Shown: piece by piece, positions 1 through 64,000 of the stretch
How positions within the stretch are numbered: position 1 is the stretch's first letter
Layout of the letters: each line of letters begins with the position of its first letter
Source of the DNA: Demequina silvatica
GTDB lineage: Bacteria > Actinomycetota > Actinomycetes > Actinomycetales > Demequinaceae
Direction of reading: 5' to 3'
DNA: 64,000 bases
Assembly (NCBI RefSeq): GCF_000971215.1
Contig: NZ_BBMA01000003.1
Span: 186,001 to 250,000 of the forward strand
Notes under the pieces: generated by a model
Told to the model about the DNA's origin: nothing
Database searches by the model: none
What the model saw: only the letters and a program-made list of their open reading frames with translations
Made by a program: the position numbers and the translations under genes

Positions 1-303
1 TCGACCGAGATCTTCGGCCCCGTGCTCGCGATCGCGACCTTCGAGACCGAGGAGCAGGCCATCGCGCTCGCGAACTCCACCGAGTACGGGCTCGTGTCCT
101 ACGCCTATACCAGCGATCTTGCCCGCGGGCAGCGGCTGATCGACCGGCTCGACACCGGCATGATGGGCCTCAACGCCGGCGTGGTGTCCAACGCCGCCGC
201 GCCGTTCGGCGGCGTCAAGCAGTCCGGGATCGGCCGCGAGGGCGGCGCCGAGGGCATCCACGAGTACCTCTCGACCAAGTACACCCTGATTCCGCACGGC
301 TGA
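1..303 (+). CDS. Aldehyde dehydrogenase, C-terminal part (probable succinate-semialdehyde dehydrogenase); 5' end outside window
   Basis: Only the last 100 codons are present; the reading frame is open from base 1. The visible part begins with the EIFGPV signature that follows the catalytic region in aldehyde dehydrogenases and ends with the PFGGVKQSGIGREGG block typical of GabD-type succinate-semialdehyde dehydrogenases, which oxidise the semialdehyde to succinate with NAD(P)+. Another aldehyde dehydrogenase follows 50 bp downstream with its own ribosome binding site, so the two are probably co-transcribed. Substrate assignment is by family resemblance of the C-terminus only; the active-site cysteine lies outside the window. 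Confidence 0.85.
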   Translation, partial: STEIFGPVLAIATFETEEQAIALANSTEYGLVSYAYTSDLARGQRLIDRLDTGMMGLNAGVVSNAAAPFGGVKQSGIGREGGAEGIHEYLSTKYTLIPHG

Positions 304-353
304 GCGCCCGCCCGGCCCCCGCATCGTCCATCAGCACCAACCCAAGGAGAGTC

Positions 354-1718
354 ATGAGCGGTTACGCAGTTGTGAACCCGGCCACCGGCGAGCGTCTGGC
401 CGACTACCCGACGATGTCCGACGGGGACGTCCAGACTGTGCTCGCGGCCGCGGACGGCGCGTACCGCGGGTGGCTGCGGACCTCCTCGGTGGCGGAGCGC
501 GCTGCGAAGATCCGTCGCGTGGCCGAGCTCCACCGCGAGCGTCGCGACGAGCTCGCGGCGATCATCGTGCGCGAGATGGGCAAGCCGCTGTCGCACGCCC
601 TCGGCGAGGTCGACTTCGCGGCCGACATCACCGAGTTCTACGCGGACAACGCGGAGAAGGTCACCGGCGACACCCCGCTCGAGATCCTGGGCGAGGGCAC
701 CGCGGTGATCCGCCGCAGCGGGCTGGGCGCCCTGCTCGGCATCATGCCGTGGAACTTCCCCTACTACCAGGTCGCACGCTTCGCGGCGCCGAACATCGTG
801 GTGGGCAACGCGATCGTGCTCAAGCACGCGCCGCAGTGCCCCGAGTCGGCCGCCGCGATCGAGCAGATGTACCGCGACGCGGGCTTCCCCGAGGGCGTGT
901 ACGTCAACGTCTACGCCTCGAACGAGCAGGCCGCGACCATGATCGCCGACCCGCGCATCGCGGGCGTGTCCGTCACCGGCTCCGAGCGTGCCGGCTCCGC
1001 GGTCGCGTCGCTCGCGGGCCAGCACCTCAAGAAGGTCGCGCTCGAGCTGGGCGGCTCGGACCCGTTCATCGTGCTGTCGACCGACGACCTCGACTCCGTG
1101 GTCGCCGGCGCCGTCGAGGCTCGCATGGACAACTCGGGCCAGTCCTGCAACGCGCCCAAGCGGTTCATCGTGATCGACTCGCTGTACGACTCCTTCCTCG
1201 AGAAGTTCACCGCCGCGATGGTGGAGTGCACGGCGGGCGACCCGTTCTCGGAGGACTCCGTGATCGGCCCGCTGTCCTCGCTCGCCGCGGCCGAGCGCCT
1301 CGAGGCGCAGGTCTCCCGCGCGGTCGACCAGGGTGCGACGCTGGTCGCTGGCGGCAAGCGCGACGGCGCGTTCTACGAGCCGACCGTCATCACGGGCGTC
1401 ACCTCGGACATGGATGTGTACCGCGAGGAGCTGTTCGGCCCCGCCGCCGCCGTGTACAAGGTCGCCTCCGAGGAGGAGGCCGTGGCGCTCGCGAACGACA
1501 CCGCGTACGGCCTCGGCTCCTACGTCTACACGACCGACCCCGAGCAGGCCGACCGTGTCGCCGACGCGATCGAGGCCGGCATGGTCTACGTCAACTGCGT
1601 GCTCGCCGACAGCCCCGAGCTGCCGTTCGGCGGCGTGAAGCGCTCCGGCACCTCGCGAGAGATGGGCCTGCTCGCGGCCGACGAGTTCGTCAACAAGAAG
1701 CTCATCCGCGTCGCCTGA
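354..1718 (+). CDS. NAD(P)-dependent succinate-semialdehyde dehydrogenase family protein (Sad/GabD1 type)
   Basis: A 454-residue cytosolic aldehyde dehydrogenase, the length of the short Sad/YneI/GabD1 group. Visible motifs are the MPWNFP segment of the cofactor site, the general-base glutamate in LELGG (about residue 231), the nucleophilic cysteine in SGQSC (about residue 265), EELFGP and the PFGGVKRSG C-terminal block. The expected reaction is oxidation of succinate semialdehyde to succinate. The ATG is preceded by AAGGAG at a good distance. It lies directly after another aldehyde dehydrogenase, which suggests a GABA or polyamine-type catabolic operon extending upstream. Related aldehyde substrates cannot be excluded from sequence alone. 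Confidence 0.85.
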   Translation: MSGYAVVNPATGERLADYPTMSDGDVQTVLAAADGAYRGWLRTSSVAERAAKIRRVAELHRERRDELAAIIVREMGKPLSHALGEVDFAADITEFYADNAEKVTGDTPLEILGEGTAVIRRSGLGALLGIMPWNFPYYQVARFAAPNIVVGNAIVLKHAPQCPESAAAIEQMYRDAGFPEGVYVNVYASNEQAATMIADPRIAGVSVTGSERAGSAVASLAGQHLKKVALELGGSDPFIVLSTDDLDSVVAGAVEARMDNSGQSCNAPKRFIVIDSLYDSFLEKFTAAMVECTAGDPFSEDSVIGPLSSLAAAERLEAQVSRAVDQGATLVAGGKRDGAFYEPTVITGVTSDMDVYREELFGPAAAVYKVASEEEAVALANDTAYGLGSYVYTTDPEQADRVADAIEAGMVYVNCVLADSPELPFGGVKRSGTSREMGLLAADEFVNKKLIRVA

Positions 1719-1820
1719 CGCCCGCGGCTCCGGCCGCTCCTGGACCCACCGCGCCCGGTCCGCGCCCCTGCTCTCCCGGGGGTGCGCACCGGGCGCGGTT
1801 GCGTGTGCGGGCTCTCGCAC

Positions 1821-1836
1821 ATACCCCCTGGGGTAT
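1821..1836. promoter_or_regulatory. CsoR/CstR-type operator in front of the rhodanese gene
   Basis: ATACCCC-CT-GGGGTAT is a 7-2-7 perfect inverted repeat. This layout (AT-rich ends around G/C tracts) is the known operator form of the CsoR/CstR repressor family, which respond to Cu(I) or to reactive sulfur species. It overlaps a candidate -10 (TATGCT, 1834-1839), so a bound repressor would block the promoter. The same palindrome precedes adhE and trxA in this window. No CsoR-family gene is present here. Confidence 0.7.
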
Positions 1837-1846
1837 GCTGTCGAGC

Positions 1847-2278
1847 ATGAACCGACGCATCCTCCGCGGCGCCCTCGCCGGCGCGCTGCTCGCCCTGATC
1901 CCCGCCGTCACCGCCTGCTCGGGCGGGGACGATGCGCCCGCCGAGTCCGTCACGAAGGTCGCCTTCGACGGCGCTCACGTCGACGCGGACGCCTTCGCGG
2001 GCGCGGCGGCGGGGGAGGGCGTGACGGTGATCGACGTCCGCACTCCCGAGGAGTTCGCGGCCGGTCACCTGCCCGGGGCCGTCAACATCGACGTCTCGGC
2101 GGCCACGTTCGCGGCCGAGGTCTCGACCCTCGACCCCGCGGCCGACTACGCGGTGTACTGCCAGTCCGGCAACCGCTCGCGCGTCGCGCTCGAGGCGATG
2201 GCCGCGGCCGGCGTCGAGCGCACCGTGGGGCTCGAGGGCGGGATCGGCGCGTGGGGCGGCGAGGTGGTGACGGGCTGA
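1847..2278 (+). CDS. Rhodanese-domain lipoprotein
   Basis: A 143-residue exported protein: signal peptide with a lipobox (VTAC, lipid-modified Cys24), then a single rhodanese domain with VIDVRTPEEF, GHLPGAVNI and the active loop CQSGNRS containing the catalytic cysteine. Rhodaneses carry sulfane sulfur as a cysteine persulfide; this one would act on the outer face of the membrane. The start at 1847 is chosen because TATGCT sits 7 nt upstream with no Shine-Dalgarno, the pattern of a leaderless mRNA; an in-frame ATG at 1835 lies inside the operator and is less likely. Control by a CstR-like persulfide-sensing repressor would fit the function. Confidence 0.85.
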   Translation: MNRRILRGALAGALLALIPAVTACSGGDDAPAESVTKVAFDGAHVDADAFAGAAAGEGVTVIDVRTPEEFAAGHLPGAVNIDVSAATFAAEVSTLDPAADYAVYCQSGNRSRVALEAMAAAGVERTVGLEGGIGAWGGEVVTG

Positions 2279-2325
2279 GCTCCGCCGGGTCGCCGCTCGG
2301 AGCCCGGTGCCCGGCGCCCCCATCC

Positions 2326-2451
2326 TGCGGGACGCTCACCGTGCTTTTCGGGCCGGGGATGTGCCGGGCGGGACGGTCTCACCGCTACAGCTTCTGACGG
2401 CTGTCCCGCAGGGCGCAGCTGCGCGCAGAAAAGCACGGTGAGCGTCCCGCA
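2326..2451. repeat. 126-bp element with perfect 24-bp terminal inverted repeats (MITE-like or large RNA hairpin)
   Basis: Bases 2326-2349 are the exact reverse complement of 2428-2451, enclosing 78 bp. Inside lies a second, nested pair, GCGGGAC (2368-2374) and GTCCCGC (2403-2409). No clear target-site duplication flanks the ends and no poly-T tract follows, so it is neither an obvious transposon nor a standard terminator. It could be a miniature inverted-repeat element, a structured RNA in the adhE leader, or an elaborate transcription barrier. Confidence 0.65.
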
Positions 2452-2614
2452 CGGCGCGGCGCTCGGTGGGGCCGGCCCGCGGCGCGCGACCGCGACGGCG
2501 GCCCGCGCCCGGACGCGCCCCGCGCCGCGCCGTCAACCCCGCGCGTCGGGACTTCCGGGACCGGCGCGACCCGCGCATCGTCCCCCCGACACGTGTCGAA
2601 AACGCCTGGTCACC

Positions 2615-2630
2615 ATACCCCCATGGGTAT
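2615..2630. promoter_or_regulatory. CsoR/CstR-type operator upstream of adhE
   Basis: ATACCCC-CA-TGGGTAT matches the palindromes before the rhodanese and trxA genes with a single mismatch in the right half. It lies 135 bp upstream of the adhE start. Because adhE is rarely linked to this repressor family, this is the least certain of the three sites. Confidence 0.55.
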
Positions 2631-2765
2631 AAAACCCCTGGTAGTAGGCCCATGGTCCCCGGGACCTCTGCCCCGCGAGATCGGCGAGACCCGCCCCTAC
2701 CGTGAAGGACATGGGGATCGAGGCCCGGAGGGGGCCGGCACCCGGCACTTAGGAGCCAGACGAAG

Positions 2766-5480
2766 ATGACCACCACCGCCCCGGAGAGCGCGACCACCGA
2801 CGTCGCCGCCGCCATCGACTCGCTCGTCGCGAATGCCCAGGAGGCGCTCGACGCCTACAGCGTGTTCACGCAGGACGACGTCAACCTGCTCGTCAAGAAG
2901 GCCTCCGTGGCCGCCCTCAACCAGCACGGCGAGCTCGCCGTCCTCGCGGTCCAGGAGACCGGCCGCGGAGTGTTCGAGGACAAGGCCGTGAAGAACATCT
3001 TCGCGTGCGAGCACGTCACCCACTCGATGGGCCCCATGAAGACCGTGGGCATCATCAACGAGGACCCGATCAAGGGCATCACCGAGATCGCGGAGCCCGT
3101 CGGCGTGGTCGCCGGCGTCACCCCGGTCACCAACCCCACCTCGACCGCGATCTTCAAGTCGCTCATCGCGCTGAAGACCCGCAACCCGATCATCTTCGCG
3201 TTCCACCCGAGCGCGCAGCAGTCCTCCGTGGCCGCCGCCAGGATCGTGCGCGACGCGGCCATCGCCGCCGGTGCCCCCGAGCACTGCATCCAGTGGGTCG
3301 AGACCCCGTCTCTCGAGGCCACCAACCTGCTGATGAACCACGACGGCGTCGCGCTCATCCTCGCCACCGGCGGCAACGCCATGGTGAAGGCCGCGTACAG
3401 CTGCGGCAAGCCCGCCCTGGGCGTCGGCGCGGGCAACGTCCCCGCCTACGTGCACAAGTCGGCGGTGCTCGAGCGCTCGATCAACGACCTGGTCATCTCG
3501 AAGGCCTTCGACAACGGCATGGTGTGCGCCTCCGAGCAGGCCGTCATCCTCGACGCCGAGATCTACGACAAGGCCCTGGAGCTGTTCGACCGCCTCCACG
3601 CGTACAAGGTCACGCCGGCGGAGAAGGCGAAGCTCGAGGAGTTCATCTTCGGCGTCACCGCGTCGGGCGAGAACTGCGCCGGCGCGAAGCTCAACCCGAA
3701 CGTGGTGGGCAAGTCGCCGCAGTGGATCGCCGAGCAGGCCGGCTTCACCGTCCCGGAGGAGACCTCGATCATCCTCGCCGAGGTCTCGACCGTCGGCGAG
3801 AGCGAGCCGCTCACCCGCGAGAAGCTGTGCCCCGTCCTCGCCGTCCTCAAGGCCGACTCCACCGAGCAGGGCCTCGACTACGCCGAGCGCATGGTCGAGT
3901 TCCACGGCCTGGGCCACTCGGCCGCGATCCACGCGACCGACGACGAGCTCATCAAGGACTTCGGCAAGCGCTGCAAGGCGATCCGCATCATCGTGAACTC
4001 GCCCTCGAGCCACGGCGGCATCGGCGACATCTACAACGCGTTCATGCCCTCGCTGACCCTGGGCTGCGGCTCCTACGGCCACAACTCGGTGTCGAACAAC
4101 GTCACTGCGGTGAACCTCATCAACGTGAAGCGCATCGGTCGGAGGAACAACAACATGCAGTGGTTCAAGGTGCCGGCCAAGACGTACTTCGAGCCCAACG
4201 CCATCCAGTACCTGCACGACATGAACGGCGTCGAGCGCGTCACCATCGTCACCGACGCGACCATGACCCGCATCGGGATCGTGGACAAGGTCCTCGACGT
4301 CCTCAACCGCCGCAGCAACAACGTGTCGGTCCAGATCATCGACAGCGTGGAGCCGGAGCCGAGCGTCGCGACCGTCCGCAAGGGCGCCGAGACCCTGCGC
4401 GCCTTCAAGCCCGACACCATCATCGCGGTCGGCGGCGGCTCGCCGATGGACGCGGCGAAGGTCATGTGGCTGCTCTACGAGCACCCCGAGGTCGACTTCG
4501 CGGACCTGAAGGAGAAGTTCTTCGACGTCCGCAAGCGCGCCTTCCAGTTCCCGAAGCTGGGCGAGCTCGCCAAGCTGGTCTGCATCCCGACCACGTCGGG
4601 CACCGGCTCCGAGGTCACCCCGTTCGCGGTCATCTCCGACCCCGAGAACGGCCGCAAGTACCCGCTCGCGGACTACGCGCTGACCCCGACCGTCGCGATC
4701 GTGGACCCGGTCCTCACCGCGAACCTGCCCTCGCGCGTCGCCGCGGACTCGGGCTTCGACGCCCTGACCCACGCGACCGAGGCGTTCGTCTCCGTCTACG
4801 CGAACGACTACACCGACGGCCTCGCGCTGCAGGCCATCAAGATGGTCTTCGAGTACATCGAGGAGTCCGTCACGGTGGGCGGCGGCGCCGTCAAGGCCCG
4901 CGAGAAGATGCACAACGCCGCGACCATCGCCGGCATGGCCTTCGCCAACGCCTTCCTGGGCCTGGTGCACGCCATGTCGCACGTGACCGGCTCGACCTTC
5001 CACGTCGCCCACGGCCGCACCAACGCGATCTACCTGCCGCACGTGATCCGCTACAACGGCAAGGTCCCGACCAAGCCCGCGTCGTGGCCCAAGGCCGAGT
5101 CCTACGTGGCGCCCGAGCGCTACCAGACCATCGCGAAGCACCTGGGCCTGCCGGCCTCGACCCCCGAGGAGGGCGTGGAGTCCTACGCCGCCGCGGTGGA
5201 GGCGCTGCGCGACAAGGTCGGCATCGAGCGTTCGTTCAGCTCGGTGGGCGTCGACGAGACCGACTTCATGGCCTCGCTCGACACCCTCGCGATGAACGCC
5301 TACGCGGACCAGTGCGCGCCGGCCAACCCGCGCCTGCCGATCCTCGAGGACATGAAGGTGATGATGGAGGCCGCGTACTACGGCATCACCTGGGACGAGG
5401 TGAAGGCCAACCGCAAGGCCGAGGCCATCGTCGCCGACGCCAAGAAGGCGCCCGTCAAGAAGGTCGCAAAGAAGGCCTGA
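2766..5480 (+). CDS. adhE: Bifunctional acetaldehyde-CoA / alcohol dehydrogenase
   Basis: A 904-residue fusion of full family length. The N-terminal half (about 1-450) is a CoA-acylating aldehyde dehydrogenase with the catalytic cysteine at about residue 254 (GMVCASEQ). The C-terminal half (about 470-870) is an iron-dependent alcohol dehydrogenase with GGGSPMDAAK, PTTSGTGSE and the metal-ligand region DALTHATEAF and HAMSH...HVAHGRTN. It reduces acetyl-CoA through acetaldehyde to ethanol, reoxidising NADH under oxygen limitation; AdhE commonly forms filaments called spirosomes. Oddly, the protein ends in a Lys/Ala/Val-rich tail (KKAPVKKVAKKA) beyond the ADH domain. AGGAG lies 10 nt before the ATG. 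A strong hairpin terminator follows. Confidence 0.96.
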   Translation: MTTTAPESATTDVAAAIDSLVANAQEALDAYSVFTQDDVNLLVKKASVAALNQHGELAVLAVQETGRGVFEDKAVKNIFACEHVTHSMGPMKTVGIINEDPIKGITEIAEPVGVVAGVTPVTNPTSTAIFKSLIALKTRNPIIFAFHPSAQQSSVAAARIVRDAAIAAGAPEHCIQWVETPSLEATNLLMNHDGVALILATGGNAMVKAAYSCGKPALGVGAGNVPAYVHKSAVLERSINDLVISKAFDNGMVCASEQAVILDAEIYDKALELFDRLHAYKVTPAEKAKLEEFIFGVTASGENCAGAKLNPNVVGKSPQWIAEQAGFTVPEETSIILAEVSTVGESEPLTREKLCPVLAVLKADSTEQGLDYAERMVEFHGLGHSAAIHATDDELIKDFGKRCKAIRIIVNSPSSHGGIGDIYNAFMPSLTLGCGSYGHNSVSNNVTAVNLINVKRIGRRNNNMQWFKVPAKTYFEPNAIQYLHDMNGVERVTIVTDATMTRIGIVDKVLDVLNRRSNNVSVQIIDSVEPEPSVATVRKGAETLRAFKPDTIIAVGGGSPMDAAKVMWLLYEHPEVDFADLKEKFFDVRKRAFQFPKLGELAKLVCIPTTSGTGSEVTPFAVISDPENGRKYPLADYALTPTVAIVDPVLTANLPSRVAADSGFDALTHATEAFVSVYANDYTDGLALQAIKMVFEYIEESVTVGGGAVKAREKMHNAATIAGMAFANAFLGLVHAMSHVTGSTFHVAHGRTNAIYLPHVIRYNGKVPTKPASWPKAESYVAPERYQTIAKHLGLPASTPEEGVESYAAAVEALRDKVGIERSFSSVGVDETDFMASLDTLAMNAYADQCAPANPRLPILEDMKVMMEAAYYGITWDEVKANRKAEAIVADAKKAPVKKVAKKA

Positions 5481-5530
5481 TCGGCTGACAGATCCGGCTC
5501 GCGTGGCCGAACGCCCGCGAGTCCCTCCCC

Positions 5531-5562
5531 AGGGCCCCGACACCCACCGGTGTCGGGGCCCT
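5531..5562 (+). terminator. Hairpin terminator after adhE
   Basis: A perfect 14-bp stem, AGGGCCCCGACACC, with a 4-nt loop (CACC) lies 50 bp after the adhE stop. The T-tract is weak (CTGTG), as is common in actinobacteria. Confidence 0.8.
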
Positions 5563-5580
5563 GTGCCGTCCCCGCAGCCG

Positions 5581-5644
5581 TCCCCGCACCCGGGTGACGG
5601 GGGACGATGCGCCGGCCGCCGCATCGTCCCGCCGCACCCGGGCG
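5581..5644. repeat. 64-bp palindromic repeat, copy 1 (contains GGACGATGCG and its complement)
   Basis: This intergenic element differs from 23433-23496 at one of 64 positions. It carries GGGGGACGATGCG facing CGCATCGTCCC across a short GC spacer, so it can form a hairpin extended by outer CCCGGG arms. It resembles a REP/BIME-style repeat in architecture, but I do not recognise the family. Confidence 0.8.
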
Positions 5645-5701
5645 GGGGGGTCCGGTGGGCGACGAAACATCGCGCGCGTCGAGACGTAACACGGCGTTTA
5701 C

Positions 5702-5715
5702 CTATCGTCCGATAG
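5702..5715. promoter_or_regulatory. TetR-type operator 1 (before the carboxylase gene)
   Basis: CTATCG-TC-CGATAG is a perfect inverted repeat with a 2-bp centre. It overlaps a candidate -10 (TAGAGT, 5713-5718) placed 6 nt before the ATG at 5725, so binding would block a leaderless transcript. Near-identical palindromes precede 10898 and 14276, and a TetR gene lies in the same locus. Confidence 0.75.
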
Positions 5716-5724
5716 AGTCCCCGC

Positions 5725-8700
5725 ATGATGACCCAGACGACCCCGCGAACTGTCATGGTGGCGAACCGCGCCGAGATCGCGTGCCGCATCTTCCGCTCGG
5801 TCACGGCGTGGGGCGGCACCTCGCTCGGCGTGTACACCGACGACGACCGCGGCAGCCTCCACATCGAGCAGGCCGACCGGGTGGTGCGGCTGGAGCGCCG
5901 CGGTGACCTGGACCCGTACCTCGATGCGCAGCAGCTCATCGAGGTCGCCCTCGCGCACGGCGTGTGGGGCATCCATCCCGGCTACGGCTACCTCTCCGAG
6001 AACCCCGGCTTCGCGGCCGCGGTGGAGGCCGCGGGGCTGGTCTTCATCGGGCCCCGCCCGGAGCAGATCGCGCTGTTCGGCGACAAGCAGGCGGCACGCG
6101 AGCGGGCGATCTCCGCGCGCGTTCCCACCTCCGCGGCGACGCCGGAGCTGAGCGACGCGGAGGACGCGCGGGCGCGGATCGCGGAGATCGGGCTGCCCGT
6201 GATCGTGAAGGCGGCCGCCGGCGGCGGCGGCAAGGGCATGGCCGTGGTGCGCGCGCTCGACGAGGTGGCCGACGCGTACGAGGGCGTCGCCCGCATCGCC
6301 GCCGTGGTCGGCGGCGGCGTGTTCGCGGAGCGCTACATCGAGCGCGCCCGGCACGTCGAGGTCCAGATCTTCGGCGACGGCGACGGCACCGTGGTGACGC
6401 TGGGCGACCGCGACTGCACGCTGCAGCGTCGCAACCAGAAGGTGGTCGAGGAGGCGCCCGCGTTCGGACTCGCGCCCGACGTGCGGGAGCGGCTCCACGC
6501 GACGGCCCGCGAGCTGGGCGCGAGCGTCGGGTACCGCAGCGCCGGCACCGTCGAGTTCGTGCTGGACTCCGACACCGGCGAGGCGTCCTTCCTCGAGATC
6601 AACACGCGCCTCCAGGTCGAGCATCCCGTCACCGAGGCCGTCACCGGCGTGGACCTGGTGGAGTGGATGATCCGCCTCGCGGCGGGCGACTCGAGCTTCC
6701 TCGCGCCGTACGCCGCGACCGGTTCCGTCCCTGTCTCCGGCGCGGCCGTCGAGAGCCGCGTCTACGCCGAGGACCCCGTCGCGGACTTCCGCCCCAGCCC
6801 CGGCACGGTGACCCACGTCGAGCTGCCCGAGGGCGCGCGTGTCGACACGTGGGTGCGCTCCGGCACCGAGGTGGGCATGCGCTTCGACCCCATGCTGGCC
6901 AAGGTCGTCACGGCGGGGGCGGACCGCGCCGAGGCGTGGGTGCGACAGGCGGAGGCGCTGGACGCGACCCGCATCGACGGCGTGCACACCAACCTCGCTT
7001 TGCTACGGAGGATCGCGGGCGACCCGGTGGTCGCGGAGGGTGCGCACACCACCGCGAGCCTGGGCGCAGAGATCACCGCGCCGGCGGGAGGGATCCGCGT
7101 CGAGGACGCCGGATTCCTCACCACCGTCCAGGAGGGTCCCGGCCGGACCGGGTTGTGGCACATCGGCGTGCCGCCGTCGGGCCCCATGGACGACCGCAGC
7201 TTCGCGCTCGGCAACCGCATCCTGGGCAACGCCCCCGGCACCGCGGGCCTCGAGTGCACCGTGACGGGGCCGTCGCTGCGCATGTCCCGCGACGCGCGTG
7301 TGTGCGTTACCGGCGCGCCCGTGCCGGTCACGGTCGACGGCCGCGCCGTGCCGCAGTGGGAGGCGATCGAGGTCCCCGCTGGCTCCGTGCTGACGGTGGG
7401 CCGGGTGGAGGCGGGCCTGCGCGCGTACGTCCTGGTGAGCGGCGGCATCGACGTGCCCGAGTACCTGGGCTCGCGGGCGACGTTCACGCTGGGACGCTTC
7501 GGCGGCCACGCCGGCCGCGCGCTGCACGCGGGCGACGAGCTGCCGCTCGCGCCGGGAGCCGGTGCGGCCGTTCCGGTCGGGGCGGAGGTGGAGGTGCAGG
7601 TCGAGGTGGAGGTCGAGCGTCCCGCGTTCGGCACCTCGTGGGAGATCGGGGTGCTCGACGGGCCGCACAGCGCGCCGGACTTCTTCACGCCCGAGGACGT
7701 CGACACGATCCTCTCCGCCGCCTACGCGGTGCACTTCAACTCCGACCGCACCGGCGTGCGGCTGGTGGGCCCCAAGCCCTCCTGGGCGCGCGCCGACGGC
7801 GGCGAGGCCGGCCTCCACCCGTCCAACATCCACGACACCCCGTACTCGGTGGGCGGCATGGACTTCACCGGGGACACCCCGGTGCTGCTCGGGCCCGACG
7901 GGCCCAGCCTCGGCGGGTTCGTCACCCCCGTCACCGTCGCGAAGGGGGAGCGGTGGAAGCTCGGCCAGCTCGCGGCGGGCGACCAGGTGCGGTTCGTGCG
8001 GCTCGAGCCCGCGATCCCCGAGCAGCCGGGCGCCCCGCGCGGCGTGCTCGCCGACCGCGACGGCGTGGTGGTGCGCCGCCAGAGCGACGACAGCCTGCTG
8101 ATCGAGCTGGGCCCGCAGGAGCTCGACCTCATGCTCCGGGCGCGCGTCCACGTGCTCCAGCAGCGCGTGCGGGACGCGGCGCTGCCGGGCCTGCGCGACC
8201 TCACCCCCGGCATCCGGTCGCTCCAGGTCACATTCGAGGACCCCGCCCACGCGAACCGCGAGGCGCTCGAGCGGCTCCTCGCGCTCGCGGCGGACGTCGC
8301 GGGGGCCGAGGACCTGGTGGTCCCGAGCCGCCACGTCCGCCTGCCCATGTCGTGGGACGACCCGGCGACGCGCGAGGCGATCGCCCGCTATGAGGCGGGC
8401 GTCCGCGACGATGCTCCGTGGAACCCGTGGAACATCGAGTTCATCCGGCGGGTCAACGGCCTGGAGAGCGTCGACGAGGTCTACCGCACGCTCTTCGAGG
8501 CGGAGTACCTGGTGCTGGGCCTCGGTGACGTGTACCTGGGCGCCCCGGTCGCCACGCCGCTCGACCCGCGGCACCGGCTGGTCACCACCAAGTACAACCC
8601 CGCCCGCACCTGGACGGCGGAGAACTCGGTCGGCATCGGCGGCGCGTACCTGTGCATCTACGGCATGGAGGGCCCGGGCGGCTACCAGTTCGTGGGGCGC

Positions 8701-9285
8701 ACCACGCAGGTGTGGGACCGGTGGGCGTCCTTCGCGGGAGCCGACCGCGCGGTCGACGGCTCGCGCCCCTGGCTGCTCGACTTCTTCGACCGCATCACCT
8801 GGTACCCCGTCGAGGCCGACGAGCTGCTGCGCCTGCGCGCCGACTTCTCCGCGGGCCTGTGGCGCCCCGAGATCACCGAGGGCGAGCTCTCTCTCGCCGA
8901 CCACGCGCGGTTCCTCGACGACAACGCGGAGTCGATCTCGCGCTTCCGGACGGGACAGCGCCGCGCGTTCGCGGAGGAGCGCGACCGCTGGACCGCGGCG
9001 GGGGAGTTCGACCGCGACGTCGAGCCGGCCGCGACCGAGCCGCCGCCGGCGCTCGCTGAGGGCTGCGTGGGCGTCGAGGCGCCCTTCGCGGCCAACGTGT
9101 GGAAGGTGCTCGTGTCGGAGGGGCAGCGGGTCGAGGCGGGGCATACCGTCGCGGTCGTGGAGGCGATGAAGATGGAGACCAAGGTTTTCGCGGCGCATGC
9201 CGGGACCGTCGAGGCGGTGCTCGCGCCCGCGGGTGCCACCGTCGCACCGGGAGACGCGATCGTCGCGCTCCGGACGGAGGCCTGA
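5725..9285 (+). CDS. Biotin-dependent urea/guanidine carboxylase
   Basis: A 1186-residue multidomain enzyme with: a biotin carboxylase domain (about 1-450; ATP-grasp loop GGGGKGM near 164-170, EINTRLQVEHPVTE near 291-304); a KipA-like AHS2 domain (from about 455, GPGRTGLWHIGVPPSGPMDD); a KipI-like AHS1 domain (roughly 770-980); and a C-terminal biotinyl domain with the biotinylated lysine in EAMKMET at about residue 1149. It carboxylates urea or guanidine using ATP and bicarbonate. Many bacterial members of this family were shown to prefer guanidine. The neighbouring carboxyguanidine deiminase subunits and a separate allophanate hydrolase favour that here, but substrate residues in the AHS domains need alignment. 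The start fits a leaderless mRNA under a TetR operator. Confidence 0.9.
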   Translation: MMTQTTPRTVMVANRAEIACRIFRSVTAWGGTSLGVYTDDDRGSLHIEQADRVVRLERRGDLDPYLDAQQLIEVALAHGVWGIHPGYGYLSENPGFAAAVEAAGLVFIGPRPEQIALFGDKQAARERAISARVPTSAATPELSDAEDARARIAEIGLPVIVKAAAGGGGKGMAVVRALDEVADAYEGVARIAAVVGGGVFAERYIERARHVEVQIFGDGDGTVVTLGDRDCTLQRRNQKVVEEAPAFGLAPDVRERLHATARELGASVGYRSAGTVEFVLDSDTGEASFLEINTRLQVEHPVTEAVTGVDLVEWMIRLAAGDSSFLAPYAATGSVPVSGAAVESRVYAEDPVADFRPSPGTVTHVELPEGARVDTWVRSGTEVGMRFDPMLAKVVTAGADRAEAWVRQAEALDATRIDGVHTNLALLRRIAGDPVVAEGAHTTASLGAEITAPAGGIRVEDAGFLTTVQEGPGRTGLWHIGVPPSGPMDDRSFALGNRILGNAPGTAGLECTVTGPSLRMSRDARVCVTGAPVPVTVDGRAVPQWEAIEVPAGSVLTVGRVEAGLRAYVLVSGGIDVPEYLGSRATFTLGRFGGHAGRALHAGDELPLAPGAGAAVPVGAEVEVQVEVEVERPAFGTSWEIGVLDGPHSAPDFFTPEDVDTILSAAYAVHFNSDRTGVRLVGPKPSWARADGGEAGLHPSNIHDTPYSVGGMDFTGDTPVLLGPDGPSLGGFVTPVTVAKGERWKLGQLAAGDQVRFVRLEPAIPEQPGAPRGVLADRDGVVVRRQSDDSLLIELGPQELDLMLRARVHVLQQRVRDAALPGLRDLTPGIRSLQVTFEDPAHANREALERLLALAADVAGAEDLVVPSRHVRLPMSWDDPATREAIARYEAGVRDDAPWNPWNIEFIRRVNGLESVDEVYRTLFEAEYLVLGLGDVYLGAPVATPLDPRHRLVTTKYNPARTWTAENSVGIGGAYLCIYGMEGPGGYQFVGRTTQVWDRWASFAGADRAVDGSRPWLLDFFDRITWYPVEADELLRLRADFSAGLWRPEITEGELSLADHARFLDDNAESISRFRTGQRRAFAEERDRWTAAGEFDRDVEPAATEPPPALAEGCVGVEAPFAANVWKVLVSEGQRVEAGHTVAVVEAMKMETKVFAAHAGTVEAVLAPAGATVAPGDAIVALRTEA

Positions 9286-9286
9286 G

Positions 9287-10114
9287 ATGGCCGCCTCGCT
9301 CGAGGGACCCCTCCCCGTCACCGGCGCCCCGCTCGCCCTCCACCCGTTCGTGGTCGGCTACGAGCCCATGCGCGAGTCCATGTCCGTGCACGGCGGCGAC
9401 CCGGCCCGGCACCTCCTGGAGCCGGTGACGGCCGTCGCGGTCGAGTACGTCGACGGCTGGGTGCTGCTCGACACGGGCTTCAACGTCGCGGTGGTGCGCG
9501 ATCCCGAGCGCCGCCGCGAGGTCTTCAACTACGACAGCTACACCGCGGTGGTGCCGCTGGGCGACCCGCTGCTGGACGCGGTGGCCGGAGCGGGCCTCGC
9601 CTGGGACCGCCTGGCCGGGTGCGCCATCAGCCACATCCACCTCGACCACACCGGCGGCATCCGCCACGTGCCCGCGGGGGTGCCCGTCATCCTCCAGCGC
9701 CGGGAGCTCGAGTGGCTCGAGTCGGGCGCCGGCATCCGCGACGTGGTGCTGCCCACCGACGTGACCGACGCGGGGGAGGACGTGCGCGCGATCGACGGCG
9801 AGACCCTCCTCGCGCCCGGGCTCACCGCGCTGGACACGCGCGGCCACACGCCCGGCCACCAGTCCTTCCGCATCGAGCTCGCCTCGGGGCGCACGGTGGT
9901 CCTCGCGTGCGACGCCGCGGACCTGGTCGACAACCTCGACAGCCGGCGGCGCTGCTCCGTGGTGCCGGTGCCCGGCGCGGAGGACGCGGCGCAGGAGGCC
10001 GTGGAGCGCCTCGCCGCGATGCGGGGCGACGGCGTCGAGGTGTGGCCGGGCCACGACCCCGAGTTCGGGCCGTGGGTCGCGACGATGCGCGGGGAGCGCG
10101 TGCGGGTCGAGTGA
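9287..10114 (+). CDS. MBL-fold metallohydrolase (N-acyl-homoserine-lactonase-like family)
   Basis: A 275-residue metallo-beta-lactamase-fold hydrolase. The dinuclear metal motif HIHLDH is at about residue 115, and GHTPGHQ, an aspartate in ACDAAD and a late histidine in WPGHD supply the remaining ligands. The ATG starts one base after the carboxylase stop, so the two genes are translationally coupled. Family members open lactone or other cyclic ester/amide rings, but the role here is unknown; the tight coupling suggests a part in the same nitrogen-compound pathway rather than quorum quenching. It converges on the TetR gene, with 22 bp between their stops. Confidence 0.8.
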   Translation: MAASLEGPLPVTGAPLALHPFVVGYEPMRESMSVHGGDPARHLLEPVTAVAVEYVDGWVLLDTGFNVAVVRDPERRREVFNYDSYTAVVPLGDPLLDAVAGAGLAWDRLAGCAISHIHLDHTGGIRHVPAGVPVILQRRELEWLESGAGIRDVVLPTDVTDAGEDVRAIDGETLLAPGLTALDTRGHTPGHQSFRIELASGRTVVLACDAADLVDNLDSRRRCSVVPVPGAEDAAQEAVERLAAMRGDGVEVWPGHDPEFGPWVATMRGERVRVE

Positions 10115-10136
10115 CCCCCGCGCGGGGCCGGGTGGG

Positions 10137-10775
10137 TCAGCGGCGCGCGGCGAGGATGCGCAGCGTCGCCTGCTCGATGCCGTCCGCGACAGTCTCGGCG
10201 TCCAGTCGCGGATCGTCGGCGCGGCGTAGGATCACGCCCTCGACCAGGGAGAACAGCAACGCGGCCGTCGCGGCCGGGTCGTCGACGTCGGCCCGGCCCG
10301 CGGCGATCGACCGCCGCAGCAGCGCGCCGTACGCGCCCACCAGCTCCTGGCGCAGCGCCTGGAACGTGCCGAACATGGGTTCGCTGGTCTCGGGCAGCAG
10401 GTAGAGCGCGCCGATGTTCGACGGCCCGGACGCGAGCAGGTGCACGTCGAAGCGGATGAGCGCCAGCAGCTGCTCGAGCGGGTCCGTGGAGGTGTCCGCC
10501 AGCAGCTCGCGCGCCTTGTCGATCGAGGGCCGCGCCGTCTCGATCAGCAGCTCCTTGAGCATCGCCGCCTTGTTGGGGAAGTGGTAGTACAGCGACGGCT
10601 GCTTGATGTCGACCGCGGCCGAGATCTGCCGCGTGGTGGTCGCCGCGTACCCCTGCTCGACGAAGAGCCGGGCCGCCGCGTCCAGGATGCGCTCGCGTCC
10701 CACGGGCTCCTTGCCGTGCGGGCGCGACCGACGCGGGGCGTCGGTGCGGGTCGAGGCGGTATCGGCGTTCGTCAT
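10137..10775 (-). CDS. TetR-family repressor of the guanidine/urea locus
   Basis: A 212-residue regulator with an N-terminal helix-turn-helix (ERILDAAARLFVEQGY, TTTRQISAAV, SLYYHFPNKAAML) and a helical ligand-binding domain. It lies between the carboxylase unit and the divergent cgdA unit, where a local regulator would be expected. Three palindromes of one type (5702, 10876, 14206) stand before the three transcription units around it, so it is the natural candidate to bind them. The effector is unknown; guanidine, a guanidino compound or a pathway intermediate would be logical. About 25 basic or polar residues precede the HTH; a later start is possible. Confidence 0.85.
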   Translation of the reverse strand: MTNADTASTRTDAPRRSRPHGKEPVGRERILDAAARLFVEQGYAATTTRQISAAVDIKQPSLYYHFPNKAAMLKELLIETARPSIDKARELLADTSTDPLEQLLALIRFDVHLLASGPSNIGALYLLPETSEPMFGTFQALRQELVGAYGALLRRSIAAGRADVDDPAATAALLFSLVEGVILRRADDPRLDAETVADGIEQATLRILAARR

Positions 10776-10875
10776 GGCGGATCGCCCCCACAGTAGCGCC
10801 TGCGGACGGGCGGGAACGGGGCGCCTCGCACACGAAATTCAGCCGAAACAAAGCCCCCCTACACTCGCCTTGTAC

Positions 10876-10889
10876 CTATCGACCGAAAG
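10876..10889. promoter_or_regulatory. TetR-type operator 2 (before cgdA)
   Basis: CTATCG-AC-CGAAAG has a perfect left half and one mismatch in the right half relative to operator 1. It sits just downstream of a candidate -10 (TACACT, 10860-10865) and upstream of the Shine-Dalgarno AAAGGTGG of the GTG start at 10898, in the gap between the TetR gene and cgdA. Confidence 0.7.
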
Positions 10890-10897
10890 GTGGAGCC

Positions 10898-11761
10898 GTG
10901 ACCGATGACCGTGGAGCGGGACGCCGCTCGAGCACCGCGACGCTGGACCAGGCGCGCGACGACGCGCGGGGCCGCGCCGACACCGCCGTCGAGGCCATGC
11001 CGTACCTGCCGCCATCCGCCTCGCCGTACGCGCCCGCCGGCGTGGATCCGTCGACGCTCGTGTGGGCGGAGACCGTCGCCGGACCCGGCTACTCGCACAT
11101 GACGGTGGCCCGCGGCACGCGCATCCGCCTCGAGGACGTCGCCGGGGACGCGTGCGCCCACGTGGTGGTGCTCAGCGCGCTCAACCCGGGGGAGCGGCTC
11201 AACGTCGCCGACACTCAGAAGATCCCGTGGCAGGCGTACCTGGGTGCCGGCCACCCGCTGCTGTCGGGCGACGGCCGCGTCCTCGCGACCGTGGTCGCCG
11301 ACGCCGCGGGCGGTCACCACGACGCGTTCTGCGGCGTCACCACCCTCGCCGGCAACATCGAGCGCTACGGCGCGGGCGCCGCGCACACCGCCACCGCGGC
11401 GGGCCGCGAGCTACTGGTGCTCGCCGCGGCCAAGGAGGGCCTGACGCCCCGCGACCTGCCGCCAAGCGTGTCCTTCTTCAAGGGCGTGAGGGTCGCCGCC
11501 GACGGCGCCCTCGAGTGGACGGGCGACGGCGGCGCGGGCGCGAGCGTCGACCTGGTCGCCGAGATGCCCCTCACCGTGCTCGTGGCGAACGCCGCCCACC
11601 CGCTGGACCCCGCCGAGGGCTACCGCACGGGGCCCCTGCGCGTCCACGCCTGGGCCGCCGCCGCATCGTCCCCCTCCGATCCCTGGTGGACCGCGACGCC
11701 CGAGCGCACCCGCGCGTACCTCAACACCGACCAGCACCTGCTCGCGAGGGGGATCCGATGA
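10898..11761 (+). CDS. cgdA: Carboxyguanidine deiminase subunit A (DUF1989, urea-carboxylase-associated protein 1)
   Basis: A 287-residue DUF1989 protein, formerly annotated urea amidolyase-associated protein 1. With CgdB it forms the deiminase that converts carboxyguanidine to allophanate and ammonia. Visible family features are the cupin-like beta core and the HHDAFCGVTTLAGN segment, whose His/Cys residues correspond to the metal-site region in the family. The C-terminal Pro/Ala tail is long; one GGACGATGCG-family motif is embedded near its end (11662-11671). The GTG start has a good Shine-Dalgarno. The stop overlaps the next start (ATGA), so cgdA-cgdB-atzF are coupled. The A/B assignment is by length and order. 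Confidence 0.85.
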   Translation: MTDDRGAGRRSSTATLDQARDDARGRADTAVEAMPYLPPSASPYAPAGVDPSTLVWAETVAGPGYSHMTVARGTRIRLEDVAGDACAHVVVLSALNPGERLNVADTQKIPWQAYLGAGHPLLSGDGRVLATVVADAAGGHHDAFCGVTTLAGNIERYGAGAAHTATAAGRELLVLAAAKEGLTPRDLPPSVSFFKGVRVAADGALEWTGDGGAGASVDLVAEMPLTVLVANAAHPLDPAEGYRTGPLRVHAWAAAASSPSDPWWTATPERTRAYLNTDQHLLARGIR

Positions 11762-12438
11762 CCGTCACCTGGGCCACGCACGAGGCCGACTACTTCGACC
11801 GTTCCACCGCCTACCTGCCGGGCGCCACCGTGCTCGACCACGAGATCGCGCCGCGCGAGGGCTGGTCCGGCGTGGTGCGCGCCGGCCACGTGCTCACGCT
11901 GGTCGACGTGGGCGGCAACCAGTCGGGCGACTGCCTCATCTACGACGCCGCCGACCACGAGGTGCGGTACAGCGCGCAGGCGACGCTGGTCGCGCAGCGG
12001 CACGCCTACCTGGTCGACGGCTCGGTGCTGCTCTCGAACGAGGGCGACCCGCTCATGACGATCGTGGGCAACGAGGTCGACCGCCAGGACACCATCGGTG
12101 GCGCCTGCTCCAAGGAGTCCAACACGCTCCGGTACGGGCACCACACCCTGTTCCACCACGCGTGCCGCGAGAACTTCCTGCTCGAGGGCGCCAAGCACGG
12201 CCTGGGCCCGCGCGACCTCGTGTCGAACATCAACTGGTTCATGAACGTGCCGGTGGAGGCGGACGGGACGCTCGGGATCGTGGACGGCATGTCCGCGCCG
12301 GGCAAGCGCGTCGCGCTCCGCGCCGAGCGCGACGTGCTGGTGGTGCTCTCCAACTGCCCGCAGGTCAACAACCCGTGCAACGACTTCAACCCCACGCCCC
12401 TGCGCGTCATCGTCACGGACCCGGCGGTGGAGGCGTGA
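11758..12438 (+). CDS. cgdB: Carboxyguanidine deiminase subunit B (DUF1989, urea-carboxylase-associated protein 2)
   Basis: A 226-residue DUF1989 paralogue of the preceding protein. The core motif is GGACSKESNTLRYG followed by HHACRENF, with conserved cysteines and histidines expected to bind metal, and a C-terminal NNPCNDFNPTPLRV block. It is the partner subunit for deimination of carboxyguanidine to allophanate. It begins at the ATGA overlap with cgdA and ends in a GTGA overlap with atzF, indicating fixed stoichiometry and one mRNA. The pairing of two DUF1989 genes with a carboxylase and a free-standing allophanate hydrolase is the hallmark of bacterial guanidine degradation. Confidence 0.87.
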   Translation: MTVTWATHEADYFDRSTAYLPGATVLDHEIAPREGWSGVVRAGHVLTLVDVGGNQSGDCLIYDAADHEVRYSAQATLVAQRHAYLVDGSVLLSNEGDPLMTIVGNEVDRQDTIGGACSKESNTLRYGHHTLFHHACRENFLLEGAKHGLGPRDLVSNINWFMNVPVEADGTLGIVDGMSAPGKRVALRAERDVLVVLSNCPQVNNPCNDFNPTPLRVIVTDPAVEA

Positions 12439-14183
12439 GCACGGCCGATGCGGTGGCGGGCTTCGCGGCGGCCGTCGCCGCGACCTCGCGGCCCGAGGCG
12501 TGGATCCACCTGGTCCCTGCGGAGACCCTCGCGGCGGAGGCGGCGCACGTCGACGCCGCCGTCGCCGCGGGCGCGGACCTGCCGCTCGCCGGGCGCCTGG
12601 TCGCGGTCAAGGACAACATCGACGTCGCGGGGTGCCCCACCACCGCGGGCGCGCCCACCTTCGCATACCGGCCCGAGGCGGACGCCGCCGCGGTCGCGCG
12701 CCTGCGCGCCGCCGGGGCGATCGTGGTCGGCAAGACCAACCTCGACCAGTTCGCCACCGGGCTGGTGGGCACCCGCTCGCCGTACGGCGCCGTCCGCCAT
12801 GCCGTCCGCGAGGACCGCATCAGCGGCGGCTCGAGCTCCGGCTCCGCCGTGGCGGTCGCGCTCGGGCTGGTCGACCTCGCGCTCGGCACGGACACCGCCG
12901 GCTCCGGCCGCGTGCCGGCCGCCCTGCACGGGCTGTGGGGCCTCAAGCCCACGCGCGGCCTGGTGCCCACCACGGGAGTGGTGCCCGCGTGCGCCTCGCT
13001 CGACTGCGTGACCGTGTTCTGCGCGGACCCCGACCTCGCCGCGCTCGCCCTGCGGGTGATGAGCGGCCCCGATGCGGGCGACCCGCTCTCCGCGCGCTCC
13101 GCGGTGGCGGCTCCGCTGTCCTCGGATGCGCGCCGGCGCCTGGTGGTGCCCACGGCCGAGGACCTGGGCGAGCTCGCGCCCGGCTGGGCCGAGCGTTTCG
13201 CGGAGGTGGCGGAGGCGGCCAGCGCGGCCGGCCTCGAGACCGTCGAGCGGTCCATCGCGCCCCTGCTCGACGCCGCGCGCATGCTGTACGAATCCTCCTT
13301 CGTGGCCGAGCGGTACGCCGCGGTCGGCGACCACCTCGAGGCCCATCGCGACGCGATCGGCGACGCGATCGACCCGACCGTCGCGCGCATCGTCCTCGCC
13401 GGCGCCGGCCACTCCGCCGCCGCGCTCTTCGCCGACCAGCGCGCGCTCGAGCGCTACCGCGCCGCGGCGACCGCGCTGCTGTCCGACGCGGCCGCCGTGC
13501 TCACCCCCACCACCACGTGGCACCCGACCCTCGCCCAGGTCGCCTCCGATCCGGTGGGCGCGAACTCGCGCATGGGCCGGTTCACCAACTTCGCGAACCT
13601 CCTCGACATGGCCGCGGTCGCGCTGCCCGCGGGGAGCGTGGGGGAGGACAGCTTCGGCGCGATGCTCACCGGGCACGCGTTCAGCGACGACCGACTGCTC
13701 GCCTTGGCGCGCGCGATCTCCGCGCGCGCGGGCGGCGCGGCGGGCTCTCCGGGCGGTGGCGCGCCCGAGACCGACGAGGTGGACGTGTTCGTGGTCGGCG
13801 CGCACCGTTCGGGCCAGGTGCTGAACTCGCAGCTCACGGACAGGGGCGCGCGCCTGGTGCGCGGGGCTGCCACTGCCCCGGAGTACCGCATGTACGCTCT
13901 TGACACCGTTCCGCCCAAGCCGGGACTCGTCCGCACGGCCCTCGAAGGCGGGTCGATCCGCGGCGAGGTGTGGCGACTTCCCGCCGCCGGATTCGGCACC
14001 TTCGTCGACGAGCTCCCCGCTCCGATGACGATCGGCAGCGTCGCCCTCGATGACGGCAGCATCGTCACGGGCTTCCTCTGCGAGCCCTACGCGACCGACG
14101 GTGCCCAGGACATCACCGCCGCGGGCGACTGGCTCGCGTGGCGTGGGTCCGAGGTCTTCGACACCTGTGAAACAACGCTGTAA
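12435..14183 (+). CDS. atzF: Allophanate hydrolase
   Basis: A 582-residue enzyme. The N-terminal amidase-signature domain (about 1-440) shows the catalytic lysine in AVKDNID (about residue 59), the cis-serine segment SGGSSSGSA and the nucleophilic serine in DTAGSGRVPA. The C-terminal AtzF-type domain (about 450-570; VFVVGAHRSGQ to FVDELPAPMTIGSV) is present, so it is the long form that hydrolyses allophanate fully to two ammonia and CO2. This is the final step of both the urea and guanidine carboxylase pathways. It starts with GTG overlapping the cgdB stop. Confidence 0.93.
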   Translation: MSTADAVAGFAAAVAATSRPEAWIHLVPAETLAAEAAHVDAAVAAGADLPLAGRLVAVKDNIDVAGCPTTAGAPTFAYRPEADAAAVARLRAAGAIVVGKTNLDQFATGLVGTRSPYGAVRHAVREDRISGGSSSGSAVAVALGLVDLALGTDTAGSGRVPAALHGLWGLKPTRGLVPTTGVVPACASLDCVTVFCADPDLAALALRVMSGPDAGDPLSARSAVAAPLSSDARRRLVVPTAEDLGELAPGWAERFAEVAEAASAAGLETVERSIAPLLDAARMLYESSFVAERYAAVGDHLEAHRDAIGDAIDPTVARIVLAGAGHSAAALFADQRALERYRAAATALLSDAAAVLTPTTTWHPTLAQVASDPVGANSRMGRFTNFANLLDMAAVALPAGSVGEDSFGAMLTGHAFSDDRLLALARAISARAGGAAGSPGGGAPETDEVDVFVVGAHRSGQVLNSQLTDRGARLVRGAATAPEYRMYALDTVPPKPGLVRTALEGGSIRGEVWRLPAAGFGTFVDELPAPMTIGSVALDDGSIVTGFLCEPYATDGAQDITAAGDWLAWRGSEVFDTCETTL

Positions 14184-14205
14184 CACGGGCAGCGACCGAA
14201 TGTAA

Positions 14206-14219
14206 CTATTGACCGATAG
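14206..14219. promoter_or_regulatory. TetR-type operator 3 (before the ABC importer)
   Basis: CTATTG-AC-CGATAG has a perfect right half and one mismatch in the left half relative to operator 1. It is 56 bp upstream of the GTG start of the substrate-binding protein, in the gap after atzF, implying a separate regulated promoter for the transport and hydrolase genes. A candidate -10 (TAGGTT, 14217-14222) overlaps it. Confidence 0.7.
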
Positions 14220-14275
14220 GTTCGCCGTACCGTTCCCCCCAACGGTCCCCCGAACCCTCATCGAAGGAGCCAGCA

Positions 14276-15859
14276 GTGAACCGCCGCACCACCTTCGCCC
14301 TCGCCGGAGCAGCCGCTCTGGCGCTCGGGCTCACCGCCTGCTCGAGCGCCGAGGAGTCGCTGCCCGGTCAGTCGGCCGGCGCGTCCGGCGCCTCGGACGT
14401 CGACACCACGCTCGACATGGGCCTCTCCGCCGACATCTCCGCGCCCGACCCGAGCAGCGCGTACAACGGCTCCGAGATGAACCTGGTCCTCGCGGCCTAC
14501 GAGGGTCTCGTCAAGTACGCGACCGGCACCGAGGAGGCGGAGATCGTGCCGTCGCTCGCGACCGAGTGGACCGTGTCCGAGGACGGCCTCACCTACACGT
14601 TCACGCTGCGCGAGGGCGTGACCTTCGCCGACGGCACGCCGTTCACCTCCGCGGCGGTGCAGCCGTCCGTCGACCGCCTGCTCACCGCGGGCGAGTCCGG
14701 CCCCGCGTACCTGGTGGGCGGCATCGCCTCCATCGAGACCCCGTCCGACACCGAGGTGGTCTTCACCCTCGAGGCGCCGAACGACGCGTTCCTCGACTAC
14801 CTCGCGTCGCCGTTCGGGCTCAAGATGATCTCGCCCGACGCGCTCACCGCCCACGGCGACGACGCGGAGTGGTTCGCCGCGAACTCCGCCGGCACCGGCC
14901 CGTTCCAGTACGGCACCTTCGACGAGGGCGTCAGCTACGAGCTCACCGCCAACGACTCCTACTGGGGAGACACCGGCGGCTACGAGTCGATCGAGTTCCA
15001 CATCCTCGACTCCACCAACACCATCCAGCTCCAGCTGGAGAGCGGCGAGCTCGACGGCTACATCGGCTCCGCCAACAAGCCCCTGTTCGACGCCCTCAGC
15101 CAGAACGCGGACCTCAACGCCTACACCTACCCGTCGATGATGGCGCCGGTGGTCTACCTCAACCCCAACCGCGAGGCGCTCGCCGACGTCGAGACCCGTC
15201 AGGCCCTCCTGGCCGGCGTGGACTGGGACGGCATCGTGCAGTCCGTCTACGGCGATCTCGGCGCCACCTCCACGGGCGTGTTCCCCTCGACCCTGGTCGA
15301 GTCGGACCTCAACCAGACCGGCATCGAGTTCGACGCGGACGCGCTCGCCGCGCTCGCCGAGGGCGACCTCGCGGGTCAGAAGATCTCCATCAACTACCCG
15401 TCCTACGTCCCCGGCGGCCAGGACATCGCGGACAACCTCGCGGCGCAGCTCAACACCGTGGGGATCACCGCGGAGTCGGTCGGCCTCGAGTCCAGCGCGT
15501 ACTGGTCGACGGTCTTCGACCCCGAGAAGGCGCCCGACATCACGCTCATGAGCGTCTTCCCCGACGCCGCCCACCCCGACGCCTGGGCGCGCCTGCTGTA
15601 CTCGTCCAGCGGCGGCCTCAACCTCTTCTACCCCGAGATCGAGGGCCTCGACGCGGTCCTCGACGAGGCCATCGAGACCGGCGACCACGCCCTGTACGGC
15701 GAGATCACGGACCTCATCACCGAGTCGGCCGACTACTACACGGTCGCGGACCTCAAGGTCTCGGCCGCCTTCCAGGCGGGGATCACGGGCGCCGAGTCGG
15801 CGAGCTACCCGCTGCTGGGCATCACGTTCGACTTCACCCAGCTCACCCCGGGTCAGTAG
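14276..15859 (+). CDS. ABC transporter substrate-binding lipoprotein, family 5 (peptide/nickel type)
   Basis: A 527-residue extracellular solute-binding lipoprotein: signal peptide ending in LTAC (lipidated Cys22), then a family 5 fold (EIVPSLATEWTVSEDGLTYTF and EGVTFADGTPF are diagnostic). This family binds peptides, nickel chelates and assorted cations or guanidino compounds. AAGGAG precedes the GTG start. The TetR operator upstream and the ABC genes downstream tie it to the guanidine locus, so a guanidino or ureide ligand is likely, though the ligand cannot be read from sequence. An 18-bp intercistronic hairpin follows the stop, probably raising expression of this gene over the ATPase. Confidence 0.9.
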   Translation: MNRRTTFALAGAAALALGLTACSSAEESLPGQSAGASGASDVDTTLDMGLSADISAPDPSSAYNGSEMNLVLAAYEGLVKYATGTEEAEIVPSLATEWTVSEDGLTYTFTLREGVTFADGTPFTSAAVQPSVDRLLTAGESGPAYLVGGIASIETPSDTEVVFTLEAPNDAFLDYLASPFGLKMISPDALTAHGDDAEWFAANSAGTGPFQYGTFDEGVSYELTANDSYWGDTGGYESIEFHILDSTNTIQLQLESGELDGYIGSANKPLFDALSQNADLNAYTYPSMMAPVVYLNPNREALADVETRQALLAGVDWDGIVQSVYGDLGATSTGVFPSTLVESDLNQTGIEFDADALAALAEGDLAGQKISINYPSYVPGGQDIADNLAAQLNTVGITAESVGLESSAYWSTVFDPEKAPDITLMSVFPDAAHPDAWARLLYSSSGGLNLFYPEIEGLDAVLDEAIETGDHALYGEITDLITESADYYTVADLKVSAAFQAGITGAESASYPLLGITFDFTQLTPGQ

Positions 15860-15874
15860 GACCCACTCCGAACA

Positions 15875-15916
15875 GGCCTCCCGTGGCGGCGTCCCCTCAC
15901 GCCGCCACGGGAGGCC
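15875..15916 (+). terminator. Perfect 18-bp intercistronic hairpin between binding protein and ATPase genes
   Basis: The arms 15875-15892 and 15899-15916 are exact complements around a CCCCTC loop. There is no T-tract and a ribosome binding site follows at once, so it is more likely an mRNA-stabilising or partial-termination element than an operon end. Confidence 0.7.
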
Positions 15917-15939
15917 GCCCCTCGCGAAGGAGAGGCACC

Positions 15940-17641
<1,702 letters not shown>

Positions 17642-17658
<17 letters not shown>

Positions 17659-18520
17659 GCGCACGCTCAAGCGGCTCGAGCGGCCCACGCCCGACCGCCC
17701 CGACGGCGCGTGGTCGGCCCTCGGGGTCGGGGAGAAGCTCTCGCTGGTGGCCGTCGCGGTCACCGTGCTGGTCGCGCTCGTCGGGCCGGCGCTCATGCCG
17801 TACAGCGCGATCATCCCCTCGGGCGAGCAGCTCCTGCCCCCGCTGTCTCCCGGGCACGTGCTCGGCACGGACGTGCTCGGGATGGACATGGCGACCCGGC
17901 TGGTCGCTGGCATGCAGCGCAGCCTCTTCGCCGCCGTCGTGGTGACCCTGATCTCCGCAGCGATCGGCACGCTGATCGGCGTGGTCGCCGGCTTCAAGGG
18001 CGGCTGGCTCGACAGCGCGCTCATGCGCTTCACGGATCTGTTCCTCGCCTTCCCTGCGATGATCATCGCGATGGCGATCGCCGCCGCGATCGGCCAGTCC
18101 CTCGGCTCCGCGATGGTCGGCATCATCGTCGTGTGGTGGCCGCTGTACGCCCGCCTGGTGCGCGGCGAGGTGCGCCGGGCCGCCGCTCTTCCCCACGTCC
18201 AGGCGGCGCGGGTCGCGGGCGTCGGCGGCTGGAAGCTGCTGTGGCGCCACGTGGTGCCGGCGGTCACGCCCACCGTCGTGGTGACGGCGAGCCTCGACAT
18301 CGGCGCCGTCGTCATGACCCTCGCCGCGCTGTCCTTCATCGGCCTCGGCACCCCGGCGCCGGCGCCCGAGCTCGGCCGCATGGCCTCGGACGGCATGAAG
18401 TACTTCCTCAACGCGTGGTGGGTCGCGGTCCTCCCGAGCCTCGCGATCGGCCTCCTGGCCTTCGTCTTCAACTATGCCGGCGACGCCCTGCGCGTCATGC
18501 TCCGGCGGACGGGTGTGTGA
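17642..18520 (+). CDS. ABC transporter permease, DppC-like
   Basis: A 292-residue integral membrane subunit of the peptide-type importer. It has an N-terminal cytoplasmic segment, a first transmembrane helix near residues 30-55, the PLSPGHVLGTDVLGMDMATR segment typical of DppC/OppC, and about five further helices. The EAA loop is near ARLVRGEVRRAAALPHVQAA. It overlaps the ATPase gene by 17 bp and the next permease follows within a few bases, so the transporter genes are tightly coupled. It is named C-type because of the conserved GTD region. Confidence 0.92.
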
Positions 18521-18522
18521 CC

Positions 18523-19521
18523 ATGCTGGTCTTCGTCGCCAAGCGCCTCGGCTCGCTCGTGGTGGTGCTGTTCTTCCTCACCCTGCTGGTCTTCACCCTC
18601 GGCAAGGTCGCGGACTCCGACCCCGTCCGCACGTACGTCGGCGTGAACGCGAGCGCGGAGGCCGTCGAGGCCGCGCGCGAGGAGCTCGGGCTCGACAACC
18701 CGATCCCCGTGCAGTTCGGGTCGTTCGTCGCGGGCGCGGTCCAGGGCGACTTCGGCATCTCGCTGTCCTCCAAGCGCCCCATCGCGGACGAGCTGTCGAC
18801 CCGCCTGCCCGCCACGCTCGAGCTCGCGGGCTGGGCCCTCGCCCTCACCGTCGTGATCGGCGTCTCGCTCGCGTCGCTCTACTCGCGACCGGGCCGGTTC
18901 GGGGCGTTCATGCGCTTCGTGTTCTTCTCCGCGGCGTCCGCGCCGTCGTTCCTCATCGCGATGCTCTCGGTGCTCGTGTTCTACAAGTGGCTGGACGGCG
19001 CGCTCCCGGCCGCGGGTCGCTCCTCGTACGGTCCCTACGAGGACGCAACCGGCTTCTACGTCCTCGACGGCATCCTGCACGGCAGCCCGACCTACACGTG
19101 GGACGCGATCCAGCACCTGCTGCTGCCCGCGTTCGCCGCGGCGGTCGGCTCCGGCGTCGCCCTGGCGCGCGTGCTCGCCGACGGCATCTCCTCCTCGCTG
19201 GGCTCGCCGTGGGCGCGGACCGCCCGCGCGCTCGGCGAGCGCGAGGGCACCGTCCTCAGGCGTCACGCGCTGCGCAACGCCTCCTCGCCCGCGCTGTCCC
19301 TGCTCGCGGTGCAGGCGGGCTTCATGGTCTCGAGCCTCGTGGTGGTGGAGCAGGTGTTCTCGTGGAACGGCCTCGGCTCCTACCTCTCCGGCGCGATCGG
19401 CGTCGGCGACTTCCCCGCCATCGCGGCCGTGTGCCTCATCCTCGGCGCCGTGTACGTGATCCTCAACACCCTGGTCGACGTCGCTCTCGCGGCGGTCGAC
19501 CCCCGCGTCCGGCTCTCCTGA
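18523..19521 (+). CDS. ABC transporter permease, DppB-like
   Basis: A 332-residue membrane subunit with the B-type start (FVAKRLGSLVVVLFFLTLLVF), the DNPIPVQFG and GDFGISLSSKRPI motifs, and about six transmembrane helices. The permease order (C before B, both after the fused ATPase) is unusual for Dpp/Opp operons but seen in some actinobacteria. The ATG is 2 bp after the upstream stop; a GTG at 18517 overlapping that stop is an alternative start. It completes the importer whose binding protein is at 14276. Confidence 0.92.
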   Translation: MLVFVAKRLGSLVVVLFFLTLLVFTLGKVADSDPVRTYVGVNASAEAVEAAREELGLDNPIPVQFGSFVAGAVQGDFGISLSSKRPIADELSTRLPATLELAGWALALTVVIGVSLASLYSRPGRFGAFMRFVFFSAASAPSFLIAMLSVLVFYKWLDGALPAAGRSSYGPYEDATGFYVLDGILHGSPTYTWDAIQHLLLPAFAAAVGSGVALARVLADGISSSLGSPWARTARALGEREGTVLRRHALRNASSPALSLLAVQAGFMVSSLVVVEQVFSWNGLGSYLSGAIGVGDFPAIAAVCLILGAVYVILNTLVDVALAAVDPRVRLS

Positions 19522-19540
19522 TCTCGGAAAGGACCCCCTC

Positions 19541-20206
19541 ATGCCACTTCAGGTGACAGACATCACCCCCTCCGACACCCTCGACGTGGTCGGCAACGCC
19601 GTCCTCGTGGTGGTCGACATCCAGGGCGGCGGCCAGCCGTCGTCGTTCGGCGCGGACAAGCCCGGTTACATGCCCGGCCGGCCCGAGCGCAACGCGAAGG
19701 CGGTCGACATGGTCGCCCGCTTCCGCGCGAAGGGCGTGCCCGTGGTCTTCATCCAGGAGGTGCACAAGCCCTCCCTGATCGACATCGGCCGCGAGCTCGA
19801 CGGCAACGAGAACGTCCACTGCGTCGAGGGCGACCCGCGCACCGAGCTCCACCCCGGGCTCGAGCCGCGCCGCGAGGAGTACCTCATCCAGAAGCGCCGC
19901 TACAGCGCGTTCTTCGGATCCGAGCTCGACATCGTTCTCAAGGGGTACAAGGCCGAGACCCTCATCCTCATCGGCGGGATGACGGACGTGTGCATCCACT
20001 ACACCGCGGTCGACGCGCACCAGCTCGACTACCGCTTCCGCACCGTCACCGACATGGTGATCGGCTCCGGCCAGAAGCTCCACGACGCCGCGCTGCGCGC
20101 CATGAAGTACCTGCAGCGCGACGCCCTCGTGTCGCTCGAGGCGGTCGACGCCTGGCTCGACGCGCTGCCGCAGCCCACCCCCGAGGCCTCGAAGGAGGAC
20201 GCATGA
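19541..20206 (+). CDS. Isochorismatase-fold cysteine hydrolase 1 (biuret/guanylurea-hydrolase-like)
   Basis: A 221-residue isochorismatase-like hydrolase with the full Asp-Lys-Cys triad: D26 in VVVDIQ, K118 in IQKRRYS, C151 in TDVCIHYT. Family members cleave small amides such as N-carbamoylsarcosine, biuret and guanylurea. Biuret hydrolase yields allophanate and guanylurea hydrolase yields guanidine, and both products would feed the enzymes encoded upstream. It sits after the importer genes with GGAAAGGA as ribosome binding site and overlaps the next, paralogous gene by 4 bp. The actual amide substrate is not determinable here. Confidence 0.85.
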   Translation: MPLQVTDITPSDTLDVVGNAVLVVVDIQGGGQPSSFGADKPGYMPGRPERNAKAVDMVARFRAKGVPVVFIQEVHKPSLIDIGRELDGNENVHCVEGDPRTELHPGLEPRREEYLIQKRRYSAFFGSELDIVLKGYKAETLILIGGMTDVCIHYTAVDAHQLDYRFRTVTDMVIGSGQKLHDAALRAMKYLQRDALVSLEAVDAWLDALPQPTPEASKEDA

Positions 20207-20811
20207 ACATCCACGGCTCCACCGTTCTCGTGGTGGTCGACTTCCAGGGCGGCCCGATGGACGGCCCGATGTCGAAGGACGACCCGTTCGACATCCCCGC
20301 GCAGCGGGACAAGGCCGTCGCGATGGTCGCGGAGGCGCGCGCGAAGGGCGTGCCCGTGGTGTGGATCCAGGAGGTCCACAAGCCGCACCTCACCGACATC
20401 GGCCGCGAGCTCGACGGCTCCGAGGGCCCGCACTGCATCGAGGGCAACAAGTACACCGAGCTGGCCGAGGGCCTCGAGCCCACGCCCGACGAGTTCCACA
20501 TCCGCAAGCGCCGCTACAGCGGGTTCTTCGGCACCGAGCTCGACATCGTGCTCAAGGCGTACAAGGCGGAGACCCTGGTGCTCATCGGCGGCTTCACCGA
20601 CATCTGCATCCTCTACACCGCGGTCGACGCGCACCAGCGCGACTTCCACCTCAACGTGGTGACCGACGTGGCGATGGGCTCCTCGCTCCAGGCGCACGAC
20701 GACGCGCTCGAGATGATCCACTACCTCCAGCACGGCTCGCTGGTCACGTCCGAGGAGACGATGCGCTGGCTGGGTTCGCTCGAGGGCGCGGCCGTCCCCG
20801 CCGGCGCGTGA
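20203..20811 (+). CDS. Isochorismatase-fold cysteine hydrolase 2 (tandem paralogue)
   Basis: A 202-residue paralogue of the preceding protein, sharing long near-identical stretches (IQEVHKP, DIGRELDG, KRRYS-FFG-ELDIVLK, YKAETL-LIGG, YTAVDAHQ). The triad is intact: D13, K102 and C135 (TDICILYT). It lacks the first protein's extra N-terminal 13 residues. Tandem duplication with both active sites kept suggests either a hetero-oligomer or two related amide substrates. It starts in an ATGA overlap and ends in a GTGA overlap with the MFS gene, so all three are coupled. Confidence 0.85.
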   Translation: MNIHGSTVLVVVDFQGGPMDGPMSKDDPFDIPAQRDKAVAMVAEARAKGVPVVWIQEVHKPHLTDIGRELDGSEGPHCIEGNKYTELAEGLEPTPDEFHIRKRRYSGFFGTELDIVLKAYKAETLVLIGGFTDICILYTAVDAHQRDFHLNVVTDVAMGSSLQAHDDALEMIHYLQHGSLVTSEETMRWLGSLEGAAVPAGA

Positions 20812-22049
20812 GCGGGGTCTCGCGGCGCGCCCTGCTGACGCTCTGGGTGCTCGCGGGCGCGGTGTTCGCGGCGACGCTCGGCTCGATGCTCGTGCCGGGC
20901 GTCCTGTCCGCGTTCTCGGAGGAGACCGGCATCTCGCTCGCCGACGTCGGGCGGTCGAACGCGGTGTTCGGCCTCGCGTACGCCGTCGCGGCGCCGCTCA
21001 TCGCGTGGAGCGTGCGCCGGCTCGAGCCGTACACGGTGATGATGGTCGCACTGCCCCTGGTGGCGGCCGCTGCCGTCGCCGTGTCCCAGGTGGACACCGT
21101 GTCGCAGCTGATGGTCGCCCGCGTCGCGCAGGCCGTCGCGGTCGCCGGCGTGGTGCCCATGTGCACCGTGCACGCCGGCAGCATCGTCGCGGGCGCCCAC
21201 CGTTCGCGCGCGCTGTCGATCTCCTTCACCGGCATGGTCGCCTCGTCGCTCGTCGGCGCGCCGCTGGGCAACCTGCTCGGCGCGACCGTGGGTGCGCGGG
21301 CCGCCTTCGTGATGGTCGGCACGCTCGCGGTGCTCGTCTGCGTCGCGGTCGCGGCGCTGCGCCCCTGGCAGGCGGACCTGCGGCTCGCGGGCGCGGAGGC
21401 GCGCCGGCGCGAGGGCGGCGCCGCCGTCGTGTGGGCCTCGGCGGCGCTCGTGCTCGGTGCGACGCTGGCGACGGCGCTTCTCGAGGGCGCGGCGACTGGC
21501 GGGCTCAACACGTTCATCGCACCGTTCCTGGAGAGCACCACGGGCGCGTCCGGAACGCTGCTGTCCGCGCTGCTGCTCTGCTACGGGATCGCCGGCCTCG
21601 CCGGCAACGGGGTCCTCGGCGGACTGGCCGACCGGCTGGGACCGGCCCGGATCCTCACGGCGCTCGGCGTCGCGGCGGCGGTCTCCGTGGGCGGCCTCGC
21701 GCTGGTATCCGGCCCGCTGCCCGCCGCGCTGCTGCTGCTCGCGTGGGGATTCTGCTCGTGGGCGATCAACCCGCCGTTGCAGGCCCTCATCGTCGGGCAC
21801 TCGGGCCGTCACGTGAACGTGGTGGTCGGCATCAACTCGTCGCTGATCTACACCGGCACCTCGATCGGCGCGGCGCTGGCGAGCGCGCAGGTGGACCAGG
21901 GCCGGCTCGCGCAGCTGCCGTACCTCTCCGCGGTGCTGTTCCTCGCCTGTGCCGCCACCGCGGGCGTGGCATGGGCGGCGACGGCGCGAGCGCGCAGGCG
22001 CGCGGCGGCCGCGGAGGAGCGGGCGACCCAGGAGCCCGCGCGGGCCTGA
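20808..22049 (+). CDS. MFS transporter
   Basis: A 413-residue major facilitator with about 12 transmembrane helices, a loop resembling the family signature after helix 2 (AWSVRRLEP) and a second copy between helices 8 and 9 (GGLADRLGPARI). The layout resembles the YdhP/AraJ-like drug-H+ antiporter group. It is last in the importer-hydrolase operon and starts with GTG overlapping the hydrolase stop. Efflux of excess substrate or a toxic intermediate such as guanidine is a reasonable role, but this is inference from position. Confidence 0.85.
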   Translation: MSGVSRRALLTLWVLAGAVFAATLGSMLVPGVLSAFSEETGISLADVGRSNAVFGLAYAVAAPLIAWSVRRLEPYTVMMVALPLVAAAAVAVSQVDTVSQLMVARVAQAVAVAGVVPMCTVHAGSIVAGAHRSRALSISFTGMVASSLVGAPLGNLLGATVGARAAFVMVGTLAVLVCVAVAALRPWQADLRLAGAEARRREGGAAVVWASAALVLGATLATALLEGAATGGLNTFIAPFLESTTGASGTLLSALLLCYGIAGLAGNGVLGGLADRLGPARILTALGVAAAVSVGGLALVSGPLPAALLLLAWGFCSWAINPPLQALIVGHSGRHVNVVVGINSSLIYTGTSIGAALASAQVDQGRLAQLPYLSAVLFLACAATAGVAWAATARARRRAAAAEERATQEPARA

Positions 22050-22053
22050 GGCC

Positions 22054-23343
22054 TCAGGCCCGCGGCGTCGACCGGCGCCCCGCGCCGTCCTTGACCACGC
22101 GGCCTCCCTGCATCACGGCCTCGACCGTGCGGGCGTCCGCCAGGGCGTGGATACGGGCCAGCGGGTCGATGCCCGTCAGCACCAGGTCGGCGAGCATGCC
22201 CGGCGCGACCGTCCCCATGTGGGCGTCGAGTCCCAGCAGCCGCGCGCCCGCCTGAGTGCCCGCGTGGATCGCGGCGAGAGGGGTCATGCCGGCGTCCACC
22301 AGGTGGCCCAGTTCGGCGAGGTTCCGCCCGTGCGGGTGGATGCCGGCGTCGGTGCCGAGCGCGACGGGGATGCCCGCGGCGATCGCCCGCGCGGCGGCGT
22401 CGCGCCCGCGCACCTGCCACTCCTTCTTCTTGGCCACCACCGCGGCCGGCTTGACGGCCGGGTCGGGGGTGAGGGACAGCGTGGACAGGGTCGGGACCAG
22501 CACGGTGCCGTGCGCGCGCATCTCCGCGATGAGCTCCTCGGACATCTCGTAGCCGTGCTCGAGGCTGGTGGTGCCGCCGCGCACGGCGGCGAGCGCGCCC
22601 GCGTTGCCCTGCGCGTGCGCCGCGATCGCGCGCCCGCTGCGCCGGGCCACCTCGGCGGCGATGAGCCGCACCTGCTCCTCGCTCAGCCCCAGGTCGTCCG
22701 GGCTGTCCGTCGGAGTGGAGATGCCGCCGGTGGTGCACACCTTGATCACGTCGGCGCCGGTGCGCATCAGCGTCCGGACCGCCTTGACCACCTCCTCGTC
22801 CGTGTCCACCACGGCCCAGCTGGGGATGGGCTCGTAGGCCACGTAGCCGGCCACGCTGCCGTTCGCGTGGATCGGATCCGCGTGACCGCCGGTGGGGGAC
22901 AGCAGCGCGATCGACATATGCATGCGCGGTCCCGCGATCAACCCCTGGGCGACGGCGTTCCGGTAGCCCGGCGTGAGGCCCGACAGGTCGCGCGCGGCGG
23001 TCACGCCGGCGTCGAGCGTGAGCCGCATCGACTCGGCGGTCGCGAAGGCGTGCTCCTCGGCGAACTTGAGGCGCTCGTCCTCGGCGCGCGCGCCGTTGGG
23101 CATGGTGAGGTGCACGTGCGCGTCGACGAACCCCGGCATCAGCCAGGCGCCCGCGCCGTCGACGAGGGTATCCGGGCGTGTGGCCGCGGGGCTCGTCGGG
23201 CCCACGGCGGTGATGACGCCGTCGCGGATCTCGACGTCGCAGCCCTCTCGCGGCTCCGCACCGGTGCCGTCGATCACCGTCGCCCCGGTGATGAGCGTGA
23301 CGCCGGGTGCGGCGGGGACGGCGGGAAGGCGGGCAGGGCTCAC
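22054..23343 (-). CDS. Metal-dependent amidohydrolase (imidazolonepropionase/prolidase-like)
   Basis: A 429-residue amidohydrolase-superfamily enzyme. The HVH metal motif is in GFVDAHVHL (about residue 75), the carboxylated-lysine candidate in DVIKVCTTGG, further histidines in AIAAHAQG and SLEHG, and the final metal aspartate in LGTDAG. The group includes Zn-dependent dipeptidases acting on Xaa-Pro or Xaa-Arg/Lys dipeptides. An Arg-dipeptidase role would fit a guanidino theme but is speculative. It converges on the MFS gene, with 4 bp between stops, and starts at a GTG. It has no copy of the TetR palindrome, so it is probably not in that regulon. Confidence 0.8.
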   Translation of the reverse strand: MSPARLPAVPAAPGVTLITGATVIDGTGAEPREGCDVEIRDGVITAVGPTSPAATRPDTLVDGAGAWLMPGFVDAHVHLTMPNGARAEDERLKFAEEHAFATAESMRLTLDAGVTAARDLSGLTPGYRNAVAQGLIAGPRMHMSIALLSPTGGHADPIHANGSVAGYVAYEPIPSWAVVDTDEEVVKAVRTLMRTGADVIKVCTTGGISTPTDSPDDLGLSEEQVRLIAAEVARRSGRAIAAHAQGNAGALAAVRGGTTSLEHGYEMSEELIAEMRAHGTVLVPTLSTLSLTPDPAVKPAAVVAKKKEWQVRGRDAAARAIAAGIPVALGTDAGIHPHGRNLAELGHLVDAGMTPLAAIHAGTQAGARLLGLDAHMGTVAPGMLADLVLTGIDPLARIHALADARTVEAVMQGGRVVKDGAGRRSTPRA

Positions 23344-23432
23344 GCGGGTGACCTCCGTGGGGTGGCGTCGCCGCGACCTCCGCGGGCTCCCGTCAGCCTA
23401 GCGAGCGATAGTTGCCGCCATGTTGCGGGGCC

Positions 23433-23496
23433 TCCCCGCACCCGGGTGACGGGGGACGATGCGCCGGCCGCCGCATCGTCCCGCCGTACCCGGGCG
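23433..23496. repeat. 64-bp palindromic repeat, copy 2
   Basis: Identical to 5581-5644 except for one C/T change (23487). Like copy 1 it lies between genes and holds the facing GGACGATGCG and CGCATCGTCC cores (23454-23463, 23472-23481). A further CCCGGGCG-TCG-CCCGGG extension follows on its right side, making a second small hairpin. Confidence 0.8.
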
Positions 23497-23523
23497 TCGC
23501 CCGGGTTTGCGATGATGGGGTCC

Positions 23524-23802
23524 ATGAACCGCCGCATCGTCACCCTCGCCGTGTCCGCCGCCGCGCTGTCCACCGTGCTCACGGGCTGCGGCGACGTCGC
23601 CGCCTCCGTCGCGGACGCCACGGCGGGCGTCGAGGACGCCGTCGAGAAGGCCAAGGACGTGCAGAAGGACGCCGAGGAGCGGGTGGGCGAGATCCAGGAC
23701 CAGGTGGAGGACACCCAGCAGAAGGTCGAGGACGCCAAGAAGGGCGTCGAGGATGCGGTGGGATCCGCGAAGGACGCGATCGACGCCGTCACCGGCGGCT
23801 GA
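23524..23802 (+). CDS. Small coiled-coil lipoprotein
   Basis: A 92-residue secreted lipoprotein: signal peptide ending in LTGC (Cys22), then a highly charged, Ala/Asp/Glu/Lys-rich helix with repeating VEDA/VGEIQDQVEDTQQKVEDAKKG heptads, predicted to be a continuous coiled coil. No enzymatic domain is visible. I do not recognise a named family; similar small apolipoprotein-like coiled coils are common surface proteins of unknown role. The ATG at 23524 gives the shortest standard signal peptide; in-frame ATGs at 23512 and 23515 are alternatives. It lies just after the second 64-bp repeat. Confidence 0.7.
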   Translation: MNRRIVTLAVSAAALSTVLTGCGDVAASVADATAGVEDAVEKAKDVQKDAEERVGEIQDQVEDTQQKVEDAKKGVEDAVGSAKDAIDAVTGG

Positions 23803-23853
23803 GCGGGCTCGCCCCGCACGCGTGGGGCACGCGCGCCACTAGACTGGACCCTC

Positions 23854-24963
23854 GTGGCCACCGACTTCGCGCTTGAGATCCAGGAGCTCCGCTCGACCTT
23901 CTCGCAGATCGAGGCGGTGACGGACCCCGCCAAGCTCAAGGCGCGCATCGCCGAGCTCGAGGAGCAGGCCGCCGCGCCGGACCTGTGGGACGACCAGGAG
24001 AACGCGCAGGCCGTCACCAGCCAGCTGAGCCAGGCCAACGCCGAGCTCGAGCGGGTCGCGCGCATGGGCTCCCGCATCGACGACCTCGAGGTGCTGGTCG
24101 AGCTCGGCACCGAGGGCGATGACGCGGACACGCTCGCCGAGGCGGACGCGGACCTCGCCGGCATCAAGAAGGACCTCGCGGCGCTCGAGATCCGCACCCT
24201 CATGACGGGGGAGTGGGACGAGCGCAACGCCGTGGTGACCATCCGCTCGGGCGCGGGCGGCGACGACGCGACCGACTTCGCCGAGATGCTGCTGCGCATG
24301 TACCTGCGCTGGGCCGAGCGTCACGGCTACGGCACCAAGGTGCTCGACACGTCGTACGCCGAGGGCGCGGGCATCAAGTCCGCGACGTTCGAGCTCAACG
24401 CGCCGTACGCGTTCGGCACGCTGTCGGTGGAGGCGGGCACGCACCGCCTCGCGCGGATCAGCCCGTTCGGCTCGGCGGACAAGCGCCAGACCTCGTTCGC
24501 GGCCGTCGAGGTGATCCCGCAGATCGAGTCGACCGACCACATCGAGGTCCCGGAGTCGGAGATCAAGGTCGACGTGTTCCGCTCGTCGGGCCCCGGCGGC
24601 CAGTCGGTCAACACCACCGACTCCGCGGTGCGCCTCACGCACCTCCCCACCGGCATCGTGGTGTCGATGCAGGACGAGAAGTCGCAGATCCAGAACCGCG
24701 CCGCCGCCATGCGCGTGCTCCAGTCGCGCCTGCTGCTGCTCAAGAAGGAGCAGGAGGCGGCGCAGAAGAAGGAGCTCGCCGGAGACATCAAGGCGAGCTG
24801 GGGCGACCAGATGCGCTCGTACTTCCTCTACGGCCAGCAGCTGGTCAAGGACCTGCGCACCGGCTACGAGGTCGGCAACCCCCAGATCGTGTTCGACGGC
24901 GACCTCGACGGCTTCATCGACGCCGGCATCCGCTGGCGCCGGTCCTCCCAGAACGAGGACTGA
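23854..24963 (+). CDS. prfB: Peptide chain release factor 2
   Basis: A 369-residue class I release factor. The peptidyl-tRNA hydrolysis motif GGQ is in [14 protein letters not shown], and the stop-recognition tripeptide is SPF ([10 protein letters not shown]), which marks it as RF2 (UGA/UAA). It is encoded in one uninterrupted frame; the programmed +1 frameshift found in many other bacteria is absent, as usual in actinobacteria. TAGACT at 23840-23845 lies 8 nt before the GTG start with no Shine-Dalgarno, pointing to a leaderless mRNA. It precedes ftsE-ftsX, a conserved actinobacterial order. Confidence 0.97.
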
Positions 24964-25223
24964 CCCCCGGGCGCCTCCCCACCAGGGACGATGCGGAACG
25001 CGCCTGTCGCGGACGTGTTTCCGTTCACATCGGGGCACCCCGGTGGATCAGTGCACTTCTCGCGTGGATAGGCGCTCGGGTCACGTTGGTTGGCGGAAGG
25101 TCAACTGTCGGGACGTGACGAACGGGACACGCCCGATGCGGCGCGCCTCCCGGGACCCCGGCGCGGGCGTTCCTACGATGCACAGGTGGCGCGGGTCTCC
25201 TACCCCTCGCGCCCGCGCATCAC

Positions 25224-25912
<689 letters not shown>

Positions 25913-25916
<4 letters not shown>

Positions 25917-26824
25917 GGCTCCGGTTCATCCTGGGCGAGGTGGTCAACGGCCTCCGTCGCAACGGCACCATGGCGCTGTCCGTGGTGCTCGTCACGTTCG
26001 TGTCGCTCATGTTCGTGGGCGCCGCCGCGCTCACCCAGATGCAGATCGACCAGCTCAAGGACGACTGGTACGGCAAGGTCGAGATCTCGATCTTCCTGTG
26101 CCCCGAGAACTCCCGCAACGAACGCTGCGCCGAGGGTGCCGTCACCCCCGAGCAGGAGGACGCGATCCGCGGCGTGCTCGAGGACGGCGCGCTCGCCGGC
26201 CTGGTGCAGGAGGTCTACTACGAGTCGCGCGAGCAGGCGTACGACAAGTTCGTCGCGAACGACGACGAGGGCATCTGGTCCTCGCTCACCGCGGACCAGA
26301 TGCAGCCCAGCTTCCGCGTCAAGCTCTCCGACCCCGAGCAGTACCAGGTGGTCGCCGACGCGACCGAGGGCCTGCCGGGCGTGGACGTGGTCCGCGACCA
26401 GCGCGAGATCTTCTCCGAGCTGTTCCGCTTCCTCAACGCCGCGACCGTGGTCGCCGCCGCCCTCGCCGCGGTCATGCTGCTGGCCGCGATGCTGCTCATC
26501 ACCACCACCATCCGCCTGAGCGCGCTGAGCCGCCGCAAGGAGACCCAGATCATGCGCATGGTCGGCTCCTCGCGCTCGCTCATCCAGATGCCCTTCATGC
26601 TCGAGGGCGCCGTCGCGGCCACGGGCGGCGCGCTGCTCGCCGTCGCCGGGCTGTTCTTCGGCGTCCGCTACCTCATCGAGGACTGGCTGCGCAGCTCCGT
26701 CACCTGGGTCCAGTACATCGGCACCCAGGAGGTGTGGTCCGTCGCGCCCTGGCTGCTGGTGATCGCCGTGGGCCTCGCCGCCATCGCGTCGTTGGTGACG
26801 CTCGGGAGGTACACCCGCGCATGA
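25913..26824 (+). CDS. ftsX: Cell-division membrane protein FtsX
   Basis: A 303-residue permease-like protein with one N-terminal transmembrane helix, a large extracellular domain (about 45-165) with two cysteines in its first part ([12 protein letters not shown]), and three C-terminal helices. [19 protein letters not shown] and the conserved LGRYTRA end fit FtsX. It transmits FtsE ATPase cycles to an extracellular peptidoglycan hydrolase activator. It starts with GTG at the ftsE stop and its own stop overlaps the ATG of the M23 gene, so all three are translated together. Confidence 0.96.
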
Positions 26825-28188
26825 CCCGCTACCGCCCGTCCCTCATCGCCGCGTTCGCGGTGTTCCTCATCGCGCTCGTCACGGGCACCGTCGTGTCCGG
26901 CGCCGATGCGGTGGACGGGTTCAAGGCAGCCTCCAGCTACGACGACGACATCGAGAAGGCGCGCGACAAGCAGGACGACTACGAGCAGCAGCTCGACGAC
27001 CTGGAGGCCGCGCTCGAGGACACCAGCGCGGAGATCGTCGCTGCGGCCCGCCAGCTGCGCAAGACCGAGGTGAAGCTGCCCGCCGCGCAGGCGGCGCTCG
27101 ACAAGGCCAAGGAGAAGGTCGACCAGGCCCTGGTGCAGCAGAAGCTGGTCGCGGACAAGCTCGCCGCCGCGGAGGCCCAGGACCAGGCGATCTCGGAGCA
27201 GATCGCCGCGGACGAGGACCGGATCGTCGAGCTGCAGGACATCGTCGCCGCGCTCGCCCGCGCGCAGTACCAGGGCGTGGGCGACGACGAGGCGCTGAGC
27301 CTGGTGTTCGGAGCGAGCACGTCGCAGGAGTTCGTCGACAAGTTCGCGGAGGAGCACAACGCGTCGCGCGTGCAGACCAACGCCCTCGCGGACGTCGAGG
27401 AGATCGCGGCCGTCAACCGCAACCGCGGCGTGCGTCAGGAGGCGGTCCGCGAGTACATCGTCGAGCTCAAGGCGGAGGCGGACGCCCTGGTGGTGAGGAC
27501 CACCGAGCTGCGCGAGAAGGCCGAGGCCAAGAAGGAGGCCCTCGACAGGCTGGTCGCGAAGCAGACGCGCATCAAGGCGCACCTCGAGGAGCAGAAGGCC
27601 AAGGAGCTCGAGCGTCAGAAGGAGCTCGAGCGCAAGCAGCAGCAGACCCGCGACCAGATCAAGGATCTGGTGAAGAAGAAGCTCAAGGAGGAGGAGGAGA
27701 AGCGCAAGGCCGCCGAGGCGGCCGCGGCCGCGAACGGCGGGTCGAGCAGCGACGGCTCCAGCTCCGGCGGCGGCGGCTCGCTGACGAAGGGCGCGCTCGC
27801 CTGGCCCGTGCCCAGCCACTACATCACGTCGAGCTACGGCATGCGCTTCCACCCGATCCTGCTGTATTGGCGCCTCCACGCGGGCACGGACATGCGCGCC
27901 TACTGCGGCACGCCCGTGTACGCCGCACGCGAGGGCCGCGTCCAGTGGGCGACGTACCAGCTGGGCCTGGGCAACTCCGTGCTGATCGATCACGGCTACG
28001 TGGGAGGCAAGTCGCTCATGTCGAGCTACAACCACCTCACCTCGTTCGCGGTGAGCGGCGGCCAGTACGTGACGCAGGGCCAGCTGGTGGGCTACGCCGG
28101 CAACACCGGCACCTCGGCCGCCTGCCACCTCCACTTCGAGGTGTACGTCAACGGCGACACCGTCGACCCGATGACGCTGGTCGGCTGA
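26821..28188 (+). CDS. M23-family peptidoglycan endopeptidase with long coiled coil (EnvC-like partner of FtsEX)
   Basis: A 455-residue exported protein: N-terminal signal/anchor helix, an extended coiled coil (about 40-300) rich in Glu, Lys, Gln and Ala, a Ser/Gly linker, and a C-terminal LytM/M23 domain (about 325-455). The zinc ligands are all visible: H and D in RLHAGTDM and HxH in CHLHFE, so unlike E. coli EnvC this protein should be catalytically active, cutting peptide crosslinks. Coupling to ftsX by ATGA overlap supports direct control by FtsEX, comparable to mycobacterial RipC and pneumococcal PcsB, which belong to other peptidase families. Confidence 0.9.
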   Translation: MTRYRPSLIAAFAVFLIALVTGTVVSGADAVDGFKAASSYDDDIEKARDKQDDYEQQLDDLEAALEDTSAEIVAAARQLRKTEVKLPAAQAALDKAKEKVDQALVQQKLVADKLAAAEAQDQAISEQIAADEDRIVELQDIVAALARAQYQGVGDDEALSLVFGASTSQEFVDKFAEEHNASRVQTNALADVEEIAAVNRNRGVRQEAVREYIVELKAEADALVVRTTELREKAEAKKEALDRLVAKQTRIKAHLEEQKAKELERQKELERKQQQTRDQIKDLVKKKLKEEEEKRKAAEAAAAANGGSSSDGSSSGGGGSLTKGALAWPVPSHYITSSYGMRFHPILLYWRLHAGTDMRAYCGTPVYAAREGRVQWATYQLGLGNSVLIDHGYVGGKSLMSSYNHLTSFAVSGGQYVTQGQLVGYAGNTGTSAACHLHFEVYVNGDTVDPMTLVG

Positions 28189-28206
28189 CCGGCACGGAAC
28201 GCCCGC

Positions 28207-28212
28207 TAGACT
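28207..28212 (+). promoter_or_regulatory. Candidate -10 element for smpB
   Basis: TAGACT followed by GGTG matches the ssrA promoter at 34067 over ten bases (TAGACTGGTG), giving a leader of about 48 nt with a strong Shine-Dalgarno (AGGAGG). No good -35 is visible. Confidence 0.45.
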
Positions 28213-28266
28213 GGTGCGTCGCGCCCGGAACCGGGCGTTTCCCCGGACGGACGCAGGAGGTGGGTC

Positions 28267-28737
28267 ATGGGTGACGCCATCAAGGTGATCGCGACCAACC
28301 GCGCCGCGCGCCACGACTTCTTCATCGACGACGTCCTCGAGGCCGGGATCGTGCTCACGGGCACCGAGGTGAAGTCGCTGCGCCACGGCCGCGCCGTGAT
28401 CGGCGACGGCTACGTCTACATCGACGGCGGCGAGGCCTGGGTGGAGAACCTCCACATCCCCGAGTACCTGCAGGGCACGTGGACCAACCACGCCCCCCGC
28501 CGCAAGCGCAAGCTGCTGCTGCACGGCCACGAGATCGAGGACCTGCAGCAGCGCACGCGCGAGAAGGGCTACACGATCGTCCCGCTGCGCCTGTACTTCC
28601 TCGACGGTCGCGCCAAGCTCGAGATCGGCGTCGCGCGAGGCAAGAAGCAGCACGACAAGCGCCAGGCCCTGCGCGAGAAGCAGGACAAGCGCGAGGCCGA
28701 GCGCGCGTTCGGCACGCAGCGCGGCATCAACCGCTGA
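28267..28737 (+). CDS. smpB: SsrA-binding protein SmpB
   Basis: A 156-residue beta-barrel protein of standard length. EAGIVLTGTEVKSLRHGRA, the AWVENLHIPEY segment and LYFLDGRAKLEIGVARGKKQHDKR with its basic C-terminal tail are diagnostic. It binds tmRNA and brings it to stalled ribosomes for trans-translation. AGGAGG lies just before the ATG. The tmRNA gene itself is 5.4 kb downstream on the same strand, and the two share a -10 region sequence. Confidence 0.98.
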   Translation: MGDAIKVIATNRAARHDFFIDDVLEAGIVLTGTEVKSLRHGRAVIGDGYVYIDGGEAWVENLHIPEYLQGTWTNHAPRRKRKLLLHGHEIEDLQQRTREKGYTIVPLRLYFLDGRAKLEIGVARGKKQHDKRQALREKQDKREAERAFGTQRGINR

Positions 28738-28798
28738 CGCGGGGGACGATGCGCGGGTCGCCTACCCGACCCGCGCCCGGCTTCGGCATGATGGGCCC

Positions 28799-30622
28799 AT
28801 GCGCCGCATCGTCCTGGCCCTGCCGTTCTCCCTGCTAGCCGCCCTCGCGCCCACCGCCGCCCTCGCGCCCACCGCCGCCCACGCCGAGGACCCGGCGACG
28901 CCGCGCACGGTCGAGCGGTGGGACGCGACCTACGACCTGCAGGCGGACGGGTCCGCCGACGTCACCGTCGAGATCGACTTCGACTTCGGCGAGGACCCGG
29001 GCCACGGCCCGTACTGGACCCTCCCGATCCGCCAGGGCTACGACGACTCGATGGACCGCGTCTACGAGGTCACCGACGTCACCGCGTCCTCGCCGTCGGG
29101 CGCGCCGGCGAACGTCTACACGGAGGAGGACGGCGACTACCTGGCGGTCCGCGTGGGCGACGAGAGCATCGGGGACGTCTCCGGCGTGCAGACCTACGTG
29201 CTCACGTACACCGTGCACCACGTGATGAACTCGACCGACGCGGGCGACGAGTTCTACTGGAACGTCATCGGCGACGCGTGGGAGACGCCCATCCGCGACA
29301 TCACGGTGACCGTCACGGGAGAGGCCGGGGCGACGGACGTCGCGTGCTTCGCCGGGCCCACCGGTGCCGACACGGCCTGCGACGACGCGGCTTTCTCCGG
29401 CAGCGACGCCGCCTTCGTGCAGCAGGCGCTCGAGCCCGGCGAGCCCATGTCCGTGGCGGTCGCCTACCCCGCGGGCACCTACGACACCACGCCGGCGCTG
29501 ACCGAGAGCAGCGACCTCGCGCACGCGTTCCGGCTCAACGGCTGGACCGTCGGCGCGTTCCTCGCGATCCTGCTCGGCGGCCTCGCGCTCGTGGTCCGCC
29601 GGATCCGCACCACCGGCGCGGACCTCGAGTACGCGGACTTCACCCCGGGCGTCGGTCCGGTGGGCGGGGACGATGCGGCGGTGCGCAGGCGCGACACGCG
29701 GGCTCCTGTCGCGGTCGCCTTCGCACCCCCGGACGGGCTGCGTCCCGGGCAGCTGGGCACGCTGATCGACGAGAAGGCGGACACGCGCGACGTCACCGCG
29801 ACCATCGTCGACCTGGCGGTGCGCGGCTACCTGGTGATCGAGGAGGCGGGGGAGAAGGACTACTCGTTCGTCAAGCAGCGCGACGCGGACGCGGGTCTGT
29901 ACCCGTACGAGCAGATGCTGTTCGACGCCGTGTTCGAGGGGCGCGACCGGGTGACGCTCGGCGACCTCAGGACCACGTTCCACGCGGACATGGCCGCGGT
30001 GCAGAAGCAGCTGTACCGCAACGTCACCCACCACGGCTGGTTCCGGGGCAACCCGTCCCACGCGCGCGGGACGTGGGCGGGCGGCGGGATCGCGCTGCTC
30101 ATCGGCGGCGTGCTCGCGACCATCGCCGCGGCGTCCTTCACCACCCTCGCGCTGATCCCGGTGGCGTTCGTGGTGCTGGGGATCGTGGTGCTCGCCACCA
30201 CGGGCGCGGCTCCGGCGCGCACCGCGGAGGGATCGCGCGTCCTCGCGCAGGCGCGGGGCTTCGAGCTCTACCTCGACAAGGCGGAGGCCGACCAGCTGCG
30301 CTTCGAGGAGGGCCACGACATCTTCAGCCGCTACCTGCCGTTCGCGATCGCGTTCGGGGTGACGGAGCAGTGGGCCAAGAAGTTCGAGCAGCTCGCGGCG
30401 CAGGGCGTGCAGCTCGCCGAGCCCACCTGGTACCACGGGGCCGCCTACGGCTACTTCTGGATGCACGCCGCCGGGATCGGGCACCGCATGGACCAGTTCA
30501 GCGTGCTCGCGGGCGAGGCGATGGCCGCGCCCACGCCCGGTTCCTCGGGCGGATCGGGCTTCTCCGGCGGGGGCGGGTTCTCGGGAGGCGGCGGCGGAGG
30601 CGGTGGCGGCGGGGGCTGGTGA
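28799..30622 (+). CDS. DUF2207 membrane protein
   Basis: A 607-residue protein: signal peptide (with a duplicated LAPTAA hexapeptide near residues 16-27), a large extracellular DUF2207 domain (about 40-240), a transmembrane helix near 250-270, a cytoplasmic winged-helix-like segment (RDVTATIVDLAVRGYLVIEE), paired helices near 425-470, and a C-terminal tail ending in a Gly-rich run before Trp. Family members are widespread membrane proteins of unknown function. Two GGACGATGCG-family motifs lie inside it, one six bases after the start codon. It converges on the MMPL gene across a shared terminator. Confidence 0.85.
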   Translation: MRRIVLALPFSLLAALAPTAALAPTAAHAEDPATPRTVERWDATYDLQADGSADVTVEIDFDFGEDPGHGPYWTLPIRQGYDDSMDRVYEVTDVTASSPSGAPANVYTEEDGDYLAVRVGDESIGDVSGVQTYVLTYTVHHVMNSTDAGDEFYWNVIGDAWETPIRDITVTVTGEAGATDVACFAGPTGADTACDDAAFSGSDAAFVQQALEPGEPMSVAVAYPAGTYDTTPALTESSDLAHAFRLNGWTVGAFLAILLGGLALVVRRIRTTGADLEYADFTPGVGPVGGDDAAVRRRDTRAPVAVAFAPPDGLRPGQLGTLIDEKADTRDVTATIVDLAVRGYLVIEEAGEKDYSFVKQRDADAGLYPYEQMLFDAVFEGRDRVTLGDLRTTFHADMAAVQKQLYRNVTHHGWFRGNPSHARGTWAGGGIALLIGGVLATIAAASFTTLALIPVAFVVLGIVVLATTGAAPARTAEGSRVLAQARGFELYLDKAEADQLRFEEGHDIFSRYLPFAIAFGVTEQWAKKFEQLAAQGVQLAEPTWYHGAAYGYFWMHAAGIGHRMDQFSVLAGEAMAAPTPGSSGGSGFSGGGGFSGGGGGGGGGGGW

Positions 30623-30636
30623 CCCCGTCCGGACGG

Positions 30637-30676
30637 CACGAGGCCCGCGCCCCCACACGGGGACGCGGGCCTCGTG
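30637..30676. terminator. Bidirectional hairpin terminator between the DUF2207 and MMPL genes
   Basis: CACGAGGCCCGCG (30637-30649) pairs with CGCGGGCCTCGTG (30664-30676), a perfect 13-bp stem in the gap between two convergent genes. Confidence 0.8.
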
Positions 30677-30688
30677 GCCGGTGACGGG

Positions 30689-33259
30689 TCAGGCCTTGGC
30701 GGCCGCCGCATCGTCCTCCTGCGAGCCGCCCGGAAGTGGGTGCGCGCGCTCGAGCGCGGCGCCCTCCACGTCGACGTTCGGCAGGATCCGGTCGAGCCAC
30801 TTCGGCATCCACCAGGCTCCCTCGCCCACGAGGTGCATGAGCGACGGCACGATGAGCATGCGGACCACGAACGCGTCGAGCAGCACGCCCGCCGCGAGGC
30901 CGAAGCCCATGGGCCGGATCATGCTGATGTGCGAGAACACGAAGCCGCCGAACACGGACGCCATGATGATCGCCGCGGCGGTCACCACCGCGCGACCGTG
31001 ACGCAGGCCCGCCGTGACGGACTCGCGCGCGTTCGCGCCGTGCACGTACGCCTCGCGCATGCCGGACGTGATGAACAGCTGGTAGTCCATCGCCAGGCCG
31101 AACAGGATGCCCGTGAGCATGATCGGCAGGAAGCTCAGGATCGGGCCCGGGGCGTGCACGCCGAAGATGTCGGACAGCCAGCCCCACTGGTAGACCGCGG
31201 TCACGGCGCCGAACGCCGCGAACAGCGACAGCACGAACCCGAGGGTCGCGATCACGGGGACCAGGATGGAGCGGAACACCAGGATGAGGATGATGAGCGA
31301 CAGGCCCACCACCACGGCGAGGTAGACCGGCAGCGCCTGGTCGAGCTTCTCGGAGATGTCGATGTTGGCGGACGCGGAACCCGCGACGCCCAGCTCGGTG
31401 CCGTCCTCGAGGGGTGACAGGCCGCGGAGGTCGTGGACCAGCTGCTCGGTGGACTCCGAGGTGGGGCCCTGCTGCGGGATCACCTGGAACGCGAGGAACG
31501 TGCCGTCCGCGGAGACGCCCGCCGGGGCGACCGCGCTGACGTCCTCGTTCTCGAGGAACAGGTTCTCCAGCTCGACCTGCGTGGCGAGGAGGTCCTCGTC
31601 GGACACGGCCTCGGGGAGCGAGGCGGTGACGATCAGCGTGCCGTTGAGGCCCTCGCCGAACTCCGCGTCGATGGTGGTGTACGCGAGGTACGCGGTCGAG
31701 CCCTCGGGCTCCTGGTCGCCCGCGGGCAGGCCCAGGCGCATCGAGAACGCGGGGATGGCGATCACGGCGAGCGCGATCACGCCGGCGACCACGTTGAGCC
31801 ACGCGCGGCCCGTCCTCATGGGCGTGTACGGGGCCTCGGGCTCGGCGGCCTGGCCGATCCTGGCGCGCGAGCGCTTGGAGATCGCCTTGATGCCCACGAG
31901 CCCCAGCACGGCGGGGACCAGCGTGATCGCGACCAGCACGGCGACGAGCACGCAGAACGCCGCGACCGAGCCCATCACGCCGATGAACGGGATGCCCGTC
32001 ACGTTGAGCGCGAGCAGCGCGATGAGGACCGTGGCGCCCGCAAAGACCACCGCGTTGCCGGCGGTGCCGTTCGCCAGGCCGATCGACTCGGTGACCTCCA
32101 TGCCGCGCTTGAGGTTGAGGCGGTGGCGGTTGATGATGAACAGCGCATAGTCGATGCCGACCGCAAGGGCGAGCATCACGCCCAGCACCGGGGTGACGGA
32201 GGACATGTCCACGGAGCCGGACAGCGCCATCGACGCCGCGACGCCCACGCCGACGCCCACCACCGAGGTGATGATCGGGGTGAGGGCGGGCCACACCACG
32301 CGCATCATGACGAACAGCACCACGAGCGCGAGGAACACGCCTGCGATCTCGCCGACGCCGAGGATGCCGCCGACCTCGGTGGCGAGCTCGGAGGAGAAGT
32401 AGACCTCGACGCCGTCGAGCTGCGAGCCCTCGATGGACTCCATGACCGCGTCCTTGTCCTCCTGGGCGAGGGTGAGGGCGTCGTCGTGGAAGGTGACGGC
32501 GCCGAGCGCGGTGCTGCCGTCCTCGGAGATCGCGCGGATGGAGGAGGCGTTCTCGGCGAGCTGGGCGCCCAGCTCGAGCTGCTCCTCGTGCGTGGCGAGC
32601 TCGGCGGTGCCCTCGTCGATCTGCGTCTGCTGCGCGTCGATCTGGGCCTGCTGCTCGTCGAGCTCGGCGAGGCCCGCGTCGATCTGCTGCTGCTGGGCGT
32701 CGAACTGCGCCTGCGCGAGCTCGTACGTGCCGGCGTCCTGCGCCTGCTGGATCGCGGCGTCGAGCTGGGCCTGGCCCTCCTCGAGCTGCGCGCGGGCGGC
32801 GTCGAGCTGCTCCTGCCCCGCGTCGAGCTGTGCCTGGCCGTCCTCGAGCTGGGTGCGCGCGTCCGCGATCTGCGTGCGGCCGTCCTCGAGCTGTGCCTGC
32901 TGGTCCTCCATCTGCTGCGCGGTGGCGAACGGGTCGAGCACGGAGGAGACGCTCTCGAAGCCGGCGACGGAGTCGAGCGCGGCGGAGATCTGCTCCTGCT
33001 GCTCGGCGGTCAGCTCCGAGTCGTCGGAGGACTGGAAGACGATCCGCGCGGTCGCGCCGCCGGTGCCCTCGATCTTCTCGCCGAGCTCGTCGGCCACCTG
33101 CTGGCTCGCGGTGCCGGGGATCGAGAACGAGTCGGTCAGGGTGCCGCCGAACGCGACGAACGCGCCGCCGGCGAGGGCGAGCGCGAGCAGCCACGCGACT
33201 ATCGCGACGAAGGGTCGCATGGCCGACGCGCGGCCGATGCGGAACAGGAGGTTGGCCAC
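30689..33259 (-). CDS. MMPL/RND-family exporter with coiled-coil extracellular loop
   Basis: An 856-residue polytopic membrane protein with two MMPL halves, each with a large extracellular loop and a helix bundle (IDYALFIINRHR and MDYQLFITSGMREAY are the paired TM4-type motifs of the family). It is probably a proton-driven exporter of lipids or hydrophobic compounds. The first extracellular loop is unusual: about 115 residues of heptad-like repeats (QAQLEDGRTQIADARTQLED and variants) forming a long coiled coil, encoded near 32570-32920. The GTG start at 33259 is chosen for its Shine-Dalgarno (GAAAGG) and for beginning right before the first membrane helix. A TetR gene is divergent. Confidence 0.88.
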   Translation of the reverse strand: MANLLFRIGRASAMRPFVAIVAWLLALALAGGAFVAFGGTLTDSFSIPGTASQQVADELGEKIEGTGGATARIVFQSSDDSELTAEQQEQISAALDSVAGFESVSSVLDPFATAQQMEDQQAQLEDGRTQIADARTQLEDGQAQLDAGQEQLDAARAQLEEGQAQLDAAIQQAQDAGTYELAQAQFDAQQQQIDAGLAELDEQQAQIDAQQTQIDEGTAELATHEEQLELGAQLAENASSIRAISEDGSTALGAVTFHDDALTLAQEDKDAVMESIEGSQLDGVEVYFSSELATEVGGILGVGEIAGVFLALVVLFVMMRVVWPALTPIITSVVGVGVGVAASMALSGSVDMSSVTPVLGVMLALAVGIDYALFIINRHRLNLKRGMEVTESIGLANGTAGNAVVFAGATVLIALLALNVTGIPFIGVMGSVAAFCVLVAVLVAITLVPAVLGLVGIKAISKRSRARIGQAAEPEAPYTPMRTGRAWLNVVAGVIALAVIAIPAFSMRLGLPAGDQEPEGSTAYLAYTTIDAEFGEGLNGTLIVTASLPEAVSDEDLLATQVELENLFLENEDVSAVAPAGVSADGTFLAFQVIPQQGPTSESTEQLVHDLRGLSPLEDGTELGVAGSASANIDISEKLDQALPVYLAVVVGLSLIILILVFRSILVPVIATLGFVLSLFAAFGAVTAVYQWGWLSDIFGVHAPGPILSFLPIMLTGILFGLAMDYQLFITSGMREAYVHGANARESVTAGLRHGRAVVTAAAIIMASVFGGFVFSHISMIRPMGFGLAAGVLLDAFVVRMLIVPSLMHLVGEGAWWMPKWLDRILPNVDVEGAALERAHPLPGGSQEDDAAAAKA

Positions 33260-33381
33260 GAGGGCGCCTTTCTCACGGGGGACCTGGGATGGCGACGACG
33301 CCGGTGCGCCGGGTGCTGCGGCGCCGCCGGGGCGGGCCCCGGGGCCGGCACGATGCGCTGCTCGCCAGTGTAGGCCAGTTT

Positions 33382-33426
33382 CCCGAGTTTTGCGACAAGT
33401 GTTGGTTATCGCTTGGTGAACTCGGG
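33382..33426. promoter_or_regulatory. Candidate operator region between MMPL and TetR genes
   Basis: CCCGAGTT (33382-33389) and AACTCGGG (33419-33426) are exact inverted repeats 29 bp apart in the otherwise AT-richer divergent gap. The enclosed bases contain promoter-like TTGCGA and GGTTAT. Looping or paired half-site binding by the adjacent TetR is possible. Confidence 0.45.
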
Positions 33427-33448
33427 TCCGAGGTGGGAGGATCGCGGG

Positions 33449-34015
33449 GTGGACGCACGCATCGTCAGGACCCGGACCCGCCTCCAGGAGGCGCTGTTCG
33501 CGCTGACCCGCGAGCGCGGGCTCGAGGAGATCTCGGTGAGCGACATCGTGGCGCGCGCGGGCGTCAACCGGTCGACCTTCTACCAGCACTACTCGGACAA
33601 GGAGACGCTGCTCGCGGACGCGCTCGACCTCATCGCCGAGCAGTCGGGCGCGCAGCTGGGCGACGTGGACCTGGGCGCCGCGGAGCCGCCCGCCGTGCTC
33701 GTGTCCTACCTCGAGCACATCGCCGAGCACCGCGACCTTTACCGCCGCGTCTACACCGAGCCGGGCTACGGCGCGGTTCTCGCGCGGCTGCGCGCGCACA
33801 TGATGGACGCGATCCGCGGCGCCGCCACCCAGGTCGGGAGCCTCACGCCGCTCGGCGCCCCGGTGGAGGTGGTCGCCGCGGGCGTGTCCGGCACGGTGGT
33901 CGGGGTGATCGGCGCGTGGCTGCAGCTCGAGGAGCAGGTGCCGCCCGCCGAGGCGGCGCTGTGGGTCTGGCGGATCGTGCTCGGCCCGCCGGCCGGCGAC
34001 GCGTACGCCCGCTGA
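33449..34015 (+). CDS. TetR-family regulator, probable repressor of the MMPL exporter
   Basis: A 188-residue regulator with an N-terminal HTH (RTRTRLQEALFALTRERG, ISVSDIVARAGVNRSTFYQH, SDKETLL) and a TetR C-terminal domain of the TetR_C_33/C_8 sort. The GTG start follows GGGAGG by 9 nt; a longer in-frame form from 33413 has no ribosome binding site. The head-to-head position with the MMPL exporter is the usual arrangement for a TetR that represses its neighbour and itself. The ligand is unknown. Confidence 0.85.
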   Translation: MDARIVRTRTRLQEALFALTRERGLEEISVSDIVARAGVNRSTFYQHYSDKETLLADALDLIAEQSGAQLGDVDLGAAEPPAVLVSYLEHIAEHRDLYRRVYTEPGYGAVLARLRAHMMDAIRGAATQVGSLTPLGAPVEVVAAGVSGTVVGVIGAWLQLEEQVPPAEAALWVWRIVLGPPAGDAYAR

Positions 34016-34043
34016 GCCCGCGCATCGTCCCTCCCGCAGGGGG

Positions 34044-34072
34044 TTGGGCGCTGTCGGACCTCCCGGTAGACT
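34044..34072 (+). promoter_or_regulatory. ssrA promoter
   Basis: TTGGGC (34044-34049), a 17-bp spacer and TAGACT (34067-34072) form a good housekeeping-sigma promoter. Transcription would start about 10 nt before the mature tmRNA 5' end. A GGACGATGCG-family motif lies immediately upstream (34021-34030). Confidence 0.7.
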
Positions 34073-34089
34073 GGTGTCATAACTGCACA

Positions 34090-34455
34090 GGGGATGATCG
34101 GTTTCGACGTGTGTTTACTTCCGAAGGGAAGCGGGCCGAGAACGCTGAGTTATCTCGTAAACGACCTCAGCAAACCAATAGGTGCCGATTCCAAGCGCAC
34201 CGACTTCGCCCTCGCTGCCTAAGCGAGCGCCATGAAGTCCGTCAGCCCAGGCGTGTTCCCGTCCTGGATCCTGGCGTCGACTAGGGAACTTGCTTCAGCT
34301 CCTCGTCATCGGGGGCTGCGGGACTTCTAGGTGACTGGGCCTATCCGACTTGCTCGCCTGATGCGGGTCGGGGGCCGAGAAATACTCCTCAGGCTGCGCC
34401 CGGAGAATACTTCGGTTTGGACATGCGGACCCGGGTTCGATTCCCGGCATCTCCA
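34090..34455 (+). ncRNA. ssrA: Transfer-messenger RNA (tmRNA)
   Basis: A 366-nt one-piece tmRNA. The 5' end GGGGATGATCGGTTTCGAC and the 3' T-arm GGGTTCGATTCCCG with CATCTCC close the tRNA-like acceptor stem; discriminator A is at 34455 and CCA is not encoded. The tag reading frame (34184-34222) encodes ADSKRTDFALAA followed by TAA, ending in the ALAA degron seen by ClpXP. The resume codon is GCC at 34184 or the preceding GGT. With SmpB it rescues stalled ribosomes. Confidence 0.96.
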
Positions 34456-34467
34456 CGGTTTCGTGAC

Positions 34468-34501
34468 AGCCCTCGGCGCCCATGCGGCGCCGGGGGCTTT
34501 C
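34468..34501 (+). terminator. ssrA terminator
   Basis: AGCCCTCGGCGCC (34468-34480) pairs with GGCGCCGGGGGCT (34486-34498) and is followed by a short T run. Confidence 0.8.
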
Positions 34502-34537
34502 GCATGCCCGAACCAGACCCTCACTAGGCTCGACATC

Positions 34538-35515
34538 ATGACGGCGGCGATCCTCGCGACCCTCCTGGGCCTGGCCGCCCTCGCGTGGAGCGCCGACAGG
34601 TTCGTGTCCGGCGCCTCCGCGGTCGCGACCCACCTCGGGATGGCGCCGCTGCTGGTCGGCATGCTGGTGGTGGGCTTCGGCACGTCCGCGCCGGAGCTGG
34701 TGGTGTCGAGCTTCGCGGCGGCCGGGGGAGACCCCGAGATCGCGCTCGGCAACGCGACGGGGTCGAACATCGCGAACATCGGGCTCATCATCGGCACCAC
34801 CGCGATCCTCATCCCCATCGCCGTCCACCGCGGCGTGCTCAGCCGCGAGATGCCGGTCCTGCTCGCCATCACGCTGCTGCTCGCGGTGCTGATGGCGGAC
34901 GGCCGGATCGGCCGCCTCGACGCCGTGATCCTCCTCGCCGCGCTCGGCGCCCAGCTCGCCTGGTCGATCACGAGTGCCCGCCGCGCCCGCCCCACCGACC
35001 CCGTCGACGAGCTCGCTCTCGAGGTCGAGGAGCGCGAGCGTCGCGCGGGCATGTCCCGCCGCGCAGCGTGGGGCTGGACGCTCGGCGGGATCGTGCTGCT
35101 GGTGATCGCGTCGCGCCTGCTGGTGTGGGGCGCGGTCGGCATCGCGGAGCGGCTCGGCTGGTCGGACCTGGTCATCGGGCTCACCGTGGTCGCGATCGGC
35201 ACGTCCGCGCCCGAGCTCGCCGCCGCCGTGGCCGCCGCCCGCCGCCGCGAGACGGAGCTGGTGCTCGGCAACGTCATCGGCTCCAACATCTTCAACACGC
35301 TCGCCGTGGTGGGCCTCGCCGCGATGATCGCGCCCATGGCGGTCGACGCCGAGGCGATCAGCCGCGACCTGCCCGTCCTGCTCGCGATGACCGCGGCGCT
35401 GCTCATCATGGGGTTCCGGCCGCGCACCCACGGGCGCATCAACCGCGCCGAGGGCGCCACGCTGCTCGTCGCGTGGATCGCCTACACGGCTGCGCTCGTG
35501 GTCACCGCCGGCTGA
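34538..35515 (+). CDS. Calcium/sodium antiporter (CaCA family, YrbG type)
   Basis: A 325-residue membrane protein with two inverted halves of about five helices each. The alpha repeats are clear: GFGTSAPELVVS and GNATGSNIANIGL in the first half, IGTSAPELAAAV and GNVIGSNIFNTL in the second. The acidic residues and serines in them coordinate Ca2+ and Na+. It exchanges cytoplasmic Ca2+ for Na+ or H+. TAGGCT (34525-34530) is 7 nt before the ATG, consistent with a leaderless transcript started just after the ssrA terminator. Confidence 0.92.
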   Translation: MTAAILATLLGLAALAWSADRFVSGASAVATHLGMAPLLVGMLVVGFGTSAPELVVSSFAAAGGDPEIALGNATGSNIANIGLIIGTTAILIPIAVHRGVLSREMPVLLAITLLLAVLMADGRIGRLDAVILLAALGAQLAWSITSARRARPTDPVDELALEVEERERRAGMSRRAAWGWTLGGIVLLVIASRLLVWGAVGIAERLGWSDLVIGLTVVAIGTSAPELAAAVAAARRRETELVLGNVIGSNIFNTLAVVGLAAMIAPMAVDAEAISRDLPVLLAMTAALLIMGFRPRTHGRINRAEGATLLVAWIAYTAALVVTAG

Positions 35516-35581
35516 CGGCGGCCCCACGGGTCCGGACCAAAGCCCCTGAACCGCGCGCGGAACGCCGCGTACGGTCGTGAC

Positions 35582-36421
35582 GTGCTCTCCCTCCCCGACA
35601 CCGTCGACGTCCACGCGAAGGCCGCGGCCGCCAAGGCGCGCCTCTCGCGCACTCCGGCCCGCCTGATCGTCTCCGCGATGCTCGCCGGCATGTGGATCGG
35701 CGTCGGCGACGTCCTCATGTGGTCCACCGCGGGACCGCTTCACGCCGCCGGGCACCCGCTCGAGAAGCTCATCGCCGGCAGCGTGTTCGCCGCCGCGCTC
35801 ACGATCGTGGTGTTCGCGGGCTCCGAGCTCGCGACCAGCGCGATGATGATCCTCCCGCTCGGCGCGCTGCGCCGCTCGATCTCCTGGCTGCGCGCGACGG
35901 GCGTGCTGCTCGCGATCTTCTTCTCCAACATGCTCGGCGCGTTCGTCTTCGCGTGGGTCATGATCCAGACGGGCGTCCTGGCGCACGGGCCGGCGGGGGA
36001 GTACGCGGCGGAGGCGCTGGCAGGCAAGATCGACCACACGCCGGCGGAGCTGTTCTGGCGCGGCGTCATGTGCAACGTGCTCGTGTGCGTCGCGATCTGG
36101 GCAGCCGCCCGCCTCAAGTCCGAGGCAGGCAAGGCCATCATCATCTTCTGGGCCGTGCTCGCCTTCATCGCCTCGGGCTTCGAGCACGTGGTCGCGAACA
36201 TGACCACGTTCGCGATCGGCCTGTTCACCGGCGGCGACGTCACCTGGGCCGACTTCGGCACCAACATGACCTTCGTGGGCCTGGGCAACCTGGTGGGCGG
36301 CGCCGTGGTGATCGGGCTCGCCTACGCCTTCGTCGCAGGCAAGGTCCGGAGGGACGATGCGTCGGCCGGGGGCCCCGTCGAGGCCGCCGAGGCGATCCTC
36401 GAGGACGCGCCGGCCCGCTGA
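35582..36421 (+). CDS. Formate/nitrite transporter family channel (FocA/NirC)
   Basis: A 279-residue FNT channel with six transmembrane helices. The conserved GFEHVVANM segment holds the pore-lining histidine, and the first half contains the matching Omega-loop region around SATGVLLAIFFSN-type residues. FNT pentamers conduct formate, nitrite or hydrosulfide. Which anion is used here cannot be told; adhE in the window hints at mixed-acid fermentation but is 30 kb away. The C-terminal tail carries a GGACGATGCG-family motif (36352-36361), encoding RRDDAS, about 60 bp before the stop. Confidence 0.88.
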   Translation: MLSLPDTVDVHAKAAAAKARLSRTPARLIVSAMLAGMWIGVGDVLMWSTAGPLHAAGHPLEKLIAGSVFAAALTIVVFAGSELATSAMMILPLGALRRSISWLRATGVLLAIFFSNMLGAFVFAWVMIQTGVLAHGPAGEYAAEALAGKIDHTPAELFWRGVMCNVLVCVAIWAAARLKSEAGKAIIIFWAVLAFIASGFEHVVANMTTFAIGLFTGGDVTWADFGTNMTFVGLGNLVGGAVVIGLAYAFVAGKVRRDDASAGGPVEAAEAILEDAPAR

Positions 36422-36434
36422 GCAAGCGGGGCGG

Positions 36435-37505
36435 CTACCGCCCCATCGCGACGCGCTCGGGGCAGTCGAACGGGTCGCGCGCGGCCAGCCCGACGCGGTT
36501 GAGGTAGCGGATCACGATCGCGTAGGACTCGATCAGCGACGTCTCCGTGTACGGCACTCCCAGCGTCGCGCAGTGCTCGCGGACGATCTCCCGCGCGCGC
36601 GCCAGGTGAGGCCGCGCCATCGACGGGAACAGGTGGTGCTCGATCTGGTAGTTGAGGCCGCCCATGAGGATCGACATCGCCCACCCGCCGCGGATGTTGC
36701 GGCTGGTGAGCACCTGCTTGGACAGGAAGTCCACGCGCTCGTCGCGGCCGATGATCCGCATGCCCTTGTGGTTGGGCGCAAAGGACGCCCCCATGTAGAC
36801 GCCGAACACGGCCATCTGCACGCCCACGAACGCGAACGCCATCCCCAGCGGCAGGAACCAGAAGACGGGCACCAGGTAGAGCGCGAAGTGCAGCGCGATC
36901 GACGGCAGCTCGATCCAGCGCTCGCGGCGCGTGCCGCCCGTGATCAGGGACGCGACCGAGCGGTAGTGGAGGTTGAGGCCCTCGAGCGTGAGCAGCGGGA
37001 AGAACAGCCAGCCCTGACGCTGCGTGATCCAGCGGATCGGGCCGCGGGCGACCGCGGCATCGTCCTCGAGGAAGGAGATGGTGTCCTTCTCGATGTCGGG
37101 GTCCTTGCCCACCCGGTTGGGGTTGCCGTGGTGGCGCGTGTGCTTGCGCATCCACCACTGGTGGCTGATCCCGACCAGCACGGTCGACAGGAAGCGGCCC
37201 AGGCGGTCGTTCGCGGGGCCGGACGCGAGCACCGTGCGGTGCGATGCCTCGTGGCCCAGGAACGCGACCTGCGTGAACCACACGCCCAGCGCGGCGGCCA
37301 TGAGCAGCTGCAGCCACGAGTCGCCCAGCAGCACCACGCCGGTGATGATCCCGCCGAGCGCGAGCAGCAGCGCCGCGCCGTACACGGAGTAGAACGTGTA
37401 GCTGCGGCGCAGCAGGCCGGTCTCGCGGATGGTCGCCGAGAGCTCGGCGAACGACGAGGTCATGCGGTTGAGGGGGAACGATGCGGGGTACGGCTGAGCG
37501 GACAT
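36435..37505 (-). CDS. Acyl-lipid/acyl-CoA fatty acid desaturase
   Basis: A 356-residue membrane di-iron desaturase with all three histidine boxes: HEASHR, HTRHHGNPN and NYQIEHHLFP. The last box (QxxHH) is the type found in front-end and actinobacterial acyl-CoA desaturases. It introduces a double bond into membrane fatty acids, using ferredoxin or a similar donor. The ATG at 37505 is chosen because GGAGAGG lies directly before it. Upstream is a CCTACG-CGAC-CGTAGG palindrome, which may bind a TetR-family lipid regulator. It is convergent with the FNT gene. Confidence 0.92.
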   Translation of the reverse strand: MSAQPYPASFPLNRMTSSFAELSATIRETGLLRRSYTFYSVYGAALLLALGGIITGVVLLGDSWLQLLMAAALGVWFTQVAFLGHEASHRTVLASGPANDRLGRFLSTVLVGISHQWWMRKHTRHHGNPNRVGKDPDIEKDTISFLEDDAAVARGPIRWITQRQGWLFFPLLTLEGLNLHYRSVASLITGGTRRERWIELPSIALHFALYLVPVFWFLPLGMAFAFVGVQMAVFGVYMGASFAPNHKGMRIIGRDERVDFLSKQVLTSRNIRGGWAMSILMGGLNYQIEHHLFPSMARPHLARAREIVREHCATLGVPYTETSLIESYAIVIRYLNRVGLAARDPFDCPERVAMGR

Positions 37506-37578
37506 GCCTCTCCGGGGGGTGGGGGATAGTTTCCCATCCGACGGTGAGCGCGTACGCCCGGTGTACGGATGCCGCAAC

Positions 37579-37594
37579 CCTACGCGACCGTAGG
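37579..37594. promoter_or_regulatory. Palindromic operator candidate upstream of the desaturase gene
   Basis: CCTACG-CGAC-CGTAGG is a perfect 6-4-6 inverted repeat 75 bp before the desaturase start, in the 191-bp gap between it and a divergent ABC gene. TACG-N4-CGTA cores are typical of TetR-family sites near lipid genes. It could control either gene. Confidence 0.5.
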
Positions 37595-37696
37595 TTAGGT
37601 GTCACGGCATCACGCCCGATGGCGTGTCAGCCAGGCATGACGCCGTCTCGCGGGCGGTGGTCAACGCGCCCGTCGGCGCGGCGATACGCTGACGAG

Positions 37697-38458
37697 GTGA
37701 CCACCGTCCCCGCGCTGGCGCTGCGCGGCCTCACCAAGCGCTTCGGCGCCACGCTGGCGGTCGACGGCATCGACCTCGACATCCCGGCGGGCTCCTTCTA
37801 CGGCGTGGTGGGACCCAACGGCGCGGGCAAGACCACCACGCTGTCGATGGCGACCGGCCTGCTCGAGCCCGACGCCGGCACGGTGACCGTGCTGGGCGCG
37901 GACCTGTGGGCCGCGCCCGAGTCCGCCAAGCCGCTCCTGGGCGTGCTCCCCGACGGCCTCCACACCTTCGACCGCCTCACGGGCGCCGAGCTCATCTCCT
38001 ACGCCGGCCGGCTGCGCGGCCTCGACCGCGACACCGTGCGCGCCCGTCGGGACGACCTGCTGGCCGCGCTCGACCTCGAGCAGGCGGGCCAGGTCCTGGT
38101 GATGGACTACTCGGCCGGCATGACCAAGAAGGTGGGGCTCGCGTGCGCGCTGGTGCACGCGCCCCGCGTGCTGGTGCTCGACGAGCCCTTCGAGGCGGTC
38201 GACCCCGTCTCCGCCGGCGCGATCCGACGCATCCTCGCGGCCTTCGTCGACTCGGGCGGCACGGTGGTGATGTCCTCGCACGTGATGGCGCTGGTCGAGC
38301 GGCTGTGCGACCACGTGGCGGTGGTGGGCGGCGGGCGCGTGCTCGCGGCCGGCACGCTCGGCGACGTGCGCGGGGGAGGGGACCTCGAGGAGAGGTTCGT
38401 CGAGCTCGTGGGCGACGTCCGCGACCAGCGGGACCTCACGTGGTTGCGACAGTCGTAG
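37697..38458 (+). CDS. ABC transporter ATP-binding protein
   Basis: A 253-residue ATPase of the drug/antibiotic-export (CcmA-like) group: Walker A GPNGAGKTT, a signature region read as YSAGMTKK in place of LSGGQ, Walker B VLVLDEPFEAVD and the switch histidine in SSHVM. The weak signature is usual for this subgroup. It works with the large permease that overlaps its 3' end. TACGCT (37685-37690) is 6 nt before the GTG start with no Shine-Dalgarno, fitting a leaderless mRNA. The exported substrate is unknown. Confidence 0.88.
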   Translation: MTTVPALALRGLTKRFGATLAVDGIDLDIPAGSFYGVVGPNGAGKTTTLSMATGLLEPDAGTVTVLGADLWAAPESAKPLLGVLPDGLHTFDRLTGAELISYAGRLRGLDRDTVRARRDDLLAALDLEQAGQVLVMDYSAGMTKKVGLACALVHAPRVLVLDEPFEAVDPVSAGAIRRILAAFVDSGGTVVMSSHVMALVERLCDHVAVVGGGRVLAAGTLGDVRGGGDLEERFVELVGDVRDQRDLTWLRQS

Positions 38459-40029
38459 CGATCCGCCTCGCGACCATGCGCCACCTGCTGCGGCGCGACT
38501 GGTGGCGGGCCGTGGTGCTCGGCCTCGGCGCGCTGTGGGCGCTCGCGATGCTGCCGTCCGTCCTGATCGCGCGCTCCGCGCTCGCGGGCCAGGACGCGGG
38601 CATCCGCGCGGACGCGATGGTCGCTCTGGTGGCCGTCCTCACGCTCGGCTGGGTCACGGTCCCGCTGGTGATCTCCGGCCTCGACAACTCGCTCGAGCCC
38701 GCCCGGTTCCGCTCGCTCGGCGTGTCCGCGCGGACCATCATGCCGGGCCTCCTGGTCGCCGCGTTCCTCACCCTGCCCGCGCTGTTCCTCGCGCTCCTCC
38801 TCGCGGCCCTGGGCAGCGTGTGGCTGCAGGACGGCGGCGGGGTCCTCGCGGTCGCGACGGTAGGGCTCGCGCTCATGCTCGCCTCGATGATCCTCGCCGC
38901 CCGGGTGAGCGCCGCGTGGGCCGGCCGGCTGCTGTCCTCGCGGCGCGCGAAGCTCGCGACCGCCGCGGCGATGGCCGTGGGCGTGGCCGCGATGGCGCCC
39001 ATCGCGCTCGTGCTGTTCCGCGACGGCCTCAGCGACGTGGTCGCGGAGGACATCGCGCTGGTGCTCGAGCGGCTCGCGGACACGCCGCTCGGCGCGGGGG
39101 CCGCAGCCCCGGGCGCGGCCGCGGAGGGCGACTGGCTGGGCGCCCTGTGGCGCCTCGCGCTGCAGGCGGGCTGGGTGCTCGCGCTGCTGACGGTGTGGCA
39201 GCAGAACGTCGCCCGCAGCCTGGTGGCCCCGGTGGGCCGCGGCGGCGGCGCGCGCCGCCACCACGACCGCGTGCTCGACCCCGCCCGCAGCGCCGGCGCT
39301 CCCCGCGACGCCGCGGCGGCCGCCGTGTACGCGCGGCTCGCGCGGGCGTGGACGTCGGACCCGCGCTACCTCGCCTCGCTCGCGGGCGTGCTGCTGCTCC
39401 CGGTGACGTTCTTCGCGCTCGTCATGCCGGTGTTCGACCTCGACCGCCGGTGGGCGTACGTGGTGCCGCTCATGCTCGCCGCGACCATCGGCTGGGGCCG
39501 CCACAACGACGTCGCGTTCGACTCGAGCGCGCTGTGGCTCGACATCGTGTCGGGTCGCCTGGGCGGCGCCGTCATGCGCGGCCGCCTCGCGGCCGTGGCG
39601 GGCTGGGCGCTGCCCCTGGTGATCGTCGCGTGCCTGGGCACGCTCGCATGGACCGGGCGGTGGCACGATGCGCCGGGCCTGGTGGGCGCGTCCGTCGGGG
39701 TCCTCGGGGTGAGCCTCGGCGTCGCCGCCGTGAGCGCCGTGCTGCTGCCGTACCGCGCGCCCGCGCCCGGGGCGAGCCCGTTCGGGGCCGAGGTGGGCGC
39801 CGTGGGCGCAGGCCTCGCCGCGCAGCTCGTGTCCTCCATCGCGGCGATGAGCCTGGTGCCGTTCGTGGTCCTGCCGTTCGTGCTCGCGCTGACGGTCGCG
39901 ACCGCGTGGGGCTGGGTGGCCTGTCTGGCCGGCATCGTTGCCGGAGTGGCCGCGTACGCGGGCGGGCTGCGCCTTGCGGGGTCGCTGTACGACCGCCGGT
40001 CGGGCCGCCTGCTCGCCGCGATCGCCTGA
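38440..40029 (+). CDS. ABC transporter permease protein (large, actinobacterial type)
   Basis: A 529-residue integral membrane protein with about 11-12 hydrophobic segments, rich in Ala, Leu and Val, and with a cytoplasmic basic stretch near residue 270 (RGGGARRHHDR). There is no recognisable enzymatic motif. It overlaps the ATPase gene by 19 bp, so the two form an exporter pair. The GTG at 38440 gives translational coupling; an ATG at 38476 is an alternative start. Substrate unknown. Confidence 0.75.
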   Translation: MVATVVAIRLATMRHLLRRDWWRAVVLGLGALWALAMLPSVLIARSALAGQDAGIRADAMVALVAVLTLGWVTVPLVISGLDNSLEPARFRSLGVSARTIMPGLLVAAFLTLPALFLALLLAALGSVWLQDGGGVLAVATVGLALMLASMILAARVSAAWAGRLLSSRRAKLATAAAMAVGVAAMAPIALVLFRDGLSDVVAEDIALVLERLADTPLGAGAAAPGAAAEGDWLGALWRLALQAGWVLALLTVWQQNVARSLVAPVGRGGGARRHHDRVLDPARSAGAPRDAAAAAVYARLARAWTSDPRYLASLAGVLLLPVTFFALVMPVFDLDRRWAYVVPLMLAATIGWGRHNDVAFDSSALWLDIVSGRLGGAVMRGRLAAVAGWALPLVIVACLGTLAWTGRWHDAPGLVGASVGVLGVSLGVAAVSAVLLPYRAPAPGASPFGAEVGAVGAGLAAQLVSSIAAMSLVPFVVLPFVLALTVATAWGWVACLAGIVAGVAAYAGGLRLAGSLYDRRSGRLLAAIA

Positions 40030-40093
40030 GGCGACCGCCGCATCGTCCCCCGCGCATGTCCCGCGCGGGCGGCGCCCGCGTACCATGGGCCGC

Positions 40094-40369
40094 ATGAGCG
40101 AGACCCTTGAGCCGATGACGCAGCCCCAGGGCGGCACCGCGACCATCGAGCGGACCGACACCCGCGAGCTGGTCGAGCCCGGCGACGCCGAGCGCTTCTC
40201 CCACTACGTCAAGAAGGAGAAGATCCTCGAGTCCGCGATGACCGGCGAGCCCGTCATCGCGCTGTGCGGCAAGGTGTGGGTGCCCGGCCGCGACCCGAAC
40301 CGCTTCCCCGTGTGCCCCGCATGCAAGGAGATCATCGACGGCGCGTTCGGCCCGGAGGGCGACGAGTAA
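40094..40369 (+). CDS. DUF3039 protein
   Basis: A 91-residue acidic protein matching the actinobacterial DUF3039 family. The C-terminal half holds ALCGKVW and VCPACKEI, with one plus two cysteines that could bind zinc. It is a soluble protein of unknown function. TACCAT (40081-40086) lies 7 nt before the ATG, suggesting a leaderless transcript. It lies 36 bp upstream of clpS, a common neighbourhood in the phylum. Confidence 0.85.
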   Translation: MSETLEPMTQPQGGTATIERTDTRELVEPGDAERFSHYVKKEKILESAMTGEPVIALCGKVWVPGRDPNRFPVCPACKEIIDGAFGPEGDE

Positions 40370-40405
40370 CGAGGCTCCGGCACCTCCCGGCCGTACGCTG
40401 ATGCC

Positions 40406-40693
40406 ATGGGGACCCAGGAGCGGCTCGACACCCAGGCGGGCGTCGGCACGCGCGTGTCCGACCCCTGGGTGACGATCGTCTGGAACGATCCCGTCAACCT
40501 CATGAGCTACGTCACACGGGTGTTCCAGGAGTACTTCCACCTGCCGCTGCACGAGGCGGAGGCGCGCATGCGCGAGGTCCACGAGCAGGGCCGCTCGGTG
40601 CTGAGCGCCGGCAGTCGCGAGCAGATGGAGGTGCACGTGCAGGCGATGCACTCGTACGGGCTGTGGGCGACCCTCCAGCGGAGCGACGCGTGA
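40406..40693 (+). CDS. clpS: ATP-dependent Clp protease adaptor ClpS
   Basis: A 95-residue adaptor. [20 protein letters not shown] covers the N-degron binding site (Asn-Asp and hydrophobic pocket), and the middle helix MREVHEQGR contains the conserved histidine. ClpS delivers N-end-rule substrates to ClpC/ClpA. TACGCT (40394-40399) is 6 nt before the ATG, another leaderless arrangement. Its stop overlaps the GTG start of the DUF2017 gene. Confidence 0.95.
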
Positions 40694-41322
40694 GGGGATT
40701 CTCCGCGCGGGACGGCGCCGCCGTCGCCGCCCTCGACGAGGACGAGCGCCTGGTCATCGCCCGGATCGTCGCGGACGTGGGCCTGCTGCTGGGCGGCGAG
40801 GACTTCGGCGGCGAGCGCCAGTCCCCGCTGCCGCACCGCGAGGAGCTGTCCGAGGCGCTGGCGTTCCTCGACGGCCTCGCGGACTCGCCCGCCGAGCCCG
40901 ACGACCCGGCGCTGCTGCGCCTGCTGCCCAACGCCGCGCCCGAGGACCGCGAGGTCGCCGACGAGTTCCGTCGCCTCACCGAGGACGACCTGCGCGCCAC
41001 CAAGCTCCACCGCCTGCGCCGCATGTGGGACGACCTGAGCACCGGCGGCACCGAGTGGACCGTCCCCGCGGAGGACGTGATGGCGACCGCGGCCGCGCTC
41101 ACCGACGTGCGCCTGGTCATCGCGTCGCGGCTGGGGCTGGAACGCGACGAGGACGCCGAGCGTCTCCATCACGAGATCGCGGAGGCCACGGCGGCGCTCG
41201 AGGAGTCCTCGCCCTCGGAGGTGGGGATCGACCCCGAACGGCTGTGGCTCGGCATGGTCTACGACGCGCTCACGTGGCTCCAGGAGTCGCTGGTGTCGCT
41301 CAGGCTAGGAGGACAGGGATGA
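40690..41322 (+). CDS. DUF2017 protein
   Basis: A 210-residue soluble, acidic, mainly helical protein of the actinobacterial DUF2017 family, which is almost always encoded next to clpS. The [12 protein letters not shown] segment and the C-terminal [14 protein letters not shown]-like helix (here [13 protein letters not shown]) are conserved. The function is unknown, and the context suggests regulated proteolysis or cell-wall precursor supply. The GTG start overlaps the clpS stop and the stop overlaps the murI ATG. Confidence 0.88.
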
Positions 41323-42140
41323 ACGACGCGCCCATCGGCGTGTTCGACTCGGGCGTGGGCGGCCTCACCGTCGCCCGCGCGATCATGGACACCATGCCGC
41401 ACGAATCCGTGCACTACGTGGGCGACACCGCCCACGGCCCCTACGGGCCGCTGCCCATCGCGGAGGTCCGTCAGCACGCGCTCGACATCATGGACGCCCT
41501 GGTCGCGGACGGCGTGAAGACCCTCGTGATCGCGTGCAACACCGCGTCCGCCGCGGTCCTGCGCGACGCGCGCGAACGCTTCTCCAAGGAGCGCGGCGTG
41601 CCCGTGGTCGAGGTCATCATCCCCGCCGCCCGCCGCGCCGCCGCGCTGTCCCGCAGCCGCCACGTGGGCGTGATCGGCACCCGCGCGACCGTGACGTCCG
41701 GCGCCTACGACGACGCGCTCGCGGCGGCGCCCGACATCCAGGTGACCAGCCAGGCGTGTCCCCGGTTCGTCGAGCTGGTCGAGGCGGGGGAGACCTCCGG
41801 CCCCGAGGTGCTGCGCGTCGCGCACGAGTACCTCGCGCCGCTCCAGGACGCCGGCGTCGACACCCTCATCCTCGGGTGCACGCACTACCCGCTGCTCGCG
41901 GGCGCGATCGGCTACGTCATGGGACCCGACGTCACCCTGGTGGACTCCGCGTCCGAGACGGCGCGCGACGTCTACCGCGTGCTCGCGGCGAACGGCCTCG
42001 AGAACCCCGGCCTGCGCCCGCCCGCCCACCGCTTCTACGCGACCGGGCCGCGCGACCGCTTCGAGGCGCTCGCGCAGCGCTTCCTGGGGCCCGTGGTGTC
42101 GCAGGTCGAGCCGCTGCCCGCGGTGGAGACCGCGCCATGA
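41319..42140 (+). CDS. murI: Glutamate racemase
   Basis: A 273-residue enzyme that converts L- to D-glutamate for peptidoglycan. [17 protein letters not shown] carries the first substrate-binding motif. The catalytic cysteines are in ACNTASA and [14 protein letters not shown] is 6 nt before the ATG. The order clpS-DUF2017-murI-MBL-rph-rdgB matches that of mycobacteria (Rv1331-Rv1341 region), here in a more compact form. Confidence 0.96.
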
Positions 42141-42919
42141 GGCTCACGGTCGTCGGCTCCGCCGGCTCCCTCGCGGGACCCGAGTCGCCCGCCTCCTGCT
42201 ACCTGGTCGCCGGCGAGGACGCGGACGGGCGCACGTGGCGCATCGTGCTCGACCTGGGCTCCGGCGCGATCGGCCCGCTGCAGCGGTACTGCGATCCCGC
42301 GACCGTCGACGCCGTGGTGATCTCGCACGGCCACCCCGACCACTGCGCGGACCTCGCGGCGCTCTCCGTGCTGCGCCGCTACGGCCCCGCGAAGGACCAG
42401 GACCTCGCGCCGATCCCGGTCTACGGCCCGCCCGGCATCGACGAGCGCTTCCTCCAGGTCGCCGGCGCGACCGACCGGCACGACCTGGAGCCGTTCGCGT
42501 TCACGCCCGTCCACGGGGACGATGCGGTGGCCGTGGGCCCCTTCACCCTCACCTTCGCCACGGCGTGGCATCCGGTCCCGGCGGTCGCGGTGCGCGTCAC
42601 CGGTCCGTCCGAGTCCGGCGGGGACGCGTCGCTGGTGTTCACCGGCGACACCGACCGGTGCGACGAGGTGCTCGACCTCGCGCTCAACTGCGACGTGCTG
42701 CTCGCGGAGGCCGGGTGGGCCCACTCGCGCGTCAACCCCGAGGGCGTCCACATGAACGGCACGCAGGCGGGCACGCTCGCGCGCGACGCCGTGGTCGGGG
42801 ACCTGGTCGTGACGCACGTCGCCTCGTGGGTGGACCCGGCCGGCACCCTCGAGCTCGCCGCCGTGGCCTTCGGGGCGCCCGTGAGCCTCGCGGTGCCGGG
42901 CGCCGTGCACGTCCTCTAG
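42137..42919 (+). CDS. MBL-fold hydrolase, Rv1339-like cyclic-nucleotide phosphodiesterase candidate
   Basis: A 260-residue metallo-beta-lactamase protein with the dinuclear motif SHGHPDH (about residue 60), further ligand candidates in FTGDTD and HMNG, and a late histidine in VTHVASW. By position after murI and before rph it corresponds to mycobacterial Rv1339, reported to hydrolyse cAMP. RNase Z-like nucleases share the fold, so the substrate remains open. It starts in an ATGA overlap with murI. Its TAG stop shares CTAG with the stop of the convergent DUF4349 gene. A GGACGATGCG motif is embedded (42517-42526). Confidence 0.85.
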
Positions 42920-43869
42920 TCGCCGGGGGTCGCCGGGCCCGCGGGCTCGTCCGGCGAGGCCGAGGTGGCCGGCTGGGCCGTCGCGACCTGGGCCGCCCTC
43001 CGGCTCCGCGACGCCCGCACCAGGGCGAGCACCACGGCGCCCACCAGTGCCGCGACGGCGAGCCACGGGAGCATCACTCCCGCGACCACGAGCGCGCCCG
43101 AGACGAACGCGGTGAGCCCGTCCCACCCGGACTGGAGGCCGCTCCAGAAGGTGCGCGGCGCATCGTCCACGATCACCACCGGCTCGGTGGTGAGGGACAG
43201 GTCGATGGTCGACATCGAGACCTGGTCGTCGAGGCCCCGCTGGCGGGCCTCGAGGCTCTCGAGCTCCGCCTGGCGGGAGTCGAGCTCGTCCTCGAGCGTG
43301 ATGATGTCCTTGATGTCCTCCGCGTCGGCGAGCAGCGCCTCGATGCGGGTGGTGGAGGCGCGCAGCGTCGAGATCTGCGCCGCGAGGTCGTCGACCTCGC
43401 GGGTGACGTCGGCGGAGGTGGTGGAGAACTCGTCGACGGTGCCGAGCGTCCGGAGCTCCTCGACCACCGGGTCGAGCTCGGGAGCGGGGATCCTCAGCGT
43501 GAGGTGCGCCGAGCCGCCGTCGTAGGTGCGCGGTGCGGTCTCGCTCCGGGCGTCGATCCTGCCGCCGGCGTCCTCGACCATCGCCGTCGCGTCGTCGGCC
43601 GCCGCGATCGGGTCCTCGACGGTCATGAACATCTCGCCGGTGATGATGAGCGAGCGGTCGCCGGCGGGGCTGTCGGTGATCGCGCCGCCCTCGCCGCCGC
43701 CGTCCGCCGAGTCCGCGCCGCTGGCCTCGGACTGCTCCTCGTCCATTCCTGCGAACGACGAGTCCGAGGAGCCGGAGGAGCACGCCGCCAGCCCGAAGGC
43801 GGCGGCGAGGAGCGAGGCGATGACCACGCCCCGGTGGAAGGGGCGGGTCGCGACGGCGCGTGTGCTCAT
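42916..43869 (-). CDS. DUF4349 lipoprotein
   Basis: A 317-residue membrane-anchored protein: lipobox signal peptide (GLAAC, Cys30), an acidic Ser/Gly linker, a DUF4349 domain (about 75-260) with a coiled coil (EDELDSRQAELESLEARQRG), one transmembrane helix near 275-297 and a Thr/Pro/Ala tail. DUF4349 proteins are envelope proteins of unknown function. The start at 43869 is preferred since TAGCAT lies 7 nt upstream on this strand (leaderless); an ATG at 43878 overlaps that element. It is inserted, antisense, into an otherwise conserved murI-MBL-rph order. Its stop overlaps the MBL stop tail to tail. Confidence 0.85.
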   Translation of the reverse strand: MSTRAVATRPFHRGVVIASLLAAAFGLAACSSGSSDSSFAGMDEEQSEASGADSADGGGEGGAITDSPAGDRSLIITGEMFMTVEDPIAAADDATAMVEDAGGRIDARSETAPRTYDGGSAHLTLRIPAPELDPVVEELRTLGTVDEFSTTSADVTREVDDLAAQISTLRASTTRIEALLADAEDIKDIITLEDELDSRQAELESLEARQRGLDDQVSMSTIDLSLTTEPVVIVDDAPRTFWSGLQSGWDGLTAFVSGALVVAGVMLPWLAVAALVGAVVLALVRASRSRRAAQVATAQPATSASPDEPAGPATPGD

Positions 43870-44113
43870 GGCGCTCATGCTAGGGAGACGCACGGCGCCG
43901 CGGAAGCGTTGGTGATCAACCTGTAACCATGCTGTGACCAGGCGTGATGTTGGCGTGGCCGTCCCGAGCGCCTCTCCACGCGCGCCGTCGCGACTCGGGC
44001 CGCGCGCGAGCATGTGCACGGTCACATCCGGCGGCCGGCGTGGATCAGCGTCCGCCGCGTGTGGAGGGGTGCACGGGGTGTCGCGGCGACGGAGCCCGGA
44101 TAGGCTCGTCACC

Positions 44114-44857
<744 letters not shown>

Positions 44858-44859
44858 GC

Positions 44860-45471
44860 GTGGCGCGCCTCGCGATCGCGACGCACAACGCGCACAAGGT
44901 GGGGGAGATCGGCGCGATCCTCGCGGACCTCATCCCCGGCCTCGCCGCCGAGGACCTCGCCTCCGCGAAGGACCTGAACGCCCCCTCGCCCGTCGAGGAC
45001 GGCATCTCCTTCGAGGACAACGCCCTCATCAAGGCGCGCGCTCTCGCCGTGTCGTCTGGCCTGCCCGCCATCGCCGACGACTCGGGCATCGCTGTCGACG
45101 TCATGGGCGGCGCGCCCGGCATCTTCTCCGCGCTGTGGAGCGGCCGCCACGGCGCCGACAGCGAGAACCTCGACCTGCTGCTCGCCCAGATGGCCGACAT
45201 CCCCGACGAGCACCGCGGCGCGTCCTTCGTGTGCGCCGCCGCGCTGGTCACGCCCGCGGGCGAGGAGGTGGTGGTGCTGGGCCGCCAGCCCGGCCGCCTC
45301 ACGCGCGAGCCCGCCGGCGGGGGCGGCTTCGGCTACGACCCGATCTTCGTCGCCGAGGGCGAGTCCGTCACCAATGCCGAGCTCGAGCCCGCGCGCAAGA
45401 ACGAGATCTCGCACCGCGGCCTCGCGTTCCGCGCGCTCGCTCCGCACGTCGCGGCGGTGCTGGGCGGCTGA
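44860..45471 (+). CDS. rdgB: Non-canonical purine NTP pyrophosphatase (ITPase/XTPase)
   Basis: A 203-residue RdgB/HAM1 protein that removes ITP, dITP and XTP. Motifs: IATHNAHKVGEI at the N-terminus, FEDNALIKARA, ADDSGIAVDVMGGAPGIFSA, GFGYDPIF and the C-terminal KNEISHRGLAFRAL. It starts with GTG 2 bp after the rph stop and is followed after 1 bp by the mug gene, so rph-rdgB-mug form an operon of nucleic-acid quality-control enzymes. Confidence 0.96.
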   Translation: MARLAIATHNAHKVGEIGAILADLIPGLAAEDLASAKDLNAPSPVEDGISFEDNALIKARALAVSSGLPAIADDSGIAVDVMGGAPGIFSALWSGRHGADSENLDLLLAQMADIPDEHRGASFVCAAALVTPAGEEVVVLGRQPGRLTREPAGGGGFGYDPIFVAEGESVTNAELEPARKNEISHRGLAFRALAPHVAAVLGG

Positions 45472-45472
45472 C

Positions 45473-45997
45473 GTGGACGGGCCCGTGCTCCCCGACCACC
45501 TGGGGCCGGGCCTGCGCGCGGTGTTCTGCGGCACCGCGCCCGGCCTCGCGTCCGCCGCGCGCGGCCACTACTACGCCGGTCCCGGCAACCGCTTCTGGGA
45601 GTACGTGCACGCCGCCGGGATCGTCCCCGTCCGGCTCGCGCCGGGGGACGATGCCCGGGTCACGGGGTACGGGATCGGCCTCACCGACCTGGTGAAGGGC
45701 ATGGCGCAGTCCCACGACCGAGGCCTGCCGTACGACGTCCCGGCGCTCGCGGAGAAGGTGGCCGCGCATCGTCCCTCCTGGGTGGCGTTCACGTCCAAGG
45801 AGGCCGGAAGCCAGGCCGCGCGGTGGCTCGGCTGCCCGCGACCGGCCCTCGGTGCGCAGGACTGGACGTTCGAGAGTGCCAGGGTGTTCGTGCTGCCGAG
45901 CCCGAGCGGACGCAACCAGGGCCGCGCGTCCTACGACGGCCGCGCGACCCGCCTCGAGTGGTGGGCGGAGCTGGGGCGGATGCTCAGCCCCGCTTGA
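45473..45997 (+). CDS. mug: Mismatch-specific (G/U, G/T) DNA glycosylase
   Basis: A 174-residue MUG-family uracil-DNA glycosylase. The catalytic-loop motif GTAPGLASAARGHYYAGPGN (with N at the catalytic site) and the intercalation-loop motif VLPSPSGRNQ are present. It excises uracil or ethenocytosine from mispairs. The GTG start is 1 bp after the rdgB stop, giving translational coupling. Two GGACGATGCG-like motifs fall inside it (one exact at 45765-45774). Confidence 0.9.
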   Translation: MDGPVLPDHLGPGLRAVFCGTAPGLASAARGHYYAGPGNRFWEYVHAAGIVPVRLAPGDDARVTGYGIGLTDLVKGMAQSHDRGLPYDVPALAEKVAAHRPSWVAFTSKEAGSQAARWLGCPRPALGAQDWTFESARVFVLPSPSGRNQGRASYDGRATRLEWWAELGRMLSPA

Positions 45998-45998
45998 G

Positions 45999-46541
45999 TC
46001 AGGACAGGGCGCCGCAGTGCGCGAGCGCCTGGCGCAGCAGCACGTGCTGGCCGCCGGCCATGTCGCCCGCGACGTCGTCGCTCGCGGCCTCCTCAGGCGA
46101 GATCCACGTGAGGTCGAGCGCGTCCTGCTGCGGCTCGCAGTGCCCCTCGACGGGGACCACGTAGACCAGCGCGACGGCGTGCTGACGCGAGTCGTGGAAC
46201 GGGGTGACACCCTTGGTGGGGAAGTACTCGGCGACCGCGACGGGCACGGGCGACAGCGGCACCTGCGGCATCGCGCCCAGGCCCAGGTCCTTCTCGAGGT
46301 TGCGCACGATCGCGTCGCGGATGCGCTCGTGGTAGAGCACGCGGCCCGCCACGATCGCGCGCGAGATGACGCCGTCGAAGGCCCGCAGGAGCAGGCCCAC
46401 CTCGGTGATCTCGCCCATGGAATTAATCCGCACGGGGATCACGTTGACGTACACCAGCGGGAGCTCGGAGCGGACGTGGTGCAGCTCGCGGTCGGACAGC
46501 CAACCGGTGGGTTCGTCGGGAAGCTCGGCCATGTCGGTCAT
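45999..46541 (-). CDS. NUDIX-like hydrolase (DUF4916-type)
   Basis: A 180-residue protein with a NUDIX-like fold of the DUF4916 type found in actinobacteria. VNVIPVRINSMGEITEVGLLLR is the first strand pair. The expected NUDIX-box helix region (GRVLYHERIRDAIVRNLEKDLG) lacks the classical GX5EX7REUXEEXGU consensus, so catalytic activity as a diphosphatase is uncertain. It is convergent with mug (1 bp between stops) and divergent from trxA. Confidence 0.75.
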   Translation of the reverse strand: MTDMAELPDEPTGWLSDRELHHVRSELPLVYVNVIPVRINSMGEITEVGLLLRAFDGVISRAIVAGRVLYHERIRDAIVRNLEKDLGLGAMPQVPLSPVPVAVAEYFPTKGVTPFHDSRQHAVALVYVVPVEGHCEPQQDALDLTWISPEEAASDDVAGDMAGGQHVLLRQALAHCGALS

Positions 46542-46636
46542 GAGTCTTTTCTACCGCCTGGCCGCGCGTGGCCTCACATCCGCGCCGGAGCATGACAATC
46601 TGGATACCGAAACACCGCACTGAGGGGCATGGTAAA

Positions 46637-46652
46637 ATACCCCTAGGGGTAT
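46637..46652. promoter_or_regulatory. CsoR/CstR-type operator upstream of trxA
   Basis: ATACCCC-TA-GGGGTAT is a perfect 16-bp palindrome, 19 bp before the trxA start. It matches the palindromes before the rhodanese and adhE genes. It lies between the likely -10/-35 region and the Shine-Dalgarno (AGAGGA), well placed for repression. Confidence 0.75.
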
Positions 46653-46671
46653 ATGCCGAAGAGAGGAACCC

Positions 46672-47037
46672 ATGGCAACGATCGACCTGACCACCGAGAC
46701 CTTCGATGAGACCGTGAGCAAGGACGGAATCGTCCTCGTCGACTTCTGGGCGGACTGGTGCGGCCCCTGCAAGCGCTTCGCGCCCATCTTCGAGCAGTCG
46801 TCGGACACCAAGCCCGAGATCGTGCACGCCAAGGTCGACACCGAGGCGCAGCAGGAGCTCGGCATCAAGTACGGCGTCACCGCCATCCCCACGCTGATGG
46901 CCTTCCGCGACGGCATCATGGTCTTCAACCAGGCCGGCGCGCTGCCGGGCCCGGCCCTGCAGCAGCTCGTCGGCGCGATCGAGGGCCTCGACATGGACGA
47001 GGTCCGCGCCAAGATCGCCGAGACCGAGTCCGCCTAA
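46672..47037 (+). CDS. trxA: Thioredoxin
   Basis: A 121-residue thioredoxin with the redox motif WCGPC (Cys30, Cys33), the buried VDFWADW strand and the cis-proline in TAIPTLM. It reduces protein disulfides and also persulfides. The perfect CsoR/CstR-type operator upstream places it with the rhodanese lipoprotein in what looks like a reactive-sulfur (or copper) response. Thioredoxins are known partners in persulfide clearance, so a CstR-like sensor is the more attractive reading. A hairpin terminator follows. Confidence 0.94.
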   Translation: MATIDLTTETFDETVSKDGIVLVDFWADWCGPCKRFAPIFEQSSDTKPEIVHAKVDTEAQQELGIKYGVTAIPTLMAFRDGIMVFNQAGALPGPALQQLVGAIEGLDMDEVRAKIAETESA

Positions 47038-47049
47038 GGCTCGACCTCG

Positions 47050-47090
47050 CCGGGGCCCGGTCCCTCCTCGCGGAGGGGTCGGGCCCTCGG
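47050..47090 (+). terminator. trxA terminator hairpin
   Basis: CCGGGGCCCGGTCCCTCC pairs with GGAGGGGTCGGGCCCTCGG around a 4-5-nt loop (TCGC), shortly after the trxA stop; one small internal mismatch. Confidence 0.75.
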
Positions 47091-47120
47091 CATGTCCGGG
47101 GCGGGGCGTGCTCGCGCCGG

Positions 47121-47762
47121 TCAGGCGGCGCGGGCCGCGACGATCGCGACCGCCCCGAGCGCGATGACGGCGACGGCGGCGGCGACGCCGAGCGCCCGGA
47201 CGATGCGCGGGGACACCTTCGCGCCCACGGCGGCTCCCACGATGGCGAGCCCCGCCTGCCACGCGAGCGACGCGAGGCCCGCGGCGACCACGAACACGAC
47301 CGGACCGGCCGCGGCCGTCGTCACCGTGGTCACCACCGCGGCGAGCGCGAGGAAGTACACGACCGTCGCGGGGTTGAGCGCGGTGAGTGCGACGAACCGG
47401 GCGTAGACGCGAAGCGGGCGGCCGGGGACGGTCTCGCCGGTCTGGTCCGCGGGAGCGTCCGCGGGGCGCAGCGCGCCGCGCAGCAGCCGGGCGCCGATCC
47501 CGACGATGACCACGCCCGAGACCACCGCGATGGTGGGGAGCCACGGCTCGAGTGCGGGCGCGACCGCGGCGCCGAACCCGACCGCGACCGCGCAGTAGAC
47601 CAGGTCGACGGTGGCGACCCCGGCCGCGGCGGCGAGGCCCTCGCGTAGCCCGCGCACCATGGACTCGCGCAGGATCAGCAGGCCGATCGCCCCCAGCGGC
47701 ATCGCGACCGCGAGGCCGGCCAGGAAGCCGGCGGCGGCGAGCGTGAGGAGGTCGTGGGTCAC
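47121..47762 (-). CDS. LysE/RhtB-family amino-acid exporter
   Basis: A 213-residue membrane protein with about six helices. GFLAGLAVAMPLGAIGLLILRESMVRGLREGLAAAAGVATVD is the conserved N-terminal LysE signature region, and FVALTALNPATVVYFLAL matches the fourth-helix NP motif. It exports amino acids or related metabolites. The GTG start at 47762 (CACACT about 7 nt upstream, weak -10) gives the standard length. A GGACGATGCG motif lies near its 3' end (47198-47207). Confidence 0.87.
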   Translation of the reverse strand: MTHDLLTLAAAGFLAGLAVAMPLGAIGLLILRESMVRGLREGLAAAAGVATVDLVYCAVAVGFGAAVAPALEPWLPTIAVVSGVVIVGIGARLLRGALRPADAPADQTGETVPGRPLRVYARFVALTALNPATVVYFLALAAVVTTVTTAAAGPVVFVVAAGLASLAWQAGLAIVGAAVGAKVSPRIVRALGVAAAVAVIALGAVAIVAARAA

Positions 47763-47800
47763 GGCGACCAGTGTGGCGGCGCGTGCCCCGGAAACGCGTG

Positions 47801-47835
47801 AGGCTCCGGTCCCGGCGTGGCCGGGCCCGGAGCCT
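47801..47835 (-). terminator. Terminator of the tRNA-Leu gene
   Basis: AGGCTCCGG-TCCCGG (47801-47815) pairs with CCGGG-CCCGGAGCCT (47821-47835) just beyond the tRNA 3' end. Confidence 0.75.
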
Positions 47836-47837
47836 GC

Positions 47838-47922
47838 TGGTGCGCGAGGGGGGACTTGAACCCCCACGCCCGAAGACACTGGAACCTAAATCCAGCGCGT
47901 CTGCCGATTCCGCCACTCGCGC
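47838..47922 (-). tRNA. tRNA-Leu (anticodon UAG)
   Basis: An 85-nt class II tRNA with encoded CCA. The acceptor stem GCGCGAG pairs with CTCGCGC, the anticodon loop is TTTAGGT (anticodon TAG), a long variable arm is present, and the T-arm is GGGGGTTCAAGTCCCCC. Confidence 0.95.
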
Positions 47923-47975
47923 GCGCGGTCAAGGATACGGGCGCGCGAGCGGCGCGTGGTGCCGCCTCGGGGGTG

Positions 47976-48446
47976 TCAGTCGATCTTGAGGTCGCGGCGC
48001 AGCTTGGCGACGTGGCCGGTCGCCTTGACGTTGTACTGCGCGACGGCGACCTTGCCGGATTCGTCGACCACCACGGTGGAGCGGATCGAGCCCTCGACCT
48101 CCTTGCCGTAGAGCTTCTTGAGCCCCCATGCACCGTAGAGGTTCTGGATCGCAAGGTCCTCGTCGGAGACCAGGGTGAAGGTAAGGCCCTCCTGCTCGCG
48201 GAACTCGGCCAGCTTGGCGGGGGAGTCCTTGGAGATGCCGACCACCTCGTAGCCCGCCGCATGCAGCGCCGAGAGGGAGTCGCGGAAGTCGCACGCCTGC
48301 GTGGTGCAGCCGGGGGTCATGGCGGCCGGGTAGAAGTAGAGGATGACCTTCTTGCCGCGCAGGTCTGCGAGGCTGAAGGTGCCGGAATCGGTCGGGGCGG
48401 TGAAGTCGGGGGCCGTGTCGCCCACGCTCAGACGGGTGTCGGTCAT
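47976..48446 (-). CDS. bcp: Peroxiredoxin, Bcp/PrxQ type
   Basis: A 156-residue thioredoxin-dependent peroxidase. The peroxidatic Cys47 (MTPGCTTQ) and resolving Cys52, five residues apart, define the PrxQ/Bcp 2-Cys alpha form. [10 protein letters not shown] is the N-terminal family motif. It reduces hydroperoxides with electrons from thioredoxin, such as the trxA product 1 kb away. The ATG at 48446 is chosen because TACGGT lies 7 nt upstream on this strand (leaderless). Confidence 0.94.
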
Positions 48447-48566
48447 GGGGTCCACCGTAGCCGCGCCGACAGACAGCGCGGGGGTCGCCGCCGACCCCGG
48501 GTGCCGATTTCACATTTGCGCCGAAAGCCTGCTAACGTAGTCACTCGTTCCGCGATGCGGGACAGA

Positions 48567-48639
<73 letters not shown>

Positions 48640-48650
48640 CGGAGTGCGAA

Positions 48651-48674
48651 GGCCCGGTCCGGATGGACCGGGCC
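48651..48674 (+). terminator. Terminator of the tRNA-Lys gene
   Basis: A perfect 10-bp stem, GGCCCGGTCC with loop GGAT and GGACCGGGCC, followed by TTTCGCTTT. The roughly 240 bp between it and the next gene (to 48916) show no clear gene or known element. Confidence 0.85.
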
Positions 48675-48916
48675 TTTCGCTTTCCTCAAGCGGGCGAGGC
48701 GGCGATCCGCGCGCCTGCGGCCGGAAGGACCGATGTGAACGGTTGCATCCCACGTACTGGTGGGCAGGGACTGTTGCCTCGTTGACACACTCGCGCCAAC
48801 ACCGGCCGGTCGCGGGAGTCCGCAGTCCTGCGCCCCGTAGATTCAACGGCAGATGTTCGATCTACAGGGTGAGTGACGATGCGCGCCGTGCGGCGCGAGA
48901 CCTCCGTGCCATCTGC

Positions 48917-49594
48917 TCAGGCGGTCCCCTCGCCGATCGCAACGATCGCACCGTTCGCCGGCGCGCCCGCCTCCCACAGGCCTACGAACGCGTCCGCGAC
49001 CGCTTCCTCGAGCCCCGCGAGGCTCGTCACCCGGAAGATCACGGCAGCGGCCCGTAGAGGCTCGCCCGCGTCCCGTGCCTGCTTCGCGTACCCCTGCGCG
49101 GCGGCGCGCACCCACGCCTCGCTCGCCGCCTTGACCGCGGCGTAGCTCGCCCCGCCGGCGAGCGGGCGGTCCACCACGGTCGAGGACACGATCGCGAGGC
49201 GGCCGGCGGGGGAGCCCGCCAGGTCCGCGTCGAACGCCCGCGACACGTGCCGCAGCGCGGTGAAGGACGCCTCGAGCAGCCGGTAGTCGGCCTCGGTCTG
49301 GCCCGCGATGCCGCCCCCGCCGCGCCAGCCGCCGACCAGGTGCAGCACGCCGTCGACGGCGATCCCGTCGGCGTGAAGCTGCGCCGCCAGCGCAGTTACG
49401 GCGCCCTCGTCCGTGAGATCGATCTCCTCGACCCGGGCGCCCAGCGCGGCGAGCGGCTCCAGCCGCGCGGCGGACCTCCCGGCGGCGACCACGTGCGCTC
49501 CCGCCCGCACCAGGGCCCCCATCGCGGCGAGGCCGACGGTGCTGGTCGCGCCCGCGACCAGCACCGTCCGCCCCGCGACCCCGTGCACCGTCAC
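48917..49594 (-). CDS. Short-chain dehydrogenase/reductase (SDR)
   Basis: A 225-residue Rossmann-fold SDR. The cofactor motif is GATSTVGLAAM (TGxxxGxG variant), the NNAG equivalent reads HLVGGW, the catalytic serine is in IVSSTV, and the YxxxK motif is YAAVK. The substrate is unknown. It is translationally coupled (GTGA overlap) to the upstream DUF6421 gene, and an Lrp-type regulator is divergent from that gene. This pairing suggests a role in the same unknown pathway. Confidence 0.85.
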   Translation of the reverse strand: MTVHGVAGRTVLVAGATSTVGLAAMGALVRAGAHVVAAGRSAARLEPLAALGARVEEIDLTDEGAVTALAAQLHADGIAVDGVLHLVGGWRGGGGIAGQTEADYRLLEASFTALRHVSRAFDADLAGSPAGRLAIVSSTVVDRPLAGGASYAAVKAASEAWVRAAAQGYAKQARDAGEPLRAAAVIFRVTSLAGLEEAVADAFVGLWEAGAPANGAIVAIGEGTA

Positions 49595-51021
49595 GCCGCG
49601 GTGGCCCGGATCCCGGCCGTCGACTCGATGACCGGCCGCATCTTCTTGTCGAGCGCCTCGAAGAACATCGACAGCGGGAACTCGTCGTCCATCACCAGGT
49701 CCGTGTAGCCCTTCGGCGGCCCGGCGAGCACCTCGCGCGGCAGCCCCTCGGCCCACACCGAGGCCGGGTTCGGGGCGACCACGCTCGACACCAGCGCGTA
49801 CGCCTTCAGCCAGTGCACCGTCTTGGGCCGGTCGATCGACTCCCAGTACAGCTGGTTGATCGCGTCGCTGAGCTCGATCACGGCCTCCGGGACCCGCGAC
49901 CAGTCCACGCTGAGCTCGACGTCGCGCCACTCGATCACCCTCGCGCGATGCAGCCACGCGAACAGCAGCTGCCCGCCCAGCCCGTCGTAGTTGCGCACCC
50001 GCGTGCCGGTGATGGGGAAGCGGAAGATCCGATCGAACAGCACCGCGTACTGCACCAGCCCCGCGTGCCTGCGCGTGTCCTCCTCGACCGCGGTGAGCTC
50101 CTCGCCGCCCGCCGCGCGCTCATCGAGCGTCCGCTGGATCCGCACCGCCTCGCGGAAGGCCGTGAGATCGCACCGCAGCTCCTCGAGCGTGTAAAGGAAG
50201 AACGGCATGCGCTGCTTGATCATGAACGGGTCGAACGGCAGGTCGCCGCGCATGTGCGTCCGGTCGTGGATCATGTCCCACATCACGAACGTGCGCTCGG
50301 CCAGGTCCTGGTCCTCGAGCATCGCCGCGGCCTCGGCCGGCAGCGCGAGCTTGGTGATGTCGGCGGCCGCCGCGACTACGCGCCGGTAGCGCGCGGCCTC
50401 TCGGTCCTGGAAGATCGCCCCCCACGTGAACTGCGGGATCTCCCGCATCGCGACGGTCTCGGGGAACAGCACCGCCGAGTTGGTGTCGTAGCCGGACGTG
50501 AAGTCGATGAGGCGCAGCGAGACGAACAGCTTGTTGCCGTAGTCGCCGGCCTCGAGCTCCGCGATGAAGTCGGGCCAGATCGCCTCCACCAGCAGCGCCT
50601 CGACGTGCCGGTTGGACGAGCCGTTCTGCGTGTACATGGGGAACACCACCAGGTGGCGCGTCCCATCCACGCGGTGGCGCTGCGGCTGGAACGCGACCAG
50701 CGAGTCCAGGAAGTCCGGCTCGGCGAAGCCGCCGTCGACCCACCGCGAGAAGTCGCGGGGGAGCGCCTTGAGGTAGTCCGCGTCGTGCGGGAAGAGGGGG
50801 GCGAGCACCCCGATCGCGCCGACGATGGTCTCGACGTGGCCCCGCGCCGCCGCGTGGTGGGCGGCGTCCGGGATGGAACCGTTCTTCACCTGCATCGCCT
50901 GCAGCGCGGTCGCCGCCTCCTTGAGCCTCCGCCACGCGACGCTCGACTCGACGGAGCGCACGTCCTCCACCACCTCGGGCTCTCCGATGACGGCCTGCGT
51001 GGGGGCGACTGACAAGGACAT
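49591..51021 (-). CDS. DUF6421 family protein
   Basis: A 476-residue soluble protein that I place in the actinobacterial DUF6421 family by its overall pattern. Conserved blocks include VVFPMYTQNGSSNRHVEALL, WDMIHDRTHMRGDLPFDPFM (with histidines and acidic residues that could bind metal) and FAWLHRARVIEW. No established function. GGGAGG precedes the ATG at 51021. It is the first gene of a two-gene operon with an SDR and divergent from an Lrp/AsnC regulator across a 155-bp gap with a long inverted repeat. Confidence 0.75.
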   Translation of the reverse strand: MSLSVAPTQAVIGEPEVVEDVRSVESSVAWRRLKEAATALQAMQVKNGSIPDAAHHAAARGHVETIVGAIGVLAPLFPHDADYLKALPRDFSRWVDGGFAEPDFLDSLVAFQPQRHRVDGTRHLVVFPMYTQNGSSNRHVEALLVEAIWPDFIAELEAGDYGNKLFVSLRLIDFTSGYDTNSAVLFPETVAMREIPQFTWGAIFQDREAARYRRVVAAAADITKLALPAEAAAMLEDQDLAERTFVMWDMIHDRTHMRGDLPFDPFMIKQRMPFFLYTLEELRCDLTAFREAVRIQRTLDERAAGGEELTAVEEDTRRHAGLVQYAVLFDRIFRFPITGTRVRNYDGLGGQLLFAWLHRARVIEWRDVELSVDWSRVPEAVIELSDAINQLYWESIDRPKTVHWLKAYALVSSVVAPNPASVWAEGLPREVLAGPPKGYTDLVMDDEFPLSMFFEALDKKMRPVIESTAGIRATAA

Positions 51022-51047
51022 GGGGGACCTCCCTCGACGTCGAGACG

Positions 51048-51088
51048 GAAACATTCCTGCACTTCGTGTGCATTACAGGAAGCATTTC
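51048..51088. promoter_or_regulatory. Long imperfect inverted repeat in the DUF6421/Lrp divergent gap (candidate Lrp operator)
   Basis: GAAACATTCCTG on the left faces CAGGAAGCATTTC on the right; between them TGCAC-TTCG-TGTGCA forms an inner palindrome. The region is AT-richer than its surroundings and lies before the DUF6421 start. Lrp/AsnC proteins bind such long imperfect repeats. A GGACGATGCG motif abuts it (51092-51101). Confidence 0.55.
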
Positions 51089-51176
51089 ATCGGACGATGC
51101 GTGGGTCAAGGAATCTGCCGGTCCAGGCGGGCGCGGCGCGCCCTGGACGGCCGGGCGATGGGGTAGCGTCCCCCTC

Positions 51177-51632
51177 ATGCACGATCCGGTCGACGCACGC
51201 CTCGTCGCGGAGGTGTCGCGCGACGCGCGCGCCACCCTCGCGCAGCTCGCCGCCCATGTCGGGCTCTCGACGTCCGCGGTCCAGGCGCGCCTGCGCCGTC
51301 TCGAGGCGAGCGGCGTCATCACGGGCTACATGGCGCTCGTCAGCCCGGAGGCTGTCGGGCGACCGCTCTCGGCCTTCATCGAGATCACCCCGCTCGACCC
51401 GGCGCAGATCGACGACGTCCCCCAGCTGCTCGAGCATCTCGCGGCGGTGGAGGCCTGTCATTCGATCGCCGGCGACGCCAGCTACATGCTCTTCGTGCGC
51501 GTCGGCACGCCGCCGGATCTCGAGACGCTGATCCGCGACATCCGCAAGGCCGTGAACGTCACCACGCGCACCACCGTGGTGCTCCAGACCTTCTACGAGA
51601 ACCGCCCGCTGGTGCCGCGCGAGCAGCCCTGA
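51177..51632 (+). CDS. Lrp/AsnC-family regulator
   Basis: A 151-residue regulator: N-terminal winged HTH (DARLVAEVSRDARATLAQLA, GLSTSAVQARLRRLEASGVI) and a C-terminal RAM/ligand domain (VEACHSIAGDASYMLFVRV). Such proteins form octamers and respond to amino acids. It is divergent from the DUF6421-SDR operon, its probable target. TAGCGT (51164-51169) is 7 nt before the ATG, a leaderless pattern, which favours this start over longer in-frame options. Confidence 0.9.
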   Translation: MHDPVDARLVAEVSRDARATLAQLAAHVGLSTSAVQARLRRLEASGVITGYMALVSPEAVGRPLSAFIEITPLDPAQIDDVPQLLEHLAAVEACHSIAGDASYMLFVRVGTPPDLETLIRDIRKAVNVTTRTTVVLQTFYENRPLVPREQP

Positions 51633-51739
51633 GCCGCGCGGCGCGTCCAGGCGCCGCCGCGCGCGCCTCCGACCAGGTGCGTCGCGTCACGTGCTCTGCA
51701 GGGCGCATGATGGAGCAGGACCACAGGGAGGTGGGTGCC

Positions 51740-52308
51740 ATGACAGCGAGCCCAGCCGAGTTCGCGGCGTTCGTGACGCCCGAGCCGTGGCGGTCGCCAC
51801 CGGACCTGACGGGCACCCCTGCCGAGCGGTCCCGTGCCGCCCAGGCGCTCTCGCGCGGCGCGTCCGTCGGTCAGCTCTCGTTGCTCGCGCGCGACCCGAG
51901 CGTCGAGGTCCGCGCGTGGGCGGCTCTCAACCCGCGCACCCCGGTGGGATCGCTCCGTGCGCTCGCGGCGGACCGCAGCTGGCGTGTGCGGCATCAGGCG
52001 GCCAGGAACAGTGCGCTGCCGCGCGAGCAGGCTCGAGTCCTGATGGCGGATCCCTCCGACGAGTGCGCACCGCCGCGCTGGCGTCGGCGTCCGCGTCGGT
52101 CGACGATCTCGTCGAGGCGGCGGTTCGCGACCCCTCCGTCGCGGTGCGCCGGTTCGCATCCTGGCAGGCCCTCACGCGGCTCCCCGCGCACCTCGGTGTC
52201 GCGCCCGGCAACCGCACGGCGATCGCCCTGCTGCGCACCACGGCCTGGTGGGAGCTGACCTCGCGCAGCAGCGAGGTCCGAGCCGTGCTCGCCGCGCATC
52301 CCAACTGA
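51740..52308 (+). pseudogene. Frameshifted HEAT/LRV-type repeat protein
   Basis: The first frame (from ATG 51740, after GGGAGG) encodes repeats such as LARDPSVEVRAWAALNP and LAADRSWRVRHQAARN, then loses homology at MADPSDE near 52063. The next frame continues the same repeat type at once (VRTAALAS, AVRDPSVAVRRFASW) to a stop at 52308. Restoring one G in GACGAG-TGCGC (GAG-GTG-CGC) would rejoin the two into a protein of about 190 residues. Helical-repeat proteins of this sort are binding scaffolds. It is either a recent 1-bp deletion or a sequencing error. Confidence 0.7.
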
Positions 52309-52673
52309 CCCCGCCGCCGGCCGGCGCGCTCGAGCGCCGCAGGCTGCCTCCGCCACGCGCGATCGGCGCGTGGACCACCCCGCATGGGCGCCCTTCTACA
52401 TCGACGGCAATCCGGCGCGAAGACGCCGCGCGACGCTCCGAACCGGCGCGCACGAACCGTGCGAATCGCGCAAAACGCCGAAACCCCCACTGGCGAAACG
52501 CCCATCCGTGCGCTAAAAGTATGAACGTGGGCAAAACGGACAAAGGGTGAACTGAGGTGTCGCCCGGAACGTCCCGACAGCCCGCCAGGTGAGGGCAACG
52601 ACCCCTGGTTCTGAGGAGCTGGGGAACGGGGTCGCGAGCCGTCCAGGGGGGATCACAATACGGGGGGAATGTG
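52309..52673. other. 365-bp gene-free region before the CDP-glucose dehydratase gene
   Basis: No gene is seen. The segment 52440-52560 is clearly less GC-rich than its surroundings and contains an AT patch (CTAAAAGTATGAA near 52513) and three loosely repeated CRAAACG words. The 150 bp before the ATG are G-rich with several possible stems, so a structured 5' leader is possible, but I match it to no known riboswitch. Confidence 0.4.
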
Positions 52674-53771
52674 ATGGACATGCCTGCACAGGCTGGGGAC
52701 ATCTCGTGTCTCGCTGGGAGGACCGTGCTCATCACGGGCCACAGCGGATTCATCGGAGCATGGCTCACCACGGTGCTGGAGCACCTCGGCGCCAAGGTGG
52801 TCGGATACTCGATCAACGACGACCCGTCGGCGGCGCAACGCGCCGCGTGGTTGGGTGACGTCTGTACCGCGCAGTACGAGGCGGACGTCCGCGACCGCGA
52901 CAAGCTCTTCGCGGTCATCGACGAGCACCGGCCGGACATCGTGTACCACCTCGCGGCCCAGGCGCTGCTGTGCGTCGGTTTCGAGGATCCGGCGCTCACC
53001 TTCGACGTCAACCTGCGTGGGTCGATCAACGTGCTCGAGGCGGCTCGCCTCGGCAAGATCCCCGCGCTCGTCCATGTCACGAGCGACAAGTGCTACGTGC
53101 CCATGGCCCCGGGGAGCGGCAAGCTCACCGAGGACAGCCCGCTCGGCGGGCACAGCCCGTACTCCGCGTCGAAGACCATCGCGGAGATCCTGTTCCGCGA
53201 GTTCACCGACCTCACGCGCCTCGATGGCGCGCCGTTCAAGGCCACCTCGGTGCGCCTGGGCAACGTCATCGGTGGTGGTGACGACGCGGACCGGCTGGTC
53301 CCGAACTGCCTGCGCGCCTTCGAGGAGGACCGCGTGTTCGCCGTGCGCGACCCGCTTGCGGTCCGCCCGTTCCAGCACGTGCTGGACGTGGTCGCGGGCT
53401 TCGTCCTTGCGGGCGCCCGGCTGCTCACCACCGAGGGCCGCGTGGTCGACGCCCTCAACTTCGCGCCGCCCAGCTCGGGCCACACCGCCGGCGAGATGGT
53501 GTTCGAGCTTGCTCGGGCGTGGGGCGACGAGGCGCTCATCAGCCCCGAGAAGGAGGCGTGCGCGTTCCCGGAGGACAAGCTGCTGTGGCTCGACGGCTCC
53601 AAGGCCGCGGAGCTGCTCGGGTGGACGCACGCGTTCGACCTGCGCCGCTCCGCCGAGCGGATCGTCGACTGGGTGCGCTGGACCGATGCGGGCATGACCC
53701 CCGCGGAGGCGACGCGCCGCCAGGCCGCCGAGTACTACACCGTCCCGGCGCCGCTGCGCGCGGCCGCCTGA
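52674..53771 (+). CDS. CDP-glucose 4,6-dehydratase-like sugar-nucleotide dehydratase
   Basis: A 365-residue extended SDR. The cofactor motif is GHSGFIG, with HLAAQALL and the conserved VTSDKCY; the catalytic tyrosine/lysine pair is in YSASK, followed by RLGNVIGGGD. These together are typical of CDP-glucose 4,6-dehydratase (RfbG), which makes CDP-4-keto-6-deoxyglucose for dideoxysugars. No other genes of that pathway are in the window, so the product may be used elsewhere or the substrate may differ. A GTG at 52671 and an ATG at 52680 are alternative starts. A strong terminator follows. Confidence 0.82.
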   Translation: MDMPAQAGDISCLAGRTVLITGHSGFIGAWLTTVLEHLGAKVVGYSINDDPSAAQRAAWLGDVCTAQYEADVRDRDKLFAVIDEHRPDIVYHLAAQALLCVGFEDPALTFDVNLRGSINVLEAARLGKIPALVHVTSDKCYVPMAPGSGKLTEDSPLGGHSPYSASKTIAEILFREFTDLTRLDGAPFKATSVRLGNVIGGGDDADRLVPNCLRAFEEDRVFAVRDPLAVRPFQHVLDVVAGFVLAGARLLTTEGRVVDALNFAPPSSGHTAGEMVFELARAWGDEALISPEKEACAFPEDKLLWLDGSKAAELLGWTHAFDLRRSAERIVDWVRWTDAGMTPAEATRRQAAEYYTVPAPLRAAA

Positions 53772-53796
53772 CGGACGCCAGGCCAAGGCCTCAGGC

Positions 53797-53828
53797 GAAC
53801 GGGCCCGGTCCGCGAGGACCGGGCCCGT
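53797..53828. terminator. Bidirectional terminator
   Basis: AACGGGCCCGGTCC with loop GCGA and GGACCGGGCCCGTT, a perfect 14-bp stem between the convergent dehydratase and binding-protein genes. Confidence 0.85.
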
Positions 53829-53855
53829 TCGTGCTCTCGAGGCGACGCGCCGGGG

Positions 53856-54854
53856 TCAGGCGCCGAGCTCGCCGTCCGAGCTGAAGACCAGGCCCACCAT
53901 GACCTGGCCCTGACGCAGGGCGTTCTTGGTGAGCGGGCCGCCCGCGTCGAGCGAGTCGAACTGCGCGATCTCGAGGCCGTACTCCTCCTCGAGCCCGATC
54001 TGGCAGAACGGGCGCTCCGGGCACTCCGGCGGTCCGCCGAGCGAGATGGTGCCGCACGTCTCCGCGAGCTCGGTGAGCGAGGTGACGCCGTACTGGTCCG
54101 CGAAGGCCTGCGTGACGGCGAACGCGTTCTGGTCCTGCGCGGCGGCGGGCTCGCCGAACACCAGGCCCACCTCCGTCGCGAGCGGCTCGAGCGCCGCGAC
54201 CGTCGCGTCGACGTCGCCCGATGCCACAGGCGCGGCGTCGGGGTCGGCCGCGAGGTTGAGGAACTCCGTGACGGTGGCCGCGTACTCGGGCACCACCTGG
54301 ATCTCGCCGCTCTCGAGGGCCGGCAGGTAGGTCTCGCGGCTGCCGATGGTGCGCACCTCGGTGTCGAAGCCCGCGGCGGACAGCACCGCCGAGTAGATCT
54401 CCGCGACCGTGATGTTCTCGGAGAAGTTCGCGGCGCCGATCACCACGGACCCGGAGCCGGTGGACGGCGACTCGATGCCCTTGTCCTCGACGTACGCGGC
54501 CGCGGCCTCCTGCGAGGTCTGGCGGTCGATGTCGACGGCCTTGTTGAGCTGGATGAGGTCGTCCGTGGTGAGCACCGCGGAGACCGCGTCGAGGCCGGCG
54601 AGGAGCTCGTCGCTCGCGGCATCGGCGTTGACGGCCGGGATGAGGTTGTCCGCGTTCTGCAGCATCGCGTCGTCCTCGAGGACCGTGATGGAGTCGCCGG
54701 GCACGGGCTGGCACTCCTGGGCCATCGCGGTCGCGCCGGACGTCGCTCCCGTCGCGGCGTCGGTGGCCTCGCCGTCCGAGCCGCCGGAGGAGCATCCCGC
54801 CAGCAGCAGGGCGCTCGCCGCGGCCGCGACGATCAGTGGATTCCTGGTACGCAT
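53856..54854 (-). CDS. Osmoprotectant/glycine-betaine-type ABC substrate-binding lipoprotein
   Basis: A 332-residue OpuAC/ProX-like solute-binding lipoprotein: lipobox LAGC (Cys21), then a type II periplasmic-binding fold (VVIGAANFSENITVAEIY, VVPEYAATVTEFL). Ligands in the family are glycine betaine, choline and related quaternary amines. GAGGAG lies just before the ATG at 54854. It is last in a permease-permease-binding protein group, divergent from the ATPase gene, together forming a complete importer. Confidence 0.9.
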   Translation of the reverse strand: MRTRNPLIVAAAASALLLAGCSSGGSDGEATDAATGATSGATAMAQECQPVPGDSITVLEDDAMLQNADNLIPAVNADAASDELLAGLDAVSAVLTTDDLIQLNKAVDIDRQTSQEAAAAYVEDKGIESPSTGSGSVVIGAANFSENITVAEIYSAVLSAAGFDTEVRTIGSRETYLPALESGEIQVVPEYAATVTEFLNLAADPDAAPVASGDVDATVAALEPLATEVGLVFGEPAAAQDQNAFAVTQAFADQYGVTSLTELAETCGTISLGGPPECPERPFCQIGLEEEYGLEIAQFDSLDAGGPLTKNALRQGQVMVGLVFSSDGELGA

Positions 54855-54975
54855 GTCACTCCTCGGGTAGGGGATCACAGGGGCGCAACCCCGCGAGCAG
54901 GCGGGATGTTCCCGCGCGGCCCGGTTTCCAGGGTATTCACGCGGCGCGCGGTTCGCGCGGGGACGATGCGCGGGT

Positions 54976-55707
54976 TCAGGCCGCCGCGACGGTGGCACGG
55001 CGCAGCGGGGCCGGGGTGACGGCCCGCTGCGCGCGCGCCAGCAGCCAGTCGATGCCGAGGCACAGCGCCGCCACGAGGATGCCGCCGGCGAGCACCTCGC
55101 CGTAGCGCTGCGTCGCGAGCCCGAAGTTGATGATGACCCCGAGGCCGCCGCCGGCGACCAGGGCGGCGAGCGGCACCGTCGCCACGGTCTGCGTGGTCGA
55201 GGTGCGCAGGCCCGCGGCGATCAGCGGCACCGCGAGCGGCAGCTCGACCCGCAGCGCCACCTGCAGGCGCGTCATGCCCTGGCCGAACGCCGCCTCGCGC
55301 ACGTCCGCATCCACGCCCGCCATGCCGGTGAACGTGTTGGTGAGGATGGGCGGGAACGCGAAGATCGCGGCCGCGATGATGACCGCGCGGTTGCCGAACC
55401 CGATCGCGGAGGCCGCGAACAGCGTGAGAAGCGCGAGGGTGGGCATCGCGCGCGACACGTTCGACACCACGGTGGTGACGCCGCCGCCGCGGCGGACGTG
55501 CCCCAGCCACAGCCCGAGCGGGAGCGCGAGCGCCGCCGCGATGCCGACCGCCGCGAAGGACATGTAGAGGTGCTCGAGGGTGAGCGCGATGATCGAGTCC
55601 TGTTGGAAGCGCAGCGAGCCGTCGAAGTTGGTGCCGAACACCCCGTTCGCCCCCACCCAGCTCTCCGGGGTGGTGAGGTACGTCCACGCGTCGCCGATGG
55701 TGCTCAT
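54976..55707 (-). CDS. Osmoprotectant ABC transporter permease 2
   Basis: A 243-residue permease with about six helices. The EAA loop segment is near DADVREAAFGQGMTRLQVALRVELP, matching OpuCB/OpuCD-type subunits. It begins in a 4-bp overlap with the preceding permease gene and is followed by the binding-protein gene after 121 bp. One GGACGATGCG motif sits directly after its stop (54961-54970). Confidence 0.92.
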   Translation of the reverse strand: MSTIGDAWTYLTTPESWVGANGVFGTNFDGSLRFQQDSIIALTLEHLYMSFAAVGIAAALALPLGLWLGHVRRGGGVTTVVSNVSRAMPTLALLTLFAASAIGFGNRAVIIAAAIFAFPPILTNTFTGMAGVDADVREAAFGQGMTRLQVALRVELPLAVPLIAAGLRTSTTQTVATVPLAALVAGGGLGVIINFGLATQRYGEVLAGGILVAALCLGIDWLLARAQRAVTPAPLRRATVAAA

Positions 55708-56420
55708 GCGGCGGCCTCCGCGGAGCGGCCGGCGCCGCCGGCCCGTCCGCCCCGCAGTGAGCGGCGCGCGCGACGGCGCTCGCGCGCCCACGGCGTCGCC
55801 CACCGCGCGATCAGCACCAGCAGCAGGTCGAGCAGCAGCGCGAGCGCGAGGCACAGGAGCGCGCTGGTCGCGATCTGCGCGCGGTAGTTGGACTGCATGC
55901 CGCGGAACATCAGCTGCCCGAGACCGCCGTAGCCCACCACCACGCCCACGGTCACCAGCGCCACCGTGGACACGGTGGCGATCCGCAGCCCGGCGAAGAT
56001 CGACGGCAGCGCGTTGGGCAGCTCGACGGTGAGCAGCATGCGGGTCCGCGAGTAGCCGAGCCCGCGCGCCGCGTCGACGATGTCGGGGTCCACGCCCTGG
56101 AGCCCCACCACCGTGTTGCGCACCAGCACCAGCAACGCATACGCGACCAGCCCGATGAGCACGGTGGTGCGGCCGATCCCGGTGAAGGGCGCGAGCAGAG
56201 CGAACAGCGCGAAGGACGGCACCGTGTAGAGGACGCCGGTGATCCCGAGGATGGGCCCGGCGAAGCGCGGCGAGCGCCGCACCACCATCGCGAGCGGCAG
56301 CGCGATCGCGGCGGCGATGAGGATCGCCTGGAGCGTGAGCGACGTGTGGATCACCAGCTGCTCCCACACCTCGTCGCCGCTGCGCCGGAGGTAGTCGAGC
56401 GACAGCCAGGGGTTATCCAC
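55704..56420 (-). CDS. Osmoprotectant ABC transporter permease 1
   Basis: A 238-residue permease paralogous to the next gene. The EAA loop is near DPDIVDAARGLGYSRTRMLLTVELP, and the C-terminus is Arg/Ala/Gly-rich. The GTG start at 56420 gives a normal length and leaves 57 bp to the divergent ATPase gene. The two permeases presumably form the heterodimeric channel. Confidence 0.9.
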   Translation of the reverse strand: MDNPWLSLDYLRRSGDEVWEQLVIHTSLTLQAILIAAAIALPLAMVVRRSPRFAGPILGITGVLYTVPSFALFALLAPFTGIGRTTVLIGLVAYALLVLVRNTVVGLQGVDPDIVDAARGLGYSRTRMLLTVELPNALPSIFAGLRIATVSTVALVTVGVVVGYGGLGQLMFRGMQSNYRAQIATSALLCLALALLLDLLLVLIARWATPWARERRRARRSLRGGRAGGAGRSAEAAA

Positions 56421-56477
56421 CCCTCGACCGTACACGCCGCCTCCGACCGCCGGCCGGGCGCACGCTACGGTGGACCG

Positions 56478-57233
56478 ATGGACACCAGCGGGATCACGCT
56501 CGAGGCCGTGCGCAAGGTCTACCCCGACGGCACGGTCGCCGTGGACTCGCTCGACCTCGAGGCGCGGCCGGGCGAGGTGCTCGCGCTGGTCGGCCCCTCC
56601 GGCTGCGGCAAGTCGACCACCCTGCGCATGATCAACCGCCTGGTCGAGCCCAGCGCCGGGCGCATCCTGGTGGGCGGCACGGACGTCATGGGGCAGGACC
56701 CGGTCGAGCTGCGCCGCGGGATCGGCTACGTCATCCAGCACGTGGGGCTGTTCCCGCACCGCACGGTCGCGCAGAACGTCGCAACCGTGCCCGGCCTGCT
56801 CAAGTGGGACAAGGCGCGCACGGCCGAGCGCGTGGGCGAGCTGCTCGACCTGGTGGGCCTGCCCGCCGCGACCTACGGCCCGCGCTACCCGCACGAGCTC
56901 TCGGGCGGCGAGCGTCAGCGCGTGGGGGTCGCCCGCGCGCTCGCGGCCCGGCCGCCGGTGATGCTCATGGACGAGCCGTTCGGCGCCGTCGACCCGCAGG
57001 GAAGGCGCCGCCTCCAACGCGAGTTCCAGGCGCTGCAGCGCGAGCTGGGGCTCACGGTGGTGATGGTCACCCACGACATGCGTGAGGCCGTGCTGCTCGC
57101 GGACCGCATCGCGGTGCTGTCCCGCGGCGGGGTCCTCGAGCAGCTCGGCACGCCCGAGGAGGTCACGGGCAGCCCGGCGAACGCCTTCGTCGCGGACTTC
57201 CTCGCCGACTTCGGCGAGGCGCCCGCAGCCTGA
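56478..57233 (+). CDS. Osmoprotectant ABC transporter ATP-binding protein
   Basis: A 251-residue ATPase of the ProV/OpuCA group: Walker A GPSGCGKST, Q-loop region YVIQHVGLFPH (diagnostic for this group), signature LSGGERQR, Walker B VMLMDEPFGAVD. It lacks the C-terminal CBS domains that sense ionic strength in many OpuCA proteins. TACGGT (56466-56471) is 6 nt before the ATG (leaderless). It is divergent from the permease-binding protein operon. Confidence 0.93.
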   Translation: MDTSGITLEAVRKVYPDGTVAVDSLDLEARPGEVLALVGPSGCGKSTTLRMINRLVEPSAGRILVGGTDVMGQDPVELRRGIGYVIQHVGLFPHRTVAQNVATVPGLLKWDKARTAERVGELLDLVGLPAATYGPRYPHELSGGERQRVGVARALAARPPVMLMDEPFGAVDPQGRRRLQREFQALQRELGLTVVMVTHDMREAVLLADRIAVLSRGGVLEQLGTPEEVTGSPANAFVADFLADFGEAPAA

Positions 57234-57261
57234 GGCGCGCGTCGTCCCTCCGCGCGCGCGG

Positions 57262-57285
57262 CGCATCGTCCCGAGGGACGATGCG
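57262..57285. repeat. Perfect head-to-head GGACGATGCG hairpin, likely also a terminator
   Basis: CGCATCGTCCC (57262-57272) and GGGACGATGCG (57275-57285) form an 11-bp perfect stem with a GA centre between two convergent genes. A degenerate third copy (CGTCGTCCCTCCG) is just upstream. Confidence 0.8.
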
Positions 57286-57295
57286 GGGGCCGGGT

Positions 57296-57961
57296 CTAGC
57301 GCCAGCGGCCCCGCCACCAGGGGGTCTTGATACCCGCGGCGGCGCGTTCCTCGCGCTCGGCCCGCTCCTCCGCCTCGAGCTGCGCGCGGCGGCGCCGGCG
57401 CCGCCTGCCCGTGGTGACGATCCGGTAGAACACCAGGCCCATCGCGACCAGCACCACCAGCACGAGGATGGGCACGAAGATCGCGATGAGGCTGAGCGCG
57501 ACCGCGGTCGCGTCCTCCGCGAAGGACGCGACGGGCGCCCCTGTGCCCGCGGTGGCCGCGTTGACCGAGGGGCGGGAGGCGGACTTCGCGGTGTGCACGC
57601 CCGCGGCGACGATCGCGCCCACGATGCCCGCGATCAGGGGGTTGTCCTGCCAGAAGTTGCTCTCATCGATCACCTGCGCCGCGGCGGTCGCGGCGAAGAT
57701 CACGCCGCCCACCAGGGGCCGGACCAGGGACTGGATGAGGTCGTTGATGTGGTCGACGCCGGGGATCTTGTCGAGCACCAGCTCCGCGGCGAGGAACAGC
57801 AGGCCGATGATGATCGCGGGCCACGACTGCAGCCAGTCGAGCTGCTCGGGGAGCACGATGAAGTCCGTGAAGCGCGCGAACAGCCCGACCATCACCAGCG
57901 GGATGAACGCGTTGAGTCCTGCGGCGGCGGCGAGGCCGGCACCGGTCAGGGCTGCGAACAT
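57296..57961 (-). CDS. DUF4126 membrane protein
   Basis: A 221-residue membrane protein with about five hydrophobic segments; GAGLAAAAGLNAFIPLVMVGL and DKIPGVDHINDLIQSLVRPL are the conserved blocks of DUF4126. The C-terminal tail is strongly basic (a run of seven arginines) and then charged. Function unknown. The upstream region contains the tRNA-His terminator hairpin. Confidence 0.87.
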   Translation of the reverse strand: MFAALTGAGLAAAAGLNAFIPLVMVGLFARFTDFIVLPEQLDWLQSWPAIIIGLLFLAAELVLDKIPGVDHINDLIQSLVRPLVGGVIFAATAAAQVIDESNFWQDNPLIAGIVGAIVAAGVHTAKSASRPSVNAATAGTGAPVASFAEDATAVALSLIAIFVPILVLVVLVAMGLVFYRIVTTGRRRRRRRAQLEAEERAEREERAAAGIKTPWWRGRWR

Positions 57962-58025
57962 GTGACCTCCTCAGGCGTGGGCGGCGCGGCGGCGCCCTCG
58001 CAAGGATAGACCGCCGGGAACGGCG

Positions 58026-58057
58026 AAGGCCCCCGGTGTCGGAACGCCGGGGGCCTT
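58026..58057 (-). terminator. Terminator of the tRNA-His gene
   Basis: AAGGCCCCCGG (58026-58036) pairs with CCGGGGGCCTT (58047-58057), lying just past the 3' end of tRNA-His. Confidence 0.8.
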
Positions 58058-58064
58058 GCCTCGA

Positions 58065-58141
58065 TGGGGTGGCTAACGGGACTTGAACCCGCGGCCCCCG
58101 CGACCACAACGCGGTGCTCTACCAGCTGAGCTATAGCCACC
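58065..58141 (-). tRNA. tRNA-His (anticodon GUG)
   Basis: A 77-nt tRNA including encoded CCA. It carries the extra G(-1) opposite C73 that is specific to tRNA-His. The acceptor is GTGGCTA/TAGCCAC, the anticodon loop TTGTGGT and the T-arm CGGGTTCAAGTCCCG. Confidence 0.95.
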
Positions 58142-58181
58142 ATCGGCCCTCGGTGAAGGGCCACGGAAGAGTATACCGGGT

Positions 58182-58799
58182 CTACGAGGCGGCGGGTGAC
58201 GCGTCAGGGACCACGCTGGCGGCGGCCGCCTTGGCGGCGTCCGAGTCCGGGCCGGGCAGCGGCACCAGGATGGTCTCGCGGTAGTACCGCAGCTCGGTGA
58301 TCGAGTCGCGGATGTCGCCGAGCGCCCGGTGGCCGCCAGTCTTCGCCGGCGCCTGGAAGAACACGCGCGGGTACCAGCGGCGCACCAGCTCCTTGAAGGA
58401 GCTCACGTCGACGACGCGGTAGTGGAGGTGCCCGATCACGTCGGGCATGTCGCGCTCGAGGAACATGCGGTCCATGCCCACGGTGTTGCCCGCGAGCGGC
58501 GACTTGCCGGCGACCGGCACGTGCTGCTTGATGTAGGCGAGCACCTGCTCCTGCGCGTCCTCCATGGTGGTGCCGCCCGCGAGCTCGGGCAGCAGCCCCG
58601 ACTCGACGTGCATGTTCCGCACGAAGTCGCCCATGCCGGCGAGCTCGTCATCGGTGGGCTTGATCACCACGGAGACGCCGTCGCCCAGGACGTTGAGGTC
58701 CGAGTCGGTCACCAGGCATGCGACCTCGATCAGCGCGTCCGCGCTGATATCGAGCCCGGTCATCTCGCAGTCGATCCAGACGAGGGGGGTGTCGGTCAT
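58182..58799 (-). CDS. orn: Oligoribonuclease
   Basis: A 205-residue DEDDh 3'-5' exonuclease that degrades di- and short oligonucleotides. Motifs: WIDCEMTGLD (ExoI), NTVGMDRMFL (ExoII) and HRALGDIRDS (ExoIII, with the catalytic His). The ATG at 58799 is preferred to a GTG at 58808 because TACAGT lies 7 nt upstream of it on this strand (leaderless). The C-terminus has an Ala/Asp/Ser-rich extension beyond the core. Confidence 0.95.
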   Translation of the reverse strand: MTDTPLVWIDCEMTGLDISADALIEVACLVTDSDLNVLGDGVSVVIKPTDDELAGMGDFVRNMHVESGLLPELAGGTTMEDAQEQVLAYIKQHVPVAGKSPLAGNTVGMDRMFLERDMPDVIGHLHYRVVDVSSFKELVRRWYPRVFFQAPAKTGGHRALGDIRDSITELRYYRETILVPLPGPDSDAAKAAAASVVPDASPAAS

Positions 58800-58864
58800 G
58801 CCGACCACTGTACCGAGGGTGAGGCGGGACGATGCGGGGGTTGACAGGGCGCGGGCCGCATGGT

Positions 58865-58890
58865 TGGTTAGTTGGTGAAGTAATTAACCA
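58865..58890. promoter_or_regulatory. Operator of the GntR-ABC operon
   Basis: TGGTTA (58865-58870) and TAACCA (58885-58890) are exact inverted repeats 14 bp apart. A TTGACA -35 (58841-58846) lies so that the left half falls at the -10 position. Adjacent to the GntR gene, this suggests autoregulation. Confidence 0.55.
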
Positions 58891-58902
58891 GGGAACCGAG
58901 GG

Positions 58903-59265
58903 GTGCACGTGGACGACGGTCGGCCGATCTTCCAGCAGATCGCGGAGCGGCTCGAGGCGAGGATCCTCGACGGCTCGCTGCCGGAGGGCACGCAGGTGCC
59001 GTCGATCAACGAGCTCGCCGCGTTCCACCGGATCAACCCGGCGACGGCGCTCAAGGGCGTCAACCGCCTGGTCGACGCCGGGCTGCTCGAGAAGCGACGG
59101 GGGATCGGGATGTTCGTATCGGAGGGGGCGCGCGAGCGGCTGCTCGCGGAGCGGCGGCAGGAGTTCCGCGACCAGCACGTGAGGCCGCTCGTCGAGCGCG
59201 CGAGCGCGCTCGGGGTCGGCGTGGACCGGCTCGTCGAGATGATCAGGAAGGAGGCGGGACAGTGA
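58903..59265 (+). CDS. GntR-family regulator, YtrA subgroup
   Basis: A 120-residue short GntR protein: an N-terminal winged HTH (PIFQQIAERLEARILDGSLPEG, INELAAFHRINPATALKGVNRLV) and only a short helical dimerisation tail, the hallmark of YtrA-type regulators, which control linked ABC exporters. The GTG at 58903 is used; a GTG at 58909 is also possible. Its stop overlaps the ATPase start (GTGA). Signal unknown; members often respond to cell-envelope-active compounds. Confidence 0.88.
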   Translation: MHVDDGRPIFQQIAERLEARILDGSLPEGTQVPSINELAAFHRINPATALKGVNRLVDAGLLEKRRGIGMFVSEGARERLLAERRQEFRDQHVRPLVERASALGVGVDRLVEMIRKEAGQ

Positions 59266-60149
59266 CCGCCATCATCGAGGCGCAGGACCTGCGCCGGACC
59301 TTCGGCGCCGTGCGCGCCGTGGACGGCATGAGCTTCGCCGTCGAGGAGGGGTCCATCTGCGGCCTGCTCGGACGCAACGGCGCGGGCAAGTCCACGCTGA
59401 TGAACCTGGTCATGGGTCAGGACTTCCCGAGCTCCGGCACCGTGCGCGTGCTGGGGGAGGACCCCGTCGAGAACGCCCGGGTGCTCACCCGCACGTGCTT
59501 CATCAAGGAGTCCCAGAGCTACCCCGACGCGTTTCGCGCGAAGCACGTGCTCGCCACCGCGCCGCACTTCTTCCCGCACTACGACCACGCGCTCGCCGCG
59601 CGGCTCGTCGCGGACTTCGACCTGCCCGTCAACCGCATGGTGAAGAAGATGTCCCGCGGCCAGCGGTCCGCGCTCGGCGCGATCGTGGGCATCGCGTCGC
59701 GCGCCGAGCTCACGCTGCTCGACGAGCCGTACGCGGGCCTCGACGCCGTCGCGCGCCACGTGTTCTACGACCGCCTGCTCGAGGACTACGCGCGCCACCC
59801 CCGCACCATCGTGCTGTCCACCCACCTCATCGACGAGGTCGCCGACCTGCTCGACCACGTCCTCGTGGTCCACCAGGGCCGCCTCGAGATCGACGCCGCG
59901 ACCGAGGAGCTGCGGAGCTCCGCCGCCACGCTGGTGGGCCGCTCCGCGGACATCGACGCGTTCGTCGAGGGGCGCGAGGTCCTGGGCCGCGAGCGGATCG
60001 CCGGCATCGCCTCGGTGACCGTCGCGGGCCTGAGCCAGGACGACCGTGCGCGCGCCGCACGCTCCGGACTCGAGGTCACCCCCGTGTCCTTGCAGCAGCT
60101 GATCGTGCGCCGCACCGGCGCCCCCACCTCCGAGGAGGTCGCGTCATGA
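59262..60149 (+). CDS. ABC transporter ATP-binding protein (YtrB/BcrA-like)
   Basis: A 295-residue ATPase: Walker A GRNGAGKST, a degenerate signature MSRGQRS, Walker B LTLLDEPYAGLD and switch His in STHLID, followed by a C-terminal extension of about 80 residues. It is typical of the exporters controlled by YtrA-type GntR regulators. It is coupled to the regulator gene on one side and to the permease (ATGA overlap) on the other. Confidence 0.9.
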   Translation: MTAIIEAQDLRRTFGAVRAVDGMSFAVEEGSICGLLGRNGAGKSTLMNLVMGQDFPSSGTVRVLGEDPVENARVLTRTCFIKESQSYPDAFRAKHVLATAPHFFPHYDHALAARLVADFDLPVNRMVKKMSRGQRSALGAIVGIASRAELTLLDEPYAGLDAVARHVFYDRLLEDYARHPRTIVLSTHLIDEVADLLDHVLVVHQGRLEIDAATEELRSSAATLVGRSADIDAFVEGREVLGRERIAGIASVTVAGLSQDDRARAARSGLEVTPVSLQQLIVRRTGAPTSEEVAS

Positions 60150-60901
60150 CCGTCGCCGCCGCCGCACCCGCGGCCCTCATCCCCGCCGGCCGGCGCGTGT
60201 GGAACGTCGCGCGCCTGCAGTTCGCGAACCCGTGGCCCACGGTGATCACGCCGTGGCTGGTGCTGTTCGCCGTCCACGGGCTCACCTGGTCGATCTGGTC
60301 GATCATCGCCCACTACGCCGGTCCCACCCTCGAGGAGGACGCGTTCCGCTACGCCGGGGGAGTGAGCTGGCTGGTCATCTACATGATGGTGATCGCGATC
60401 CAGGCGATGAACGCGACCTTCCGCTTCGCGCTGGGGTTCGCGTCCACCCGCCGCGACTACTACATGGGCACGCTCGCGTTCTTCGGGATCATGGCCGTGG
60501 TCTACGGCGTCGGGCTCGGCCTGCTCGCGGGCGTCGAGCGCGCGACCGACGGGTGGGGCGTCGACGGCAGCTTCTACGCGCCGGCGTACCTGTACGACCA
60601 GCCGCTCGCGGTGGTCGCCTTCCACTTCTTCGCGCTGTACCTGCTGTTCATCGCGGCGGGGACGCTGGTGGGGGCCATGTTCGTGCGGTGGCGCGCCACC
60701 GGCTTGTACGTGTTCTTCGCCGGGCTGCTGCTGCTCGGGGTGCTGCTGGTGTGGTGGCTGGTGGACTCGGGCGCGAGCACCGCGGCCGCGTTCTTCACCG
60801 AGAACACGATCGCAGTGATCATGGCGTGGACCCTCCCGGTGAGCGTGGTGCTCGCGGCGCTCGGGTTCCTGGTGATGCGTCGCACGCCCGTGCGCGGCTG
60901 A
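60146..60901 (+). CDS. ABC transporter permease paired with the GntR-linked ATPase
   Basis: A 251-residue membrane protein with about six helices (clear hydrophobic runs near residues 37-52, 75-90, 110-130, 165-185, 195-215 and 225-245). No known domain signature; it is the expected membrane partner of the upstream ATPase. It starts in an ATGA overlap. Substrate unknown. Confidence 0.82.
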   Translation: MTVAAAAPAALIPAGRRVWNVARLQFANPWPTVITPWLVLFAVHGLTWSIWSIIAHYAGPTLEEDAFRYAGGVSWLVIYMMVIAIQAMNATFRFALGFASTRRDYYMGTLAFFGIMAVVYGVGLGLLAGVERATDGWGVDGSFYAPAYLYDQPLAVVAFHFFALYLLFIAAGTLVGAMFVRWRATGLYVFFAGLLLLGVLLVWWLVDSGASTAAAFFTENTIAVIMAWTLPVSVVLAALGFLVMRRTPVRG

Positions 60902-60982
60902 GCCGCCGCCCCGTACGAAGGTCGGGCCCGCGCATCGTCCCCCCAGACGACGCGCGGGCCCTGCCGCGCAGGCGCTCCCAGA

Positions 60983-60994
60983 GTGAGCACTCAC
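60983..60994. promoter_or_regulatory. LacI-type half-palindrome site A upstream of the sugar ABC operon
   Basis: GTGAG-CA-CTCAC is a perfect 5-2-5 inverted repeat, resembling LacI/GalR-family operators. It is about 200 bp before the binding-protein gene, in a 293-bp gene-free gap that also holds two GGACGATGCG-like motifs. Confidence 0.45.
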
Positions 60995-61081
60995 ATTCGC
61001 CGCGCGCCCATGGTGACGCATCCGCGCATCGTCGCCCCTCGCGCCGCCTGTTCCGTTACCGAAACGTGACCGTAGCCCTCT

Positions 61082-61111
61082 TGTGAGGGTTCACATTGTG
61101 AGCGCTAATAT
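61082..61111. promoter_or_regulatory. LacI-type operator region B upstream of the sugar ABC operon
   Basis: TGTGA-GGGT-TCACA (61082-61095) is directly followed by ATTGTGAGCGCTAATAT, whose left half equals the classical lac operator half-site (ATTGTGAGC) around a central GCGC-like core. Repression of the sugar operon by a LacI-family protein encoded elsewhere is likely. Confidence 0.55.
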
Positions 61112-61194
61112 CCGAGACACGGGGTCCTTCAGGGGCGCCGGGGCATCGCGCTCGACTACCGGCAAGGACGCCGGGCCAGAACAGGGAGGTTCTG

Positions 61195-62199
61195 ATGATG
61201 AAGAAGCGTTTCATTTCCACCATCGCGATCGCGGGGGCCGCGGCCATGGCGCTCACGGCGTGCTCGTCGGACCCGGAGCCGGGTGCGAGCGGCTCGGCGG
61301 CCGGCGGCGGGGGCGGCGACGGCGAGGTCATCACCGTCGGCTTCGCGCAGACCGGCTCGGAGTCCGGCTGGCGCTCCGCCAACACCGACTCGATGAAGGA
61401 GGCGTTCTCCGCGGAGAACGGCTTCGACCTCATCTTCAACGCCGCGGACAACGACACCGCCGCGCAGATCACCGCCGTGCGCAGCTTCATCAACCAGGGC
61501 GTCGACGCGATCGTCATCGCGCCGATCGTCGAGGACGGCTGGGACGACGTATTGACCGAGGCGAAGAATGCGGGCATCCCGGTGATCCTCGAGGACCGCA
61601 CCGTCTCCTCGCCCGAGGACCTCTACGCCGCGTGGGTGGGCCTCGACTTCGAGAAGGAGGGCACCATGGCGGGCGAGTGGGCCGCCGCGGAGTTCGGCGA
61701 CACCGAGACCAAGATGGTGGTGCTCGAGGGCACCACCGGCTCGGCGCCCGCGAACGACCGCGCGACCGGCTTCGACGCCGCCATCGAGGGCACCATGATC
61801 GAGAAGATCGACTCGCAGACCGGCGACTTCACCCGCGACGGCGGCAAGTCCGTGATGGAGGGCTTCCTCCAGAACTACGGCGTCGACGGGATCGACCTGG
61901 TCTACGCGCACAACGACGACATGGCGCTGGGCGCGATCGAGGCGATCGAGGCCGCGGGCGCGGTGCCGGGCGAGGACATCAAGATCATCTCGATCGACGC
62001 GGTCCACGACGGCATGCAGGCGCTGGTCGACGGCAAGATCAACTACATCGTCGAGTGCAACCCGCTGCTGGGCGAGCTCGCCGCCGGGCTCGTGAAGGAC
62101 GTGCTCGCGGGCAACGACGTCGAGCGCACCGTCTACGTCGAGGACCAGGCCTTCGACCAGGCGGCCGCCGAGGCCGCGCTGCCGGACCGCAAGTACTGA
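61195..62199 (+). CDS. Sugar ABC transporter substrate-binding lipoprotein (YtfQ/ribose type)
   Basis: A 334-residue binding protein: lipobox LTAC (Cys23), Gly/Ser linker, then a type I periplasmic-binding fold of the RbsB/YtfQ group (TVGFAQTGSESGWRSANTDSM, NQGVDAIVIAPIVEDGWDDVL, YAHNDDMALGAIEAIEAAG). The FAQTGSESGWR start closely resembles YtfQ, the galactofuranose-binding protein, so a pentose or furanose sugar is likely. AGGGAGG precedes the ATG. ATPase and permease genes follow in order. Confidence 0.9.
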   Translation: MMKKRFISTIAIAGAAAMALTACSSDPEPGASGSAAGGGGGDGEVITVGFAQTGSESGWRSANTDSMKEAFSAENGFDLIFNAADNDTAAQITAVRSFINQGVDAIVIAPIVEDGWDDVLTEAKNAGIPVILEDRTVSSPEDLYAAWVGLDFEKEGTMAGEWAAAEFGDTETKMVVLEGTTGSAPANDRATGFDAAIEGTMIEKIDSQTGDFTRDGGKSVMEGFLQNYGVDGIDLVYAHNDDMALGAIEAIEAAGAVPGEDIKIISIDAVHDGMQALVDGKINYIVECNPLLGELAAGLVKDVLAGNDVERTVYVEDQAFDQAAAEAALPDRKY

Positions 62200-62232
62200 T
62201 CCGTCCGGCACGGACCTGGTAGGAGCGGGATC

Positions 62233-62269
62233 CGCCCGCGGGGGTCGGCACGGCCGGCCCCCGCGGGCG
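62233..62269 (+). terminator. Intercistronic hairpin after the sugar-binding protein gene
   Basis: Arms 62233-62248 and 62254-62269 pair over 16 bp with one G-T wobble and a CACGG loop, with no T-tract. This is the same arrangement as after the binding protein at 14276-15859. Confidence 0.7.
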
Positions 62270-62299
62270 ACCCGCGGCAACGACAGAAAGCAGCCCCTC

Positions 62300-63831
<1,532 letters not shown>

Positions 63832-63835
<4 letters not shown>

Positions 63836-64000
63836 ACGCCCTGTACAAGCATCGGCTGTTCTGGCCGATCGCCTCGCTGCTCGCGCTGATCGCGATCAAC
63901 GCGATCGCGCGGCCGCAGTTCATCAAGGTCACGGTGAGGGACGGCGAGCTCTACGGCGCGCTCGTCACCATCCTCAAGGACAGCGCGCCGCTCATGCTGG
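63832..64000 (+). CDS. Sugar ABC transporter permease, N-terminal part; 3' end outside window
   Basis: The GTG start at 63832 overlaps the ATPase stop (GTGA), and the frame stays open to the window end (56 codons). The N-terminus, NALYKHRLFWPIASLLALIA, a first transmembrane helix and then LYGALVTILKDSAPLML match YtfT/RbsC-type permeases. The remainder of the gene is not visible. Confidence 0.85.

What the first reader, a model, noticed from the sequence alone, without database searches (positions are those of the whole stretch)
5702..22049. Compact TetR-controlled guanidino-compound locus joining guanidine catabolism to two isochorismatase-fold hydrolases and a peptide-type importer
Seen: biotin carboxylase/AHS enzyme, two DUF1989 subunits, AtzF with its C-terminal domain, family 5 ABC importer, two cysteine hydrolases with intact Asp-Lys-Cys triads, and an MFS gene. 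Known: DUF1989 pairs (CgdAB) with such carboxylases and allophanate hydrolase degrade guanidine; biuret hydrolase and guanylurea hydrolase are isochorismatase-fold enzymes producing allophanate or guanidine. Inference: the locus encodes uptake of a larger compound (guanylurea, biuret or another guanidino/ureido molecule), release of guanidine or allophanate, and full mineralisation to ammonia. The importer-hydrolase module added to the guanidine pathway under one regulator is the novel part.
Basis: partly seen in the sequence, partly recalled or inferred. Interest (0 to 1): 0.8.

Follow-up and report, generated by a model that had tools for sequence, protein, structure and literature searches.

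The report
TetR regulon feeding guanidine breakdown
A Demequina-like actinobacterium carries a single-regulator gene set that seems to import an unidentified nitrogen-rich compound, trim it with several hydrolases and break the resulting guanidine down to ammonia; similar sets recur in other actinobacteria, which offers a way to look for a natural source of guanidine.

Summary
The window (a Demequina relative) encodes a guanidine carboxylase, the paired DUF1989 carboxyguanidine deiminase, allophanate hydrolase, a family-5 ABC importer, two isochorismatase-fold (IHL) cysteine hydrolases, an MFS protein and a TetR regulator.

'TetR-controlled' is now supported: one palindrome (ACCTATCGnCCGATAGGT) lies before the carboxylase, deiminase and importer genes and at no other place in the 2.9 Mb genome at up to 3 mismatches; a weaker copy precedes the amidohydrolase. 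In an unnamed genus (g22), 13 of 13 linked loci show a different palindrome before both the guanidine operon and the importer-hydrolase operon. There, genomes with the hydrolase carry DUF1989 more often (43 of 47 against 54 of 151).

Guanylurea or biuret as the substrate is not supported: the hydrolases are 26-31% identical to a proven guanylurea hydrolase and far below the BiuH cut-off. The substrate is unknown, and in four relatives DUF1989-AtzF genes have no carboxylase match beside them. Known pathway end, new upstream module: a new variant of a known kind.

The parts
5700..5717 (.). palindromic operator ACCTATCGTCCGATAGAG before the guanidine carboxylase gene
   Evidence: genome-wide only three such places at up to 3 mismatches. 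This promoter was seen in the window only; the relatives' loci do not reach it
5725..9285 (+). guanidine carboxylase (biotin carboxylase + CT_A_B + CT_C_D + BCCP); start at 5725 or 5728
   Evidence: Pfam; TIGR02712; Asp at both signature positions
   Evidence: PF00753; PDB AiiA lactonases; motifs
10137..10775 (-). TetR-family regulator
   Evidence: PF00440
10874..10891 (.). operator ACCTATCGACCGAAAGGT between TetR and the DUF1989 genes
   Evidence: at up to 3 mismatches in 9 of 9 loci that hold this promoter, the window included
10898..11761 (+). DUF1989 subunit, UAAP1 type (one half of carboxyguanidine deiminase CgdAB)
   Evidence: PF09347; TIGR03425
11758..12438 (+). DUF1989 subunit, UAAP2 type (other half of CgdAB)
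   Evidence: PF09347; TIGR03424
12435..14183 (+). allophanate hydrolase AtzF, amidase plus C-terminal AH_C domain
   Evidence: PF01425, PF21986; TIGR02713
14204..14221 (.). operator AACTATTGACCGATAGGT before the importer genes
   Evidence: 2 mismatches in 9 of 9 loci that hold this promoter, the window included
14276..15859 (+). family-5 ABC solute-binding protein
   Evidence: PF00496; PDB NikA/DppA relatives
15940..17658 (+). ABC ATPase with two fused ATPase domains
   Evidence: PF00005, two stretches; start
17642..18520 (+). ABC permease
   Evidence: PF00528
18517..19521 (+). ABC permease
   Evidence: PF00528 and PF19300
19541..20206 (+). IsoA: isochorismatase-fold cysteine hydrolase, triad D26/K118/C151
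   Evidence: PF00857; alignment; model pLDDT 83 and IHL fold matches
20203..20811 (+). IsoB: paralogue of IsoA with CIL in place of CIH after the catalytic Cys
20808..22049 (+). MFS transporter
   Evidence: PF07690
   Evidence: PF01979; PDB LlADH, ochratoxinase, Arg-carboxypeptidase Cc2672
23396..23413 (.). weaker operator GCCTAGCGAGCGATAGTT (4 mismatches) before the amidohydrolase
   Evidence: counterpart at 2-4 mismatches in 7 of the 8 relatives that hold this promoter

Best explanation
A catabolic regulon that takes up an unidentified nitrogen-rich amide (probably peptide-like or larger than urea or guanidine) with the family-5 ABC importer, breaks it down with metal-dependent hydrolases (the MBL-fold enzyme and the amidohydrolase) and the amide-cleaving IHL pair IsoA/IsoB, and ends in free guanidine. 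Guanidine is carboxylated with ATP and bicarbonate, deiminated by the DUF1989 pair to allophanate and hydrolysed by AtzF, giving three ammonia. The TetR protein represses the three or four transcription units through one palindrome until the compound or an intermediate binds it. Shown here: gene content, guanidine-type carboxylase signature, shared operator, conservation and co-occurrence. Inferred: the order of the hydrolytic steps, that guanidine is the product that joins the two halves, that the palindrome is TetR's, repression rather than activation, and the inducer. The genome's guanidine-III riboswitch sits elsewhere, before an SMR exporter gene, so the inducer of this locus is more likely the imported compound than guanidine itself.
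For: Carboxylase has Asp at the positions of K. lactis 1330 and 1584 that the literature requires of guanidine carboxylases. One palindrome at the carboxylase, DUF1989 and importer promoters, 3 places in 2.9 Mb at up to 3 mismatches (the reversed-pattern control gave 1 forward and 1 reverse hit); 0.06 expected in the window. The DUF1989 and importer sites recur in 7 Demequina loci and on MAG contigs. In unnamed genus g22, 13 of 13 linked loci have order DUF1989-DUF1989-carboxylase-AtzF | TetR | ABC-permeases-IHL-SBP-MBL (L126 ends before MBL), with a different palindrome before both operons in 13 of 13 (46 of 47 sites at up to 1 mismatch lie in those two promoters; 0.046 simulated per locus). 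Co-occurrence: g22 43 of 47 against 54 of 151, Fisher p 3.3e-12; class sample 8 of 12 against 62 of 381, p 1.9e-4. Of 8 further genomes with IsoA relatives that I asked for, 7 were held and 7 of 7 have DUF1989. No guanidine riboswitch in the window; a guanidine-III riboswitch 55 kb away precedes an SMR gene.
Against: No substrate is identified. The importer-hydrolase module sits without adjacent guanidine genes in Actinoplanes rectilineatus and two Kineosporia, and 4 of 47 g22 genomes with the hydrolase have no DUF1989, so its product need not be guanidine everywhere. In L092, L094, L134 and L135 the DUF1989-AtzF genes have no carboxylase match in the stretch held (rest of those genomes not searched). 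IHL relatives lie in other contexts (nitrile hydratase, ornithine cyclodeaminase, Rieske oxygenase). Fisher tests are not corrected for shared ancestry. The SBP has no close relative of known ligand. The carboxylase promoter could be examined in the window only.
Confidence: 0.65

Rival explanations
1. One reading: the imported compound is guanylurea, biuret or triuret, and IsoA/IsoB are the guanylurea or biuret/triuret hydrolases. A variant: an IHL cleavage of a guanylurea-like bond yields carboxyguanidine directly, so that the carboxylase is bypassed.
For: Guanylurea hydrolase is an IHL enzyme that feeds the guanidine carboxylase pathway in Pseudomonas, with ABC importer genes beside it on pMET-2 (PMC9800807 passages; annotation). 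Two IHL enzymes work in series on triuret and biuret (PMC7948467 passages; PMC12625717 passages). The IsoA model has BiuH and TrtA among its structural matches. For the variant: DUF1989-AtzF genes without a carboxylase match beside them in L092, L094, L134 and L135.
Against: IsoA and IsoB are 25.6% and 31.1% identical to the pMET-2 enzyme; BiuH model 52 and 58 bits against a cut-off of 370. The clade's RELDG loop (56 of 60 clade rows, RETDG in the other 4, 47 distinct sequences) is absent from the pMET-2 enzyme. I know of no role for a family-5 importer, an MBL enzyme or an amidohydrolase in guanylurea breakdown.
Confidence: 0.15
2. A general nitrogen-scavenging regulon: the importer, hydrolases and guanidine pathway handle separate nitrogen sources and are merely induced together.
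For: Standalone modules in Actinoplanes and Kineosporia; hydrolase without DUF1989 in 4 of 47 g22 genomes; in two g22 genomes whose parts are unlinked the DUF1989 genes follow an amino-acid-permease-family gene (L131, L136), so guanidine uptake there could be separate from the family-5 importer.
Against: At up to 3 mismatches the operator is confined to this one locus in the genome, not spread over nitrogen genes; the same partners recur in several families, and an MBL gene adjoins the carboxylase in the window and L096, follows AtzF in G328 and lies one gene from AtzF in Microbacterium indicum.
Confidence: 0.15
3. The carboxylase is a urea carboxylase and the locus is a urea amidolyase cluster.
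For: NCBIfam names it urea carboxylase (TIGR02712); PMC11410670 uses that same model for both enzymes.
Against: Aspartate at the position where K. lactis urea amidolyase has Asn1330; DUF1989 pair present, which acts on carboxyguanidine.
Confidence: 0.03

Closest known systems
Guanidine carboxylase / CgdAB / AtzF pathway (Schneider 2020, Sinn 2021; not read, seen as cited in PMC11410670 and PMC12186494)
   Same: All three enzymes, with the guanidine-type aspartates
   Different: TetR operator instead of a guanidine riboswitch; family-5 importer; linked IHL, MBL and amidohydrolase genes
Guanylurea pathway of Pseudomonas mendocina GU and MET (PMC9800807, passages)
   Same: An IHL hydrolase upstream of the guanidine pathway, with ABC importer genes near it on pMET-2
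   Different: IHL only 26-31% identical; sulfonate-type importer annotation and LysR regulator; in MET the guanidine genes are on the chromosome and the hydrolase on a plasmid
Triuret/biuret cluster trtA-biuH-atzF (PMC7948467, PMC12625717, passages)
   Same: Two related IHL hydrolases and AtzF in one locus
   Different: IsoA/IsoB fall far below the BiuH cut-off; no guanidine carboxylase in the clusters described in the passages read
Methylguanidine demethylation operon of Vreelandella (PMC12508155, abstract and passages)
   Same: Accessory enzymes that turn a larger guanidino compound into guanidine, placed in a guanidine carboxylase operon
   Different: Dioxygenase and lyase under a guanidine riboswitch, not hydrolases under TetR

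Membership tests
Guanidine carboxylase | Asp at K. lactis positions 1330 and 1584 (criteria in a PMC11410670 methods passage) | tested here: met
   alignment; motifs GMDFTGD and GLGDVYLG; criteria
Guanidine carboxylase | prefers guanidine over urea in vitro | not testable with these tools
   needs enzyme assay
Carboxyguanidine deiminase CgdAB | two adjacent DUF1989 subunits of UAAP1 and UAAP2 type | tested here: met
   TIGR03425 275.2/205.95 and TIGR03424 305.7/284.7 bits
Allophanate hydrolase AtzF | amidase plus AH_C domain, TIGR02713 above cut-off | tested here: met
Isochorismatase-like hydrolases (IHL) | PF00857 fold with Asp-Lys-Cys triad | tested here: met
   IsoA: fold; D26, K118, C151 invariant in 18 of 18 rows including IsoB
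Biuret hydrolase BiuH | NF050097 above cut-off 370 | tested here: not met
   52.2 and 58.2 bits
Triuret hydrolase TrtA | own sequence model or close identity to the proven enzyme | not tested
   only weak PDB sequence hits (6xix, 6xj4) and fold similarity were seen
Guanylurea hydrolase GuuH | close relation to a proven enzyme | tested here: not met
   25.6% and 31.1% identity to the pMET-2 enzyme (the two proven enzymes are 44.8% identical, PMC9800807 passage). The strain GU sequence was not at hand
Guanidine riboswitch-controlled guanidine operon | guanidine riboswitch before the genes | tested here: not met
   no such Rfam match in the window; guanidine-III lies 55 kb away
TetR regulon | shared palindrome at several promoters | tested here: met
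TetR regulon | binding of TetR to the palindrome and its inducer | not testable with these tools
   needs EMSA or footprinting

The most novel reading that the evidence does not exclude
An undescribed actinobacterial pathway, spread over several families, in which a natural guanidino (or guanidine-masking, such as 2-amino-heterocycle) amide is imported and hydrolysed to free guanidine or straight to carboxyguanidine, with IsoA/IsoB, the MBL enzyme and the amidohydrolase as its dedicated enzymes; its substrate would be a natural source of environmental guanidine.
Probability: 0.4. Interest if true: 0.8.

Novelty: new variant of a known kind. Interest (0 to 1): 0.6.

Why it matters
Guanidine-sensing riboswitches are widespread, yet a recent review calls guanidine's physiological significance elusive and lists only a few enzymes that make it (PMC12186494, abstract and passages). 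A regulon that ties a compound importer and hydrolases to guanidine breakdown gives a direct way to look for a natural precursor: purify the binding protein and the repressor and screen ligands. The shared operator also bounds the gene set sharply, which helps for an orphan pathway.

Tried and rejected
Urea carboxylase reading: rejected on the two aspartates. BiuH, RutB and nicotinamidase membership of the IHL pair: rejected on curated cut-offs. GuuH orthology: rejected on identity. Ligand of the importer from solved relatives: uninformative, best hits NikA, YliB and DppA below 100 bits. Substrate from gene neighbours of distant IHL relatives: led to several different contexts (nitrile hydratase in Gloeocapsopsis; ornithine cyclodeaminase, SugE and RidA in Roseovarius; phosphotriesterase-like and RidA genes in Streptomyces; Rieske oxygenase and glutamine-synthetase-like genes in G120, G199 and G328) and no single substrate. 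RutA-like monooxygenase in G328: its NCBIfam matches are all below cut-off, so a Rut-type ring cleavage is only an idea. Strong stem-loop before the carboxylase: a dispersed repeat, not a riboswitch. Sigma-70 promoter scan: 0 found. Second fold library pdb_via: not available. The phages and E. coli collections, the PHROGs and PADLOC libraries, and the viral contig scans were not used.


Full report
What is there. The window lies in an unnamed 2.9 Mb genome, contig C15:186001-250000; the closest IsoA proteins in named genomes are those of Demequina soli and D. phytophila, 98% identical. The genes run: guanidine carboxylase 5725-9285 (+), MBL-fold hydrolase 9287-10114 (+), TetR 10137-10775 (-), two DUF1989 genes 10898-11761 and 11758-12438 (+), AtzF 12435-14183 (+), SBP 14276-15859 (+), fused double ABC ATPase 15940-17658 (+), permeases 17642-18520 and 18517-19521 (+), IHL hydrolases IsoA 19541-20206 and IsoB 20203-20811 (+), MFS 20808-22049 (+), and an amidohydrolase 22054-23343 (-). 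Overlapping ends from the first DUF1989 gene to AtzF, from the ATPase through the permeases, and from IsoA to the MFS gene suggest operons (sequence; inference).

The carboxylase. It passes the urea carboxylase model TIGR02712, which the literature uses for both urea and guanidine enzymes. The Nature 2024 guanidine paper (PMC11410670, methods passage) requires Asp at K. lactis positions 1330 and 1584 for a guanidine carboxylase. In the alignment to K. lactis urea amidolyase 5i8i, residue 1330 is Asn in GAINFTGD and the window has Asp in GGMDFTGD; at the second position GLGD stands in the K. lactis urea carboxylase 3va7 and in the window (motif check; the 5i8i print is cut just before that point). 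The review PMC12186494 states the same Asp/Asn rule (passage). Of the 22 other carboxylase rows in hand (L087 and L129 are the same gene), 21 have Asp at the first position by motif search; the remaining one, L096, is a contig that begins after that position. With UAAP1, UAAP2 and AtzF above their curated cut-offs, the guanidine half of the locus is a standard guanidine carboxylase pathway.

The hydrolases. IsoA and IsoB are 58% identical to each other. The triad D26/K118/C151, the segment GRELDG and KRRYS are invariant in 18 of 18 aligned rows. In the 61-row set, of which the pMET-2 guanylurea hydrolase is one, 60 of the other 60 rows (47 distinct sequences) carry KRRYS and the Cys motif; 56 have RELDG and 4 roseobacters have RETDG. 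The seven IsoB rows of that set read CIL where IsoA reads CIH after the catalytic cysteine. A tree of 49 rows puts IsoA and IsoB in separate supported groups, each spanning Demequina, the MAG, Actinoplanes and Kineosporia, and IsoB also Microbacterium, so the pair is older than Demequina. AlphaFold model of IsoA: pLDDT 83, pTM 0.85; Foldseek finds IHL structures including BiuH, maleamate amidase and TrtA. The pair is not BiuH (52 and 58 bits, cut-off 370) and is 25.6% and 31.1% identical to the guanylurea hydrolase of P. mendocina MET (L099:20653-21288; the gene choice, the only cysteine hydrolase in the 50 kb of pMET-2 read and next to a nucleoside deaminase, rests on PMC9800807 passages and the record annotation).

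Two missed members. The MBL protein resembles AHL lactonases (best PDB hits AiiA-type, about 55 bits). Of 31 MBL rows in related loci (some are copies of one gene), 28 show SHxHxDH; the other three rows are two genes, one in L093 and one in G328 (L133 and L110), and L093 and L133 read THxHxDH. An MBL gene adjoins the carboxylase in the window and in L096, lies beyond TetR from AtzF in Microbacterium indicum (L093), follows AtzF in G328 (L133) and follows the SBP gene in g22. The amidohydrolase is closest in the PDB to the amide hydrolase LlADH, and also hits ochratoxinase and the L-arginine carboxypeptidase Cc2672 (names; that such enzymes cleave N-acyl amino acids is recalled). It is 53% identical to a gene 3 kb from the DUF1989 pair in M. 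indicum.

One regulon. The intergenic stretch between TetR and the first DUF1989 gene holds ACCTATCGACCGAAAGGT in the window and close variants in the related loci. With the symmetric form ACCTATCGnCCGATAGGT and up to 3 mismatches, the window has three places: 5700, 10874 and 14204, before the carboxylase, the DUF1989 genes and the SBP (0.06 expected from shuffles). The whole genome has no other (three forward and three reverse matches at the same three places; reversed-pattern control 1 and 1, so about one chance hit is to be expected). Counting the window, 7 Demequina loci and the MAG contigs L015 and L096, the DUF1989 site is found in 9 of 9 loci that hold that promoter and the SBP site in 9 of 9. 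A fourth, weaker site lies before the amidohydrolase: 4 mismatches in the window (23396) and 2-4 mismatches in 7 of the 8 relatives that hold that promoter (L006 lacks it at 4 or fewer). It keeps its place before the amidohydrolase in L005, L011 and L017, where that gene lies about 1.5 kb from the MFS gene. Related palindromes precede the SBP gene of the standalone modules in L007, L009 and L013 and the DUF1989 genes of L092 (2-4 mismatches); L012, L093 and the g22, G199, G120 and G328 loci scanned have none, and L100 has one inside a gene.

Independent lineage. In the class sample, 13 of 394 genomes have an IsoA relative at E up to 1e-35, the own genome included, and 71 of 394 have DUF1989. 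Without the own genome, 8 of 12 with IsoA have DUF1989 against 62 of 381 without (Fisher p 1.9e-4). Within one unnamed genus (g22 of family f12; I take it for mycobacteria-like, a guess), 47 of 198 have the hydrolase at E up to 1e-60 and 97 of 198 have DUF1989; 43 of 47 against 54 of 151 (p 3.3e-12, not corrected for ancestry). In 13 of the 41 hydrolase genomes for which a strong DUF1989 match was listed, the two lie 10.75-11.02 kb apart. All 13 were fetched: order DUF1989-DUF1989-carboxylase-AtzF | TetR | ABC-permease-permease-IHL-SBP-MBL in each, L126 ending before MBL. A different palindrome, CTGTCAnnTGACAG, lies in both the TetR-ABC and the DUF1989 promoter of 13 of 13; 46 of 47 sites at up to one mismatch are in those two stretches, against 0.046 expected per locus in simulated sequence. 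Two lineages with different operators but the same pairing is the strongest sign that the two halves act together. Where the parts lie apart the evidence is thinner: a single site at 1 mismatch is seen upstream of the operon of L131 and of L136, which begins with an amino-acid-permease-family gene, and L132 has its own TetR with sites at 1 and 2 mismatches. In these three loci the carboxylase match covers only the carboxyltransferase part.

Counter-evidence. Actinoplanes rectilineatus (L007) and two Kineosporia (L009, L013) have importer, hydrolases and TetR without guanidine genes beside them; the two Kineosporia genomes do have DUF1989 elsewhere (L007's genome was not held). Four of 47 g22 genomes with the hydrolase lack DUF1989 altogether, as do 4 of 12 in the class sample. 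In Actinoplanes sp. RD1 (L092, a 12 kb contig), Kineosporia mesophila (L094), G199 (L134) and G120 (L135) the DUF1989 and AtzF genes have no carboxylase match in the stretch held. IHL relatives sit in unrelated-looking contexts on plasmids. The substrate is therefore not fixed by genomics.

Riboswitch. Rfam finds no guanidine riboswitch in the window. The genome has one guanidine-III match at C15:130857-130920, directly upstream of an SMR-family gene (PF00893, 65 bits), the family of guanidine exporters; whether it is a Gdx was not tested. Guanidine-I, -II and -IV were searched in the window only. Guanidine sensing is thus present but placed on an exporter-family gene, and this locus uses another sensor.

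Verdict. The end of the pathway is known; the upstream module, its regulon and its distribution are, as far as my searches show, undescribed: searches for carboxyguanidine deiminase, guanidine carboxylase with ABC transporter and allophanate hydrolase, isochorismatase with guanidine, carboxylase and allophanate, guanidine with Mycobacterium and urea carboxylase, and Demequina with guanidine or urea carboxylase terms (20 of 112 listed) showed no title or abstract start that describes it. I read passages of seven papers, none in full, and the library lacks most subscription papers. The biuret/guanylurea guess is not supported.

Noticed in passing
G000:C15:130857-130920 (-), L113 3858-3921: Guanidine-III riboswitch (51.3 bits) directly upstream of an SMR-family exporter gene, 55 kb left of the window; guanidine sensing and guanidine catabolism are placed apart in this genome.
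   Followed up: partly
window 5582-5649 and 23441-23494: The same GC-rich palindromic repeat lies on both sides of the regulon; its 30-base core occurs at 8 places in the genome at up to 3 mismatches, so it is a dispersed repeat.
   Followed up: partly
L131:7473-9425, L132:9761-11731, L136:10821-12794: In these g22 genomes the guanidine-type carboxylase match has only the carboxyltransferase domains (CT_A_B, CT_C_D) and no biotin carboxylase part, a split form that would need a biotin carboxylase from elsewhere.
   Followed up: partly
L092, L094, L134, L135: DUF1989-DUF1989-AtzF genes with no carboxylase match in the stretch held; the carboxyguanidine would have to come from a carboxylase elsewhere or from another reaction.
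   Followed up: partly
L010 (Demequina iriomotensis) and L004 (D. phytophila): Mosaic identity to the window inside the locus: TetR 98-99.5% and DUF1989 89-96% but MBL 59% in both, and IsoA only 67% in L010, as if segments had been exchanged.
   Followed up: no
L102:7893-12118 (Roseovarius plasmid): An IHL relative in a row with a DMT transporter, an ornithine cyclodeaminase above its curated cut-off, a SugE-type SMR exporter, RidA and a second cyclodeaminase.
   Followed up: no
L106:4850-10274 (Gloeocapsopsis plasmid): An IHL relative beside nitrile hydratase and ABC importer genes, where it could act as the amidase after the hydratase.
   Followed up: no
L080 and L133 (G328), L081 and L134 (G199), L079 and L135 (G120): DUF1989-AtzF genes near RidA and phosphotriesterase-like genes; in G328 and G199 about 27-30 kb from Rieske-oxygenase, glutamine-synthetase-like, ALDH and IHL genes, in G120 on another contig.
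   Followed up: partly
L017 (Demequina litorisediminis): Most genes of the locus appear in several pieces, possibly sequencing errors in that assembly.
   Followed up: no
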